64,000 bases of DNA from Mesostigma viride (lineage: Eukaryota; Streptophyta; Mesostigmatophyceae; Mesostigmatales; Mesostigmataceae). A program made the translations under genes and the position numbers. Shown one piece after another: positions 1 to 64,000 of this stretch; position 1 is the first letter of the stretch; every line of letters begins with the position of its first letter. The notes beneath the pieces were generated by a model that was not told the origin of the DNA, did not search any database, and saw only the letters and a program-made list of their open reading frames with translations. Location: contig RPFO01000175.1 in assembly GCA_009746045.1 (NCBI GenBank), positions 3,727,231 through 3,791,230 of the forward strand. The letters are read 5' to 3'.

Positions 1-204
1 GTAGATATGAATATGATCCAATATGAGCACTCCTTGGTGCGCATATGATTAGAGCCGGGTGCCAAATCGGAACGAATTATTCCCCAAATAATCCGCTTCC
101 GAGTGGATTCGAACCTGCGCCCCGCAAGGGTCAAGGTCTTAGTTAGGTTAATATTGTGCGGAAACCTTTTGCCACTTGGCTTCTAAGGTTCCGCACAATA
201 TTAC
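1..204. repeat. Compound palindrome A, left part
   Basis: This segment is the reverse complement, with few differences, of the segment that starts at 35456 on the far side of Gypsy element 1. It includes the hairpin-forming block AATATTGTGCGGAA..TTCCGCACAATATT (about 152-203) and a GGTTCGAATCC-like box on the minus strand at 105-115. The retrotransposon starting at 205 cut the palindrome at its ATTAC. The undisturbed relative of the inner part lies at 35866-36071. Confidence 0.85.
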
Positions 205-871
205 TGTTACGGCCCAGACCTTTGTATGGGCGTAACAATGCCTTCAATAAATAAGTCGAAAGTCATTTGTTATTCGTTTGGGACTTTCGATAGCTCGCTT
301 TCATAGTCCGCCGGACTATAGGACTCAATTCGGGACTTATTTGGGAATTTGTCCTAAGTTCGGGACTTTGTGTGTTTATTTGGTACTTTGTGTGTTCCGG
401 ACCAGTTATTTTGGGCCTAGCCAGAAGTACGAGATCTTCTAGGGGCCGGGCCGGCCCTAGACGTCATACAGAACCTATTGGGGCTTGACGGCAGTATCTG
501 GAAGATCGGCGCGCATGTCGGCGCGCCTGCACACCAACTTGCCAGCTTGGTAGCGCAGCTAGGTGAAATTGGTCTGTGGACGATGGACTCTCTCTCTTTG
601 GTTTGATGATTAATGAAACGAGTGTTGACGACTCTCTCAGACCAAGGGGCACTAATCCGGATGCCATTTGCCTCATGACATGCCGTGTTATATAGCTAGA
701 TTAATTAATCATGCTATAAGGCCTAGCTGAGGATAAACCGCTGCTCAGTTAGTCAATTTACTGCGATCTTTGCTTGCTATCGCGGTACGCGGATGCGCGG
801 CTATGCCAGCTTATTAAACTGCACCTTATACTAGATTAGATCTTTCGCACCGTCCGGCTCGGGACGTAACA
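205..871 (+). repeat. 5' LTR of Gypsy element 1
   Basis: The 667-bp LTR starts TGTTACGGCC and ends GGGACGTAACA, giving perfect 6-bp terminal inverted bases. The same sequence recurs at 34789-35455. Small ORFs inside it on the minus strand also recur in the other LTR and are not considered genes. Confidence 0.95.
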
Positions 872-872
872 C

Positions 873-885
873 TGGATCGGAGGTA
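873..885 (+). promoter_or_regulatory. Probable primer-binding site, element 1
   Basis: TGGATCGGAGG begins two bases after the 5' LTR. Element 3 has TGGTTATCGGAGG at the equivalent place (minus strand, 63204-63216), so ATCGGAGG is conserved next to both 5' LTRs. A TGG start fits pairing with a tRNA CCA end. I cannot name the tRNA. Confidence 0.45.
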
Positions 886-1582
886 GTTCTAGAGGTTTTC
901 CACAGGTGCTCGCGAAGAGCCCTTGTGTTTAAGCCGCTAGGTGCATTCTTAATAGCGCAGGGCCTGCGCAGGACCGGCCCAATATTTAGTGAGATAGAAA
1001 GCCGAGTTCGACCCGCCAGCCTGGGAAGCTGGCTGTGGTGGACGACGGCATCGTCTAGCTGAAAGGGCGGTCATAGGATAGGGCTTAGAAGCATCTCCTG
1101 TCGACTGGGCACCGACGGGGAGCTCGGCTCTGCACCACACAAGGAATCGGCGCCACAAGCTAGGGAGGAAAGTCGGCTGCGCAACGCCAAGGTACGTTTT
1201 GTCATGCAGTATGTGGTAGTCGCTTGCAGCCAACCGCCTTGCTCCGTCTCTCTTACCTGCACGCGTAGGAGGTGAGGTGATGTGCGCCCATCCTTGTTGT
1301 TTTGTTTGTCGTTTCTGTGACGTATAGTGACTAGTGTCCTGGCTGCGAAAGCCGAGGACGCTGGTAGGGTGGTTTCCGTGGCTTCGTCCTTGCGAAAAGG
1401 CGGGCAGTTATCACGGAGGCTACCCTCTTGTATGGAATTAGGGGCGCGAAGCTCCTGATTTCTGTGATAGTGATTAGATTAGAGCCAGTTGGCATCCCCC
1501 CCCCCTGTGACAGGTCACACACTAGAGGTAAAAAGGTTCCTTTCTCTTTTCTATCTCTGTCTGTTGGCAATAGACGACGTGT
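886..1582 (+). other. Leader region of element 1, no gene seen
   Basis: About 700 bp lie between the primer-binding site and the first ORF. Only short ORFs without recognisable motifs occur. A poly-C run lies near 1497-1506. This is probably untranslated leader and packaging sequence. Confidence 0.5.
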
Positions 1583-2008
1583 GTGATGGCTAATATCAAT
1601 AATAGAAATAATATTAGATATAATGAGGCACTTGGGGTTTGGGATAGTGATGTTTCTAGGCAACTTTACTATGCTGTGGCACATGATGGAGGCACAGGGA
1701 AAGTAGGTATTTTCTATAGCTGGGTAGACTGCAAGAACTATATAGTGGATAGGCATAGGGCTATCTTTAAGGGATTCAAGACAGCATGGGAAGCAGATAG
1801 GTTTATCCAGGAATACATGACACGTCCAGTAGGCTTGCACGTAGAGGCACCACCTCAGGAGATTAGGACTCGCCCAATGCCTAGGGGCCGTAGCTGTGCA
1901 CCCAATAGTGCAACAGTGGAGAGCAGGACGGGGGACACACAGGCTGTCACAGTCACGTTCAGCCAACTCACTGTCAGCACCCCACCTAGGCAGCCACCTA
2001 GTTTCTAG
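1583..2008 (+). CDS. Small ORF with RNase H1-type hybrid-binding domain
   Basis: A 141-aa ORF upstream of gag. Residues about 28-80 read LYYAVAHDGG, then GIFYSWVDCKNYI, then FKGFKTAWEADRFIQEYM. This matches the pattern of the N-terminal hybrid-binding domain of RNase H1 and of caulimovirus P6-like proteins (YAVA, GIY..W.EC, FK.F.T.EEA..FI). In RNase H1 the domain binds RNA:DNA hybrids or dsRNA; no RNase H catalytic domain follows here. The C-terminal tail is Pro/Thr-rich with AVTVTFSQLTV. A second ATG follows the first. A divergent copy with the same tail lies upstream of gag in element 3 (62265-62590), so the ORF is a recurring part of these elements. A role in handling the reverse-transcription hybrid is inference. 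Confidence 0.72.
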   Translation: MMANINNRNNIRYNEALGVWDSDVSRQLYYAVAHDGGTGKVGIFYSWVDCKNYIVDRHRAIFKGFKTAWEADRFIQEYMTRPVGLHVEAPPQEIRTRPMPRGRSCAPNSATVESRTGDTQAVTVTFSQLTVSTPPRQPPSF

Positions 2009-2167
2009 AGGAGTAGAGTACTAATTATAGCTTACTATATAATAGCTACATTAGCAGAATAACGTAGGGCAGTCGCTTGGTTGATTGCTTGTGGGCATGT
2101 GCATGGCATTTTCCTCCTTCTTCCTCTCTCCTTCCTTCCTTCTCTTGTGGATGTGGTACTGGTAAAC

Positions 2168-4306
2168 ATGCCACGGGGTAAAAAGAAGGTACGCGGCACG
2201 ACTAGTAGGAGTCATTCCGAGGAGGGAGGTGCAGACTTGGATAGGCAGGGCAGCCCAGAGTACCAAGTACAGGAGGTATCACAACAGGGCTCGTCCTACC
2301 AGCAAGGCAGTCCTGTAGGTCACCCAGGTGAGCTGGCTAGTACCTCCCGTGAGCCGCGAAGGCCACGAGGAGCGGATAGGATGGATAATAGGGAGGAATA
2401 CCAGCCGCAGCGAATGCAGGCTGAGTATAACCAGCTGATGGAACGTACGGGCAGGTGATGAGACCCGGCCCAGATCGAATCCCACGAGTGCAGCCCAGCA
2501 CCAGTCAGTGCAGCCGCAGCAACGCCCGCCCGGGCAGCCGCAGCAGCACCCAGTGCAGTCCCCACAGCAGCATTCGGAACAGCAACAGCCGTTGCCGCAG
2601 CAGTGGCAGCAGCAGCCAGTACAGCAGCAGCAGCCACCGCCGCCGCCGCAGCAACAGTGGCAGCAGCCGCAGCAGCTTCCGCCGTTGCAGCAGCAGCAGC
2701 AGCCGCTAAGCCAGCCGACCGGGTCGCAGATGTTTGGTCCGCTTAGTCAGAACGCGGCCTATTATCACGCGCAACGTGCCCAACGATTACAACATCCCTG
2801 GGCGAGCGGTCGACGGGTTTCTTTTAGCGGTGACCTGCAGTCCAATGCGACATCGCTGTGGACCCAGGACGAGGCTAGCCCGTTCCACCGCCGGTATACG
2901 ATGAGGCTGGGCCCGCGTCGTCCCATCCGGCGCGCAATGTCCCAGCAGCCGGACCTGCGCGGCCGAGCGTGTCGCATGGCAATAACCTCAACTTGAGTCG
3001 CATGGCACCCAGTGATCCTGGCTACGCGCATCCCTCGTCTGTCTGGCTACAACGCAGCGCGACTAGGTCAGCGCCTGCACCGGCAGATGACTCGTTGTCG
3101 ATCTTTAATGTTCCGCCGTATCGCGCAGTGGGCGGACCTCGGGCCGACGCGTTTAAGGCGCCGCCCATGCCTGACTTTAAACCAGTGCCCAAGCTGCGCG
3201 CGACTATGAACCCTCGCGAGATCGACGAATGGACGCGTATGTGGGTACAGATCTACTGGGCGTGGTGCAACCACAATGGGTGGGAGCTAGCTACCGAGGT
3301 TCTTATCTCCTACGTCGTCACCAACTGCATGGATCCCTCAGTGGTCGGCATACTCAACTGTGAGAGTGTCGCGTCGCGCTTGTACCCTCGCACAGTAGAG
3401 GAGCTACTAGAGCGCATTGAGCGCAAGCTGGTGCCCCCTGACTGGAAGCTCCACGAGCGTCTGGCTTTTTCCAAGCTACGCCAAGGCACCACACCGTTCC
3501 GCGAGTTTCTGACAGAGTTTGAAGCATTCTCGGCTCGCCTTGAGGACTTGACCTGGACAGAATACAGGGCGCGGTTCATTGAGGCGCTGAGTCCGGAACT
3601 CCTAGATGAGGTGCTAAAGCGCTTTGCTGAGATACCGTGGGAGCAGTGGGATGTGATCGAGATCCAGCAGTACGTCCTTCTAATAAAGGTGTCAGATGTG
3701 CTCGCACGCCGCCGCGCAGCGGTCACCTATCGGCATGCTGGTGCTGCACCGCGTCGCGTCCACTTCACTACGGTGGACCAAGATGGGTCCTCTGAGGACA
3801 TTATCGACCACGAGCAGGAGGACGGCAACTATGAAGCGCCCCAGGTCAATGCAATCGATGCGTCCAAGGCGCGATGCTTCCGGTGCGACGAGGTCGGTCA
3901 TCTCAAGAAGGACTGCACGCGACCACCACGGGATCGCGATCGTGGCGACGAGCAGACGTCACCCCGTTTCTCCGGGCCTGCCTTCGGTAAGCGCCCGGAA
4001 CAAGCACGGCGCCCAGACCGGCCTCGCAACGCGGGCAAGCGCGCAGCCAAGTTGCAGGACGCCCGGCAGCGTCCCACGCAGCACCAGACGCCCCGCGCTA
4101 CGGGTCCTTCGTTCCAGCGGGTGAACCGCGAGTTGAATGAGTTGTTCTCACAGCAACAGGACTCGGGTAATGGCGCCTCGGGGGTTATGGATGGCAAGGC
4201 GGTCGCCGGCTATGGGCATGGCGACGAGGAGGATGAGGTAGAGGGAGAAGAGTGGACCGGGCGGTCGAACGAGGCGGTCTCCCGGCCCTCCGTTCCTCGT
4301 GCGTAG
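2168..4306 (+). pseudogene. gag: gag polyprotein of element 1, frameshifted
   Basis: Reading starts at MPRGKKKVRG (2168). It passes through a Gln/Pro-rich stretch (about 2500-2720, CAG-type repeats) and then the retrotransposon gag core: ATMNPREIDEWTRMW, CMDPSVV.ILNCES, ERLAFSKLRQGTTPFREF, RFIEALSPELLDEVLKRF. It ends with a CCHC zinc knuckle, CFRCDEVGHLKKDC (about 3876-3917), and a basic tail. The frame changes near 2457 and again near 2960, so as sequenced only the 3' 445 codons (2969-4306) are continuous. Gag forms the particle and the knuckle binds RNA. The element 3 gag at 60116-62132 is clearly homologous, including the poly-Gln stretch. Confidence 0.9.
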
Positions 4307-4586
4307 TGTCCCTGCCTACACGGATAGAGGTAGATGTAGGACAGGTAGATAGGGTAGCGCAAGTCAATAACGTCGGGCAGATAGACAGCTTAGATAAGGA
4401 CACCCCGTTGGTAGCGAATACCAGCGCGGGCGCAGAATCAGTCGTTCCAGTAGATAGTCGCACCCCGCTTGTAGCGATTCAATACAAGTGCGGATGCATC
4501 CTTGGGCGAGAACTCTGCCCCAAGCACGCAGCCGGCCACGGGTAGCGCAGCGAGCTCCGACCAGCCTACGCGCGCAACTCCGGCTG
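4307..4586 (+). other. gag-pol linker of element 1
   Basis: After the gag stop an open frame continues in a different phase to 4545, with no recognisable domain. It contains two copies of a TPLVA motif (near residues DTPLVANT and RTPLVAIQ). The 26-kb transposon enters at 4587, and the original sequence resumes at 30555 just before the protease. Confidence 0.5.
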
Positions 4587-4642
4587 CACTATACTTTTCG
4601 TCCGAGGGTAGTAAAAATGATCCGAGGCGTAAATTACGAGGT
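4587..4642 (+). repeat. Left 56-bp TIR of the giant transposon
   Basis: It starts CACTATACTTTTCGTCCGA and ends AAATTACGAGGT. The reverse complement of 30499-30554 is identical over all 56 bases. Degenerate TTAC/ACGAGG motifs follow to about 4830 and resemble the array inside the right end. Confidence 0.95.
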
Positions 4643-5081
4643 CTTATCTTACTACCTAGATACGAGGCGTGAGATCCATTACTACCTATCATCCTACGTA
4701 GTAATTTTACTAGCCGTAAGTAAGAGTAACGTTACGACTGCACATCTTTGGTAGTACATTACCGACAGAGTAAATTACCGCGACGGGTCTTGGTTGGTAA
4801 TCTACCACCTGTAGATTAGGTGCCAGTGATCCGATGCTGTAAGATACGTTTCAGTAAGTTACTTCGGGGATCTTTGCCTGTACACGGCCAGATGGATAAT
4901 TATATTGTAATGGAGAAGTGGGAGAACGTGCGTGTCTATTAGCAAATGCAGCGAAATATAAAAATGTAGTTATCAGCCTTTTTCGCCTATTCAGCAGTTG
5001 TCGTTGTCGGCCGTTGTCAGTAAGCGGCTATAGATTATGTGTGCTGGGGCCGGTGAAAAGACGCTAGCAAAGTTCGTCTGA

Positions 5082-6192
5082 ATGGCGTCCAATAGAGGGG
5101 ATTTTATTCTTAGTGGATTGTTGGACGAGGAGAAGGCGAGGTTGCTGGCGGAGAATGCGAAAGAGCAGAGGGAAGCAGCGGAAGCCGTGCGTGGAAGATG
5201 AGGTAACGGGATGGAGTGTGGGCCCTGGCTTCTGGTTATGAAATGATGGCGGTTGCAGGCCAGCCGTGCTCGCTGGTAATGGGTGCGTGGTGTTGAAATC
5301 CAAGTTCTGCGCGTATTCTGTTTTTTGGTCAATGATTGAAGGGATGTCGCCTTGTTTTATTTTTGTGCATCTGCGTCCCGTCGTGACTGCCTCGTCATGG
5401 ACGCCCAGGGGTAGAAGTTCGAACGAGGGAATGATTTTTCAAACGCCTGGATATGTTATGATAGTACGAATAAATGGTAATGGGTAGAGGCGGCCAAAAT
5501 TTTGTTGGAAGTGTGCCAACGCCGCACATACGACTTGAACAACCCTAGGTATCTTAGGAAAAGGAAACACGGATACGTCGGAGTGGAGGAAGAGGAAGAC
5601 GATGACGATGGTGAAGACGGAGAGGTTTACAATGGAGGCCTTGAGAATGGGGAGACATTGAATCAGGAGAGCAGGGTAGCGGTGAGTGGCCCGTCATGAA
5701 TTACATTGTGGTTGCAGTTGTTAGCGAGGCGTGTTGATTGCTTCTTGCCGCGGGTAATCGCTAGCGCGCATAACCTTCTTTTTTCAACAGGTGTTCTGGT
5801 GCATTGACTGCCGCAAAGCAATTAATGGGACTGATTATGTGCCTATGATGCCGTTTGGGAATCATACATTGCCAACATTTCGTGTTTAGAAGGCGCGCCT
5901 TCAGAAGCATATTCAGCACCGCACGAGCCAGGTGCTGAAGGCGTGCTTGGAGAGGAAGGGGTATAAAGTGCGCATGACCGCATCGAAGAAGAAGAAGCAG
6001 CAGGAATCGGGCAAGACCATGATAACCGAGCCAGGATTGGCTTTCGTGCATGCAGTACATGGTGCGGCGCAGGCAGTGAATGCTGCATCGATTGCAGCGG
6101 TGCAGCCTGTGGCCATGGCGGTGCAGGGCGCGGGTCCTGAAGTGTGGGCGTTGGCGAAGCAGATTCACGATGCTGTCATGGCCACGTTGTGA
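5082..6192 (+). pseudogene. Zinc-finger-like cargo gene, broken by an in-frame stop
   Basis: A possible first exon starts at 5082 (MASNRGDFILSGLLDEEKAR, coiled-coil-like). A second exon at about 5486-5680 encodes ILLEVCQRRTYDLNN followed by an acidic run, and ends before a GTGAGT donor. A third exon at 5792-6192 follows a good acceptor (CTTTTTTCAACAG). It reads VFWCIDCRKAINGTDYVP, then PFGNHTLPTFRV, then one TAG at 5887-5889, then KARLQKHIQHRTSQVLK to a stop at 6192. C-x2-C followed by H-x2-H suggests a DNA-binding zinc finger of the kind found in transposon proteins. The single TAG in an otherwise open exon points to recent inactivation or readthrough. The exon 1 junction is not resolved. 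Confidence 0.5.
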
Positions 6193-8174
6193 AGCCAAGG
6201 AATGGGTGTTGGTTCCAGTCAGGTGCCTCGCCCGGAGGAAGCTTTTCTGCTGTAAGCAGAGGTGCGGCATCAAGCATTTGCAATCGCCATGAGAGCAGTG
6301 GAGATGTCTGCGGCATTGGGAGATCTGCAGACAATTGCAGGAGGACATTGTGCGGTACGCTTGTAGGGTGTATGCTGTGTTGTTCCGCTCGCTAATGGAC
6401 ATGTGCCCCTGTAACCTCTTCCAGGCTACTATCTCCTATACACCTCTTCAGGCTTGAAAAGTAAATTGCTGTACGGTTCACAATTGGCATGGCTTGACAT
6501 GCACGCGTCCTTGACTGTGGTGTGCATGGGTTTGGGGTTTAGCGGTTTACATCAGACTCAGCTGTGTATCTGCTTAATCAGCCGACGTGTCACATGGGGA
6601 CAGCAACGGCGCTGGGATGCAGCCCGGTGTGAATGCGAGTAAATTACGCGCTGTCATGCATGACGGATGGGGCGTGGAAGCCACGACCCACGCTTTTGTG
6701 TGTGCACGGGGGGGCTAGGGTGCCAGTCCTTGTGTTGCTGCCATCCATATGGGCATGGATATGCGGGAAGCTTTCCCCGTACCCATACTTAATGATGCAT
6801 GGACTGGTTGTGACAGCCAAGGGTTTAGCTGGCGTGGGTTTGCTGACTGATCATGGCAGGCTGCTAGGCTGGTGCTAGAACAGCCATAGCGCGGTTACTG
6901 CTATGTCTTGCCCGTGATAACTGATGCTGCAGCCATGCGTGGAGCGCGAATCGTCCCGTGAGGAGAAGGAGGAGGCGGGGCCGGTGCACCCACGGGCAGG
7001 GCCGGAGAAGAAGGAGGCGGAGCACCCAGTGTGGGAGAAGGAGAAGGCGGGGAAGCACTGAAGCTCCACCCCATGTCAGGCCTGTAGTATAGGTGCCAGT
7101 TAACTAAACCCATGCACGTGCAGGTTGTAGCTCAGAATGTATTTAAAATCATATGCCCCTTTGCAGGTATATATGTGTAACAGTGACTCCCAACGGATAT
7201 ATGTTCCTAATTTATTAGATTCTTACTGAATAATTGTTGTCTTTATGAACCCATGAAGAGCAAAGCCCGGTGGGGAGTACATGTAACGCATTACCACGAG
7301 AAGGGGTCCCCACACCGAACTTCTTCGCTCTCTGTTCCTATGCAGAACAAGAAGAGGTGGATGACCAATGTCCCGGCTCACACGCCAGCCCCTGTGGGCA
7401 AGCCCCCTCCCCCAAAGCGGAAGGGGCGCTTTGGGGAGAAGTGTAGTTAGGATTTTGTAGACTAGATAGGTTAGAGTTACCTTATTTCGATGTCGCGGCT
7501 TGACCCACCTCCACCCATTCAGCAAGGAATATGTGCTACATGATATCCCAACGGAGGCATGTTATAATTTTATTTGATTGTTTAATGTAGTGTCTTGGGG
7601 CATGATGCAGATGAGATTTGTAACTTCCGTGTAATTATGTTTCTAAATAGATTAGCATAGTACTATAAACATGCCCATGCGCATGACACGCAAGTACTTA
7701 CGGACTTCCACCAGACCTGGCAATAAACAAGCATTTGATGGGATGGACCCAGCGATACATAATGGCGTGCATGCATGAAAAATATACACTATGCATGGCC
7801 CAATGGGCATGCATTAAAGTAATTAGCAATGATAGCCGAGTACCTCCTATCTCATCCCATGTGGCGTCAGTCACAGACGACCTGAAAATAATACAGTAGA
7901 CATAACTGAAAGCTCTTGTCAAAAGATATTGGCACTGTCAATAGGTGGTAACAACAAAACCACGACAGGCCAAGGGAAAGGCCGACATGAGAGCACTGAA
8001 GCTAAACCGGCAGGCCGGGCCACAATTAACCCTCCAGCCCGAAAGTGCCACTGCATCATGTAAGACAAGCCTGAAATATGGACCAAGTCTCCCCCCACAA
8101 GAAATGTCCCACAGGTAACAACCACCAGCAACTCGATCACAGCTGACTGAAACGCATCCACAAAGACTGGTGTT
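6193..8174. other. Gene-poor stretch inside the giant transposon
   Basis: No convincing gene is visible. A GGAG-rich segment lies at 6960-7060. A dispersed repeat (ATGCCCC..TGACTCCCAACGGA..ATGTTCCT) near 7150-7210 recurs near 22066-22120. Remaining ORFs are short and lack motifs. Confidence 0.5.
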
Positions 8175-9419
8175 CTAGATACGAGTAACCACTTTCACGC
8201 CCATGAGGGTCGGGACGGCACTCCGACTGATAGTGTAGAGCCACCGGCCACACTCGCCCAGAAAGCGTCCTGCCTGCCCATACGTGTTCTGGGTAGACCG
8301 CCCAAATCGATTGCCGTCGCGCATGCACGTTGTCCGTGCCTCCTCAACCAGGTGCGACCCTCTTCCACGCAGCAGCCGCAACGTGCAGGGCTCCTGCAAC
8401 CGCTCTTTAAGGACGTTGGTAGCCGCTGGGTGCGTCAACAAGACGGCGCCGGCGAGAACCACGGGATCAAGTGTAGGCATGGACTCCAGCAAAGTTGCCC
8501 ACCCTGCACGATCCCAATAGTCCCTAGTATGCCCCGTGGACTCCCACCCCTCTCCCCAAGCCTGGCAGCTGGTGAAGACCACAATGCTGTACAGACCCCA
8601 CATGATCGGCGACTGCCATACGTGGTTCCACTCTGCCACGAGCTGCCTCTCCATTTCCTCTGGGGGCAGCAGGTCGTGGCCGCGCCTTTCGTCTTCATGT
8701 TGCCGCCACTGGGCAACGTATTCCATGCTCCACTGACTGCCCAGGTCTGCGGGAATGTCGCGAAGCGAGAACAAGTTCCCCAGGCAGGTGGGAGGCTGCC
8801 GGCGCAGACGCGACTTCACATCCGACATGAGCTTGCGAAATGTGGTGCCGTATGCCTCCAGGGTGGATGCAGACAGCTCCAACGTGATGCTGTTATTCCT
8901 GATGGGATTAGCCCGGGTGGGATCGAATAAGGTGCCAGTGATGAGCATGCGCGTTGGTGCTGCGATGTCGTCAATAGGGCCGTACTCTTCCTCCAAATGC
9001 TCCGCCTCCCTCCAATGAATACCGGTCTTGATCTGCCACTTGTGCTGCTGCACTATCAAACGCACTTCTTTGCTCATTACGCTGACCCTCGCGCGTTCCA
9101 GGGGGCCGAGTAGGTCAACAATGCACCCGAGGATTCCGGGCTCCATATCTTGGCCGAACCATGCCGGCTCATCAGGCCTGTGCTGGTCAGCAACCCTCAT
9201 GCGGTGTAATCGTACGGCAATGCTCTTCTGCGATAAGGACAGATTCTCGGTTACCGTTGCCAAATCGCAATGGGTCCGCAAAAATTCTTCGACTACCGCC
9301 GGCAACGACTCCGTCGAATACAGTGTCCCTCCCGACCGGAATGACTCCTCCGAGTCGGAGGGATAGGATCCCGTATCCGCCGAGCTCATGGGGGACCGCT
9401 CCCCTGGATCATTCGACAT
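8175..9419 (-). CDS. Unknown 414-aa cargo protein
   Basis: An uninterrupted minus-strand ORF starting at an ATG (MSNDPGERSPMSS; the frame is open a little further upstream without an ATG). The N-terminus is Ser/Glu-rich (PSDSEESFRSG). The middle is Arg/Trp-rich with KSRLRRQPPTCLGNLFSL, and the C-terminal part has LDPVVLAGAVLLTHPAATNV. I do not recognise a family. It is transcribed away from repeat array 1 and from the kinase gene on the other side of that array. The length and codon continuity make a real gene likely. Confidence 0.6.
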   Translation of the reverse strand: MSNDPGERSPMSSADTGSYPSDSEESFRSGGTLYSTESLPAVVEEFLRTHCDLATVTENLSLSQKSIAVRLHRMRVADQHRPDEPAWFGQDMEPGILGCIVDLLGPLERARVSVMSKEVRLIVQQHKWQIKTGIHWREAEHLEEEYGPIDDIAAPTRMLITGTLFDPTRANPIRNNSITLELSASTLEAYGTTFRKLMSDVKSRLRRQPPTCLGNLFSLRDIPADLGSQWSMEYVAQWRQHEDERRGHDLLPPEEMERQLVAEWNHVWQSPIMWGLYSIVVFTSCQAWGEGWESTGHTRDYWDRAGWATLLESMPTLDPVVLAGAVLLTHPAATNVLKERLQEPCTLRLLRGRGSHLVEEARTTCMRDGNRFGRSTQNTYGQAGRFLGECGRWLYTISRSAVPTLMGVKVVTRI

Positions 9420-9703
9420 GTCCGCTAATGCAAAGGCTGCCGCCTGCACCTGAGATGTCTGCGCGAGTGTTCACGCCGCGATACAGTTAGTTAGTCAGTA
9501 TGCGCGGAAAAGTCGACTCGTAAAAGTTATGTCGTCGTTCGACTTGAGAACCGGGTGGTGAGATTTGTGGGAAGGTTGTTGTAGTTGTTGTTGTATGTCC
9601 ACGCCGCACATGGGCAGCAGAGATTTGTGTGGGAAGGAGGGTGCATGGTGATCTTCTGCCACACCTAATGTGCAATGATGCACGCGGTGAAGTGCAATAG
9701 CGG

Positions 9704-10165
9704 GTCGACAGGGGGTCGCTGCGTACCTGCCGTGGGAAGGAGGACAAGTGATACACAAATACCGTACAAGTGATACACAATTGCAGCCAGGACAACAGCG
9801 GGTCGCTGCGTACCTGCCGTGGGAAGGAGGACAAGTGATACACAAATACCGTACAAGTGATACACAAATACCGTACAAGTGATACACAATTGCAGCCAGG
9901 ACAACAGCGGGTCGCTGCGTACCTGCCGTGGGAAGGAGGACAAGTGATACACAAATACCGGACAAGTGATACACAAATACCGTACAAGTGATACACAATT
10001 GCAGCCAGGACAACAGCGGGTCGCTGCGTACCTGCCGTGGGAAGGAGGACAAGTGATACACAAATACCGGACAAGTGATACACAAATACCGTACAAGTGA
10101 TACACAATTGCAGCCAGCACAACAGCGGGTCGCTGCGTACCTGCCGCGGGAAGGAGGGGGGTGGT
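9704..10165 (+). promoter_or_regulatory. GTGATACAC repeat array 1, between divergent genes
   Basis: The array has 11 copies of GTGATACAC plus one GTGGTACAC at the right edge. They are arranged in units of about 88-110 bp that also contain GCGGGTCGCTGCGTACCTGCCG and GGGAAGGAGGACAAG. It lies between the start of the minus-strand unknown gene (9419) and the plus-strand kinase (10805). Arrays 2 and 3 are copies of the same units. GTG..CAC gives each core a dyad, as for a protein-binding site. The regulatory role is inference. Confidence 0.7.
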
Positions 10166-10185
10166 ACACAAATATCCGACCTATA

Positions 10186-10710
10186 TATTAGCAATAGCCG
10201 CCGCCTATCAAACAGGTCCTATTCATCACGAGCGTCAACGCCCCGTCATCGCCCCGTCATCGCCCGGCCGAGGGCCTTAACCTGTTAACTCTTTATTCGG
10301 AGTGATAGTCAACGACCTATATACTATGGACTACCAATAGCTACCGCATATAAAACATGGGCTTTTCATCACGCCCGTCGAGGGCGATGACGGTGACGCT
10401 CGTCACCGTCATCGCCCTCGACGGGCCAACATCTAAACTCTTCTCTTAATCAACAAAGTATATTACCAATAGCCGCTGCCTATCAAACAGGTTCTATTAA
10501 TCACGCGCGTGAACGCCCCGTCATCGCCCCGTCATCGCCCCGTCAGCGCCCCGTCATCGCCCTGCCGAGGGCCAACCTCTTAACTCTTTATTCGGAGTAA
10601 TAAAAAACGGCCTATATTGTGAATAGCTGCCGCCTATCAACCAGGTACTTTTCATCACGCCCGTCGAGGGCGATGACGGTGACGGCCGTCACCGTCATCG
10701 CCCAGCCGGC
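10186..10710 (+). repeat. Four imperfect ~150-bp repeats upstream of the kinase
   Basis: Units start near 10186, 10331, 10464 and 10619 with AATAGC.GC.GCCTATCAA and contain repeated CCCCGTCATCGCC. Two units carry perfect hairpins instead of the direct CGTCATCGCC runs. The block fills the interval between array 1 and the kinase start. Confidence 0.75.
10374..10425. repeat. Perfect 25-bp inverted repeat with 2-nt spacer
   Basis: The left arm (10374-10398) starts CCCGTCGAGGGCGATGACGG and the right arm (10401-10425) is its exact complement; the spacer is CT. A shorter relative with 17-bp arms and a GC spacer is at 10668-10703. Both could extrude as hairpins. Confidence 0.95.
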
Positions 10711-10804
10711 ATTGCCATACAAGAAGAAGCTCTCGATCCTAGGTATAGACTACCTCGTGTATCATCGTAATTGACAGCATCGAGATCATTCATACCTACC
10801 TACA

Positions 10805-11986
10805 ATGGCCAGCTGCAAAAGAAAAATGTCGACCAACAGACAGGACCTGTCGCCGGGAACCCTGTCGGCATTAAGGGCGAGACAGGCTTTTAATTCACGG
10901 ACTTACAGACTGCGTACATGCACCGCTTTGCATAGGGTGTCGCGTGTGTTGAACGCCGCGGACTCGCACGCTCGCAGGGACGTTGAGCTGCAAACCAATG
11001 CACCGTCGGATTGGAGCATTGCATTGCAGCGGCTGACGAATTATGATCAAAAGGTTTCTCACAGCGCTAGCAAGTTGACGCATGTCATCGCAGTGAAATT
11101 GTCAGGTGACCGGATAGGAAAAGGTGCTCATGGCACGTTATACGCTATCCCTGCTAGCTCGAGTGCACCAGGTGGCGAGGCTACGCTAGTGGTAAAGCTG
11201 GCAAGCCTTCGACGAGACACGCTGCTGGTGAACTACCAGGAGGCTGTTATAACCGCCGTTGTGGCAGTGGCCAAGGAGGCCGGTTTCATGTCTATAGCTG
11301 GCCCGCAGGTCTGCCCTGCAGTAGAAGGGCTCTGGTCCACGTGCGGTGAAGTAGGTGGTATTGTCATGGAGAGAATGAGTGGTGACTTGCATGCTGCCCG
11401 TGATGCCCCGGAAAATCAGCGTGTTTTCGAAGTTTGCTCACCCAGCGTCCTTGCAGACTGTGCAAAGGCATTGGCTGGCTTGCACGCCGTTAACATTATA
11501 CACAATGACGTCAAGCTCGATAATTTTCTCTACACCATGGCGCCAGGAAGTGCACATCCGATAATCCGTATTGCAGATCTCGGCCTGGCGACAAGAGGGG
11601 GGGAACGGATTTTCACGCATCAGGCTGGTAAGGATCGTCAGCCTCGGTGGCATCCCGCAACAGTGGACCAGCCCGGCATGACAGGAGGGGTGGTGACAGC
11701 GCAGCGAGACCATGATGTGTACTCCTTCCTTGTAATGGTGGTATCCTTGTTTCGGCATAAGGGCCGCGCTCTCTTCGTGAATTCTGTGGATTCAGGGCTA
11801 TTTAACTTGTGTCACAATGTCTATTACCACACCAAAAGGTTGGGCCCCCTTGCTTTCAAGCTACCCACGATGTCTGAAGTGGAGGAGTTGTTTCGCAATG
11901 CTCGGCCTTTTGTTTCCAGGCCTTGCCCAGAGAACGCTCCAGGGACACCACGGAACACGGTGCCCCTCCCGCGTGTCAGGGGTTAG
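10805..11986 (+). CDS. Protein kinase (transposon cargo)
   Basis: The 393-aa protein has kinase landmarks in order: a glycine loop GDRIGKGAHGTLY (about residues 101-113), VVKLA with the ATP-binding lysine near 131, the catalytic loop HNDVKLDN (233-240, Arg of HRD replaced by Asn), the metal-binding DLG (258-260, in place of DFG), and HDVYSFLVMV matching subdomain IX. These residues suggest an active Ser/Thr-type enzyme. The first 90 residues are basic and unrecognised, and no transmembrane segment is obvious. The gene is intronless and reads away from array 1. Its role for the transposon is unknown; a captured host kinase is the simplest explanation. Confidence 0.82.
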   Translation: MASCKRKMSTNRQDLSPGTLSALRARQAFNSRTYRLRTCTALHRVSRVLNAADSHARRDVELQTNAPSDWSIALQRLTNYDQKVSHSASKLTHVIAVKLSGDRIGKGAHGTLYAIPASSSAPGGEATLVVKLASLRRDTLLVNYQEAVITAVVAVAKEAGFMSIAGPQVCPAVEGLWSTCGEVGGIVMERMSGDLHAARDAPENQRVFEVCSPSVLADCAKALAGLHAVNIIHNDVKLDNFLYTMAPGSAHPIIRIADLGLATRGGERIFTHQAGKDRQPRWHPATVDQPGMTGGVVTAQRDHDVYSFLVMVVSLFRHKGRALFVNSVDSGLFNLCHNVYYHTKRLGPLAFKLPTMSEVEELFRNARPFVSRPCPENAPGTPRNTVPLPRVRG

Positions 11987-12250
11987 GACATGTAGGATAC
12001 CGTGACAGCAGCTTTGTCGACTTGGATCCATGATCTAACATCGTGGTTGCCTTGGTTTACTTATCGGTGATTACTGATGCCTGTTGTACACACGGTGCAC
12101 ATGTCTTATTAATTAACTTATTAAGTACTAAATTATTATCACGTCTTTTGATTGAGTTAGCCAGCTTTTGCCCATGCACACACATGTCCACATTAATTAA
12201 TTATATAATTAAACTCGTGCTGCCACTGGGGAGTCACGGAGCATTAACCC
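11987..12250. other. Spacer after the kinase
   Basis: AT-rich, no gene. Its last part (about 12193-12250, TTAATTATATAATTAAACTC..GGAGTCACGGAGCATTAACCC) is duplicated at about 12923-12978. Both copies lead directly into a tetranucleotide array, as if they anchor the arrays. Confidence 0.7.
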
Positions 12251-12261
12251 GGATGGATGGA

Positions 12262-12454
12262 TGGAGGGAGGGAGGGAGGGAGGGTTTAGGGTGGAGGGAG
12301 GGAGGGAGGGTGGAGGAGGAGGGAGGGAGGGAGGGAGGGAGGGAGGGAGGGAGGGAGGGAGGGAGGGAGGGAGGGAGGGAGGGAGGGAGGGAGGGAGGGA
12401 GGGAGGGAGGGAGGGAGGGAGGGAGGGAGGGAGGGAGGGAGGGAGGGAGGGAGG
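12262..12454 (+). repeat. (GGGA)n microsatellite
   Basis: Nearly pure GGGA repeats over about 190 bp, with small interruptions near 12288-12320. It forms a perfect purine strand, prone to triplex or G-quadruplex formation. Frames through it (poly-PSLP / REGG) are not genes. Confidence 0.97.
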
Positions 12455-12853
12455 GGTGCACGCAATCCTACCGGTCAAAGCGATCTACAAAACAGTTCTA
12501 TGTTCTCTTTGTGATGGTCGCGACCCTAGGGGTCTTGGTTGGCATGCCGCCCTCGTGTGAAAACACGTTCCTTCCCCACTGCATGGGGCTTGTTGGCCTC
12601 TATGACCTGCACAGTCACGTGTCTATTAATTAATCAATAAATTCATGACCATGGGCCCACGTGGCCATGTCCATCATCTTTCTCCAAATCACTTAAAGAG
12701 GACTAGCACCCCCATGCATGTCCTCTGCACATGCGGAGACGCCAATTCATCAGTTTAAATTTTGTATTCAACTCGTGACACGCCAATTAATTAATAAGCT
12801 AGTTAAGGAATTAATTAATTTTGTGCACATTAATTAATTATTTAATAGACACG

Positions 12854-12970
12854 TGCTCCGTGACTCCGCGACGCGAGCACGAGTTTAATTAATTAATTTT
12901 GATTTGCTGCTGGACTACATTAATGAATTATATAATTAAACTCGTGCTCGCGTCGCGGAGTCACGGAGCA
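12854..12970. repeat. Perfect 38-bp inverted repeat beside the GGAT array
   Basis: The left arm 12854-12891 and right arm 12933-12970 are exact reverse complements, separated by 41 bp. The arms contain CGAGCACGAGTTTAATTA. The right arm ends nine bases before the GGAT array. Confidence 0.93.
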
Positions 12971-12978
12971 TTAACCCC

Positions 12979-13399
12979 GATGGATGGATGGATGGATGGA
13001 TGGATGGATGGATGGATGGATGGATGGATGGATGGATGGATGGATGGATGGATGGATGGATGGATGGATGGATGGATGGATGGATGGATGGATGGATGGA
13101 TGGATGGATGGATGGATGGATGGATGGATGGATGGATGGATGGATGGATGGATGGATGGATGGATGGATGGATGGATGGATGGATGGATGGATGGATGGA
13201 TGGATGGATGGATGGATGGATGGATGGATGGATGGATGGATGGATGGATGGATGGATGGATGGATGGATGGATGGATGGATGGATGGATGGATGGATGGA
13301 TGGATGGATGGATGGATGGATGGATGGATGGATGGATGGATGGATGGATGGATGGATGGATGGATGGATGGATGGATGGATGGATGGATGGATGGATGG
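12979..13399 (+). repeat. (GGAT)n microsatellite, about 105 perfect units
   Basis: Roughly 420 bp of GGAT without any visible interruption. Such purity implies very recent expansion. Predicted frames (WMDG / IHPS repeats) are artefacts of the repeat. Confidence 0.98.
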
Positions 13400-14483
13400 G
13401 GACACGCAATCCTACCGGTCAAAGCTATCTACAACATGAAGCCAACACTGTTGTATCTAAGCTCTCTACCCTAGGGGTCCTGTCTAGCGTGCTTCCTGGA
13501 ATACATGGAGGTGCGTGTGCACTTGTGCACCCAGATCGAGTAGGTGGCAGTTTACACCCATCACCAACAGGTTGTATCACATAATATGTAGTAAAAACCC
13601 TATTAACTGGGACATGGACGCATGGTGATCCAACGCCATATTTGAAGTGAGACAACTAATATGCCCCTAGTCAGCTGCACATGTGTTACATGATTTCATG
13701 TTATTAATTCCTATATTTGTAACACGTACCTTTCGAACATAACAAATTAATTCATGGAATAGTATCGTGTGGCCGTTGTGGGGTCGCGGACAACTTCTTT
13801 TCCCCAACAAAGATAGTGGATGTCTCCCCAAGACGGTGCTATGTACATGTAGGTCCACTACTATATAGCCTAACAACAGCGGCCCAGACTTAATTAGTAA
13901 CTCGCTCCTGCTGGGGCCCTCGTGGAGCAAAATAACCCTAAGAATTATAGTTGTCTCACTTAATATAATGCTAGCTACCATGATATCCTTGATGGCTATA
14001 CACAACAACAGGGGAACTGATACACCCGTCCTTCTTTCAGTATAAAGGATCTAGTCAGGTCACAGGTGCCATCTGAAATGCTCAGTAGCACCGCCTGGCA
14101 TCTATACAGTGTGGGTGCAATGCATTTAAAACAGTCCCAAGGTCAGCAGATGCATAGGGGATGCAATCACACCAGGCTGTCTCCTTGACACCATGCAGGG
14201 TCATCCTTACCCTGGGTAGTAAAACATATTATCATAGGCGTGGAGCCTTCTTGACAAAGCTGCATGGGCATTAATGCAATGTGGGCAACAAGTGTGCTCG
14301 ATCCATGTGGGCCTTGTTCATCATGCATTCGTCCAGCTAGGAATACATCTCTCACTCCATACATGTGTCCAGGATTCAAGTTTTGGACCAATGCTCCTGT
14401 CAGGCCATGACAGGATGAAACTGGAGCTGCAGCTATTGAGACAAAGCCGGGAACCCCAGGATACATGCGTGCATGGTGAACAC
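13400..14483. other. Intergenic stretch, no gene seen
   Basis: Just after the array, the sequence ACGCAATCCTACCGGTCAAAG repeats the text that follows the GGGA array at 12459, so the two arrays share both flanks. Otherwise only short ORFs occur. Confidence 0.55.
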
Positions 14484-16022
14484 CTAAAGAGGGTGTGCCT
14501 CAGCCACAATATACATGCAGGCTAGCGTGTCCTTGGCCCTGTCGCCAATTGCACCTTCCAAGGGCACGGTGTTCCTGGGGTGAACAAAACTGTCCACTTC
14601 ACGCCACGCCGCGGCCCTGCCAGCGCGCCGTAGGAGCTGCCAGTGCTTCTCCTGTTTATACACGAGGACGGCGCAGAGCCACGCAGTCACCTCGTACCTT
14701 TTACGCTCTTCGCCCCCCACCGTGATGCGTACCACGATCTCTTCCGGCAGTTGGTGCGCAGTCTGTGCCGGCAGTCTCTCCATGAAGAAGTCCATGACCG
14801 GGATCATGGTCGGGACAGTCTTGAAGACTCGTACAGAGCGTTCATGGAAACCCGCGCACCCAGGGGTGCACAACGTCTTACCGTTGGTGCCGCACCCTTG
14901 GGTCAGCGCCATCTGGATGGCCTCGAGGATGGAGTGTCCAGCATTGCGTCGCGATGGCGTGCACTTCATGTGGCAGTCGATAGGAAGCTTCACGAGCAGC
15001 TCCTCCGTGGGCCGACATGTGTGGCCTACTTCGCGGAGGTCGCACCCCTGCAGATGCCACATCACAGTCGTCAAGCAGCGGGAAGCACCCAGGAATTTGC
15101 CCACCGGCACCTGCGCTGCATCAGCGCATCCTTTGTGCACCCTCTTCTGCCACCGCTCGTAATTCTTGCGCGGCTCTGTATCGATAGCGATAAACCACCG
15201 GATGATGCACGTGCCCAGCTCGCATCGCTGGGGGTCATGGGCGCGACCCCTCGCTCGACCCGTGAGAAGCTGTGCTAGCCCGACCCCGCCACCAGACACC
15301 ACCGCAGCTCCCGCGTTGGCAAACTCGATGGCAGCGTCTGGGGCACAGCTGTTATCCCCCCATTTCCCCGTGTGCTCCCGGCCAGCCTTCACCCTGTGCT
15401 CACCGTGCTTTCTCAACAGTTCCGCACTCTCCGTGCAGTGCCTGCAGTCCTCGTCGGGACCAGGACACTCTGCCGGAAATGCCGGGTCAGTGGTGCGATC
15501 GATCTCCACAGGGCTGGCAGTCCCTGCATCATCATCATCCTTAGCAAGGTCGAGGGGAAGATCGGCGCAGTCTCCCGCCTTCACCCCCGCTGCCTTCTCA
15601 CTCGACTGTGGCCCTGGCGGCTTCCCCACCGTCCCCTCTGCCGCCGCACTCGCCTGAGGATGGACCACCACCACTACCTTCATCGCCGCCTCCGCTCTCT
15701 GCCTCGCACCACGCTTCCCCTTCTGCAGCGCCTCCGCCTTCCCCCCCGTCTCCCCCTCCGCCGCCATCCTCTCTGGAACTCTCTCGTCCCCCCCCGTACC
15801 CGCCGCCTCCGCCTTGCCCCCCGTCCCCACCTCCACACCCCTCGAGTCTGGATCTCCGTCCTTCCCCCCCGTGTTCGACGTCTCCGCAGCCTGCTGTGCA
15901 GCCCGCCTCCTCCTCGTCTGCGGCCCTGGCGACGCCACTACCACCTTCCTCTTCTTCTTTTTTGGCTTCCCAATGACGCTGACGCTAGGCTCCTCATCGG
16001 TGGAGGACAACTCAACCACCAC
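14484..16022 (-). CDS. USP-like (C19) peptidase candidate with NLS, N-terminus unresolved
   Basis: Open minus-strand frame of 512 codons. Near its N-terminus GKPKKKKRKVVV is a classical nuclear localisation signal. Then come Gly/Ala/Glu-rich repeats (TGGKAEAA, ERMAAEGETGG). From residue about 215 the sequence resembles a ubiquitin-specific protease: WGDNSCAPDAAIEFANAG with candidate nucleophile Cys226, a Cys-rich middle (GCGTNGKTLCTPGC), then RYEVTAWLCAVLVY, EKHWQLL (candidate His460), WREVDSF (Asp477) and ACMYIVAEA near the end, the positions of the His box and final AYMLxY motif. Family assignment is by motif pattern only. No ATG begins the frame; it enters from a repeat region where the reading frame shifts, so an upstream exon or a frameshift is likely. 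Confidence 0.5.
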   Translation of the reverse strand: MVVELSSTDEEPSVSVIGKPKKKKRKVVVASPGPQTRRRRAAQQAAETSNTGGKDGDPDSRGVEVGTGGKAEAAGTGGDERVPERMAAEGETGGKAEALQKGKRGARQRAEAAMKVVVVVHPQASAAAEGTVGKPPGPQSSEKAAGVKAGDCADLPLDLAKDDDDAGTASPVEIDRTTDPAFPAECPGPDEDCRHCTESAELLRKHGEHRVKAGREHTGKWGDNSCAPDAAIEFANAGAAVVSGGGVGLAQLLTGRARGRAHDPQRCELGTCIIRWFIAIDTEPRKNYERWQKRVHKGCADAAQVPVGKFLGASRCLTTVMWHLQGCDLREVGHTCRPTEELLVKLPIDCHMKCTPSRRNAGHSILEAIQMALTQGCGTNGKTLCTPGCAGFHERSVRVFKTVPTMIPVMDFFMERLPAQTAHQLPEEIVVRITVGGEERKRYEVTAWLCAVLVYKQEKHWQLLRRAGRAAAWREVDSFVHPRNTVPLEGAIGDRAKDTLACMYIVAEAHPL

Positions 16023-16079
16023 CGCCGCCCCCCCGTCCCCGCTTCCTCAGCCTCCGCCTCCGCCCCCGGCCCCACCTCC

Positions 16080-17020
16080 GCATGCCTCGAGTCTGGATCT
16101 CCCTCCTCCACCCCCCTCCCCGCCGCCTCCGCCTTCCCCCCCGTGTCACCCTCCGCCGCCATCGTCTCTGGATCTGCCTCCTCCACCCCCCTCCCCGCCG
16201 CCTCCGCCTTCCCCCCCGTGTCCCCCTCCGCCGCCATCGTCTCTGGATCTCCCTCCCCCACCCCCCTCCCCGCCGCCTCCGCCTTCCCCCCCGTGTCCCC
16301 CTCCGCCGCCATCGTCTCGCGAACTCCCTCCCCCACCCCCCTCCCCGCCGCCTCCGCCTTCCCCCCGTGTCCCCCTCCGCCGCCATCGTCTCTGGATCTG
16401 CCTCCTCCACCCCCCTCCCCGCCGCCTCCGCCTTCCCCCCGTGTCCCCCTCCGCCGCCATCGTCTCGCGAACTCCCTCCCCCACCCCCTCCCCGCCGCCT
16501 CCGCCTTCCCCCCCGTGTCCCCCTCCGCCGCCATCGTCTCTGGATCTGCCTCCTCCACCCCCCTCCCCGCCGCCTCCGCCTTCCCCCCGTGTCCCCCTCC
16601 GCCGCCATCGTCTCTGGATCTGCCTCCTCCACCCCCTCCCCGCCGCCTCCGCCTTCCCCCCCGTGTCCCCCTCCGCCGCCATCGTCTCGCGAACTCCCTC
16701 CCCCACCCCCCTCCCCGCCGCCTCCGCCTTCCCCCCCGTGTCCCCCTCCGCCGCCATCGTCTCTGGATCTGCCTCCTCCACCCCCCTCCCCGCCGCCTCC
16801 GCCTTCCCCCCGTGTCCCCCTCCGCCGCCATCGTCTCGCGAACTCCCTCCCCCACCCCCCTCCCCGCCGCCTCCGCCTTCCCCCCCGTGTCCCCCTCCGC
16901 CGCCATCGTCTCGCGAACTCCCTCCTCCACCCCCCTCCCCGCCGCCTCCGCCTTCCCCCCCGTGTCCCCCTCCGCCGCCATCGTCTCTGGATCTCCCTCC
17001 TCCACCCCCTCCCCGCCACC
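16080..17020 (-). repeat. 75-bp coding minisatellite
   Basis: About 12 copies of a 75-bp unit that, on the minus strand, reads ETMAAEGDTGGKAEAAGRG. The unit matches the single repeat-like segments in the N-terminal part of the adjacent USP-like ORF, so it looks like an expanded piece of the same gene. Small indels between units change the frame. Long plus-strand Pro-rich frames across it are shadows. Confidence 0.85.
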
Positions 17021-17033
17021 TCCGCCTCCGCCC

Positions 17034-17240
17034 CCGGCCTCTGTGCCGCCCTCCCCGGCTGCCCTGTGGCCTGCTTCTTCGGCAGTCTCCCTTCCGTTGC
17101 CAGGCCCTCACGGGGCTGCCCTGTGGCCCGCTTCTTCGGCAGTCTCCCTGCCGTTGCCAGGCCCTCGCGGAGCGGCCCTGTGGCCTGCTTCTTCGGCAGT
17201 CTCCCTTCCGTTGCCAGGCCCTCGCGGAGCGGCCCAGTGG
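17034..17240. repeat. ~60-bp tandem repeat
   Basis: Three to four units of about 60 bp with GGCC(T/C)GCTTCTTCGGCAGTC and CCGTTGCCAGGCCCT. The block directly adjoins the 75-bp minisatellite. Confidence 0.8.
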
Positions 17241-17389
17241 GCGCATGTCCTGGCTGCCCAAGTGGAGCCGTTACTCCATGCATGTGGATGCCTCCCAGCT
17301 GCATGTTCCCACAGAATAAAGTAAAACAAGGAGTCTAGGGGAAAGGTGTAAGGCCCCCGGCAAAAAGGATGCGTATTCTCTTCCATTAC

Positions 17390-17825
17390 ACCCATCCATG
17401 CATGCCAGCACCCCATTACACCCATCCATGCATGCCAGCACCCCATTACACCCATCCACGCATGCCAGCACCCCATTACACCCATCCATGCATGCCAGCA
17501 CCCCATTACACCCATCCATGCATGCCAGCACCCCATTACACCCATCCATGCATGCCAGCACCCCATTACACCCATCCATGCATGCCAGCACCCCATTACA
17601 CCCATCCATGCATGCCAGCACCCCATTACACCCATCCACGCATGCCAGCACCCCATTACCAAAGAGACAACCAGCGCAGGCCAGCACCCCATTACGCCCA
17701 TCCATGCATGCCAGCACCCCATTACACCCATCCACGCATGCCAGCACCCCATTACACCCATCCATGCATGCCAGCACCCCATGACACTCGTCCATGCATG
17801 CCAGCACCCCATTACACCCACATTC
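17390..17825. repeat. 30-bp minisatellite
   Basis: About 14 copies of a 30-bp unit, ACACCCATCCATGCATGCCA plus GCACCCCATT, with one interrupted unit near 17660-17690. No coding role is visible. Confidence 0.95.
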
Positions 17826-18309
17826 TTGGCGTCCTGTTGCCAATACCATCTGGCTGTCATCCTACTCAATTCCAATTCTCTGCCCCCCTCCCCCCTTGGA
17901 CACGTCTCCTTGCAACTGTAACTTTGGCTTCCCCTCCCATCTGTATGCTTCTACATCTCTTCAGCATCTGGTCCAATGCCGCCCCCCCTCACCCCTCTCG
18001 TGCCACAGATTCAATGCTGAGAGAAAGCGGGTTACGCATTGAGTCATTCATGCAGTATCAGCAAAGAGTACAGCCGATATTCACATGTCCAGAGGCGCAC
18101 ACGCCTCCGTGACTGCCGTCATCGCCCGCTAACGCAGGGAGCGGCAGATGCGTGTGCTGTGCCTCACATTTTTGCACGTCATCCGGAGAGAAACATCAGG
18201 CCACATAATGCTGTCACATATGAATAAGTCATCAACGCGCTGTTCCCATATGCAAATAAAGATTGTCGTCAACATGTTGCATGCAACAAGCAATCACACA
18301 GTCGCCTAC

Positions 18310-19519
18310 CTGAGCAGACAGTGCCATGTGTGCCAGCGTGCGCGGCTCGAAGGAGCCCTCCCCCGCATTAAGCAACGGAGCCGCCAGTTGGGGCAACGAC
18401 GCCACTGCGCGGTCGCACATCATCTGACACAACACCGCGGCCTCCCTGACAAGTGAATACCCCGGCGGTCCCGACAACCCTTCTCCAGGTACAGCTGCCG
18501 CCTGCGAGCACGCACCCACTGGGTCCTGCATCTCCATAGGCTCACCGGTGGCGTGCCCCGTGACGGCTCCCTGCGATGGGCCCTCTACCACCGGCGTGCC
18601 TGTGGCCTTTTTGCACCTGGCATCCTTCCATCCCATCTTCTCCTTCAGACACTGGCCGCTCCAATAATCAACCGCCCGCGTTAGTTGCTTCCTCTGCACA
18701 CATGTCAAGGATATGCACAAATCAGCACAGCCACGGTTTACAGCAACAACACATGAGAAGAACAGTCCACACATGTCCAGCATTGCTGTTCATGCTTCCT
18801 CTAACTTCGTTGTAGTATACAAACATCCATGTACACGTGCAGCACATAAAGAAGCAAAGGGGAACTTACCGCAACCAAATACGGTGTCTCCTTCACATTC
18901 TTCTTCTTCTTCTTCTCACCGCTGACCGCCTGCGCAACCTCTCCCTCGCCCTCATCACTCTCCTCGGTCCCCGCCACCTCTCCGGGCTTCTCCATGGCCT
19001 CATTACCAGCTGCGACAGGCTGAAAATTAGCACGGCGAACGCGCCTCGGCCGACGGGCCTTCAATGCCTCTAGCATGAACTTTGATACCCCCAGTCTCTC
19101 CCAGTTGGATGTGCTCTCAAACCCTTTGGACGCTTGCGCGAATTGCTCGGGCCGCTTATACTTTTGCGCCTGCGGTGCAAGGGCAGAGACGCACAGCGAG
19201 ACACACGCAGGCACCCGCTCGACAAACCCAGGACCGTTATGTAATGATGGTCACGCGCCATCATTAGCACTGCCATCAAAGACAGTCAGTAACCATGGAT
19301 TTATTGGTCGGCAGCAGATACCCCGCGACCCGAAACGGTGCTTCCAACGGGACATTCTTACCCATGAGAAACATATACCCGCCGATGAATCACAAGCAAT
19401 ACTACAATGTGAGTACTCATGAAGGAACTTACCTCCACTTGGAAATTCCTGCGCGCATATTCCATCGCGGCTTTAAACTCTTGTGACTCCCAAACGGGTC
19501 GACGATCTTTAGCGTCCAT
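18310..19519 (-). CDS. Unknown three-exon (or more) cargo gene
   Basis: Three exons join in phase with good splice sites: exon 1 19433-19519 (ATG, MDAKDRRPVWESQEF, donor GTAAGT), exon 2 18870-19169 (QKYKRPEQFAQASKGF, NWERLGVSKFMLEALK, then an acidic stretch and KKKKKNV, donor GTAAGT), exon 3 18310-18693 (RKQLTRAVDYWSGQCLKEKM, ending ALSAQ before a GTAGGC donor). A short last exon may lie near 18075-18155. No known domain is recognised. Basic and acidic blocks suggest a nuclear protein. The gene starts 146 bp from array 2 and runs away from it, opposite the dioxygenase gene. Confidence 0.62.
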
Positions 19520-19664
19520 TGCTACGGTTGCGTACTGCCTGCAAAGTAATTACCGTTAACGTGATCCAATAATTACCTCAGGCTCACGTGATCGGGGGTA
19601 CACATTATAGCGCTGCCTGCACTGCACTGTCAAACCATTCGCGTGGCACTACCTCAATACAGAC

Positions 19665-20120
19665 ACGTATTTGTGTATCACTTGTCCTCCTTCCCACGGC
19701 AGGTACGCAGCGACCCGCTGTTATATTGGCGGCATTTAATTGTGTATCACTTGTACGGTATTTGTGTATCACTTGCCCTCCTTCCCACGGCAGGTACGCA
19801 GCGACCCGCTGTTGTCCTGGCTGCAATTGTGTATCACTTGTACGGTATTTGTGTATCACTTGTACGGTATTTGTGTATCACTTGTCCTCCTTCCCACGGC
19901 AGGTACGCAGCGACCCGCTGTTGTCCTGGCTGCAATTGTGTATCACTTGTACGGTATTTGTGTATCACTTGTACGGTATTTGTGTATCACTTGTCCTCCT
20001 TCCCACGGCAGGCACGCAGCGACCCGCTGTCGACCTGGCTGCAATTGTGTATCACTTGTACGGTATTTGTGTATCACTTGTCCTCCTTCCCACGGCAGGT
20101 ACGCAGCGACCCGATGTTGT
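19665..20120 (-). promoter_or_regulatory. GTGATACAC repeat array 2 (inverted), between divergent genes
   Basis: The same units as array 1, but in reverse orientation (GTGTATCAC on the plus strand, 11 copies, with GTACGCAGCGACCCGCTG). It lies between the start of the minus-strand three-exon gene (19519) and the plus-strand dioxygenase (20234). Confidence 0.75.
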
Positions 20121-20233
20121 GCATGGCAGCCCGCCAATTAATTTTGTACTGAAGGTTGGTATAACCCTTAACAGCACGATCGATAGCCTTTACATACTCG
20201 GTTGCTTTTAAACCCTGTTTTCTTTGCCGGTAT

Positions 20234-21232
20234 ATGATGGAATCCGACTTGGCTAGTCAGCAGGAAGTCGCCAAGGCGTGCAAAGCCATGAAGAAGATGC
20301 AAGCCAAAATTATGAAGGCAAACAGGTGGCGCGACATCGACCAGAAAGCTGCTATCAAGAGGGCTGGTGGATTGAAGGAATATAGGAAGCAGCAGGCGGA
20401 AAGGCAAAAAGCAAGGCGGGCGGCGGCCAAGAAGGTTCCTGCCAAGAAAAAAACGCCCGCCTCATTGAAAGCCGAAGAGAACCACCGTGTGGGCAACCGG
20501 AAGAATGCCGGGGAAAAGGCGATTGAAAACGTGGCATTGCGTGAGAGGAACATTGCCGAAACCCCTTTACAAAAGAAGTGTGCGGCGGATATCAGGGAGA
20601 GGGGATACACTGTCATACGAGGCATCGTAAGCGAGGAAGTACGCGTGCAGATGCTGAATGCTGCGCAAGACATGCCGGATACTAAATTTGACAGAATTTT
20701 TCGGAAGTACAACGAGAACACCAAGACGTTTTCATTCCCTCCAAAGCAACGTAGCCAAGCCCTTATCGACGAAGACAGCCCGTTTGGGAAGCTCGTCGTG
20801 GGATTGGCGGTCAAGATCCTGCATGCTGCGCTGGACATGTCCTACGTGCCTAAGCCACGTGAGTTGCTGGTGCTCCGAAGCCTGGCTAACTGCAAAGAAC
20901 AAGGGCCCCATTCCGATCTTACACGTGAAGTTTTGGCATGGGAGGTATACTTCCCAGTAAGTTGCATCATCGCTGTACAACCCGACACACGTTGGGTTTC
21001 GTACGACAATAGTATCCGACATTATAGGAAGAGGGACATCTCCAAGAGGGGGGAGGGAAAAACTGAGGTGATGCTCAATCCTGGTGATGTTGTCTTGTGG
21101 CATGGAGCACATGTGCATGCTGGTGCCGCGTACCAGGTGGAAAATCGCCGCATTTTTTTCAAGGGCATCAGCACGGCAAGGCGATTGGGCAACCAGGGTC
21201 TCGCAGATAGCGTTTGCCCAGTGATTGTGTAA
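20234..21232 (+). CDS. 2OG-Fe(II) dioxygenase (transposon cargo)
   Basis: A 332-aa intronless ORF beginning with two adjacent ATGs. The first ~110 residues are Lys/Arg/Ala-rich (KKVPAKKKTPASLKAEE) and could bind DNA. The rest has the double-stranded beta-helix signature: GPHSDL with His226 and Asp228 as metal ligands, LNPGDVVLWHGAHVHAGAAY with distal His293 or His295, and ENRRIFFKG with Arg304/305 for the 2-oxoglutarate carboxylate. Such enzymes hydroxylate or demethylate substrates using oxygen and 2-oxoglutarate. TET/JBP-type members that oxidise methylcytosine are known cargo of some transposons, but I cannot assign this one to that subfamily from sequence alone. The start is 114 bp from array 2. 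Confidence 0.72.
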   Translation: MMESDLASQQEVAKACKAMKKMQAKIMKANRWRDIDQKAAIKRAGGLKEYRKQQAERQKARRAAAKKVPAKKKTPASLKAEENHRVGNRKNAGEKAIENVALRERNIAETPLQKKCAADIRERGYTVIRGIVSEEVRVQMLNAAQDMPDTKFDRIFRKYNENTKTFSFPPKQRSQALIDEDSPFGKLVVGLAVKILHAALDMSYVPKPRELLVLRSLANCKEQGPHSDLTREVLAWEVYFPVSCIIAVQPDTRWVSYDNSIRHYRKRDISKRGEGKTEVMLNPGDVVLWHGAHVHAGAAYQVENRRIFFKGISTARRLGNQGLADSVCPVIV

Positions 21233-21397
21233 GTAAGTAAGTAAGTAAGTACTTGCGTGTCATGCGCCAAGGCATGCCACGGAGTACTATGCTAATCTCA
21301 TTAGAAAATAATTACACAAAAGTTTAAACAAATATCGTCTGCATCATCCCCCAACCGTTAAGCACTAGATTATTGTATTGTGTAAGTAGTCCACCAC
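21233..21397. other. Short spacer after the dioxygenase
   Basis: Begins with about six TAAG units immediately at the stop codon (21230-21254). Nothing else is recognisable. Confidence 0.6.
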
Positions 21398-21985
21398 CCA
21401 CCCACCCACCCTCCCACCCACCCACCCACCCACCCACCCACCCACCCACCCACCCACCCACCCACCCACCCACCCACCCACCCACCCACCCACCCACCCA
21501 CCCACCCACCCACCCACCCACCCACCCACCCACCCACCCACCCACCCACCCACCCACCCACCCACCCACCCACCCACCCACCCACCCACCCACCCACCCA
21601 CCCACCCACCCACCCACCCACCCACCCATCCATCCATCCATCCATCCATCCATCCATCCATCCACCCACCCACCCACCCACCCACCCACCCACCCACCCA
21701 CCCACCCACCCACCCACCCTCCCACCCACCCACCCACCCACCCACCCACCCACCCACCCACCCACCCACCCACCCACCCACCCACCCACCCACCCACCCA
21801 CCCACCCACCCACCCACCCACCCACCCACCCACCCACCCACCCACCCACCCACCCACCCACCCACCCACCCACCCACCCACCCACCCACCCATCCATCCA
21901 TCCATCCATCCATCCATCCATCCATCCACCCACCCACCCACCCACCCATCCATCCATCCATCCATCCATCCATCCATCCATCCAT
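21398..21985. repeat. (CCCA)n/(CCAT)n tetranucleotide array
   Basis: About 590 bp of CCCA units with three internal blocks of CCAT units. The complementary strand is GGGT-rich, a G-quadruplex-prone sequence. All long frames through it are repeat artefacts. Confidence 0.97.
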
Positions 21986-22496
21986 CAAGCAGAAAGGGAG
22001 CACGACGTTAACCTTGCATGAAGTAACCACCCTTGCATGAAGTAGCCCAGGATGTCTTTAAAGCCATATGCCCCTTCTCAGGGATATGTGCTCCATTGAC
22101 TCCCAACGGAGTGATGTTCCTCATTAACTAATTAATTCATGTACCTATTAATATGACGCCCCACTTGTCTCGTTGCCTTAAAAAGACTGGCCCCAGGTTC
22201 AATTAAACTGCTCACTGCATGGGAAGATGATCATGCCTTCGCGTTAGGTAGGGCATCCACAAAAGGTCACATCAATTACTTAAACTCGTGCTCCCATTGG
22301 CGAGCCACAGATCAGGAGCCCTCGGAGTGATGGAACGAAACCTTAACCAAGTTATGTAATATTTGATATCCAGGTGTATCATGCAGTGTACATGGAGCAT
22401 AGAACTTGTCCGACTTCAATTGCAAAGTCTCAGATAATTTCCTAATGGGTCGTTCCCTTACCACGTATATGAATACAGAAAAACATCACAATAGGA
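21986..22496. other. Spacer without a visible gene
   Basis: AT-rich, with the dispersed repeat also found near 7150 (CATATGCCCC..GACTCCCAACGGA..GATGTTCCTC). No coding frame of note. Confidence 0.55.
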
Positions 22497-22962
22497 TGTC
22501 CCCAAAACTGGGCACACGCAAACTGGGCACGAGCATGACGAATGGGATGCTCACAACCTCAGCCCCATGGCCAACAATATAAATACAATGTCCCCAAAAC
22601 TGGGCACACGCAAACTGGGCACGAGCATGACGAATGGGATGCTCACAACCTCAGCCCCATGGCCAACAATATAAATACAATGTCCCCAAAACTGGGCACC
22701 GCAAACTGGGCACGAGCATGACGAATGGGATGCTCACAACCTCAGCCCCATGGCCAACAATATAAATACAATGTCCCCAAAACTGGGCACCGCAAACTGG
22801 GCCCTCGCATGACGAATGGGATGCTCACAACCTAGCTCAGCCCCATGGCCAACAATATAAATACAATGTCCCCAAAACTGGGCACACGCAAACTGGGCAC
22901 GAGCATGACGAATGGGATGCTCACAACCTCAGCCCCATGGCCAACAATATAAATACACTGGC
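22497..22962. repeat. ~93-bp tandem repeat, five units
   Basis: Units start with ATGTCCCCAAAACTGGGCAC and end with CCCCATGGCCAACAATATAA. Five units lie just beyond the transposase stop codon. Some units lack two bases (GGCACACGC versus GGCACCGC). Confidence 0.95.
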
Positions 22963-23013
22963 TCCCTACGTTACAAAATGCCGTGATTATCTGACACGGC
23001 CATCCTATGCAGG

Positions 23014-26000
23014 TCATCGTTTCCCATGCTGGTCCGTCACGCCCCCCATGTGCAGGTCACGATAGTACGCTGGGCACGCCCAATCAAACGCATCCAGCAC
23101 ATAGTGGTTGTTCCCAAGGTGGTCGTGCTTCACCTGTAGGACTGGTTCTGATGTGGTGTCACCTACACGTGCCGCCACATGCTTTACTTTGCATTTGGTT
23201 TCGCAACCACGCCGCCAGCACTGATGCAACAGTCGGACCTGTGACCCCAGGTAGGACAGAGGCTGTGGATACTTCCCGTTGGCTTTCCACTGCGAGGACA
23301 GTGTCATGTCTTTGGTGAACACAGGACAGTCCGTCCAAGTTTCGTCCATGTTGAACATGGGCTTGCCCTGAACGTCCTCTGCATTCCCTGACTCAAACCA
23401 AATCGGGACAAACCACATGCTCCCCATGGCCCCCTCAGCAGGCGTCAGCATGAAGATGGTGCCAACCTCAGCAAACCAAAATTCAGCGTCCACATTGTCC
23501 GCCGCCTGGTATGCCAATGAGTCTGCCGTCGCCACTTGACCTTCCGGGTATGCATCAGTGTGGAAGCACCTGACCTCCCCAGTCGTAATGGTCCTGGCAC
23601 CGACTACTGCACTAGCATAAACCTTCACGCTGCCAGTTGCTTCATCCCAGGGTGGACAGCCCAGCGGGGCGAGAAGCTCGTCCACCGTCTGCTTGTCAGC
23701 GCCAATTTCCGCCAACGTAGGTGTTGACTTAGGGTTACGGCCGCAAGGCATGCCCCCCATGACCTGCACACACACAGCACCACATGCAAAACACACAAGT
23801 GCCGTTGTTAGCCTGGGCATATGAACGGAAATGCTGGGTCGGCCCAGCACACCAAGGAATGCCCTAGCCCTAGCGCCAGCGCAGCCATAGCAACAGCGCC
23901 CATGCGTTTCCTCACCTGCTCGATGCGCCCCAACGCGCAGCGCTCGTGTATGACCGTTGGAAAAGTCGCCCCTTGCCGCACCCACACCTCCCGCCCAGAA
24001 GGACCGCCACTCGCGCCACTACCAGTCGCGGCCGCTTTGGGATACAGCTTGTTGAACATCCTGCTTTCCTGCAAGGTTTGCAGCACGCGTTCATCGAGCT
24101 GGGATGTCTCCTTAACCAGCATTGACTGCCACGCCAAGTAGCCCTGTAGTTTCTGCAGCAAGTAACGCCCCGGCTCCTTGCTGTGGCATTTGGCCATGGA
24201 CTCCATGAGAGATTTCAGGAATAAGTGGTACCCCTCAAATTCATGCGGGCCCAAGGACCAGATACGACCCACATCGTCAGTCTGTGCCAAAGCATGGCGC
24301 GGTATGTGGACGTTATGGCTGGCGGCATTGTCTTGGCGTGCCATCCTCTTCTTCTTCTTCTCCGCGTTCTTCTTCTTCTTCTCCGCGTTTTTCTTCTTTT
24401 CGTCGCCATCCGCTGCCTCAGCCATTGCCCCAGGACCCTTTCCTGCAAGGCTGCCACGCGGCCACAAGGTGCCGAAACACTCTTGAAAAGTGGCGTAGAC
24501 GTTGTCAGCAGCCAAGTTGTAGATTGGAGACGTAACGGGACCAAGCATCATCTGCGCCCACTTGGCGAGGTGCATCACCATCTTGCTGATCCGCCGGGCC
24601 TTCCTTTTCTCCTTATCATCTCCCTCATTCCGCCTCCTCAGCAGCAGCATGGGAAGTGCAAAAGGCATTTGGAACAGTAGGGTCAGCAGCTCCATTCCCT
24701 TGTAATGTGGATACAAGGTAAAAGCTTTCCCCTGCGGCAGCCGGCTCCCGACGCGCGTGGGGTGTGCGCTTACCCAAGCATCCAACTCCGGGTGCTGGCG
24801 AGTGGGAATTCCATCCTCCTCGAGGTAGCGAGCCACCTGCTTACATAGACCCAACGTCAGATTGTGAAAGATATCCATCGGATACTGCCGGTAGCGGTCA
24901 AAGAATCGAAGCTCCCGCCAAGGCCACAGCGGCTGATACATCACCCCGGTCTCCTTCGCCTTCTCTTTCCGTGCCGTGGCCGTCGCCATGCCCTCCATCT
25001 CCTCCAATATTTCCGCCGTTTGCTTCTCACTGCGCATGTACTCCGCCACGTCCACCGTCGCATCCGCCCAGTCGTCGTGGTGAACGTTGCAAAAGGGGCA
25101 TCCCTGCAGTGGCGCACACACCCACAATGCGCCGCACACCAAGGTACGCAGAAATAAAAGAAGGCCTGATGGTTACGGTGATAACAAACCAACACAGCTT
25201 CCCAATACATCAAGGTCACATGGGCAGCACCCCGAACCAAGCTACGTGACAACATCACTCACTTTGTCGCCGGTGCAACCCTTGTGCCCCATCGCGCCGT
25301 TGCGGGCGGCCGAATCCATCACGTTCAGGTTCGCGACACGGATTTCCCACCGCTCCATTGGCGTATTGGGAAACTTCACAAGCATGGGCACGCCCTCTGC
25401 CATCGCATCCATGTCCTCCACAAGACACTCAAGGACTGCCTCTCGTGGCACATGTGTATCTCTCACGGTGATGGGGAAGATCATGTCTCTTGACTTGTTG
25501 TCGGCGCGCTCGATGTTCAGAACAGTGAACAAATGCGCTTCCAGCGTCCCATGCCGATGGAGATACTCCTCAAATGAGTCATCCCACAACGCCACTACCA
25601 AATATAGGATGCGTAGACCATCCTTAGAAGGGCGGTAACAGCGGAATTCGGCTTCCCATCTAGAGAATCTCAGCCTCTTGTACCGAGGCTTGTCCGGGGA
25701 CAGGTTGTACGACCTGCGCATGAAGAACACTCGCCCGCCCTCTCGGTCAGCCTCGGCAAATTTCCTCCACTTACGGACGCCAACCACGTCAATGTGACCC
25801 CCGTAGTTCAGTAAAGAGATCTCCTGCTCATGCTTCGTCCAGAAGACCTCACTGACACGATCGGCATCCCGCGGTACGGTCCCCCCGGACAATCCCTTGC
25901 GCGGTAGAAGAACCTGCAGGCATCATGACGGCGGGCAAATACTATAGGATTGTCATCAATATACAATACTAGATCCATCCAAGCGTGCTGGACGTGCACA

Positions 26001-27572
26001 CGTCAATATCCTCCCACCAAATGTAGTGCACTCTGTGTCATCCTGCGCATGCGTGGTCTCAATTTAGGATGCCGAGGATGCCGAGGAGTGGCTAACCTCG
26101 GGAAAATAGTGTTCGGAACTTTGCGCTCATGCAGGACCAAAAAGGCTACGACATTATTTGGTCTCTAAACACACCACATTGCTGCATAAACACTGTCATC
26201 ATACTTGATATATGGTGCAAACATTGCACTTCCCACAACCCAGTTTAATAACCATGCTTGCACTGGCCCGGATGCATGCCCATTACGGCAGTTTATAGTG
26301 GTCAACTGGTACCAACCAACAAGGGAGCCCGGACAGACACCAATCTGTTTTCAGCAGAATGCAATTAACTCAGCATGTGCAATCCCAAGGGCATATCATG
26401 ATGAGTGTACATCGACACAAAAGCACCATCCGTGCCACTTACCGGACTTTCGCCCATGGCTCACGAGTACCGTCAGCGTTTACTTGCATGAAGACAGCGC
26501 GGACAAGGCAAAGTTCTTCTCGCTTTCGCTGCCCCTTGTTGTTGTCCATTAACACCATGATGGTGTCCCCAATGCGGACGACACTCTGCCGCTTCTCACT
26601 GGAACTTGCTGCCAAGGCGGGAAGCTGCACCTCCTGTTGTTGAACTGTTGGATGGGTGTTGTAAAACTGGGTCTGATTGAAAGTCCACACACGCCGATCC
26701 TCATTCATCTCGTGTTCTAGCAACAGTTTCCCCGTGAACGACTCATTCTGCAGCAGAGCGGATAGCGTTGACTGTATGCTGATGTAAGTGAACTTGACTG
26801 CCTCACGCAAAGGATCGCCCTCTGCCTCCGCTGGGACCCAATTCACAGTCAGTGCGTCCGCAAGGGGCAGGCCCTTCTCCAATGACCGTCTCCTAGCCAC
26901 GCCGAACTCCCCGTGGCTGGTCACACTGTATTGTGGGTGCTTCGCCAGTTCCTGAAACGCTTCGATGCACTTATCAGGAAGACCAAACTCCGTGGCTATG
27001 CAGAAAAGCGAAGCCTGTGTAAAATCCGCGTTCCCAGACAACGGCTTAGACCATGCCCATGGGTTTCTTGATGCACGGCCGGCGCCGGCCTCAACATCAC
27101 CAGCCGTTCCTCCCCCACCGTCTGTCGTAAGCCCCTCCTCCGCCATCGCCCCCCCTGCCCCACCGTCTGCCGTAAACTCCTCCTCCGCCATCGCCCCCCA
27201 TTCCTCCTCCATTGAGTCATCAGGGCGCGGCTCAGCAGGCTCTACGCCTTCCATGCCCGCCGCATCGGGCTCCGGCGACCGTGTATCCACTTCAGCCACT
27301 TCAACAGCTTCGGCGGTCTTCAACAGCTGTTCACCTTGCGGGCATTCCTGGCGTGGCTCACCAAACAGCCTTCGCCGTTTGGCTCCGTCGTTCCCGCCGC
27401 TGGGAACGGACCAGGAGGCACCGACATTGGGGCGCGCGACGAGCGGTTGTGGACCGATATCGGGGAACGAGAAGGGTGCCTGACGACGAGAACGTTCAAG
27501 GGCCTCACCTACGAACGACTTTTGGGGGGACTTGTAATATGCCTGAGATCGACGAGTCTTCAGCCAGCTCAT
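23014..27572 (-). CDS. Multi-exon transposase of the giant transposon
   Basis: Exon 1 (about 26443-27572, ATG, MSWLKTRRSQAYY) has an acidic low-complexity middle and ends at CG|GTAAGT. Exon 2 (25263-25913), exon 3 (23916-25103) and exon 4 (23014-23763) join perfectly in phase for 862 residues. Exon 2 has YLVVALWDDSFEEYLHRHGT and later NLNVMDSAARNGAMGHKG, plausible first and second catalytic acids of an RNase H-fold transposase. Exon 3 opens with GCPFCNVHHDDW and has YPMDIFHNLTLGLCKQ and a Lys-rich insert. Exon 4 has FNMDETWTDCP. The layout (acid motif, then CP.C, then D.HN..LG) recalls TNP2-type CACTA transposases; assignment is tentative. Exon 1 to exon 2 does not join in phase with the obvious sites, so a small exon or another donor is needed. 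Transcribed away from array 3. Confidence 0.7.
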
Positions 27573-27717
27573 TTGCTTGTCAGGCTGACAATTCCGTGCG
27601 CATCGTTGCCATGCAGTGTCGTCCCATTAATATTGTATACACCTCCAGTTGCAACAAACGCCATGGACGTACAGCAATTACAACACGAGGCTTACACCAA
27701 TACCTAACTAAACCGAA

Positions 27718-28088
27718 GGTGGTACACAACTGCCGCGGGAAGGAGGGGGGTGATACACAAATACCGTAAGTGATACACAATTGCAGCTTACAAGTGATAC
27801 ACAATTGCAGCCAGGTCGACAGCGGGTCGCTGCGTACCTGCCGTGGGAAGGAGGACAAGTGATACACAAATACCGTACAAGTGATACACAAATACCGTAC
27901 AAGTGATACACAATTGCAGCCAGGACAACAGCGGGTCGCTGCGTACCTGCCGTGGGAAGGAGGACAAGTGATACACAAATACCGGACAAGTGATACACAA
28001 ATACCGTACAAGTGATACACAATTGCAGCCAGCACAACAGCGAGTGGCTGCGTACCTGCCGTGGGAAGGAGGGGGGTGGTACACAACT
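27718..28088 (+). promoter_or_regulatory. GTGATACAC repeat array 3, between divergent genes
   Basis: Nine copies of GTGATACAC bounded on both sides by the variant GTGGTACACAACTGCCG. The GCGGGTCGCTGCG and GGGAAGGAGG blocks are the same as in arrays 1 and 2. It starts 146 bp from the transposase ATG (27572), the same spacing as array 2 to its minus-strand gene, and ends about 250 bp before the plus-strand gene at 28337. Confidence 0.75.
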
Positions 28089-28336
28089 GCCGCCAGTATA
28101 ACAGCGGGTTGCCGCGTTTTAGGGTGACCTGACAGCGATGCCGCAAGAACGTGTACCGTGCGATGTTTGGTTTGCCCCTGACCACTGGGGTTGTAGCCGT
28201 CGGATGGCTGCAACCACGTGTGTACGCGAAATTTGACAGTGCACCAGGAGTGCACGCGAAATTTGAAAGTGCGCCTTCACGTCTTCACCACCGTAGGTGA
28301 CTCCAGTTGACGTTTACGCGCAGCTCATCAGTTTCT

Positions 28337-29771
28337 ATGGCGCCCAAGCTCAAGAAGAAGGCCATGATGTCGCGGGAGGAGGAGGACATCGGCCGGCGGC
28401 GCAAGAAAAGCCGCCAGTTGCCTTCCTCCGAATCCGAATCCGAATCCGATTCCTCTTCCTCGTCGTCCTCCGGCGAGGACGACGATATGGCGCCCCCCCG
28501 GATGCACCGGCCACCACCTCCGCCGGCAGGAACTTGCAAATCGCGGCCAACAGGGCGGAGGAGGGCCTCAGGCAGGAGGTGGCGGCATTGAGACAAGACG
28601 TCGCCAGTCTCATGACGCGACTGGGCACCAAACTGCCCAGGAATTTCGTGGGTAGCACATTACGCATTTTATAGCTTATTTGCTGAACTTTTTTGCTTTA
28701 CACGATTCATTATTCCAGATTTCTAACTTCGCACTTTCTCTATCTTGCACATTGCACGTTTGCAGAAGACGACCCCAGCTTTTTCGGCAGCTGTCGAACA
28801 CCTCTCCAGGCATTGCCTGAGCGTTCGCCCTGACGTCGGGCAAGCCGTTCAGCTGGACCAGGAGCGGTCCGTCAGGGAGATGGGTCTGCGTGGCGCGATC
28901 GCCATGTTCTTCCAGGAGTCGGGCATCGTGAGAAGCCCCGCCGACTCGGTTCCTGCGGAGGATTACGTTCAAGTCCGGGCTGCGCTGATCAAGCGCCTGG
29001 CCAACCACCGGTCCAACTTGTACAAGTTTGGCCTGGTGCGTGTGTCCGACGATTACACGCCGTGGTTGGTGGGGACGGCCACCACCAATCGCATCAAGAA
29101 GTACGCAGACCTTCCAGCATGGCTGAAGGAGGACTTCTGCCGCGTGGTACTTTTGTACTATCTGAAGATGTTGCACTTCACGGTGCAGGTAAGCAGCCTT
29201 CTTATCATTGTTTCGTGGCATGCGCTTACTTTCTTTAACACATTGGTACATAGGCCTATACTGCATGTCACTCCATTTAGTTTTTGTATGCCAACAATGA
29301 CTTATATTGTTTGTTCAATGCATGCACGGTTAAAATGAATGTACTTGCCGTGTGATCATGACACCACAAGCAGGAGTGCGGGACAAGCGGCCTGAGCTGT
29401 GGGAAGATTGGGAAGACATCGCCTCCAAGTGCTGGGACAAGAAGAAGGTGCGCGAGGCCCTTCAGGCCACGACCGTGATGCGGTCTGGGCCAAGGCGCGA
29501 GTGGGACGACGTGGAGGAACGTTTCAAGGAGGTGGCGAGGACGCGTGCTTCCTTCCGGCAGGTGCCAGCGCGTGTCTTGTTCGACAACATAAACAACCCG
29601 TGGCCCTACTCTGACGCAAGCACAAACTCGCACAACCGCACAAGCATCGGCGCCTCGAGCGCACCAAGCGAGCGCACATCAGAACCTGCCGAGGAGACCC
29701 CATCCATCGGCGCCGCGAGCGGGGATGTCACGCACTCGGCACCGGGCCAGCCCCAGTCAGCACCTTTGTAG
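28337..29771 (+). pseudogene. Unknown cargo gene, exons do not join cleanly
   Basis: Exon 1 starts MAPKLKKKAMMSREEED at 28337 and runs into a Ser/Glu tract. Near the C7 run at about 28494-28500 the frame shifts; the continuation reads EEGLRQEVAALRQDVASLM, a short coiled coil. Exon 2 (28766-29188, acceptor TTTGCAG, donor GTAAGC) encodes SVREMGLRGAIAMFFQES and LPAWLKEDFCRVVLLYYL. Exon 3 (about 29374-29771) encodes RPELWEDWEDIASKCWDKKK and a Ser/Thr-rich tail with the repeat SIGAASG. Exon 2 to exon 3 is one base out of phase. No family is recognised. The gene is read away from array 3, opposite the transposase. Broken, or an unseen splice choice. Confidence 0.5.
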
Positions 29772-30120
29772 AAGACCCCACCCATCGGTGCCTCGAGCGA
29801 GTTTGTCACGCAATCCAATGGATGATAACAAAGCCAATAAATATTTAAGGATGTCATCAGCCGACTTGGTTATCTGATCATATATTGTGCTACCATGGTC
29901 CGGATTATCCCGATTTCTGGCCTGCGATGGTTGTCTCCTTGATGTCTTGTGTTAGAGTTTCAATGTATTATAAATGCGACAAGGACATCGGCTGAAATGT
30001 GAGAATGAAGACATATTGGTTAACTAAACTTTGTTTTATGCTGAAATATGAAATAATAAACTCTTTTAGGCTCATTTCATGAAACTGAACATTGCACAAA
30101 TTAAAACCAAATAAATAGAA
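29772..30120. other. Spacer before the right subterminal array
   Basis: AT-rich, no gene. The first 50 bp repeat a SIGASS/SIGAAS-like coding unit from the end of the preceding gene. Confidence 0.5.
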
Positions 30121-30124
30121 GACA

Positions 30125-30425
30125 TCTTAAGTTACAACTCGTAAATTACCAACTCGTACATTACTACCTCGTACGTTAACACCTCGTATGTTACTACCTC
30201 GTAGATTACTACCTCGTAAATTACTACCTCGTAAATTACTACCTCGTAAATTACTACCTCGTAAATTACTACCTCGTAAATTACTACCTCGTAAATTACT
30301 ACCTCGTAAATTACTACCTCGTAAATTACTACCTCGTAAATTACTACCTCGTAAATTACTACCTCGTAAATTACTACCTCGTAAATTACTACCTCGTAAA
30401 TTACGACGTCGGATCTTACCTCGGA
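30125..30425. repeat. 15-bp subterminal tandem array, right end
   Basis: About 18 copies of ACTACCTCGTAAATT, the middle ones perfect and the outer ones degenerate. Subterminal repeats of this kind are typical binding sites for CACTA-type transposases. The left end has only scattered degenerate copies. Confidence 0.93.
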
Positions 30426-30498
30426 TCTAACTCGTAGCTTACGAAAAAGATCCGAACTCTTATACAAACGGTAAGAGTAGTCTGTGCCGTAAATTACC

Positions 30499-30554
30499 AC
30501 CTCGTAATTTACGCCTCGGATCATTTTTACTACCCTCGGACGAAAAGTATAGTG
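30499..30554 (-). repeat. Right 56-bp TIR of the giant transposon
   Basis: Exact reverse complement of 4587-4642. It ends ..AAAAGTATAGTG, followed by TG of the target. Confidence 0.95.
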
Positions 30555-30567
30555 TGGTACCCGCAAC

Positions 30568-31179
30568 TTGCTCCTTTTTAGGGGAGGTCTGGCTGTACCG
30601 GGATCAGCATTAGACCCCTACCTCAAGGACAAGACCGTCATGGACGTGCATTTCATGGTGGACACGGGTGCGTCTACGTCGTTCATCAACGAGGCATTGG
30701 CGCGTCGCGCAGGATACGACATCCGGCCACATGCGACAGTGGTGAATGTGACATATTCAGATGGTCGCAAGAGCCCCTCGCCTGGTCGGGTTGATATCAC
30801 GGCTGTGATTCAAGGCATCCCTGTGGAGCTCACAGCCACGGTCGCACCGCTGGAAGCTGCCGACATCATCATCGGCATCGACTGGCTGGACGCGCAGGAT
30901 GTGGACATTAGCATTCGGCGTCGCGTGGTGTGGTTCCCTGACGGTTCCTTTTGGAGTCCTGTCAGCGAATACCAAGTGCAGGGCCCCGACGTGCATAACA
31001 TCACGCACGAGCGGGAAGTCACCCAGCCCCGCAACGCCTCGCAGATCCTCATGAGCCTCAAGTCACTGGAGAGTAAGCTGCGTCGAGGCAAGGAGTACTA
31101 CATGTACTGTCTTGACCTCTCCAACATAGAGGTTCGAGATCGGCGTGGGGTTTACACCCGAGGAGACGGAGCGTTATAA
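30568..31179 (+). pseudogene. pol: pol protease domain of element 1, 3' truncated
   Basis: Retropepsin: VHFMVDTGASTSFINEAL holds the DTGA active site (about residue 33), and ADIIIGIDWLDAQDVDI is the hydrophobic-GxDWL motif near the C-terminal end of the fold. Downstream the frame runs into SLESKLRRGKEYYMYCL and stops at 31179. The RT and RNase H domains that should follow are absent, because the next block is the segment before integrase. The domain directly follows the right end of the giant transposon, which therefore split gag from pol. Confidence 0.88.
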
Positions 31180-31228
31180 CGCGGTTCTAGCGCGACGGGA
31201 GAAGCTCTTCAGTTGACGAAAGCAAGCT

Positions 31229-32748
31229 ATGACTATGGACGTACTTCACACCACATGTGGCTCCGCGCAGGAGCCTGGCTCGCCTTGTGGCGACCCAGGG
31301 TCGCCGCACAGTCGCTATCTGTTCCACACCGGTCGCACGACCCAGGACGACCTGTCTCCCGACTGGGAGGCCGCGCGCGAGGACGTGCGCGCCCCCGGGG
31401 AAAGGGAGGGGTCCCGGTCACGAGTGCCACTCAGCCACGTGGTACCGGCTCAGGGAATTTTTCACCTGCAGCGCATCGGGCCCCCTACCATTTTTTCGGA
31501 GTACGTGCACCAAACCCTTGAGGAGGAGGCGGACACGTACACGATCACTTCTGTCCTGGAGACGTTGATTAGTCGGTTCACTGTCACAGAGCCCGCGGCC
31601 TTAGAGGCAATCGGGTCGCACCCCAAGCAGATGGGCAAGCTCCCGTGCAAGTTCCAGGACGGGCGACTCTATGTCATGGTGAGGCCAGACTGCTGGCGCC
31701 TGTACGTCCCGAAGATATGTCGAGCGGCTCTGCTCCATGAGCTCCATGACTCTCTCGCCGGTGGTCACCAAGGGATCCACCGCTTAATTGCTGCCACGGG
31801 CCAGAAAGAACTTCTACTACTGGCCAGGCATGCGAGAGTACATTGAGACGTACGTGCGCGAGTGTCCATCATGTCAGATCATGAAGTCCCGCAATACGGG
31901 CTCACAGGCGGTCCCCCAGACCCTACCAGACCCAGTGGGCCCTTGGGATTCCTTGATGATGGATTTTGTTGGCCCCTTCCGGAAGACCAAGAATGGCAAC
32001 AGCATGATTCTGGTTTTCCTGGACCGTTTGACGCGCATGTGTCACCTGGCACCATGTCCGGCCGAGCTCACGGCCGAGGCTTGCGCTAAGCTATACCTTC
32101 ACCACGTGTTCAGGTACCACGGACTCAGCCGGCAATTCATATCGGACCGAGACAAGCTGTTCACGGCCCGCTTCTGGCAGGAGTTCTTTGAATGCCTGGG
32201 CACCAAGGTGTCGCTGGGGACAGCATATATATCACAGCTCGTCCTCCCACGTGGTGGAGAGGCTGAACCGCACAGTGCAAGAGACCATGCGCCACTACAC
32301 CGACGCGGTGGGAAGCAACTGGGAAGAGTTCTTGGGTTTGGTGGAGTTCTCCCTGAATAACGCCCCCCAGGCAGCTCATGGCTTCACACCATTCTTCCTC
32401 AACACGGGCAGGCATCCGCTCACGCCGACTGACCTTCTCACAAGCCCAGCCTTAGCTGAAAAGTCGGTCCGGCGAGACACCCTCGAAGGGGTGGAGAGGC
32501 TGCTGGTCCAGATGCGCCAGGCCCATGACAGTGCGGTCAAGGGCTACCGGGCCGCCGCCGAGCGCTATATGGCGAGGACTGCTGGCCGCCTAGATGCGCG
32601 CACGCCGGCCATCGAGGTGGGCGACTGGGTACTGGTGGAAGGCCCCCGCCTAGGACGTTTCTCTGAGAAGGTAGAGGGTGAGCTCAAGACAAAGCTCCGT
32701 CCTATGTTCCTGGGGCCACACAAGGTTCTGGAGAGTTTGGAGATGTGA
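31229..32748 (+). pseudogene. pol: pol integrase domain of element 1, frameshifted
   Basis: Three overlapping frames together encode the connector (YLFHTGRTTQDDLSP), the HHCC zinc domain (LHELHDSLAGGHQGIHRL with two His, then CPSCQIMK), and the core with DD-E: MMDFVGPFRKTKNGN, ISDRDKLFTARFWQEFF, and VVERLNRTVQETMRHYTD. The C-terminal part has EVGDWVLVEGPRLGRF and KLRPMFLGPHKVLESL. Frame changes occur near 31800 and 32230. Integrase inserts the cDNA copy. The element 2 integrase (38517-39591 plus 41209-41540) is closely related. Confidence 0.9.
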
Positions 32749-32798
32749 TGTTCAAGGTGGACATCCCGAGCTCCTGAAACACTTCCTCCAACTTCCAT

Positions 32799-33077
32799 CA
32801 AGACCAGCTCAAGTTATACCACCAGAACTCCATCCAAGGTCGGCTCAACCCGCCGGCCCCCGTCGAGTACAACCCCGAGACTGGAGAACAGGAAGACGAG
32901 GTGGCCGAGATCGTGGACCACCGGGACATCAAGCGTGGGAGAAGTAGACAGCGACAGTATCGCGTACGGTGGCGTTTTGCTCAGCATGATCACGAGGATT
33001 CGTGGCGAACCGAGAATGAGCTAGAAGGGTGTGAACGTCTGCTTCGCGAGTATAAGGCCAAGCATGCCCTCCACTAG
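32799..33077 (+). CDS. Chromodomain at the pol C-terminus, element 1
   Basis: Reads DQLKLYHQNSI, then VEYNPETGEQEDEVAEIVDH, RQRQYRVRWRFAQHDHEDSW, ENELEGCERLLREYKAKH and stop. The EIVDHR..Y.VRW....DSW....EL pattern is a chromodomain, which in chromoviruses steers integration toward marked chromatin. It is in a different frame from the integrase as sequenced. Element 2 has the same domain ending at 38517. Confidence 0.85.
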   Translation, partial: QDQLKLYHQNSIQGRLNPPAPVEYNPETGEQEDEVAEIVDHRDIKRGRSRQRQYRVRWRFAQHDHEDSWRTENELEGCERLLREYKAKHALH

Positions 33078-33173
33078 GCTACCGCGAAGGTAGTAGTGGT
33101 GGGGGCGCTATGACAACGGGCTTGATCACGTGTACGCTAGGATGCCGCGAAGGCACTTGCGTTATTCACGTCG

Positions 33174-34724
33174 ATGTGTACGCACCATCGTGGTAATTGG
33201 GCCGAAGAGCATCCCCAACACCATGTGCAAGCAGGGCCGACTCGGCGAATGGGCGGTTCTGTCACACCTGCGGTGACACCGATCCAGCAACAGGACGGTG
33301 ATGCCGTGCGAACTATTCAGACCCAGAGCACGGGCGGAATGACGGTTCTTGTCGGGACGGGACCGACCCGGCGAACGGGCGGCTCGACCGACTCGACTAA
33401 GCTGGATTCCGAGGATATCGAGCGCAACCAGAAACGGCCCAAGTGGAACCGGATGCCCAGCGAGAAGTTAGACGTCGCGCATGTACGAACGAGGTGTCGG
33501 CGGGCAGCGTCTCCGCAGATTCCCAGAGTCCGCGCCGAGAAGCGAACTTACTCCGAGCGGGTGGCCCGCGTGGAGACGTCCCGCGCCCATATACCAGAGA
33601 GGCGTGGCCCGATACCAGCGGTGGGCTTTATATCTCCCGCGCAGGGGTCTTTGATCGTACGGGCGGTGGCTCGACCGGCGCCATGGACGGTGGGCGCTTA
33701 CGTCAGCGCGTTTCTCGGCCCACAGCGAGTACGCCCCTTACGCGAGTTTCGGAGTGTTCCCGTCCACATTGAACTCCCACCACCGCCGTTCGTGGCCGTC
33801 GACAGCGCGGACTATCATCGACCGCAACCGCTGCACTTTGAGGCAGGAACTCATGCGTATGTGGAGCGAGGCTCCATGCGCGAGCTAGTCTGCTTCGACT
33901 TGCACCCAGGGAGGGCGGCCCCGCGACCCCAGGACTACCTAGAATCGACGCCAGAGGGTTCTGGTACGCGTTACGGCCCCAAGCGGGAGCTGCCAAAATA
34001 CATGGTAGATGGTAAACCTCGAAAGGTTGACTGTCCCTTGAAGTATGCTCCGTGCGAGGGAGAGGCATTCCTCGACTGGGTTGTGCCCAACTTTGTGAGG
34101 GCTCCGGGCTTTCGCTTCAACGCTCTCCAGGTGCGCGTCGTAGTGTTGACCATGGCGGGAGGTTTCTTTGCGGAGCATGGATGTGGGGTTATTGATTGGA
34201 ACGCGGGCACAATCATGTTCACGCACCCGCAATACCTGGCGGCATTCATGTCGTACTGGCCCACCGGGACGTGGGTAGACCTCGCTCAAACGCGCACCAA
34301 CGTGAACGAATACCAGCTCGCATACAATGCGGATCACTTGCTAACCCCGGGAAGATCCTCGAGGAAATTGGTGAGCAGGGTCGCCAGGTACTCCACGAGT
34401 ATCGTCAACGGAAGGCGCGGTCGGGAGGGGTGGGCCCCAGCATTGGAGGAATGTGAGGGTCGCGACCTCCTCACGGATGGATTGCAACGGGATGGCGACA
34501 GCATCCCATCGGATATCAAGGAATTGTCCTTGTGTGGCAACGCCGGGGAGAATTGGCTTTACCAACCCGCTGGCGAACAGGGGTTGGGACATAGTATCCC
34601 CATGGCCGATTTTGTACTATTGTTCTCTATAGCTGACTGCCCAGCCTGGGCAATTGTCGCTTTTGTGTGTTGCTTGTTTTGCTTGCAAGAGCTTCTTTTT
34701 TTCTTGTTTGTTTGTTTGTGTTAA
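33174..34724 (+). CDS. Long 3' ORF in the env position, element 1
   Basis: A 516-aa uninterrupted ORF between chromodomain and 3' LTR. The N-terminal third is Arg/Thr/Gly-rich. The middle has ELPPPPFVAVDSADYHRPQP and AGGFFAEHGCGVIDWNAG. Near residue 455 the motif KELSLCGNAGENWLYQPAGE continues GLGHSIPM. The last 40 residues are strongly hydrophobic (WAIVAFVCCLFCLQELLFFL). The W..xPxGxxGLGHSxP motif recurs as protein, with changed codons, at 54380-54500 and, broken by stops, at 46230-46320. No known family. A hydrophobic tail in the env position is suggestive, but I see no signal peptide and do not call it an envelope protein. Confidence 0.62.
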   Translation: MCTHHRGNWAEEHPQHHVQAGPTRRMGGSVTPAVTPIQQQDGDAVRTIQTQSTGGMTVLVGTGPTRRTGGSTDSTKLDSEDIERNQKRPKWNRMPSEKLDVAHVRTRCRRAASPQIPRVRAEKRTYSERVARVETSRAHIPERRGPIPAVGFISPAQGSLIVRAVARPAPWTVGAYVSAFLGPQRVRPLREFRSVPVHIELPPPPFVAVDSADYHRPQPLHFEAGTHAYVERGSMRELVCFDLHPGRAAPRPQDYLESTPEGSGTRYGPKRELPKYMVDGKPRKVDCPLKYAPCEGEAFLDWVVPNFVRAPGFRFNALQVRVVVLTMAGGFFAEHGCGVIDWNAGTIMFTHPQYLAAFMSYWPTGTWVDLAQTRTNVNEYQLAYNADHLLTPGRSSRKLVSRVARYSTSIVNGRRGREGWAPALEECEGRDLLTDGLQRDGDSIPSDIKELSLCGNAGENWLYQPAGEQGLGHSIPMADFVLLFSIADCPAWAIVAFVCCLFCLQELLFFLFVCLC

Positions 34725-34774
34725 TTGTCTTGTTGCGTGCGCCCCAAGCCTGGACGATATAGCTATCGTCCCCT

Positions 34775-34788
34775 GGGGAAGGGAGGAG
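34775..34788 (+). promoter_or_regulatory. Polypurine tract, element 1
   Basis: GGGGAAGGGAGGAG immediately precedes the TG of the 3' LTR, the place where plus-strand DNA synthesis is primed. Element 3 has the related GTGGGGGGGGAGGAG at the same place. Confidence 0.9.
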
Positions 34789-35455
34789 TGTTACGGCCCA
34801 GACCTTTGTATGGGCGTAACAATGCCTTCAATAAATAAGTCGAAAGTCATTTGTTATTCGTTTGGGACTTTCGATAGCTCGCTTTCATAGTCCGCCGGAC
34901 TATAGGACTCAATTCGGGACTTATTTGGGAATTTGTCCTAAGTTCGGGACTTTGTGTGTTTATTTGGTACTTTGTGTGTTCCGGACCAGTTATTTTGGGC
35001 CTAGCCAGAATTACGAGATCTTCTAGGGGCCGGGCCGGCCCTAGACGTCATACAGAACCTACTGGGGCTTGACGGCAGTATCTGGAAGATCGGCGCGCAT
35101 GTCGGCGCGCCTGCACACCAACTTGCCAGCTTGGTAGCGCAGCTAGGTGAAATTGGTCTGTGGACGATGGACTCTCTCTCTTTGGTTTGATGATTAATGA
35201 AACGAGTGTTGACGACTCTCTCAGACCAGGGGGCACTAATCCGGATGTCATTTGCCTCATGACATGCCGTGTTATATAGCTAGATTAATTAATCATGCTA
35301 CAAGGCCTAGCTGAGGATAAACCGCTGCTCAGTTAGTCAATTTACTGCGATCTTTGCTTGCTATCGCGGTACGCGGATGCGCGGCTATGCCGGCTTATTA
35401 AACTGCACCTTATACTAGATTAGATCTTTCGCACCGTCCGGCTCGGGACGTAACA
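34789..35455 (+). repeat. 3' LTR of Gypsy element 1
   Basis: 667 bp, same boundaries and length as 205-871. About six substitutions are seen between the two copies (for example AGAAGTACG versus AGAATTACG). Followed by CTTAC and then the resumed palindrome. Confidence 0.95.
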
Positions 35456-35735
35456 CTTACCAGCGATAACCACTCGCTGGTACACTCAAGTTCACGCCGG
35501 CGTGAACTTGAGTGAGTGTACCAGCGAGTGGTTATCGCTGGTAATATTGTGCGGAACCTTAGAAGCCAAGTGGCAAAAGGTTTCCGCACAATATTAACCT
35601 AACTAAGACCTTGACCCTTGCGGGGCGCAGGTTCGAATCCACTCGGAAGCGGATTATATCGGGAATAATTCGTTCCGATTTGGCACCCGGCTCTATTCAT
35701 ACATATGTGCGCCAAGGAGCGCTCATATTCGAATC
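35456..35735. repeat. Compound palindrome A, right part
   Basis: It begins with nested hairpins (ACCAGCGA..TCGCTGGT, then ACTCAAGTTCACGCCGGCGTG centre) and continues as the reverse complement of 1-204. GGTTCGAATCC at 35630-35640 resembles a tRNA T-arm/B box. Joined to 204 it restores one long palindrome like that at 35866. Confidence 0.85.
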
Positions 35736-35805
35736 ATATTTGCGCCAAGGAGCGCTCATATTCATGTCGATATTTGCGCCAAGGAGTGCTCATATTCGAT
35801 CATAT
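35706..35805. repeat. Short tandem units beside the palindrome
   Basis: Three units of about 30-36 bp with TGCGCCAAGGAGCGCTCATA. One diverged unit occurs in inverted orientation at the window start (about 12-46). Confidence 0.75.
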
Positions 35806-35865
35806 TCATACCTACGGGTGTTCCGAGCCTAGTGATTCGTCCTCGCCCCAAGAGGCTAGGTTTTA

Positions 35866-36071
35866 GTTAGGTTAATACTGTGCGGAAACCTTTTGCCACT
35901 TGGCTTCTAAGGTTCCGCACAATATTACCAGCGATAACCACTCGCTGGTACACTCAAGTTCACGCCGGCATGAACTTGAGTGTACCAGCGAGTGGTTATC
36001 GCTGGTAATATTGTGCGGAACCTTAGAAGCCAAGTGGCAAAAGGTTTCCGCACAATATTAACCTAACTGGG
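35866..36071. repeat. Compound palindrome B, intact
   Basis: Starts AGTTAGGTTAATACTGTGCG and ends CCGCACAATATTAACCTAACT. Each arm itself holds an inner hairpin (GTGCGGAA..TTCCGCAC), then the 8-bp stem ACCAGCGA/TCGCTGGT, and a central stem ACACTCAAGTTCA/TGAACTTGAGTGT. The whole is palindromic over about 205 bp. Confidence 0.93.
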
Positions 36072-36214
36072 TCTCCACCTTGAACCCCACATTCCTCCGA
36101 AGGTGCAACCGGAATTGCTCCAACGGAACTTGGGCGACGCGCGACAGAATCGAATCAGCCCGGTGGTCAGAAGGCATCTGATTATGGCGCCGACGCCGTC
36201 GCTTGAATAAGGTC

Positions 36215-36660
36215 TCACCCTCGATCCTTGACGTAGTCACGCAGAAACAAGCGAGGGTTGAAAGTCTCCTCGTTTATCTCTTTCACCAACTGCAAGGTGC
36301 GCGCGACGGTCTTGCATGGTGCCACCGGCCCGGTCGGCGTCTCCCGAATGTTGCCGCACCCAGCTGATGGCGCGACCGGCCAGCGGGCCCCGCCACCTGA
36401 CCCCCCAGCTCCTGAAATGGCACCTCGGACCGCAGGCTCTCCGCGAGCTATCTGCGTCCTTGCCTCCGCCGCCGAAGGCTCACCGCGAGCAGGGACCGGC
36501 CCAAACTGCTGACGGTTCTGCTCAGGGGACTCTGGATCTGGCATCTCCAGGTCAACTAATTCCTCCTCGCTCTGCGCCCCCTCTGCATCAGGTAGCTCGG
36601 TATCTGCTGCCTCCGCGGCACTGGAGGTCGGGTATCTGGGAAGCGCCTCCGCGGCGTCCC
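36215..36660 (-). pseudogene. Unknown acidic ORF fragment cut by a transposon
   Basis: The minus-strand frame reads AEAADTELPDAEGAQSEEEL, then TVARTLQLVKEINEETFNPR, and a stop at 36215. Its upstream end is interrupted by the TGTC transposon at 36665. The unbroken strand would continue at 38416, shortly downstream of the element 2 chromodomain. It may be the 3' ORF region of element 2. No family recognised. Confidence 0.4.
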
Positions 36661-36664
36661 CCTG

Positions 36665-38415
36665 TGTCCAAAAACCAAATGTCCTCATTTGAGGACATAG
36701 TCCTCGTTTGAGACGGGGGGGGTCAGGGGCGCTGTTTTGGCGCCAAATTTGGTCCTAGGGTCACTTGGTGGGTTTTGGCGCGAAACTGGGATAGGTACTG
36801 AGCGCGCCAAGCCCCTGGGGTCGACAGGGGTCGACCGTACCTGGAAAATATGAGGCGACGAAAAGTACCTACAATAGCAAGAACATCGCAATGCAATCGA
36901 GTGTTTTGTCGAGTGGCGGCTATGGGGTCGTGCCAGTTCCGAGGCTTGCCTGAATGTTATAGGGCATTATTTTGCCCCGGACGAAGACAGCATTTTAGAT
37001 CGTCATCTAGTGATTTCGAAGATGCTATTCTTCAGTTGCAGGTACTTTGTATATGTCGAAAATTTTGTTCATGAACGGATTTTGGCATTGTTGAAGAAAA
37101 TCTGAGAGCTACGTAGATCGCATGATAGGTCAGTTCGCAGTTCGGTTTTACAATTTCTTTTTCCGCCCAGGCGCTGCGGATATCGCGAGTATGGGTTATG
37201 GTACGCTTCTGGGCTTATGGGCGACATGGGGAGAAGAGGGACCTGGGCAGTTGCATGCGTCAAAGAGTCTCTATTTTTTCGTCGTGATGTCGCAGTCGCG
37301 CCTGGCGAAAACAAGGGCGAGCGCGAGCCATATTTTTCTTATGCCGCAAGGCTGGGTGCTTCCCACGCGTCACCGTCCTTTAATATATATTTCTTGAGCT
37401 GGCCCGCGCAGCTGGCGGCCTGGGCGCACGTCAAGAACAAGGATCCGACTGTCATTCTCAACCGCATCGTTCTAAGTAAGCGTGTTGAGCGTATTGTAAC
37501 CTATAACTCCCGCAGACGTGATAATTTCGGTTGCTTTCAATGCCCAACTTCGTGGTTTTGACTACGTTTATGTCCGGGGAATAACGGAAGTTTGCTGGGC
37601 GGTACTTTCTTTTCCCGTTGCGTCACTGAAAAGGTAAACGGCCTTGCGTTATCAAAACAGCAGCAAGTAGAAGTCGCTGTGCTTAATTGCGATGTGGTAG
37701 TTTGATTCAACACATATACTGCCTTGTTGCTGAGAAGTTTTTCAAGGCTTGCTGGTATGTTGCCCATATGTTTCTAATGCTTCAACTCATGTCCAAGTGA
37801 TCAAGACTGGCTTAGAAACTTGAGCTTGTCATGTTTGCATTGTGCTTGTGTTACAACTTGTGCCTCTTTGCAGTATATGTTTCATATATAACGTAAGGGT
37901 TCAACATCATGGTTTAGCACCGTGGTGGCAGCCGAGCCTCTACTAACGATCATGGACCTAACCTTGGCAAGTATTTGCATCATATTTCACTCTTTGGACT
38001 GAGCTAGCTTTACACCTGCAGCCTGTTTGGCCTGCACCATGGTCCCTGGCTGCCAGTTACATTTTGTGCCCCCCCCCTGGCAGGCTGCAGGGTCTAGGAC
38101 TGCGAGGGTGTAACATAGACATGTTGTGGGCACCCTGGGTGCATTTTCAGGACCAGCCATGACCTGGCCATGCCTTCTTTCTTGGCATATTGTTGACTTG
38201 AGTGCTATTTGGTCACTCGCGTAGCGACCCCCCTGCATTCATACATCGTAAACAATTATACAATGAGCATATTTCAAGTGGACATGAGCATTGCAACTCT
38301 TGAACATATCATAAATGAACATGGTTCCATACCGTACCCATGGATGTGTTGACATGTGTTAGTTATTACAAATGGTATCCATCTCATTTGAGGACATTTT
38401 CTTGGTGATTAGACA
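36665..38415. mobile_element. TGTC-ended DNA transposon, copy 1
   Basis: 1,751 bp. The ends are imperfect inverted repeats (TGTCCAAAAACCAAATGTCC and, from the other end, TGTCTAATCACCAAGAAAA). Each end also carries ATGTCCTCATTTGAGGACAT or part of it. It is flanked by the 4-bp duplication CCTG (36661-36664 and 38416-38419). Copy 2 at 55655 is almost identical, with a different 4-bp duplication. No transposase is visible, so it is probably non-autonomous. Superfamily not assigned. Confidence 0.88.
37217..37561 (+). CDS. Small ORF kept in both TGTC elements
   Basis: 114 aa with KESLFFRRDVAVAPGENKGE, YFLSWPAQLAAWAHVKNKDP and RIVLSKRVERIVTYNSRRR. The same-length ORF occurs in copy 2 (56207-56551) with a few residue changes. 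It could be a transposon protein or a captured gene exon. No known motif; coding status uncertain. Confidence 0.3.
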   Translation: MGDMGRRGTWAVACVKESLFFRRDVAVAPGENKGEREPYFSYAARLGASHASPSFNIYFLSWPAQLAAWAHVKNKDPTVILNRIVLSKRVERIVTYNSRRRDNFGCFQCPTSWF

Positions 38416-39591
38416 CCTGCATATGCAACACACAACAACAGAGGCATCAGTCGACGTGCACCTTGATACCTTGCTCACACACCACCCTCACTTCCTGCAT
38501 CGTGTGGAGTCTTCTTCTATCGCAAGTGGTGCGTCTTCTTGTACGCCTCTAGTAAACGAGCGCACCCGGCTAACTCAGTCGCGGTGCGCCAGGAGTCCTC
38601 TGACTCATGCTGTGCAAATCTCCATCGCACGCGATATTGTCGTTGGACCCCACGTCCTCGCTTGACGTCCCGGTGTCCCACAATCTCCGCATGCACCTCG
38701 TCCTCCTGTTCCCTCGTGTCCGGATTGAACTCCAGCGGGGCTGGGGGATTTACCCGGCCCTGGATGGTGACAGTTCTGGTGATACAGCTTGAGCTGGTCG
38801 CGATGGAACCGGTTGGATGTGAGGTTCCACGACACAGGGATGTCCACCTGGAACATGACCTCGTCGAACTTGTCGAGGACCTTGTAGGGGCCCAAGAACA
38901 TGGGACGGAGCTTAGTCTTCAGCTCCGGCCTTCTCCACCTTATGAGCAAACCGTCCGATCTGCGGGCCCTCCACCAGGACCCAGTCGCCCACCTCGATGG
39001 GCGGCGTCCGAGCATCCCGCTTCCCTGCTGTTCTGGCCATGTACCGCTAGCTCTGCCGCTGCTCGATAACCCTGGACGGCGCTGTTATTATGCGCCTGGT
39101 GCATCTGCTGCAGCAGCCGCTTGACCCCTTGCAGGGTATCCCGTCTAGCTGACCTGATCCTCACCACGTTCTGGACTCAGGAGCAAGTCGGGCGGCGTGA
39201 GGGGATGTCGGCCGGAGTTGAGGAAAAAGGGAGTGAATCCGTGAGCGGCCGGGCCTGGGGGGCATTAATCAGGGAAAATTCCACCAAGCCCAGGAGTTCC
39301 TCCCAATTGCTACCCACCGCGTCGGTGTAATGGCGCATGGTCTCTTGCACCGTACGGTTCAGCCGCTCCACCATGTGCGACGACGAGCTGTGGTAGGCCG
39401 TGCCCAGTGACACCTTGGTGCCCAACCGCTCGAAGAACTCCTGCATGCCAGAAGTTGGCCGTGAAGAGCTTGTCGCGGTCAGAGATGAACTGTCGGCTGA
39501 GCCCGTGGAACCGGAACACGTGAGTAAGGTATAGATAGCTTGGCACACCCTTGAACCGCCGTGATCGAGGTCGGCAGGGCATGGAGCCAGA
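38416..39591 (-). pseudogene. pol: Element 2 pol, integrase C-terminal part and chromodomain
   Basis: Minus-strand Gypsy pol, frameshifted. It contains EFFERLGTKVSLGTAYHSSS, VERLNRTVQETMRHYTDAVG (catalytic Glu), KLRPMFLGPYKVLDKF, FHRDQLKLYHQN, and the chromodomain end EDSWRTATELAGCARLLEAY with its stop at 38517-38519. The upstream integrase core is displaced to 41209-41540 by a hAT insertion. The residues match the element 1 integrase closely, so the two are related lineages. Confidence 0.85.
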
Positions 39592-41208
39592 CAGAGTTCA
39601 ATTATACGCAATAGGCGGTTATATTATACGCGCGGGCTCCGTATAATGGATAATACGGTATAATACGGTATTATCCGGAAATTATACGCGAATATTGGAT
39701 TTAATCGTTTTTTGGGTTGTTTCATGCATTTTGACATCATTTCAAGCAGTCCACATGTTTCTGACACTAAATTACACATGATACATGGGTTGCCACTGCT
39801 CAGCAGTGCTTGGGAACACTGGACGTGTAAACCGGGGTTCACGAGGAGCTAGATTATACCTATGCATTATACCCTAAAAAACAACGCCAAATGAAATGGA
39901 AAGATGAAAAAAGAAAAAGAAGTAAGATGGCTATGCTTCCATGCAAGCAGGTCCTGGGCATCTCCATGTTTCTTGTATGCATGAGGAGCACACAAGAAGA
40001 AGGCTGACTTTGGCGAGCAAAACAAGAAATAGTGGATAGATCTGGCCAGAAAACCACTTGTTTAATTCGAGATGTTTTTAGCAAGAAAAAACATCGCGTT
40101 ATCAAGCTTATCATATTTATAAACAATGCCAAGCACTACGTCACTGCTTTCGATGAAGCATAAGCTAATAGCAGACAAATCTGGTCCAAAATCTGCATGT
40201 CGTAGTGGTATTCCCCAACCATCACAAGCCAATAATGCGTAGAGGCAGCAAAGCAACCAAAAGACAAGCAGAAAACCTCCATTACAGGTCTACGATTATT
40301 TTACAATCCACCCAACAACTTGATACAGTACAATGAACACGTGAACAGGATAGCACGTACCAGATCAAAACCGCATATTACCTTTCTTGACGGAGCCAGC
40401 ATGCCCACCTGATGGACGTAGCTGCGAGCCTTTCCTGGCCGTCGTCGCTTATAAATCATGTAAGGAATAACGTGAAACATCTATCCGCGTTCAAATGTAG
40501 GGGCATTTCCCGCCAATCAACAGTTAGCACATGCACGGTCGCCACCTGGTTGCTGAAACGAGGTTGCCGCATCGAGCAGAAGGTCGAGACACATCTGCGC
40601 ACATCCAAACGTTGCCTGGCCAAGGATATAAGCTTTTCAAGACCTAAGGATCATGCCTACAAAATTTCAGTTGAAAATGTAAAGCGGCCATGCTCTCGTA
40701 CCAGTCAGGTTTCTGTATGACTTTGTTAATATTCGGTGCATGGCTGCCCGAGAGGCCAGGGCAGAGACCTAAACAGCATGGAGGGTTGCCAACTTGCCAT
40801 GCTCCAGTGTAGCTTGCTTGTAAGATCCTTGTGTCTCACGGTCGCCAAATGTCAACCAGTGGATGGTTTCCGTAGTGTTTCTAAGTTCCCTTGCTTTCCC
40901 GCCTTGGTTCCCGCACGAAAAATTTGGCTGCCGGACCTCGGATGAGCGCGAAAACCCCATTATACGCGCGCTTATATAGTCATTGAGAATGATAGATTAC
41001 GGAGGTGAGATAGGCATGCAACATAAGGAAAAAACCGATGACTGGGAGAATAACCCTGAAGAAACGCGCTTATATATACGTGTTATTCGCCGTATCATAC
41101 GTAAAAATACGCAAATCGTATAAAACGGATAAAAATTATACGCTCGACCTTGTATAACGCGTATTATACCGTATTATACCGTATAATACGCCGTATAATT
41201 GAACACTG
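39592..41208. mobile_element. hAT-type non-autonomous transposon, copy 1
   Basis: 1,617 bp with ends CAGAGTTCAATTATACG and (inverted) CAGTGTTCAATTATACGG. It is flanked by a perfect 8-bp duplication GAGCCAGA (39584-39591 and 41209-41216). CAG(A/T)G ends with an 8-bp duplication identify the hAT superfamily. Both ends are rich in TATACCGTATTATAC-like subterminal motifs. No transposase is visible. The internal sequence is shared with the copy at 41541. Confidence 0.93.
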
Positions 41209-41540
41209 GAGCCAGATGACACATACGCGTCAGTCGGTCCACGAACACCAAGACCATGCTGTTGCCGCCCTTCGTCTTCTTGAATGGGCCGATGAAATCC
41301 ATCATGATGGAATCCCACGGACCCATTGGATCAGGTAACGTCTTTGGGACGGCCTGAGAGCCCGTGTTCCTGGACTTCATAATCTGGCACGAGGGGCACT
41401 GGCGTACGTACATACGTCTTGATATACTCATTCATCCCTGGCCAGAAGAAATGCTTACGGGCCAGTGGGAGGAGGCGATGTATTCCTTGGTGACCGCCTA
41501 GGAGGGAGTCATGGAGCTCGTGGAGCAAGGCTGCCCTACA
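41209..41540 (-). pseudogene. pol: Element 2 pol, integrase zinc domain and core start
   Basis: Between the two hAT insertions the minus strand encodes LHELHDSLLGGHQGIHRLLP, ARKHFFWPGMNEYIKTYVR, CPSCQIMKSRNTG, and MMDFIGPFKKTKGGNSM with the first catalytic Asp. A small frameshift occurs near 41410. The segment is continuous with 39591 downstream and 44181 upstream once the hAT elements are ignored. Confidence 0.88.
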
Positions 41541-44180
41541 CAGAGTTCAATTATACGCAATACGCGGTTATACGCGCGGGCTCCGTATAATGGATAATAC
41601 GGTATAATACGGTATAATACGCGATTATACGCATGTCAGAAATTTTCATTTAATTCCTTGGTCGTCAAGACTGATTGAGACAATTGATAGACAGTTTATT
41701 CATTGCATATTTAGGTTACAGACTGCCACCGTTTCACCGCCAAAGCCATGGTGCGGTTCCCGGGTGGGGACCATAGCATCCATAGCCACACTGGGCTCGG
41801 ACTGCAAGGTAAGTGCAACGTAAGTGTGTCACTTCCTTATCAAGGCATATTGGGGCAGCGGTGCACGTTCTAGAATATTCTGCACAAGTTGCCAGCTGTC
41901 GATTATACAATTGACGATTAGGAGAACGCCAGATGTCAAGCAACTAACACGGCATACAATGCATCTAGAACTGGATTCAGTCATACGAAATATCCAACAC
42001 GGAATATTCGGCCGAGGATAGTACCGTCGGCACCTAAGGTACGCAAAGTATTGTGCCGGAATTACAACTTCGGCACTACATAACTTTTGCTATACTGCAC
42101 TATATTCAGTGCTGTAAGTTGTGCCGGAAAGCTCACGGCGGGCCCTACCAAGCCTATTTAATTATCGGCCAGAAAGACGGCAGGCGGGTGCGATTGTTAG
42201 GGACGCAACCCTAATACCTCCGTTTACAACATGATGGCCAGACACTACAAATGTAAACAGGGAGTTGGGCACACAGGGTGAAATTCACCTCTGACAACGC
42301 AACCACTGGATTTCATCGTTTTTGGGGTTGTTTCATGCATTTTGATATCATTTCAAGCAGTCCACATGTTTCTGACACTAAATTACACATGATACATGGG
42401 TTGCCACTGCTCAGCAGTGCTTGGGAACACTGGACGTGTAAACCGGGGTTCACGAGGAGCTAGATTATACCTATGCATTATACCCTAAAAAACAACGCCA
42501 AATGAAATGGAAAGATGAAAAAAGCAAAAGAAGTAAGATGGCTATGCTTCCATGCAAGCAGGTCCTGGGCATCTCCATGTTTCTTGTATGCATGAGGAGC
42601 ACACAAGAAGAAGGCTGACTTTGGCGAGCAAAACAAGAAATAGTGGCTAGATCTGGCCAGAAAAAGAAACAATTACGGGTCACAACCCGCCGACCATGCT
42701 TATCAAGCCTACCGTCAAAATGGAAAACGGCAAAACCAGAAATATCCTAACGCTGACAATTTAATAATTCAGCCAGCCAGCTCATCTGTCACACGTCTGA
42801 GCTGTCAGGCCATGTGTACTCTTCGAATGCAACCCTGAACACACTACCCAACCAAGCAGCACACCAATCAATTGGTGAGTGCTGGTTACATCAGATTTTA
42901 TTACAGCTTTTTGACGCAACTTCCGTCAGCATTCAACACATGGCCGGCCGTTCAAACAAACGGCGCCTGACTTACAAAAGGCAAAGCTAGTTGCCAGTAG
43001 GATTCCCCGGTAAACAACAAGCCGTCCCCATTCGTCTAACAAGCCTTTCTGCATGTACAGCCACAAGGTTGTGGCGGCCCTTTCTTTCCCGCATGCTGTT
43101 TAATAAACTATTTTCAGAGAAATCCGAGTTTAATTCGAGATGTTTTTAGCAAGAAAAAACATCGCGTTATCAAGCTTATCATATTTATAAACAATGCCAA
43201 GCACTACGTCACTGCTTTCGATGAAGCATAAGCTAATAGCAGACAAATCTGGTCCAAAATCTGCATGTCGTAGTGGTATTCCCCAACCATCACAAGCCAA
43301 TAATGCGTAGAGGCAGCAAAGCAACCAAAAGACAAGCAGAAAACCTCCATTACAGGTCTACGATTATTTTACAATCCACCCAACAACTTGATACAGTACA
43401 ATGAACACGTGAACAGGATAGCACGTACCAGATCAAAACCGCATATTACCTTTCTTGACGGAGCCAGCATGCCCACCTGATGGACGTAGCTGCGAGCCTT
43501 TCCTGGCCGTCGTCGCTTATAAATCATGTAAGGAATAACGTGAAACATCTATCCGCGTTCAAATGTAGGGGCATTTCCCGCCAATCAACAGTTAGCACAT
43601 GCACGGTCGCCACCTGGTTGCTGAAACGAGGTTGCCGCATCGAGCAGAAGGTCGAGACATATCTGTGCACATCCAAACGTTGCCTGGCCAAGGATATAAG
43701 CTTTTCAAGACCTAAGGATCATGCCTACAAAATTTCAGTTGAAAATGTAAAGCGGCCATGCTCTCGTACCAGTCAGGTTTCTGTATGACTTTGTTAATAT
43801 TCGGTGCATGGCTGCCCGAGAGGCCAGGGCAGAGACCTAAACAGCATGGAGGGTTGCCAACTTGCCATGCTCCAGTGTAGCTTGCTTGTAAGATCCTTGT
43901 GTCTCACGGTCGCCAAATGTCAACCAGTGGATGGTTTCCGTAGTGTTTCTAAGTTCCCTTGCTTTCCCGCCTTGGTTCCCGCACGAAAAATTTGGCTGCC
44001 GGACCTCGGCTGGACCGCAAAACCCCATAATACGCCCGCTGATACGCGTTATTCGCCGTATTATACGTAAAAATACGCCAATCGTATAAAACGGATAAAA
44101 ATTATACGCTCGACCTTGTATAACGCGTATTATACCGTATTATACCGTATAATACGCCGTATAATTATAATTGAACACTG
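41541..44180. mobile_element. hAT-type non-autonomous transposon, copy 2
   Basis: 2,640 bp with ends CAGAGTTCAATTATACGC and CAGTGTTCAATTATAATTA. It is flanked by a perfect 8-bp duplication GCCCTACA (41533-41540 and 44181-44188). It shares about 0.35 kb and 0.9 kb blocks with copy 1, nearly identical. Extra unique segments lie at about 41640-42290 and 42665-43125. No transposase ORF seen. Confidence 0.93.
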
Positions 44181-45503
44181 GCCCTACACAGCTCGGGAAC
44201 GTACAGCCGCCAATCCCCCGGCTGGACAGTGACTCACGACCAGACGCCCTTCCTGGAACTTGCAAGGGAAGGTGGCCCATCTGCTGCGGATGTGCCCTGA
44301 TGGCCTCGAGGGCCGCTTCTTCCGTGACCGTGAAACGACTTATCATCGTCTCTATTATAGGTCAGATGTGACCGTGAACACATCCTCTGCCGAGTCCTCA
44401 GCGTCCGCCATCACCCATGGTTGACGTACTCTGAGAAGACTGTGCATGGGAGGGCCGAGCGGATGAAGCTGAAAAATTCCCTGGGGCGGCACCACATGAC
44501 TGAGTGGCACGCGCGTGTGCGTGTGCGACCCCTCAGTCCCCTCCCCCCGGCCGGGGGTCTCCACGTCCTCGTGGGGGCCCTGACGGAAGGACTCATCCAG
44601 GATAGGATCGAGACAAGTCATCCATGGTGGTGTGCCCGAGATGAAAAAGATGGCGGGCCCGAGGGGACCGTGGCTCCGCGCCGTACGCGGTCCCTGGGGC
44701 GGCCACTGGAACACAGGTGGTATGAAGCACGTCCATATCCTCGTAGAACCAATAGTCAGCCCGTCGCGAGAGGGCGTCGGGAACAACGTTGTCCGCGCCC
44801 TTGACGTATTGGATCTTAAACGGTGCAAATTGCGACAATTAAGTACTCCATCCACCGCGCAATTGATGGGGCGTCAGGTTGGGCTGCACCAGGAGGTGGG
44901 TGAGAGGCCGGTGGTCGGTGTGGATCGACAGACGTACGCGGTGGGGGTCAAGATCCCCCTGCTCACTAATGGCCACCGAAAACTGTGCGCCCAAAAGATG
45001 GTGACGCCACGTGTGGCAGCAGTAAACTACTGCCAGGAGTTCCTGTTGGTGTACTGGATAGTTCCGTTCCGCCGGAATCATCGTACGAGAGATGTACTCA
45101 ATGGGCTGTAGACCCTTGCCTTGATCCTGCAGGAGAACGCCCCCGATGGCCACTTTGCTGGCGTCAGTAGCCACGACGAAGGGAAGGGACGGGTCCGGCA
45201 GGACGAGGACAGGGGCTGTGGTGAGGTAGCGCTTGAGGGCCTCAAAGGCCTGCTGGCACTGCTCAGCCCACAGGAACGGAGTACCCTTCTTGAGAAGAGC
45301 ATTGATCGGGGCGGCGATGGTGGCGAACCTCGGGATAAACCGTCGGTAGTAGGAAGCCAACCCTAGAAAACTGCGCACCCCCTTCACGTCCGTGGGAACC
45401 GGCCACTGCTGGACGGACTCAATCTTCTCCGGGTCGGTCGCAATGCCGTCAGCAGACAGGGTGTGGCCCAGGAAGGGCACACAGCGACCGGCGCGCACCT
45501 TGC
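44181..45503 (-). pseudogene. pol: Element 2 pol, RT C-terminal part and RNase H
   Basis: Minus strand. RT thumb/connection RCVPFLGHTLSADGIATDPE and SFLGLASYYRRFIPRFATIA, then RNase H with VATDASKVAIGGVLLQDQG, HQQELLAVVYCCHTWRHHL and IHTDHRPLTHLLV (Asp, Glu, Asp catalytic acids). Then the connector to integrase: APFKIQYVKGADNVVPDALS, HLFHLGHTTMDDLSRS. Several frameshifts. At 45503 it is cut by Gypsy element 3; the missing upstream RT resumes at 63889. This is the segment that elements 1 and 3 have lost. Confidence 0.9.
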
Positions 45504-46171
45504 TGTTACGTCCCAGCCCAGACACTCCTAGCCTGAGCTACGTAGCGAAAGATCTACCATGCCGGAATTAGGAAGATTCAAGGTGGCCTAATGCAGATTG
45601 CGCTTCACGACTGGGGTCGTGAGATATCTGGCACCGCGACTTGATGCCAAGCTAATTAATACACACTTATAATGGCTAGCAATACCAATTACAAATGGAT
45701 AGTTGCCCCAGGTTTAATGTGTAGGCGTATTCGCACTTATCATTCATCAAACCAAGAGGACGAGACTCTCGTCCTCGGACCAATTTCACCTAGGTCTGCC
45801 ACTACGCTGGCAAGGGGCGCCGACATGGCGCCGACCTTCCAAAGCATGCAGTCCACACAAGATCCTTGGGTCGACATCGACCCTCGCCTACAGAATCCAC
45901 GCATGAGTACAATATCTCAACTAGCTATAAAGTACGCAGCGCGGCGCGACTGCACCGGCCCCTAGAAGATACACGCATACAACAACCTAGGCCCAAAATA
46001 ACTGGTCCGAATCACCCAAACTGTCATAGTTCCATACAAAAGTCCTGACCAAGGGACAATTCCCAAATTAAGTCCCGAAATGAGTCCCAAAGTCCTACGG
46101 ACCATGACAACAAGTCAAACTACATAATTTATTCCATTGTTACGTCCGTCCAAAAGGGCCGGGACGTAACA
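45504..46171 (-). repeat. 3' LTR of Gypsy element 3
   Basis: Bounded by TGTTACGTCC and GGGACGTAACA on the plus strand. A 97-codon plus-strand ORF inside (MASNTNYKWIV) is antisense to the element, occurs in both LTRs and is not called a gene. Confidence 0.95.
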
Positions 46172-46191
46172 CTCCTCCCCCCCCACGGGGG
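46172..46191 (-). promoter_or_regulatory. Polypurine tract, element 3
   Basis: On the minus strand CCCCCGTGGGGGGGGAGGAG abuts the 3' LTR and resembles the tract of element 1. Confidence 0.85.
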
Positions 46192-46214
46192 TCGGTAGTC
46201 CCTACCGTACAAGA

Positions 46215-46330
46215 GATAGAATTAGGAAACAAGTAAGCTACTATGAGAGTACTATGTCCCAACCCCGGTTCACCCGCGGGTTAGTAATACCAATTCCTCT
46301 AGAGGTTGATACACAGGACCAACCCTGACG
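46215..46330 (-). pseudogene. Remnant of the 3' ORF motif, element 3
   Basis: The minus strand reads N-W-Y-Y-stop-P-A-G-E-P-G-L-G-H-S-T, aligned with NWLYQPAGEQGLGHSI of the element 1 3' ORF. A CAA-to-TAA change makes the stop. It lies at the same place, just before the polypurine tract. Confidence 0.6.
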
Positions 46331-46454
46331 TAGTAGCATGAAACAGGATGACAGGATAATGCCACTATCCGTCATAAAACTCTCACAACCATCTCAGCGA
46401 CCGCCGTTGTTGGCGCGCCGATCCACTGGAACCATCTTAGGGGGCGCCACCAGT

Positions 46455-47071
46455 TGTAAGAGTGAGAATGCCACGAATTCCGCCATGGTTCTTGCAGGAA
46501 GTTGCCTTTATTAATAACAAGGAAACACAGACGTAAGTCACGTCACTTCCAAGACTGCACGCAGCACAGGCGACAGGGTCGCAGTGCCCAGAGAACGTGC
46601 ACGCAAGAACTAGCGTCCCGGTGCGACCAAGTCACACATATAGGTTGTTAGGGACGCGTCCAAGTAATCAGCTGCACTGTCACAGCCGAACTGTCAATCA
46701 ATTGATTACACAGACTCTGGCACGCCTTTGGCGCGCAGATCTATCAATTGTCCATACGGCTAGTCCTGTGGACCTATCCGTACACTACTCAGCATCAATT
46801 GTCTCATAGGTCCTGGCGCGCTACAGCACGCCTACCTATCAATTGACCATCAAGTCCTGTACAAGTCCTGTCAACGTCCTGCGGACTATCAAAGTGACAC
46901 TTGTACATCCTGTGTCCGTACGCGCCCACAGTGGCGCGCCGGGTACTGTCGGCACAGCCTAGGAAACGTCATAACTTTTACGTTCCTTAACCAAATGAGG
47001 CGTTCAAGGTGCCGTTGGAAAGAGCGTAACAATCTCTATCCATCTAACGTAAATCCTTTACGTTAACTCCA
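46455..47071 (-). repeat. 3' LTR of the Copia-like element
   Basis: 617 bp, TGTAAGAGTGAGAATGCC to TTTACGTTAACTCCA on the plus strand. The partner is at 53662-54278. Confidence 0.93.
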
Positions 47072-47090
47072 ATCCCTTCTTTTCTTTAGG
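47072..47090 (-). promoter_or_regulatory. Polypurine tract of the Copia-like element
   Basis: On the minus strand the sequence just before the LTR is CTAAAGAAAAGAAGGGAT, a typical purine tract. Confidence 0.8.
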
Positions 47091-48018
47091 GATCACATCC
47101 CCTGCCAGGGACCCTTGAAGTAGCTTGAAATGTCCTTCACTCCAGCTTGAAGCTTGAACAGATGTCTTTAATGGCCAATGCCATTCCCCCAGCCCTTTCT
47201 TTTAAGGAACTGGAAAAGAAACAGATCTGCCACAGGGAAAACCATTCCATGAGAAATGGATAAAAACCTATGGAAGTGGCATTACAGAGTACCACCAGAT
47301 ATTAGAAGCACACAAAATTAAATACATACAGGTTAATTCTATGAGGTCTTCTCCAGGAATTAATCCCATCACCTCGGTAGAGCCTCCAGTACAATGACCT
47401 TCTGGCGGTGAGTTACATTAATCCCAGATACTAATCCCATAAAACCCAGTACATATTCAATATAAGTACAATAAATCCATGACAATTAAAATACCACTTG
47501 ACAAAGTAAGGCGTATTACAATAGTTTGCCTGTCATTCTCTCAACAGGGGTCTATTGGCGCCCGTCTTACGGCGCCCGTCTACTTGCCAGATGGTAAACT
47601 GCCACAGCAAACAAATGACAAAATGAAACACATAGGCAACAATTAAATCCTGCCCTGGGGAACTAGGGAAGTCTGAACAGGCAAACACCTGAACAGGCCA
47701 GCTTGTAGAAACATAATACCAGGGAATCGAACCCCGCCCTATAAACCCCAGAATAAAGGTTCCCAGACCATTGTGAGAAGTATGTACAAATATACATTTC
47801 TTTTAAAATAGAATACATGGTCTGTAATGGACCTGTCAACCTTGTGTAGTCAACAGCATGAACCCCAGCCAAAACCTGGCTGTATCCTGATTAAAATCAG
47901 AGTGAGTGTACCATGGTCCATGAGCCTTAGTACAGACTAAAATACAGGTATTATGCCAGTCACAATGCTGACACTACCACACAATCTGCTCTCCAATGCC
48001 CTATAACCATGCACCAGC
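47091..48018 (-). other. Copia 3' untranslated region
   Basis: About 930 bp between the RNase H stop and the 3' LTR with no convincing ORF. AT-rich. Nothing recognised. Confidence 0.55.
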
Positions 48019-48762
48019 TTAGACAGCTTGCTGAGATGGGTCCATCAGAGACTGAAGAACCTTGTATTGCACTGCTGCCTTCTGCACTAGCTTGGTCAAA
48101 GCATCAGCAGGATTGTCAACCCCAGGGATATGCTCAATATTGGCCAAGGAGGACAACTCCTTAAGAAGGAGATAATCCAAGTCCCTACTTCTGGCCATCT
48201 GCCTGTGCACAAACTGCACCATCCCCATGGAGTCTGTTTTTAGAAGAGTGGTAACCTGAAGTGGCCAAGGAGTGTTAGAAGTCATCTGATGAAGCAACTC
48301 CTTCAGATAAAGGCTTGTGTGAATGCCTTCACAAATAGCCCTGCATTCTGCCACATCACTGCTGACAGCCACCCGTTTGTGCAGGCGACTAAACCAGCTC
48401 ACCAAACTCCCCAGGCCTTCCTGTCTGAGCACAAAGAGCCCTGCAGCCCTGCCCCTGACCTTGGAGACCTGCCTGCTGTCCATTGAGCTATCCACATACA
48501 GCTCCATGCAAATGGGTTGTGATAAATCCACTGCAGACAACAGAATGCCAGATGAAGCCCTGACCTGATCAGCCACCTTGGCAGACCCTAGCTCCACCAG
48601 CATGTCATCAGGCAACCTGGCTATGACCATAAGGTCTGGCCTGGAAATGCCTGCCACCCAAGCAACCATGCCCCTCACCATGGGACACAGTGCCTGTGTG
48701 ATGGTTGGAGGAAGCTTGCTAATGAGGGTCTCTTGATAATCATTGCCCCCCACCAGCAGCAT
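48019..48762 (-). CDS. pol: Copia-like RNase H domain
   Basis: Continuous frame with the Copia RNase H pattern: MELYVDSSMDSRQVSKVRGR (first Asp), AVSSDVAECRAICEGIHTSL (Glu), LLKTDSMGMVQFVHRQMARS (second Asp), then IEHIPGVDNPADALTKLVQ, the hallmark C-terminal motif. It ends with a stop at 48019. RNase H removes template RNA during cDNA synthesis. Confidence 0.88.
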   Translation of the reverse strand: MLLVGGNDYQETLISKLPPTITQALCPMVRGMVAWVAGISRPDLMVIARLPDDMLVELGSAKVADQVRASSGILLSAVDLSQPICMELYVDSSMDSRQVSKVRGRAAGLFVLRQEGLGSLVSWFSRLHKRVAVSSDVAECRAICEGIHTSLYLKELLHQMTSNTPWPLQVTTLLKTDSMGMVQFVHRQMARSRDLDYLLLKELSSLANIEHIPGVDNPADALTKLVQKAAVQYKVLQSLMDPSQQAV

Positions 48763-49590
48763 ACGCCACTCCCCCCCTTCTTCACCAGTGTGGCCTCCAT
48801 GCCCACAAACAGCAGAGGCTCATTCTCCACCTGCCATTGCTCCCTACCCAGAGGAAACTTGGACTTAATGATGGAGATCAGCTCCTTAAGCCACGACGTG
48901 GGAGCTATCAGATGTAGGTCATCCCCGTGCAGCGAAGCATACACTGGCAGGCCTTCCCATTGCCCCAGAAACAGACAGGGGTCTACAGGAGAGACCTTCA
49001 AGTTGCAATGCTCCTTCAGGAAACGGTTGAGAGTCTCCCTCCAGATTATTGGACTTGACCTCAGGCCCTCCAGGCCCTTGAGGATTTTAAGGAACTCCGT
49101 GTGGATGTCCCTTTTCCATACAGCAGGCACCCTAACATAGAAAGGCGTCTTGCCCTCCCACTTTTCCTGTGCCACATCTGCATCCCCTCCAGAAATGCCC
49201 TCTTGAAGTCTACCACCACTGAGCCATAGTCCAAGCCCTTGTTGAGAAGGCCTAGAAATACACACAGCAGCAGCCTCCAAGTATCATGCAGCATGCCAGG
49301 GGTATACAACTCCTCAGCAGTGCACTCACCAGTACCCTTGAACTCATTCAGCACTGGCCTGACATGTGGTACCTTGACCCCGTCCACCTCCTTCATCTTG
49401 ATGACAAACTTGAGCTTGAGTAGACGTCGTGCAGGAGGCAGGTCATTGACAGGTTCCACGCATTTCTTGGAGATCCAGTCCTCCCCAGATTTAATCAGAC
49501 CCAGTGTGACCTGGGGACACATAATGGGAGAGGACATGAGCTTCACCAGGCCTTGGTAGTTGATAGGGCTGTGTCCAGCAAGTGAGTGAG
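48736..49590 (-). pseudogene. pol: Copia-like reverse transcriptase, frameshifted
   Basis: The N-terminal part (frame ending upstream) has WISKKCVEPVNDLPPARRLL, FVIKMKEVDGVKVPHVRPVL and VVVDFKRAFLEGM (catalytic Asp). After a frameshift near 49150 the rest has LKILKGLEGLRSSPIIWRET, VDPCLFLGQWEGLPVYASLH and GDDLHLIAPTSWL, where LHGDD takes the place of the usual YVDD. Divergent but recognisable Ty1/Copia RT. Confidence 0.82.
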
Positions 49591-49739
49591 GACCAATGCC
49601 CAAACTGCTTGGATGACTAGCAGCTGGCAATATGAGGTCATCAACCAAGGGCTCCTGCCCCTGGCACACTTGCACACGCTTAACCGTCCTGGTTACTGCA
49701 CGTGATAGGTGAGTGGTCCTGAAATTAATCAGTGGGACC

Positions 49740-50045
49740 TGACCAGCCCCTTCCTTAGTCAGGAGAGAGGACGTGATCACTACCCCATCCTGGCATAGGA
49801 AATTCTGCCCCAGAAGAGCAGGTCCTTGATAGCCCTCCAAGACACAAAAAGCAGTGTCCTGTCCAAGGATAGGAATGAATACCTCACCCAGTACCTTCAC
49901 GTGTACCCCGCCACTGAAGTCAGACACAAACTGATAGCTGGGTTCAGACATGCTGTACCCTGCTGCAGCCCTGGTCCCAATGATGGAAACCTGAGAATTA
50001 GTGTCTACCTCTAAGGCAGTGTCCAGCCCCAGATTGCCATGCCAC
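49740..50045 (-). CDS. pol: Aspartic protease domain lying between integrase and RT
   Basis: The minus strand reads GLDTALEVDTNSQVSIIGTR (DTNS at the active-site position, 49994-50008), then VHVKVLGEVFIPILGQDTAF and GPALLGQNFLCQDGVVI, the hydrophobic-LGxxFL motif of retropepsins. The frame continues directly into RT. In standard Copia the protease lies before integrase. A weak alternative remnant (KTSLTAGAAVRMSD, about 51457-51500) sits at the usual place, so this could be a duplicated or relocated protease. Confidence 0.68.
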
Positions 50046-50126
50046 CTGAGCTTGGCTACCTTGGGCTGCTTCTTGGCCTTTGTAGAGCCCCAATCAATCC
50101 AGCCAAACTTGTCCCCCTGGGCTTGG

Positions 50127-51500
50127 TTAGTGCCTTGGGCTTGACAGTTGACTCCCCAGCTGTTGACCTTGCAGCCTGTTCAACAAGTACCTCTGCAACC
50201 TGGCCAGGGCTGACAGATTCCCCTGCAACAGATGTGGTCGTTGCGTCAGTGATGTCACTGGGACCTGAAAATCCTGCAGATCCTGTGAGCCTTGTGCCTG
50301 ACTGCCCTCATTCATCAGGTTAGGCTTGACATATGACCAACTCAGCCGGTGTACATGCTTTGGTTCGTCCTCCATGCTGACCAAGCATGCGTGGCTAGCT
50401 TCATCAACCTGGGTAACCACCCCAGGACTCCAGCTACCACGTTTGCCATAAAGGCTAGGTTCCTTCCAAGCTAGGACCTTCTGACCCACTTGTGGCTCCA
50501 GCATCTTCCAACCCCGGTCCTTCTCCCTCAGCTTGGCAAAGGTGACATGTGCAGCATGTTTCCAGCCCTCCAGCACATGTGGTGGGCACAGGCCATGATA
50601 TAGACCCATTGGGCTGACAGCAACTCCATCATAGTAGAAGTTAACCCTGCTGTTCAGCTGCTGCTCCACGTTCCTCAGCCATGCACTCCTGACAAGTGCA
50701 GGTGCAGACAAGGGTACCCAGTCTTCAGAGATGATCAATTTCTTGACCTCCTGGATTGCCCTCTCGATAGCACCCTGCTGCCCATGAGCCTCCCTAGGTG
50801 TAACCAGCAACTCAGGAAGGGTAGGATCACCCTTGAGATGCTGAAACTGCATGTCCACCTGGATCCTTGTGGTAGGAAACTTGGCTCTTACATTCTGCAG
50901 GGCAGCCAGCAAGTACCTGTTCTTCATAGAAGGTAAATGCTCCAGCACCTTGTATTTCGTGTACCTGTCCACGCACACCAACAGTTGCATGCCCCTGATG
51001 TGTTGGATATCACACTGCAGATCACCAATGCTCTGAGGTAGAGCTTTGGCATGTGATTTCCTGGGCTTGTTGGAGGACAACTGGCACTTACACCGTGAGG
51101 CAGCTTGCTGACACGCCTTAAGAAGGGGTGCCCTGCCCATACGGAAGGCAAAGTTGTTTGACAGAGAAGTGGCATGCCCAAACATGTTGTGGATTCGGGC
51201 ACCCAACTCCTGGTACACAGAGGAAGCAGTCCCTGGCACAGTCAGGACTGTGCTGTCAGGTTGTCCAGCATCACCATGCTGACTTCCATCCTGTTCTGAC
51301 TCAGAGCCTGAGTCACCCTGCTCATGCCCAACACCTGGACCGCCAGCAGGGACCACATGCATACCACCAGAGGCCTTCACACCCCTCTGTGGTTGTACAT
51401 TGGTTTCTCTCAAAATGAGAGGTCCACCCTCGTGCCCAGCACGAGGATGCATGGGGTCAGACATTCTTACAGCTGCACCAGCTGTCAAGGACGTCTTCAT
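50127..51500 (-). CDS. pol: Copia-like integrase
   Basis: Open frame of 457 codons. The zinc part has ARIHNMFGHATSLSN and ASRCKCQLSSNKPRK (HH..CC). The core follows: GDLQCDIQHIRGMQLLVCVD with the first Asp, FPTTRIQVDMQFQHLKGD with the second, and HGQQGAIERAIQEVKKLI with the Glu. The C-terminal domain has PQVGQKVLAWKEPSLYGKRG and RLSWSYVKPNLM. The frame changes just before the protease. Integrates cDNA into the chromosome. Confidence 0.85.
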   Translation of the reverse strand: MKTSLTAGAAVRMSDPMHPRAGHEGGPLILRETNVQPQRGVKASGGMHVVPAGGPGVGHEQGDSGSESEQDGSQHGDAGQPDSTVLTVPGTASSVYQELGARIHNMFGHATSLSNNFAFRMGRAPLLKACQQAASRCKCQLSSNKPRKSHAKALPQSIGDLQCDIQHIRGMQLLVCVDRYTKYKVLEHLPSMKNRYLLAALQNVRAKFPTTRIQVDMQFQHLKGDPTLPELLVTPREAHGQQGAIERAIQEVKKLIISEDWVPLSAPALVRSAWLRNVEQQLNSRVNFYYDGVAVSPMGLYHGLCPPHVLEGWKHAAHVTFAKLREKDRGWKMLEPQVGQKVLAWKEPSLYGKRGSWSPGVVTQVDEASHACLVSMEDEPKHVHRLSWSYVKPNLMNEGSQAQGSQDLQDFQVPVTSLTQRPHLLQGNLSALARLQRYLLNRLQGQQLGSQLSSPRH

Positions 51501-52754
51501 AGGAACCTGTACCTCTCCAGGTGACCTGGGGCCACCTGAACCTGGAGATCACCCTCTTGTTGCCCAGATATAAAATCTGCATTGGAGCACCTGGCCTCCC
51601 CCTTGGGTGAATTAAGGTGTGTAGGGGTTGCCTCAGACAGTCACTGCTCCTTGTTGTCTTCTTGCTGACTGCCCTTTGAAGGCTGGCCTGCCTGGGACTT
51701 GTTGTTGTTCTTCTTGTTGTTGTTGTTTTCTTGTTGCTGCCCTGGCCCTGGGACTTCTTGAAGCTGGGACACTCCTTCTTGATGTGCCCCCACCCCTTGC
51801 ACAGGTAGCATTGTATCTTTGACTTGCCCTGGCCACTGCCCCCGTTGTCAGACGCGTTGCCCTGCTTGGGCTGACCACCCACCCGCCTGAACACCGACTT
51901 GGAGTGTGACCTCCTGTCAGGTCGGGTGAATGATCTCCCTTGCGCTTGTTGTGGTTGCCCCTACGCCCTCCTTGGCTTCTGTCAGCCTCAGACGTCTTGG
52001 AGCCACCCTGGGTACGCCCACCTGCCTGGGTAGCCTTCACTGCTGGCACTCCACCCTCAAACAGCTCCTCTGCCTCGAGTGCTTGTTTGATTATGACCTT
52101 GTAGGCCTTGAGGGTTGAGTGTGGGGCACACATGACCTTTAAGGAGCCACGTGTAGCCTTGTCCAGCCCAGAAACCTTGAGCCAGTTTGTCAGGGCTATG
52201 TTATCAGCAACATTAAAGCCGTGAGCCCTGCCCTCCTCAACCATTTTACAATAGTTAAGGAAGTTCTGGATCAGGTCTCCCTTGACCTCCCACCCTTGAT
52301 ACTTGTCCTGCCAATGGATGCCGACCTTCTTGCGTTGGTCTTCCAGCAGCTCCTTCAGCTCAGCTACGTACAGTGCCCAGGCCTTATTGGCCTTTTTGCA
52401 CTCCCTGGTCAGGTCCTTAATCTGGTCAGTACACTTGCCAAAAGTGCTACTTCCTATCCAGATCTGATAGTAATTTGTACCACCGTACAAGCTAGGGAAC
52501 CCTTCCAATCCTTCCACAAACTCTTCAGCCTGCTTAGGCTTGGAGTCTGAGGTTACAGGCTGCAGCTGATTAACAATTAAAAGACCCTGTGTGGTGAGAT
52601 CAAAACCATGAACAGCTTGTGCATTATTATTATTGTGATGAATGTTGGTAATCTCTCCGGTAACCCCCACGTCATCTACGTGAGCGGTCCCACTACCAGC
52701 ACCACCATTATTCCCACTGGCTGGGGCACCTTTGCTACGGCGCCCGTCTGCCAT
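51457..52754 (-). pseudogene. gag: gag of the Copia-like element, frameshifted
   Basis: ATG at 52754 (MADGRRSKGAPASG). The core includes QAEEFVEGLEGFPSLYGGTN, HWQDKYQGWEVKGDLIQNFL and SGLDKATRGSLKVMCAPHST. A frameshift near 51900 moves the CCHC knuckle CYLCKGWGHIKKEC into another frame (51457-51894). The core does not look like the common Copia gag families. Confidence 0.78.
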
Positions 52755-52921
52755 TCTGCACTACAAGCTATTCAAAACACCTCAGCACAGCAGCAGAACA
52801 AAGTATGTACAAAAGATTGTCGCAACTGCCGCTTGCGCCGGTGTCGCCGCCGCCCCCGCGAATTGCCGCCGAAAATTCGACAAAAAAATGTCGACGAGCA
52901 CTGGATAAAAAATTGGCCGAC

Positions 52922-53634
52922 TCAGTAGTCGAGGCCCCGGAAATCACAGTACTCGTAGGTAAACTCAGGATCCTCCATATCCGGCGTGTGTGCCGGACCT
53001 GCACCGGTATGTATTAAAACCGGTGTGCTTCCCGTCGCGAAAGTTGCGCGCGGTCGACGCGCGACGAGGCGCAGAGGATGAGTAAAAATGGATAACAATT
53101 CCCACCCTGCGGGAATCCACTCTCGCAGAGATGCGAGAAAAGCCACCAGGTTAATAAGAACCTGGCGTTCGCGACTGCGTACGCCGCGTGTGAGCAGCGA
53201 CAGCAACGCGAGATCTTGAAATAAATTTGTCGACACCGCCGGCGCGCCCCCCGTGCGTAGCGATGCCCAGTTTTGTAAGTTTCTCTGGTAACCGGTGAGC
53301 GAAGAGATGGCGTTATCCAGCTCCTCGATGGCAGTGGTGACCTCGTTCACCGACCGCAAACCTCCCCGCACCTGGACCGTAAATTGCGATACAATGTTGC
53401 GAATCGTGTCCAATGGCGCGGATAGCCGGCACCAGCTGCGGCAAATGGGGTCCTCGGGGAAATCCCCGAGCAATGGAAGAACTGCGCGCTGCCGACGATG
53501 AAGTTCGTCGAGCGAGATCGTGACTTCGTCGAGCAATTGCTGCCACGACGGCGCAGTCGGTCTTGTGGAGGACCAGCCGGCGGAGCGGCTATTTCCTCAT
53601 CGGCGGGAATCCGGAATTCTTCAGAATTTGGCAT
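52922..53634 (-). pseudogene. Extra ORF between 5' LTR and gag of the Copia-like element
   Basis: Starts at ATG 53634 (MPNSEEFRIPADEEIAAPPA), shifts frame near 53545, and continues for about 200 codons: EVTISLDELHRRQRAVLPLL, LSAPLDTIRNIVSQFTVQVR, SSLTGYQRNLQNWASLRTGG, then TYEYCDFRGLDY and stop. Helical, Leu-rich, no family recognised. It ends about 170 bp before the gag ATG. Not similar to the hybrid-binding ORF of the Gypsy elements. Confidence 0.45.
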
Positions 53635-53661
53635 CTTTTTAACGAGGCGTGTAATACGAGT

Positions 53662-54278
53662 TGTAAGAGTGAGAATGCCACGAATTCCGCCATGGTTCTT
53701 GCAGGAAGTTGCCTTTATTAATAACAAGGAAACACAGACGTAAGTCACGTCACTTCCAAGACTGCACGCAGCACAGGCGACAGGGTCGCAGTGCCCAGAG
53801 AACGTGCACGCAAGAACTAGCGTCCCGGTGCGACCAAGTCACACATATAGGTTGTTAGGGACGCGTCCAAGTAATCAGCTGCACTGTCACAGCCGAACTG
53901 TCAATCAATTGATTACACAGACTCTGGCACGCCTTTGGCGCGCAGATCTATCAATTGTCCATACGGCTAGTCCTGTGGACCTATCCGTACACTACTCAGC
54001 ATCAATTGTCTCATAGGTCCTGGCGCGCTACAGCACGCCTACCTATCAATTGACCATCAAGTCCTGTACAAGTCCTGTCAACGTCCTGCGGACTATCAAA
54101 GTGACACTTGTACATCCTGTGTCCGTACGCGCCCACAGTGGCGCGCCGGGTACTGTCGGCACAGCCTAGGAAACGTCATAACTTTTACGTCCCTTAACCA
54201 AATGAGGCGTTCAAGGTGCCGTTGGAAAGAGCGTAACAATCTCTATCCATCTAACGTAAATCCTTTACGTTAACTCCA
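53662..54278 (-). repeat. 5' LTR of the Copia-like element
   Basis: 617 bp. One difference from the partner LTR was noted (TTACGTCCC versus TTACGTTCC). On the minus strand it runs TGGAGTTAACG to CTCTTACA. Confidence 0.93.
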
Positions 54279-54500
54279 CCGCGTGCCCTATCCCATCCAC
54301 ATAATAATGCACAGTCCATGTAATCCCGCGCAACCAGTCCTGAGGTCCTGAGCAGCCTCAAACTTGATGAAATGTTGACCATAGGGGTACTATGTCCCAG
54401 CCCTTGTGCACCAACGGGCCAGTGAAACCAGGTCCCCCCAGACTTGCCACGCAAGGGCAACTCTTTATATAGCCAATCGGGACTGTCAGCAGGAGGGAAT
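54279..54500 (-). pseudogene. Second copy of the 3' ORF motif in element 3
   Basis: The minus strand reads KELPLRGKSGGTWFHWPVGA, then QGLGHSTPMVNISSSLRLL. It aligns residue by residue with KELSLCGNAGENWLYQPAGE and QGLGHSIPM of the element 1 3' ORF, with different codons. The Copia-like element begins just downstream and may have cut this ORF. Confidence 0.65.
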
Positions 54501-55654
54501 ATTTTTCATGCATACAACTTGATGATCCGGCCGACGAAGTGGCCAGTCATGTATCCCGTCCAGCCGAAACCCAGCCTTACAGCGCGACTGATGCGCGTAA
54601 TCACATGACGATTATTAAGAAGTACTACTAGCGTCGACGACGGTGAGGCACAGCATGCAGTGCAGGCCCCATGCTCAGAAGCGAGGGCGTGCACCAGAAG
54701 AATCTGATCCATCGCCTCACTACCGACAGTTGTACGCGTCCTCTCAAATACAGGCGCGCCGTGAGCCAACCGACCATGCAACGTGGCCGTCCCTGGCCGC
54801 CGCGGGAGTGGCTGTATAGAGGGGGGAAGCCCTAGCGTGGCCGCTAGAGTGCGCCTCCCCTGCACCTGCGAACGCATGCAGGTGCCCTCAAGGCCCTAGT
54901 GTGTCCACTAGAGCGCGCCCCGCCGTCTCTATCCAGCGCAGGAAACAGGCAAAGTCGATCAACACCGGAGACTTGGATAATATGGCACGTTAAGTGCCCA
55001 AAACTAGCAGGGCCCCAGCGTGTCCACTGGAGTGCGCCCTGCCAACTCCTCCACGAAGCTGCAGTAAGTTAGGCACAACACCACTCCGGCCGACGTGCAT
55101 AGACCGGAGCAGTCGCCGGTCCCCGCATTCCTTACTGCCAATGCGCCTGAACTCCACCGCAAGCGCACGGTTGATGTTTGCGCAGGCCCATATGCATGTG
55201 ATGCTCAAGGCCGCCGACGTGGACTGCATAGCGCCCGCAATGCCCGCACTTATATAATGCAATGGGCAGGTCGGGGAGTGACACGCCTTGCAGGAACTGC
55301 CGTATCAGTAACGTTGCCCCTGCGAGACACCGTGCTGCTCATGGAGTAGGGCCGAAGCAACCCCGAAGTCCCAAACAAGAGCTCCTCGGGCTCGATCGCG
55401 CCCAGCGCACAGGTGCTCAAGCACATACAGCGATCGTGGGCCGGGGTCAAACCCGCGCACGACCGATCCGCTTGGCTGTCTTGCCCAGGATCCCGATTCC
55501 CGCAACAGAAACACGCCCCTATGTATGGAGTCCCCACCGCGCATTGCCACATCCCCCACTCGAAGCTTGAGGGCCTCTCACCACCCCTGTACCAGCGCAT
55601 GGCCATGGGGTATAGTACATTTTGCCGCCCACACAGCCCGCCCGCCATGCACAA
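54501..55654. other. Element 3 internal region without a clear gene
   Basis: Contains three copies of a ~30-bp motif (GTCCACT(A/G)GAG(T/C)GCGCCC form) near 54830, 54895 and 55015. Short ORFs only. Confidence 0.5.
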
Positions 55655-57412
55655 TGTCCAAAAACCAAATGTCCTCATTTGAGGACATAGTCCTCGTTTG
55701 AGACGGGGGGGGTCAGGGGCGCGGTTTTGGCGCCAAATTTGGTCCTAGGGCCACTTGGTGGGTTTTGGCGCGAAACTGGGATAGGTACTGAGCGCGCCAA
55801 GCCCCTGGGGTCGACAGGGGTCGACCGTACCTGGAAAATATGAGGCGACGAAAAGTACCTACAATAGCAAGAACATCGCAATGCAATCGAGTGTTTTGTC
55901 GAGTGGCGGCTATGGGGTCGTGCCAGTTCCGAGGCTTGCCTGAATGTTATAGGGCATTATTTTGCCCCGGACGAAGACAGCATTTTAGATCGTCATCTAG
56001 TGATTTCGAAGATGCTATTCTTCACGTGCAGGTGCTTTGTATATGTCGAAAATTTTGTTCATGAACGGATTTTGGCATTGTTGAAGAAAATCTGAGAGCT
56101 ACGTAGATCGCATGATAGGTCAGTTCGCAGTTCGGTTTTACAATTTCTTTTTCCGCCCAGGCGCTGCGGATATCGCGAGTATGGGTTATGGTACGCTTCT
56201 GGGCTTATGGGCGACATGGGGAGAAGAGGGACCTGGGCAGTTGCATGCGTCAAAGAGTCTCTATTTTTTCGTCGTGATGTCGCAGTCGCGCCTGGCGAAA
56301 ACCAGGGCGAGCGCGAGCCATATTTTTCTTTTGCCGCAAGGCTGGGTGCTTCCCACGCGTCACCGTCCTTTAATATATATTTCTTGAGCTGGCCCGCGCA
56401 GCTGGCGGCCTGGGCGCACGTCAAGAGCAAGGTTCCGACTGTCATTCTCAACCGCATCGTTCTGAGTAAGCGTGTTAAGCGGATTGTAACCTATAACTCT
56501 CGCAGACGTGATAATTCCGGTTGCTTTCAATGCCCAACTTCGTGGTTTTGATTACGTTTATGTCCGGGGAATAACGGAAGTTTGCTGGGCAGTACTTTCT
56601 TTTCCCGCTGCGTCACTGAAAAGGTAAACGGCCTTGCGTTATCAAAACAGCAGCAACTAGAAGTCGCTGTGCTTAATTGCGATGTGGTAGTTTGATTCAA
56701 CACATATACTGCCTTGTTGCTGAGAAGTTTTTCAAGGCTTGCTGGTATGTTGCCCATATGTTTCTAATGCTTCAACTCATGTCCAAGTGATCAAGACTGG
56801 CTTGGAAACTTGAGCTTGTCATGTTTACATTGTGCTTGTGTTACAACTTGTGCCTCTTTGCAGTATATGTTTCATATATAACGTAAGGGTTCAGCATCAT
56901 GGTTTAGCACCGTGGTGGCAGCCGAGCCTCTACTAACGATCATGGACCTAACCTTGGCGAGTATTTGCTTCATATTTCACTCGTTGGACTGAGCTAGCTT
57001 TACACCTGCTGTTTGGCCTGCACCATGGTCCCTGGTTGCCAGTTACATTTGGTCCCCCCCCCTGGCAGGCTGCAGGGTCTAGGACTGCGAGGGTGTAACA
57101 TTGACATGTTGTGGGCACCCTGGGTGCATTTTCAGGGCCAGCCATGACCTGGCCATGCCTTCTTTCTTGGCATATTGTTGACTTGAGTGCTATTTGGTCA
57201 CTCGCGTAGCGACCCCCCTGCATTCATAAATCGTAAACAATTATACAATGAGCATATTTCATGGATGTTAAGCATCGCAACTCTTGAACATATCATAAAT
57301 GAACATGGTTCCATACCGTACCCATGGATGTGTTGACATGTGTTAGTTATTACAAATGGTATCCATGCTTAAAAATGTCCTCATTTGAGGACATTTTCTT
57401 GGTGATTAGACA
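55655..57412. mobile_element. TGTC-ended DNA transposon, copy 2
   Basis: 1,758 bp, same ends as copy 1 at 36665, flanked by the 4-bp duplication ACAA (55651-55654 and 57413-57416). The right end keeps a full ATGTCCTCATTTGAGGACAT block, which copy 1 has partly lost. Copies differ by scattered substitutions and a few short indels. Carries the 114-aa ORF at 56207-56551. Confidence 0.9.
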
Positions 57413-58774
57413 ACAAGGAACGCCATGCTCTGAGTCCCTCATCCATGCAACCTCATAGGCGCGCGGACACGAGCCACTTGCAAGTCACGCTCGATCGGCC
57501 CCCACCAGTGGTGCAAGGAACAACTCCCTACCGGGCTCAGCCCACAGGAGGGACGCGAACACTGCGCGATGGTAGCCATGCACAGGGTCGCGGGCAGTGA
57601 CTAGGTGCGCAGACTCCGGCAGCTCGATCCTGTCTGCCTCTCAGTCTCGGGTCGCCGTTACTACAGTCCCCGTGACTCGCCCTCGACGGCCAGATCCCGC
57701 ACGTCCCATGTACCTCAGTGCTCTGCCATGGCTCAGCGCGCGTCAGCGCCGGGTCCGCTCAGAGCCGATGTACCGGCCCTATGCAGTGATACCGGTTGTT
57801 ACTCGGACACCGGCAGTCTGCGGGGCGACAGCGCCACATCATGTGGCATCGGCACCATGCACGCGCACTGTTGAGGCGGTGAGACAATGACCGGACACCG
57901 CCACCTGCTTCTGATGCAACCACGACCGGCACCAGCGCCACCAGTGCAACCACGACCGACTGGGTCACTCCACCACTACTGCCGGCAGTACGTGCTGTCG
58001 CCATGCAACTGCACCGTGCCCGCATATGCTTGCAGCCCCGGGGGCCCTTACTCCCGACGGTCGCGGCGGACGCGGGCGCGCCCCGCATGCACGGTTACTC
58101 GAGCCCAGGAGTGCCCTGACCCAGCTAGGCGTCGACTCAATGCCGGGGTAGCCAATTGGTTGGCTACCGACAATTCAACAAGGTGCTGTACATCTGTTTG
58201 TCGGCCGACAACGATTCAGTACAGGCTCCGCCCTGCCTGATCGCCCAGTCGCATCGGGGTTGCAACAGCCTCCACGCACCGTGTCGTCTCCATGCACCGT
58301 GTCGCAATGGTGAAATTATAAATATCACGTACGGGTGCACGAGAAGCGAGGCGCGTCCCTCAAGCGCCAGGAAGTCAGGGAGCCGTGACTCATAGCCGCC
58401 AGCCGGAAGACTCCCTATAATAATACTTGGCCGCGTGCCATGGGACTCCGCGTCCGTTGGTCACGCGGGACGCGACGTGCAGTCAGGCCGTAGTCTGGGG
58501 TCGCAGGCACTCGCTGCCGAATCCGGCATCCCACGCGGAGATGCCTCGGTACGGACGCCTTAGTAGTAGAATCATCAAGCATCCGGTGAGCCCATGTCCA
58601 AAAAGGCTAGGACCATGTGCACATGCGGTGCTGAGTGCCTGACGTGGTCCTCTTCGGGACGACCCGTTCAAGCCCACCGCCAACTGCAGATTATCCCATA
58701 GAGAATATATCATGGAGAAAATATATTATATAGAAAATAGAGAATATCGAAAATATATAATATCCGCACGCTGG
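57413..58774. other. Element 3 internal region, nothing recognised
   Basis: GC-rich then AT-rich near 58690-58760 (AGAGAATAT..GGAAAATAT). No coding frame with motifs. It occupies the place where RT, RNase H and integrase would lie. Confidence 0.5.
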
Positions 58775-58935
58775 CGCATCGATCCCTGGCCTGGCAGTAG
58801 AAGGGTCGTCGGATCCACGCGCGGCTGCGCATCGATCCCTGGCATGGCAGTAGAAGGGTCGTCGGATCCACGCGCGGCTGCGCATCGATCCCTGGCATGG
58901 CAGTAGAAGGGTCGTCGGATCCACGCGCGGCTGCG
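58775..58935. repeat. 53-bp tandem repeat, three units
   Basis: Units start GCATCGATCCCTGGC(A/C)TGGC and end GGATCCACGCGCGGCTGC. Nearly perfect. Confidence 0.93.
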
Positions 58936-59116
58936 GTGGATTCCTACATAGATGACCGGCTCGATCCAAAGCCGAACCGTGCCGATCATACAGGAGCTAG
59001 ATATAATTAAGAAGAGTATGGTATCATAAAGAAGTGTAGTGGACCAGTACAAGTACTTAGTATATAAAAGGTAGGTATAGTAAAGAAGTATATGGTATTA
59101 TTAGTAGCCATCTGGT

Positions 59117-59600
59117 TTCATACGCTGTGCGACCCCTCCCCTTCCCCCGGGGACAACGCGTCCACGCGATCGTCCAATTACTGCCAAGGAGTCAAGGATG
59201 CTGGACCGCCGGGTGCTCGTGTGTAATGCGATATGCCCTATACTCGCCGTCAGGGCACCAAAAGGAACCATCGGGAAACCAAACTACTCGCCGGCCGGCG
59301 CACGCGAATGTCCACATCCAGCGCGTCCAAAGTCGAGCCCAATGATGATGTCCGCTGCGCCCAGCGGTGCGATGGTCGCAGCCAGGTCGAACGGGGTGCC
59401 TTGCAGCACACCTTTGATCTCTGCCAGACCGGGCGATTGGTGTTGGCGACCATCCGAGTGGGTCAGATGCACGGCCGTCCGGTGTGGGGGCTGGGCGTCG
59501 GGCCCAGCCGGCGCACCAGTGCCGCGTTGAGGAAGGACGTGGAAGCGCCTGTGTCGACCAAAAACTTGGCATCCATGACGGTCGGTTGGCCGTGTCTGAA
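59117..59600 (-). pseudogene. pol: pol protease remnant of element 3
   Basis: Minus-strand fragments in shifted frames: MDAKFLVDTGASTSFLNAAL (DTGAS active site), LGAADIIIGLD, and RRVVWFPDGSFWCPDGEYRA, matching RRVVWFPDGSFWSPVSEY of element 1. It then passes abruptly, within about 60 bp, into sequence that in element 1 lies before integrase (CCCCGGGGGAAGGGGAGGGG). RT and RNase H are deleted here too. Confidence 0.8.
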
Positions 59601-60115
59601 TATATTATTACATTCTCATATATAAAATATCCCATTACCGCCAACGGTACCCTATATAAAACCACTAGTGCTAGACGCCTAATAGTAATTTCCCATTACC
59701 GCCAACGGCGTCCATGCATGGGGTCAGTGTATGATTCCAAACACCCCCCTTACTGCTGATAGCATGATAACAGGGTGACCTGCTACTGTGCAGGACCAAT
59801 GCACCCTTCGTACTACTGACATCATGATAACAGGGTGACCTGCTACTGTGCAGGACCAATGCACCCTTGGTATTTGGTACAGATGTGGGGCAAAACAGAC
59901 ACCCCCCCCCCTTGCCCTACACAGGTGGGCATTCTCAGAATGGCTAAGGTGGCCAGCCACTAGGACTGGAAAAGCGCACCGGAATGAACATATTATGAAA
60001 ATATAATTATTAGTTAAATATAATAATATAGTACTATATATTATAGTATACTTCCCAGCGGCAAACTCGTAACCGGCCACTGCTGGTGACTCAAAGGTCG
60101 CACGCTGTCCGGAGG
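59601..60115. other. AT-rich insert between gag and protease, element 3
   Basis: Contains two copies of CCCATTACCGCCAACGG (about 59631 and 59693) and a ~62-bp direct duplication with CATGATAACAGGGTGACCTG (59762 and 59824). No gene. Element 1 also carries foreign DNA at this junction, the 26-kb transposon. Confidence 0.6.
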
Positions 60116-62132
60116 CTAGTCGATGAGCCTCGATCTCATTGACCGCGCGCAGCACGCCCTTGGTAGAACTCCTCGCTGGCGGCCGCGGCTGCTGGTGCTG
60201 AGTCGTGAACTGCCGGGCCTGCTGGCGCCCGCTCGTCCGCGTTGCGGGGCTTGTCCCTTGGGCCGGAGGAGTCCGGGCGACTGCCGAACGCCGGGCAGGC
60301 CTGAAAACCTGGGCTCGGTCTCCCCCGTGCCACGTCCAGCGTGCCTGCTACGGAGTTTGGGGCAGTCGCGCCTGAGGTGACCCACCTCAAAGCACATGAA
60401 GCAACGGGCTTTACTCGCGTCGATGGCGTTGAGGCCATGGTCAGCGTTCCCGTCCTCCAGGTCATCGGGGGAGTCCTCGTTCCCCTCGCCGTCGTGCGGG
60501 GGACCTGATCGGAAGAAACTACGCACCGATGGTGCGCGCCCGCGAGCCACGACGTCGGCCACCTGCAAAAGATACCTCTGGATATTCAAGATGTCCCACT
60601 CCTCCCAAGGGACCTCAGCATAGTGCTTCAGTACCTCATCCTGCAGCTCGGGACTGAGTGCCTCAATCAACCGGATCTTGTACTCATACCAGGTCATGTC
60701 CGTCAGGTAGGCGGCGCTGGACTCAAACTTGGAGAGAAACGCGCGGTACGGGGTGGTTCCCTGGCGCAGCTTGCCGAAAGCGAGTCGCTCGTGGATAACA
60801 GCATCTGGGGGCACCAGCTTGCGGCGCACCCGATCCATCAGTCAGCTCCTCTACGGTTTGCGGGTACGACTGGGATGCGATGCTCTCACAATTCAGGATG
60901 CTCACCACCGAGGGGTCCATGCAGGTGTTGACAACATGCGGGATCAGATCGCAGGTGGCAAGTTCCCAACTGTGGTGGTTGCGCCAGACGGTATACTGCT
61001 GTTGCCACATGCGTCCCCATTCGTCGACCTCTCGCGGTGTCATATCCGCGTGCAGCTTGGGCACATTCTTGAAAGAGGGCATCGGTGGGGCCTTTACCGT
61101 GTTGGTAATAGGCCCACCGACCTCTATGTAGGAGATGGAGCCGAATGCGGGGGGCTGCGACCGGGGGAGAAATCCGGATCTGGACGGCGTACCATGAGTC
61201 CGCCGCACCTGTACCGATGAGGGGTGTTCATACCCCGGGTCATCCAATGCCACCCTGCTGAAATTCAGGTTGCTGACGACCGCAGGCGAGTGGACCATGC
61301 TGCTGTCCTGCGCCCGAGGTCGCTGCGGTTGGGGGACGTGTCGCTGGACGGGTGTCTGAGTCCCCTCGTCGTGTGCGGTGGCGCTGCTTCTGCCACCCCC
61401 TAGCCGGGCCCGTGGCCTATGAGCTCCAAAGGGAGGGTCCTGTGCCCCTGGTTCCTCGCCATCCTCCACGGCCCCCTCCAAATCGCCGAATTCGCCATCT
61501 GCCCCGGTGTCCTCCCCGTCATCCTCAGAGTTCCACAACACCATGGGTAGTAGGGAAGTACGGCCAAAGGACACTCGACGCCTGCCCCGGTGTGTTGTGG
61601 CCGGCGGAGGTCCCATGGCGCGGCCGCGCCCAGCCCAGGGCTGCGATGGTCGCTCCGTGGCTAGCTGAGCCTGATAACGGTAGTACTGCGTGTTTTCATT
61701 CTCGTGCCCTGTCTGCTCAGGATACCGCGGCGGCCGCTGTGGTCGTTGCTGCTGCTGCTGCTGCGGTTGCTGCTGCTGCTGCTGCCGCCGCTGTTGCTGC
61801 TGCTGCTGCTGCTGGAAACCCTGCTGCTGCTGGGAACCCTGCTGCTGCTGCTGCTGCTGCCGTTGCTGCTGCTGGAAACCCCCCTGGAGCATCTCCTGGC
61901 TGCGCCCGTCCCCCCCTTGTTCCAACCTGGAGTCTGGACTGTCTTCATCTGATGAATCTCTGCGGCCCTGGTCTCTGGATCGTGGGGAGCCTTCCGCAGG
62001 TCTCTCCATGACCTCACCTGTACCTGTCCCTACTTGGACGTGCGGTGGTACCTCTACCACCTCTATACCTTGCTCGTGGTTGTCTACCTGTTCTATCTCG
62101 CTGTTGACAGGTTCTCTCCGTTTTCGTGGCAT
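60116..62132 (-). pseudogene. gag: gag of Gypsy element 3, one frameshift
   Basis: ATG at 62132 (MPRKRREPVNSEIEQ). Then a Ser/Asp region, a long poly-Gln stretch (about 61740-61880), FSRVALDDPGYEHPSS, MTPREVDEWGRMWQQQYTVW and MDPSVVSILNCESIASQSYP. One extra base near 60840 shifts the frame; the rest continues as RKLVPPDAVIHERLAFGKLR, LIEALSPELQDEVLKHYAEV, and the CCHC knuckle CFMCFEVGHLRRDC. Homologous along its length to the element 1 gag. Confidence 0.9.
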
Positions 62133-62264
62133 GGTGCTCGTACCGATACCTTACACTGCAGGCAACACCTCCCCAGGACGAAAGAGAGAGAAAGAGAGAG
62201 AGCAACCACGTGCTATAGATATATAAATATAGAACCTAGTACTTCTCCCTAGTAATAATCTCCT

Positions 62265-62590
62265 CTACTGCTTGCTAGGGCCAATGGTCAGCTGAGAGAA
62301 AGTCACTGTAACTGCTGTCCCCTCCCCCTGACTGCTGATCGTGGGTGGCTTGGAGCATTCACGAGTGGTGTGCATCCCCTCAGGCAATGGCATGTGTTCC
62401 CTAACAAACCTATCTGCATCTCCTAGAAGATCAAAACCCTTCCACCTAGCAGTAGAGCCCTTATCCTTAATGTATTCCTCACATGCCCTGTAGGGACGTA
62501 ATGCATTATAGGCTAGCAGAAGCTTGCAAGAAGGAAAAGGGGAATCCCACGCTACCTCTAAATGCAGTGACCTTAAACAAACGAGGAGAG
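62265..62590 (-). pseudogene. Remnant of the hybrid-binding ORF upstream of gag, element 3
   Basis: The minus-strand frame reads LEVAWDSPF, then PYRACEEYIKDKG, WKGFDLLGDADRFVREHMPL, and ends GTAVTVTFSQLTIGPSKQ stop (62265-62267). It aligns with LGVWDSD, WVDCKNYIVD, FKGFKTAWEADRFIQEYM and TQAVTVTFSQLTV of the 1583-2008 ORF. No ATG opens it, and the first half of the domain (YYAVA) is eroded. Position relative to gag is the same as in element 1. Confidence 0.68.
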
Positions 62591-63217
62591 AGCACGGAGT
62601 CTATAGCACAGCACACGCCCCCGCCTTCCGCGGCAAAGGGCTATACAAAAGTACACGGAGGTAAACACCGTCAACACAGTCGGCAACAGCCAGACGGTAT
62701 CCACCCCCACGACAGGTAAAACAATGAATGGTCGTCATCCGCAACTTCCATTCGCACCAACGACATTCACAACGAACCTATAGAAGCACAACGTATAACA
62801 AGAACCCCCTACGCGTGCAGTCCCGGAGAGAAGGCAAGCGTCTAGAAGGATAAATCTAAACTAGGGGACGTACCATCTTCGATGACGTTAATCCCTCCTG
62901 AGCTGGCCGCCACCCGGTGTCGTTGAAGGCAAGCCATGGCCGCCACTTGGTGTCGTTGAAAACAGGAGAGCTGAACGCTTTCGTTGACAGCACCTCACCA
63001 CAGGACTATTGCTAGCCCCGCCGAGTATCCCGGACTGGCCGCTTGCTGTCTAGGTCGTCGTTGAATCCCTTTACGGGCTGGCCGCCGACCTGTCAGCAAT
63101 CGTTGAATTCCGGAACCTCTATCTACGCCAAGCACCGCCCTGGTTTCCTAATTGGCTTCCCTAACCCTCTCCGCGAGAGTTAGCTGACCTCTCCAGCACA
63201 TTTCCTCCGATAACCAG
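62591..63217 (-). other. Leader of element 3 with primer-binding site
   Basis: No gene. The minus strand next to the 5' LTR has CTGGTTATCGGAGGA (63203-63217), related to the element 1 site. A TGTCGTTGAA motif recurs several times at 62919-63070. Confidence 0.5.
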
Positions 63218-63888
63218 TGTTACGTCCCAGCCCAGACACTCCTAGCCTGAGCTACGTAGCGAAAGATCTACCATGCCGGAATTAGGAAGATTCAAGGTGG
63301 CCTAATGCAGATTGCGCTTCACGACTGGGGTCGTGAGATATCTGGCACCGCGACTTGATGCCAAGCTAATTAATACACACTTATAATGGCTAGCAATACC
63401 AATTACAAATGGATAGTTGCCGGCCCAGGTTTAATGTGTAGGCGTATTCGCACTTATCATTCATCAAACCAAGAGGACGAGACTCTCGTCCTCGGACCAA
63501 TTTCACCTAGGTCTGCCACTACGCTGGCAAGGGGCGCCGACATGGCGCCGACCTTCCAAAGCATGCAGTCCACACAAGATCCTCGGGTCGACATCGACCC
63601 TCGCCTACAGAATCCACGCATGAGTACAATATCTCAACTAGCTATAAAGTACGCAGCGCGGCGCGACTGCACCGGCCCCTAGAAGATACACGCATACAAC
63701 AACCTAGGCCCAAAATAACTGGTCCGAATCACCCAAACTGTCATAGTTCCATACAAAAGTCCTGACCAAGGGACAATTCCCAAATTAAGTCCCGAAATGA
63801 GTCCCAAAGTCCTACGGACCATGACAACAAGTCAAACTACATAATTTATTCCATTGTTACGTCCGTCCAAAAGGGCCGGGACGTAACA
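63218..63888 (-). repeat. 5' LTR of Gypsy element 3
   Basis: 671 bp, same ends as 45504-46171. It has three additional bases (GCCGGCCCAGG versus GCCCCAGG) and CTCGGGTCG for CTTGGGTCG. Followed by the duplicated target CTTGC. Confidence 0.95.
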
Positions 63889-64000
63889 CTTGCATGGCTT
63901 TCCGCGCCGACAGGTGCTCGTCTTCCATGATCTGTAGCACCGCGTCAACATCCTCCAGGTGCTCCTCAAACGTCCTGGAATACACCAGAATGTCGTCCAG
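63889..64000 (-). pseudogene. pol: Element 2 reverse transcriptase fragment, continues past the window
   Basis: The minus strand encodes LDDILVYSRTFEEHLEDVDA and MEDEHLSARKAMQ, the YxDD catalytic motif region of a Gypsy RT. It joins the pol segment at 45503 across element 3. The upstream part of RT lies beyond the window edge. Confidence 0.9.

Follow-up and report, generated by a model that had tools for sequence, protein, structure and literature searches.

Positions 4587–30554 of the 64,000-nt window from Mesostigma viride NIES-296 (the window being the whole stretch of DNA analysed here) form an element of approximately 26 kb, which is very probably a copy of one large Mesostigma DNA transposon that encodes its own CMC-type BAH-DDE transposase. 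TIR DNA transposons usually carry one or two genes. Because TIR copies occur genome-wide and a second copy is collinear with the window, we regard the element as one unit and not as a chance nest, and the sequence-only reading of a single mobile 26-kb unit with gene cargo in a plant-lineage genome was borne out by the collinear copy C1646 and by 235 TIR ends.

Element ends and copies across the genome

The left TIR (4587..4642, forward strand) begins with CACTATACTTTTCG and is matched perfectly by the right TIR (30499..30554, reverse strand), so that the identical inverted ends proposed earlier are exactly 56 bp long. The termini read CACTA...TAGTG with the flanks GGCTG/CACTA and TAGTG/TGGTACC, and the TG seen on both flanks was found to be a 2-bp target duplication at 4585..4586 and 30555..30556. 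The first 12 bp of the TIR were absent elsewhere in the window, and a search with its first 22 bp, allowing up to five mismatches, revealed no further site there; inner complete TIRs had been named as the sign of a nest, and the TIR start is present in the window only at the two ends. The subterminal repeats were confirmed at the right end, where the 15-bp unit CTCGTAAATTACTAC is repeated 17.8 times (30138..30404, forward strand), whereas the left end contains only scattered related motifs. As had also been proposed, the element splits a retrotransposon at its host site: a protease ORF adjoins the right end (30553..31179, forward strand; gag-asp_proteas, E 5e-13), and a gag ORF with a CCHC knuckle, assigned by eye, lies outside the element on the left (2879..4306, forward strand).

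A genome-wide search with the 37-bp TIR start, allowing one mismatch, gave 117 forward and 118 reverse matches, while a control pattern in the same search gave none on either strand. Fifteen elements were read for target duplications; the flanks of C113 and C183 were mutually reverse-complementary, and this site was counted once. A 2-bp duplication, expected by chance at one site in 16, was present at 11 of the 14 independent sites, and a clean one was missing at the other three. At seven left ends besides the window's own, homology ended at the TIR or at most 4 bp outside it, and the flanks differed.

The sequence-only reading had asked for other TIR-bounded loci with the same inner genes, and these were found both as collinear copies and among the long TIR pairs. 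In particular, C1646 is an independent 30.3-kb copy that is collinear with the window over nearly its whole length, with 0.71% substitutions in 22,836 aligned columns, and C1624 is collinear over most of its length. As the element copies are nearly identical, they are young. The 590-bp repeat in C1624 and the retroelement-like ORFs in C1735 look like later insertions. A tandem module of 109-bp units (9708..10157, forward strand) recurs as an inverted copy listed at 19737..20117 (forward strand), 98% complementary to 9708–10088, and as a third copy at 27730..28072 (forward strand); related sequence is also present in tiled shorter copies.

Among the matches listed (100 of the 235 TIR ends), we identified 37 TIR pairs: 17 were shorter than 13 kb and showed no transposase match, six spanned 13–18 kb, and 14 spanned 20.9–43 kb. 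Within this set, ten of the 14 long pairs contained both transposase and dioxygenase at similar spacing; these ten measured 23.6–43 kb, and the longest probably contain nested insertions. Two of the 14 (C1665 and C1767) contained neither gene and may be nests. Many same-TIR pairs were approximately 11 kb long, with no transposase or dioxygenase match. This mapping used 47 of the 98 transposase matches and 41 of the 122 dioxygenase matches, namely those of the at least 83% type and main fragments; the rows left out, which were second fragments of a locus and divergent families, were read against the 37 pairs, and none of them would supply either gene to a pair in which it was missing. The dioxygenase started 3.4–4.7 kb from 24 of the 38 full or near-full transposase loci, and was located within 12 kb of 27 of them.

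Transposase and accessory genes

The predicted transposase combines a BAH domain with a Plavaka-like DDE domain, very divergent, that contains motifs of the CMC type. Its four predicted exons lie on the reverse strand: exon 1 (26443..27626) contains the N-terminal region and the first part of the BAH domain; exon 2 (25263..25913) contains the second part of this domain and two candidate catalytic D residues; exon 3 (23916..25103) contains the C2C, H3H and E motifs and the Plavaka-like match; and exon 4 lies at 23014..23763. The only transposase family matched was PF18759 (Plavaka), with an E-value of 4e-4 and a score of 20.1 bits against a cut-off of 26.3; the profile matches support the transposase gene of the earlier reading. 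None of the EnSpm/CACTA Pfam families matched among the element ORFs scanned. A C2C motif of the GCPFC type was present in all four transposase sequences, and an H3H motif (NVHIPRH type) and FE were present in all three that were long enough to reach them. The candidate catalytic D motifs, assigned by eye, are D(S/A)F and D(S/T)xAR. Thus, the arrangement that defines CMC(T) transposases, a DDE domain with C(2)C and H(3–4)H before the last E, was found here. In 37 of the 98 matches to the exon 3 frame, no stop was present and identity was at least 99% across 450 or more of the 454 aa. Compared with C1624, in which exon 2 is open, the window copy has a 1-bp frameshift in this exon; C1646 shares this frameshift in the BAH part, and its transposase additionally carries small indels and is missing approximately 260 bp from exon 3. 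When the spliced transposase was searched against 5.8 billion proteins, 7994 candidates were scored and none reached E ≤ 1e-3. With an alignment of four transposase sequences, 7998 proteins were scored and a single one matched: the Mesostigma protein P0002, which shows 100% identity to L053, the first sequence of the query.

The kinase of the earlier reading was confirmed as a single open frame of 392 aa (10808..11986, forward strand; Pkinase, E 3.3e-8, above the gathering score), which contains two 1-bp gaps in C1624. The 2OG-Fe(II) dioxygenase-like gene (20165..21232, forward strand) was likewise upheld by its match to PhyH (E 7e-5, above the gathering score), and its HxD and distal VHAG...R motifs are conserved in P0001. 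Its profile matches were restricted to PhyH and Gig2-like families, and no TET/JBP family matched in the ORFs scanned. Of 122 genomic matches, 26 were at least 95% identical over all 332 aa, and more than 50 were homologues of 26–48% identity located elsewhere, one of them within a separate repeated unit. A search of viral contigs for the dioxygenase found none, and its single-sequence AlphaFold model, with a mean pLDDT of 44, was set aside.

For the proposed USP-like peptidase (14484..16046, reverse strand), the assignment is plausible by its boxes, a Cys box (NSC..D..EF) and a later His box (HWQLL/HFSLL) recognised by eye, with Cys, His and Asp conserved in a comparison of two sequences; no Pfam family matched this ORF. 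Searches of the dioxygenase and USP-like ORFs against the PDB gave weak, unrelated matches, with no peptidase for the latter. The proposed zinc-finger gene was not recovered, as no zinc-finger family scored in the element ORFs scanned. The remaining frames include a 431-aa ORF (8175..9470, reverse strand), whose counterparts in C1624 and C1646 show 100% identity across 1296 bp and which has a sub-threshold rubredoxin-type match (E 0.057); two frames with no assigned function (18232–18789 and 18801–19250, reverse strand); and the 'p28' gene (28297..29771, forward strand), whose exon limits were inferred from the frames 28297–28674, 28727–29338 and 29334–29771.

Between copies, some element genes do not look constrained, judging from their substitutions. 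The USP-like ORF had 23–25 nonsynonymous and 5 synonymous changes; the 28727 frame had 11 and 4 against C1646, plus frame-shifting gaps, and 12 and 7 against C1624 (in two pieces); and the 29334 frame had 3–5 and 0. For most genes, between-copy dN/dS is little informative, because the copies are nearly identical. Given the frameshifts and gaps in individual copies, these may rely on other copies, unless the lesions are assembly errors.

The same genome contains distant multi-gene relatives of the 26-kb element, with transposase exons 24–53% identical and parts of the gene set retained. The C1525 element (18,259 bp) has different TIRs of 29 bp, CACTA termini and the target duplication AC. It retains the transposase and homologues of the USP-like gene (27%) and of p28, the latter matching the last two frames (28727–29338 and 29334–29771) in the same place; the kinase, dioxygenase and 431-aa ORF gave no match in it. 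In a third family, L054, a kinase of 44% identity adjoins a divergent transposase. Element ends were sought in L053 and L054 and were not found, and the kinase and transposase of L054 are therefore neighbours that may or may not form a single unit. Since divergent relatives keep parts of the gene set, some of the 'cargo' is long-standing equipment.

Origin of the gene set and its possible role

An accidental gene set, produced by unrelated elements and host genes inserting into a short CACTA element, would fit the numerous pairs of approximately 11 kb with the same TIR (17 of the 37 pairs among 100 of the 235 ends are below 13 kb) and the apparent later insertions in C1735 and C1624. However, C1646 and most of C1624 are collinear with the window, transposase and dioxygenase recur together in ten of the 14 long pairs of that set, and accessory genes adjoin divergent transposases; a nest of this kind is very improbable and was rejected as largely refuted by the collinear copies. 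Copying of the 26-kb block by segmental duplication instead of transposition is more improbable still. The Mesostigma genome paper (PMC6947507) describes such duplications as abundant, and one site is common to C113 and C183. In the copies examined, however, homology ends at the TIR or no more than 4 bp from it, the flanks are not homologous and the 2-bp duplications vary between sites, and on these grounds this explanation was rejected.

More serious is the possibility, which we consider somewhat unlikely, that the accessory genes are captured host genes, as in Pack-CACTA elements, with no role for the element. The frequency of divergent dioxygenases elsewhere, including the separate repeated unit, the different gene contents of the families and the excess of nonsynonymous changes in the USP-like and p28 frames are in its favor. 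Against it, the open frames are complete rather than fragments, and kinase and USP-like genes adjoin transposases at only 27–44% identity, which is unexpected for unconstrained passengers.

In the mobile-unit reading that we prefer, the transposase would excise the whole unit and reinsert it elsewhere with a 2-bp stagger, and the copies of approximately 11 kb with the same TIR may be mobilised in trans. In En/Spm, TnpA binds subterminal repeats, and p28 may do so here by analogy. With less certainty, the kinase, USP-like peptidase and dioxygenase might be kept for a benefit to the element and not as random passengers, the likeliest benefit being protection from host silencing or an effect on the level of chromatin. 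A bolder proposal, which we hold to be rather improbable, is that Mesostigma hosts an unnamed clade of giant CMC transposons with a chromatin toolkit (BAH reader, deubiquitinase-like peptidase, kinase and 2OG dioxygenase) whose parts would jointly open or demethylate silenced copies, which would make the element a self-sufficient anti-silencing machine in a basal plant lineage.

The significance of the element is that a multi-gene package of at least 26 kb would be mobile as a whole in a unicellular alga that stands at the base of the streptophytes. The cargo size limit of a CMC transposase thereby becomes testable, as does a counteraction of host silencing by kinases, peptidases and dioxygenases carried on transposons, a role that has been proposed for the TET/JBP-carrying transposons of fungi. 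The ORFs of element copies are also a warning for annotation, where they could pass for host gene families that have expanded.

Comparison with known systems

The 5'-CA...TG-3' termini with 2–5-bp duplications that define CMC(T) elements were found here (11 of 14 sites; AC in C1525). Like EnSpm/CACTA elements, the present element has 5'-CACTA...TAGTG-3' termini, short subterminal repeats and C2C and H3H motifs. The target duplication of EnSpm/CACTA elements is usually 3 bp; the element differs from them in its 2-bp duplication, its several extra genes and its lack of an EnSpm/CACTA Pfam match. Starships and Mavericks/Polintons are giant gene-carrying eukaryotic elements and are similar in this respect, but their tyrosine recombinase, polymerase and capsid families were absent from the ORFs scanned. 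Like the fungal transposons that carry TET/JBP genes (KDZ, Plavaka and others), the element represents a DNA transposon lineage equipped with a 2OG dioxygenase, and related dioxygenases recur in the Mesostigma genome, once in another repeated unit; in contrast, the profile match of the present dioxygenase is a weak one to PhyH, with no TET/JBP family among the matches.

Plavaka elements of fungi (CMCT clade) are similar in the only transposase family matched and in their 2-bp duplications. According to one report, a dioxygenase gene can also be part of Plavaka elements in fungi, and PlavakaA/B termini are 5'-TGT or 5'-CATCA (PMC12730594). The present element differs in its score below the family cut-off, in termini that are neither TGT...ACA nor CATCA...TGATG, and in its BAH domain, kinase and USP-like gene. 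In the red alga Chondrus crispus, enlarged CACTA elements of 16–20 kb with 4–5 ORFs are described in another report (PMC6431247); by that description, these are likewise large multi-ORF elements in an alga, whereas the element studied here spans 26 kb, and TIR pairs that contain both transposase and dioxygenase extend to 43 kb. In the titles and abstracts of the open-licence papers listed by literature searches, we found no description of the present element. The earlier suggestion of an undescribed class stands for a large cargo-carrying transposon of the plant lineage, but not for a separate class, in view of the CMC/CACTA motifs, the weak Plavaka match and the Chondrus precedent (PMC6431247). 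The closest precedents are fungal Plavaka and the 16–20-kb CACTA elements of Chondrus, and the element is within known kinds.

Ends, insertion sites and copies of the element

The element at 4587–30554 of the window was found to be one mobile unit. As claimed by the sequence-only reading, its ends form a perfect inverted repeat of 56 bp (terminal inverted repeat, TIR; 4587–4642 and 30499–30554), and TG was present at each side. The subterminal repeats that it had described were identified at the right end as 17.8 tandem repeats of a 15-bp unit, and the retrotransposon that it had taken to be split was indeed interrupted, with a gag ORF on one side of the element and a protease ORF on the other. 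Within the window, the TIR start was confined to the two element ends.

The genome of Mesostigma viride (a 439.9-Mb assembly of 2243 contigs) was searched with the outermost 37 bp of the TIR, allowing one mismatch. This search, in which repeat counts are lower bounds, revealed at least 117 forward and at least 118 reverse matches, and a reversed control pattern gave 0 matches in the same genome. Pairing was based on 100 listed among the 235 matches; 74 of these 100 ends fell into 37 convergent pairs, of which 17 were shorter than 13 kb, 6 spanned 13–18 kb and 14 spanned 20.9–43 kb. At the seven left ends fetched besides that of the window, homology ceased at the TIR or at most 4 bp outside it, and the flanks differed. 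Both ends were read for 15 elements, representing 14 independent sites; a 2-bp duplication was present at 11 of these sites, and a clean one was absent at C1663, C113/C183 and C1735. At C113:180545–204182 and C183:10109–35321, the element lay at the same site with the contigs in opposite orientation, so that the two contigs possibly represent separately assembled alleles.

The search for further copies with this TIR, which the earlier reading had proposed, yielded a 30,314-bp copy on contig C1646 with the same order as window 4583–30137 and the same right TIR; differences in order were confined to tandem arrays and to some insertions and gaps. The copy on contig C1624 was mostly collinear with the window, apart from insertions and a 5000-base N run. 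Substitutions between the window and C1646 amounted to 0.71% over 22,836 aligned columns; the values were 0.69% for the window and C1624 and 1.06% for C1646 and C1624. Inside the element, extended 4-base tandem arrays (GGAG, GATG, CCAC) were observed at 12251–12455, 12979–13399 and 21394–21984, and the corresponding gaps in C1646 differ in length from the window.

Size classes among copies with the same TIR

Six copies were tiled against the window by BLAST. Those on C1790, C1757 and C1735 had approximately the left 3 kb and an inverted module of about 1 kb in common with the window, and the remainder differed; the last ~150 bp of the element were found as BLAST pieces in C1790 and C1757, the right TIR itself was common to C1735 and the window, and C2133 was mixed and continued into N. 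A module of 109-bp units was also observed three times in the window (9708–10157, 19737–20117 and 27730–28072); its first two copies are inverted and 98% alike, and related sequence occurs in the tiled shorter copies.

Gene contents were tallied from 47 of 98 transposase and 41 of 122 dioxygenase rows, the omitted rows, by eye, altering no pair. Because a transposase or dioxygenase match was found in none of the 17 pairs below 13 kb, we read these as non-autonomous. A 16.2-kb pair (C446) contained the transposase without the dioxygenase. Among the matches listed, 11 of the 14 long pairs (20.9–43 kb) held the transposase, 11 the dioxygenase and 10 both, and pairs holding both spanned 23.6–43 kb. 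In C1624, the dioxygenase position lies inside the N run; C1602 had a dioxygenase and no transposase match, the long pairs on C1665 and C1767 had neither, and C1635 had two dioxygenase matches.

Transposase, accessory genes and divergent relatives

The transposase was placed at 27626 to 23014 on the minus strand, in four predicted exons with inferred GT-AG borders, and the series D, D, C2C, H3H, E is present, its catalytic residues being assigned by eye. The spliced C1624 transposase, whose exon 4 continues into N, scored 31.1 bits for BAH (cut-off 30.8) and 20.1 bits for Plavaka, below the cut-off of 26.3. Inside BAH, the window and C1646 carry a 1-bp frameshift, a possible assembly error, and the C1624 frame is open there.

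The kinase is a single open frame (Pkinase, E 3.3e-8), and the dioxygenase matched PhyH (E 7e-5). One outside relative of the dioxygenase, P0001, showed 40% identity across 86% of the query length and kept the HxD and distal His/Arg motifs. The USP-like ORF had no family match in Pfam, and its Cys, His and Asp are retained in a relative; no convincing family match was obtained for the 431-aa ORF (8175–9470, minus strand) or p28, a gene of several open frames at 28297–29771. Where present, the kinase, dioxygenase and 431-aa ORF were 99.7–100% identical between copies. The USP-like and p28 frames, as delimited here, were more variable, with mostly nonsynonymous changes, which speaks against strong recent constraint on both.

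Transposase-exon matches in the genome were near-identical in 37 of 98 cases; identity was 44–48% at the C1525 locus, 38% at C1668 and 32–33% in 30 rows. The C1525 locus is a separate element of 18,259 bp with a 29-bp TIR (CACTAAGCGATTTTTCTACGCGTCGTAAA) and the duplication AC. It contains a transposase (exon matches 35–53% identical) and two of the accessory genes. One of these, the USP-like ORF (27% identity, E 3e-17), is on the strand opposite to the window arrangement; the other, p28 (30% identity, E 6e-13), is located between the transposase and the element's right end. The kinase, dioxygenase and 431-aa ORF had no match in 31.4 kb at this locus. The stretch L054, of the 32–33% family, begins within a kinase (44% identity, E 1e-60) that lies roughly 1.4 kb away from the transposase 3' end, and a BAH match fell below threshold (E 0.0014); element ends were looked for there and not found, so the two genes are known as neighbours. 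At L053, to which the protein Mesvir1 was 100% identical in a protein search with the transposase alignment, the transposase alone was detected (29–35%). Judged by these relatives, the association of a transposase with a shifting accessory set looks old, whereas the window family consists of young copies.

Other units were also observed. A palindrome cluster with CACTATGTACTCC...GAGTACATAGTG at L054:7190–7510, near the 5' end of the divergent transposase, may consist of subterminal repeats or mark a small element nested there. Mutually similar ORFs, retroelement ORF1-like by eye, occur inside or near elements at L049/L050 (C1525) and L009–L010 (C1735) and are probably nested insertions. A unit repeated at L047:4059–7585 and L048:4031–7556 (99.8% identical over 3.5 kb, with differing flanks) includes genes for a divergent dioxygenase of 286 aa and a Rieske oxygenase and, on the opposite strand, a MYND-finger ORF; this dioxygenase type matched in 11 rows of the genome dioxygenase search (30% over query 110–313), and the unit may be another gene-carrying mobile unit.

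Proposed mechanism and comparison with known systems

From the CACTA ends, the 2-bp duplications and the D/D/C2C/H3H/E series, we infer cut-and-paste by a CMC-type DDE transposase. BAH domains function in chromatin reading, and a guess from the domain is that the transposase would read chromatin in this way. In En/Spm, TnpA binds subterminal repeats; p28, which adjoins the subterminal array, may by its position be a TnpA-like repeat binder. The role favoured for the other three products (the kinase, the USP-like peptidase and the dioxygenase) would be escape from silencing, by analogy with the fungal transposons that carry TET/JBP dioxygenases, as described in PMC12730594. The likeness concerns the way of working; TET/JBP membership of the window dioxygenase is not part of the analogy.

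A combination of BAH-DDE transposase, kinase, USP-like gene and dioxygenase in 26 kb was absent from the titles and abstracts in our literature search, and the word Plavaka occurs once in a paper on the green alga Auxenochlorella. Enlarged CACTA elements of the alga Chondrus (16–20 kb, 4–5 ORFs) are cited in a giant-transposon review (PMC6431247), and Pack-CACTA gene capture is described for plants in PMC13317346. The window element is of a kind already known and, as far as these titles and abstracts show, new in its gene combination, and its family is possibly a new clade within CMC.
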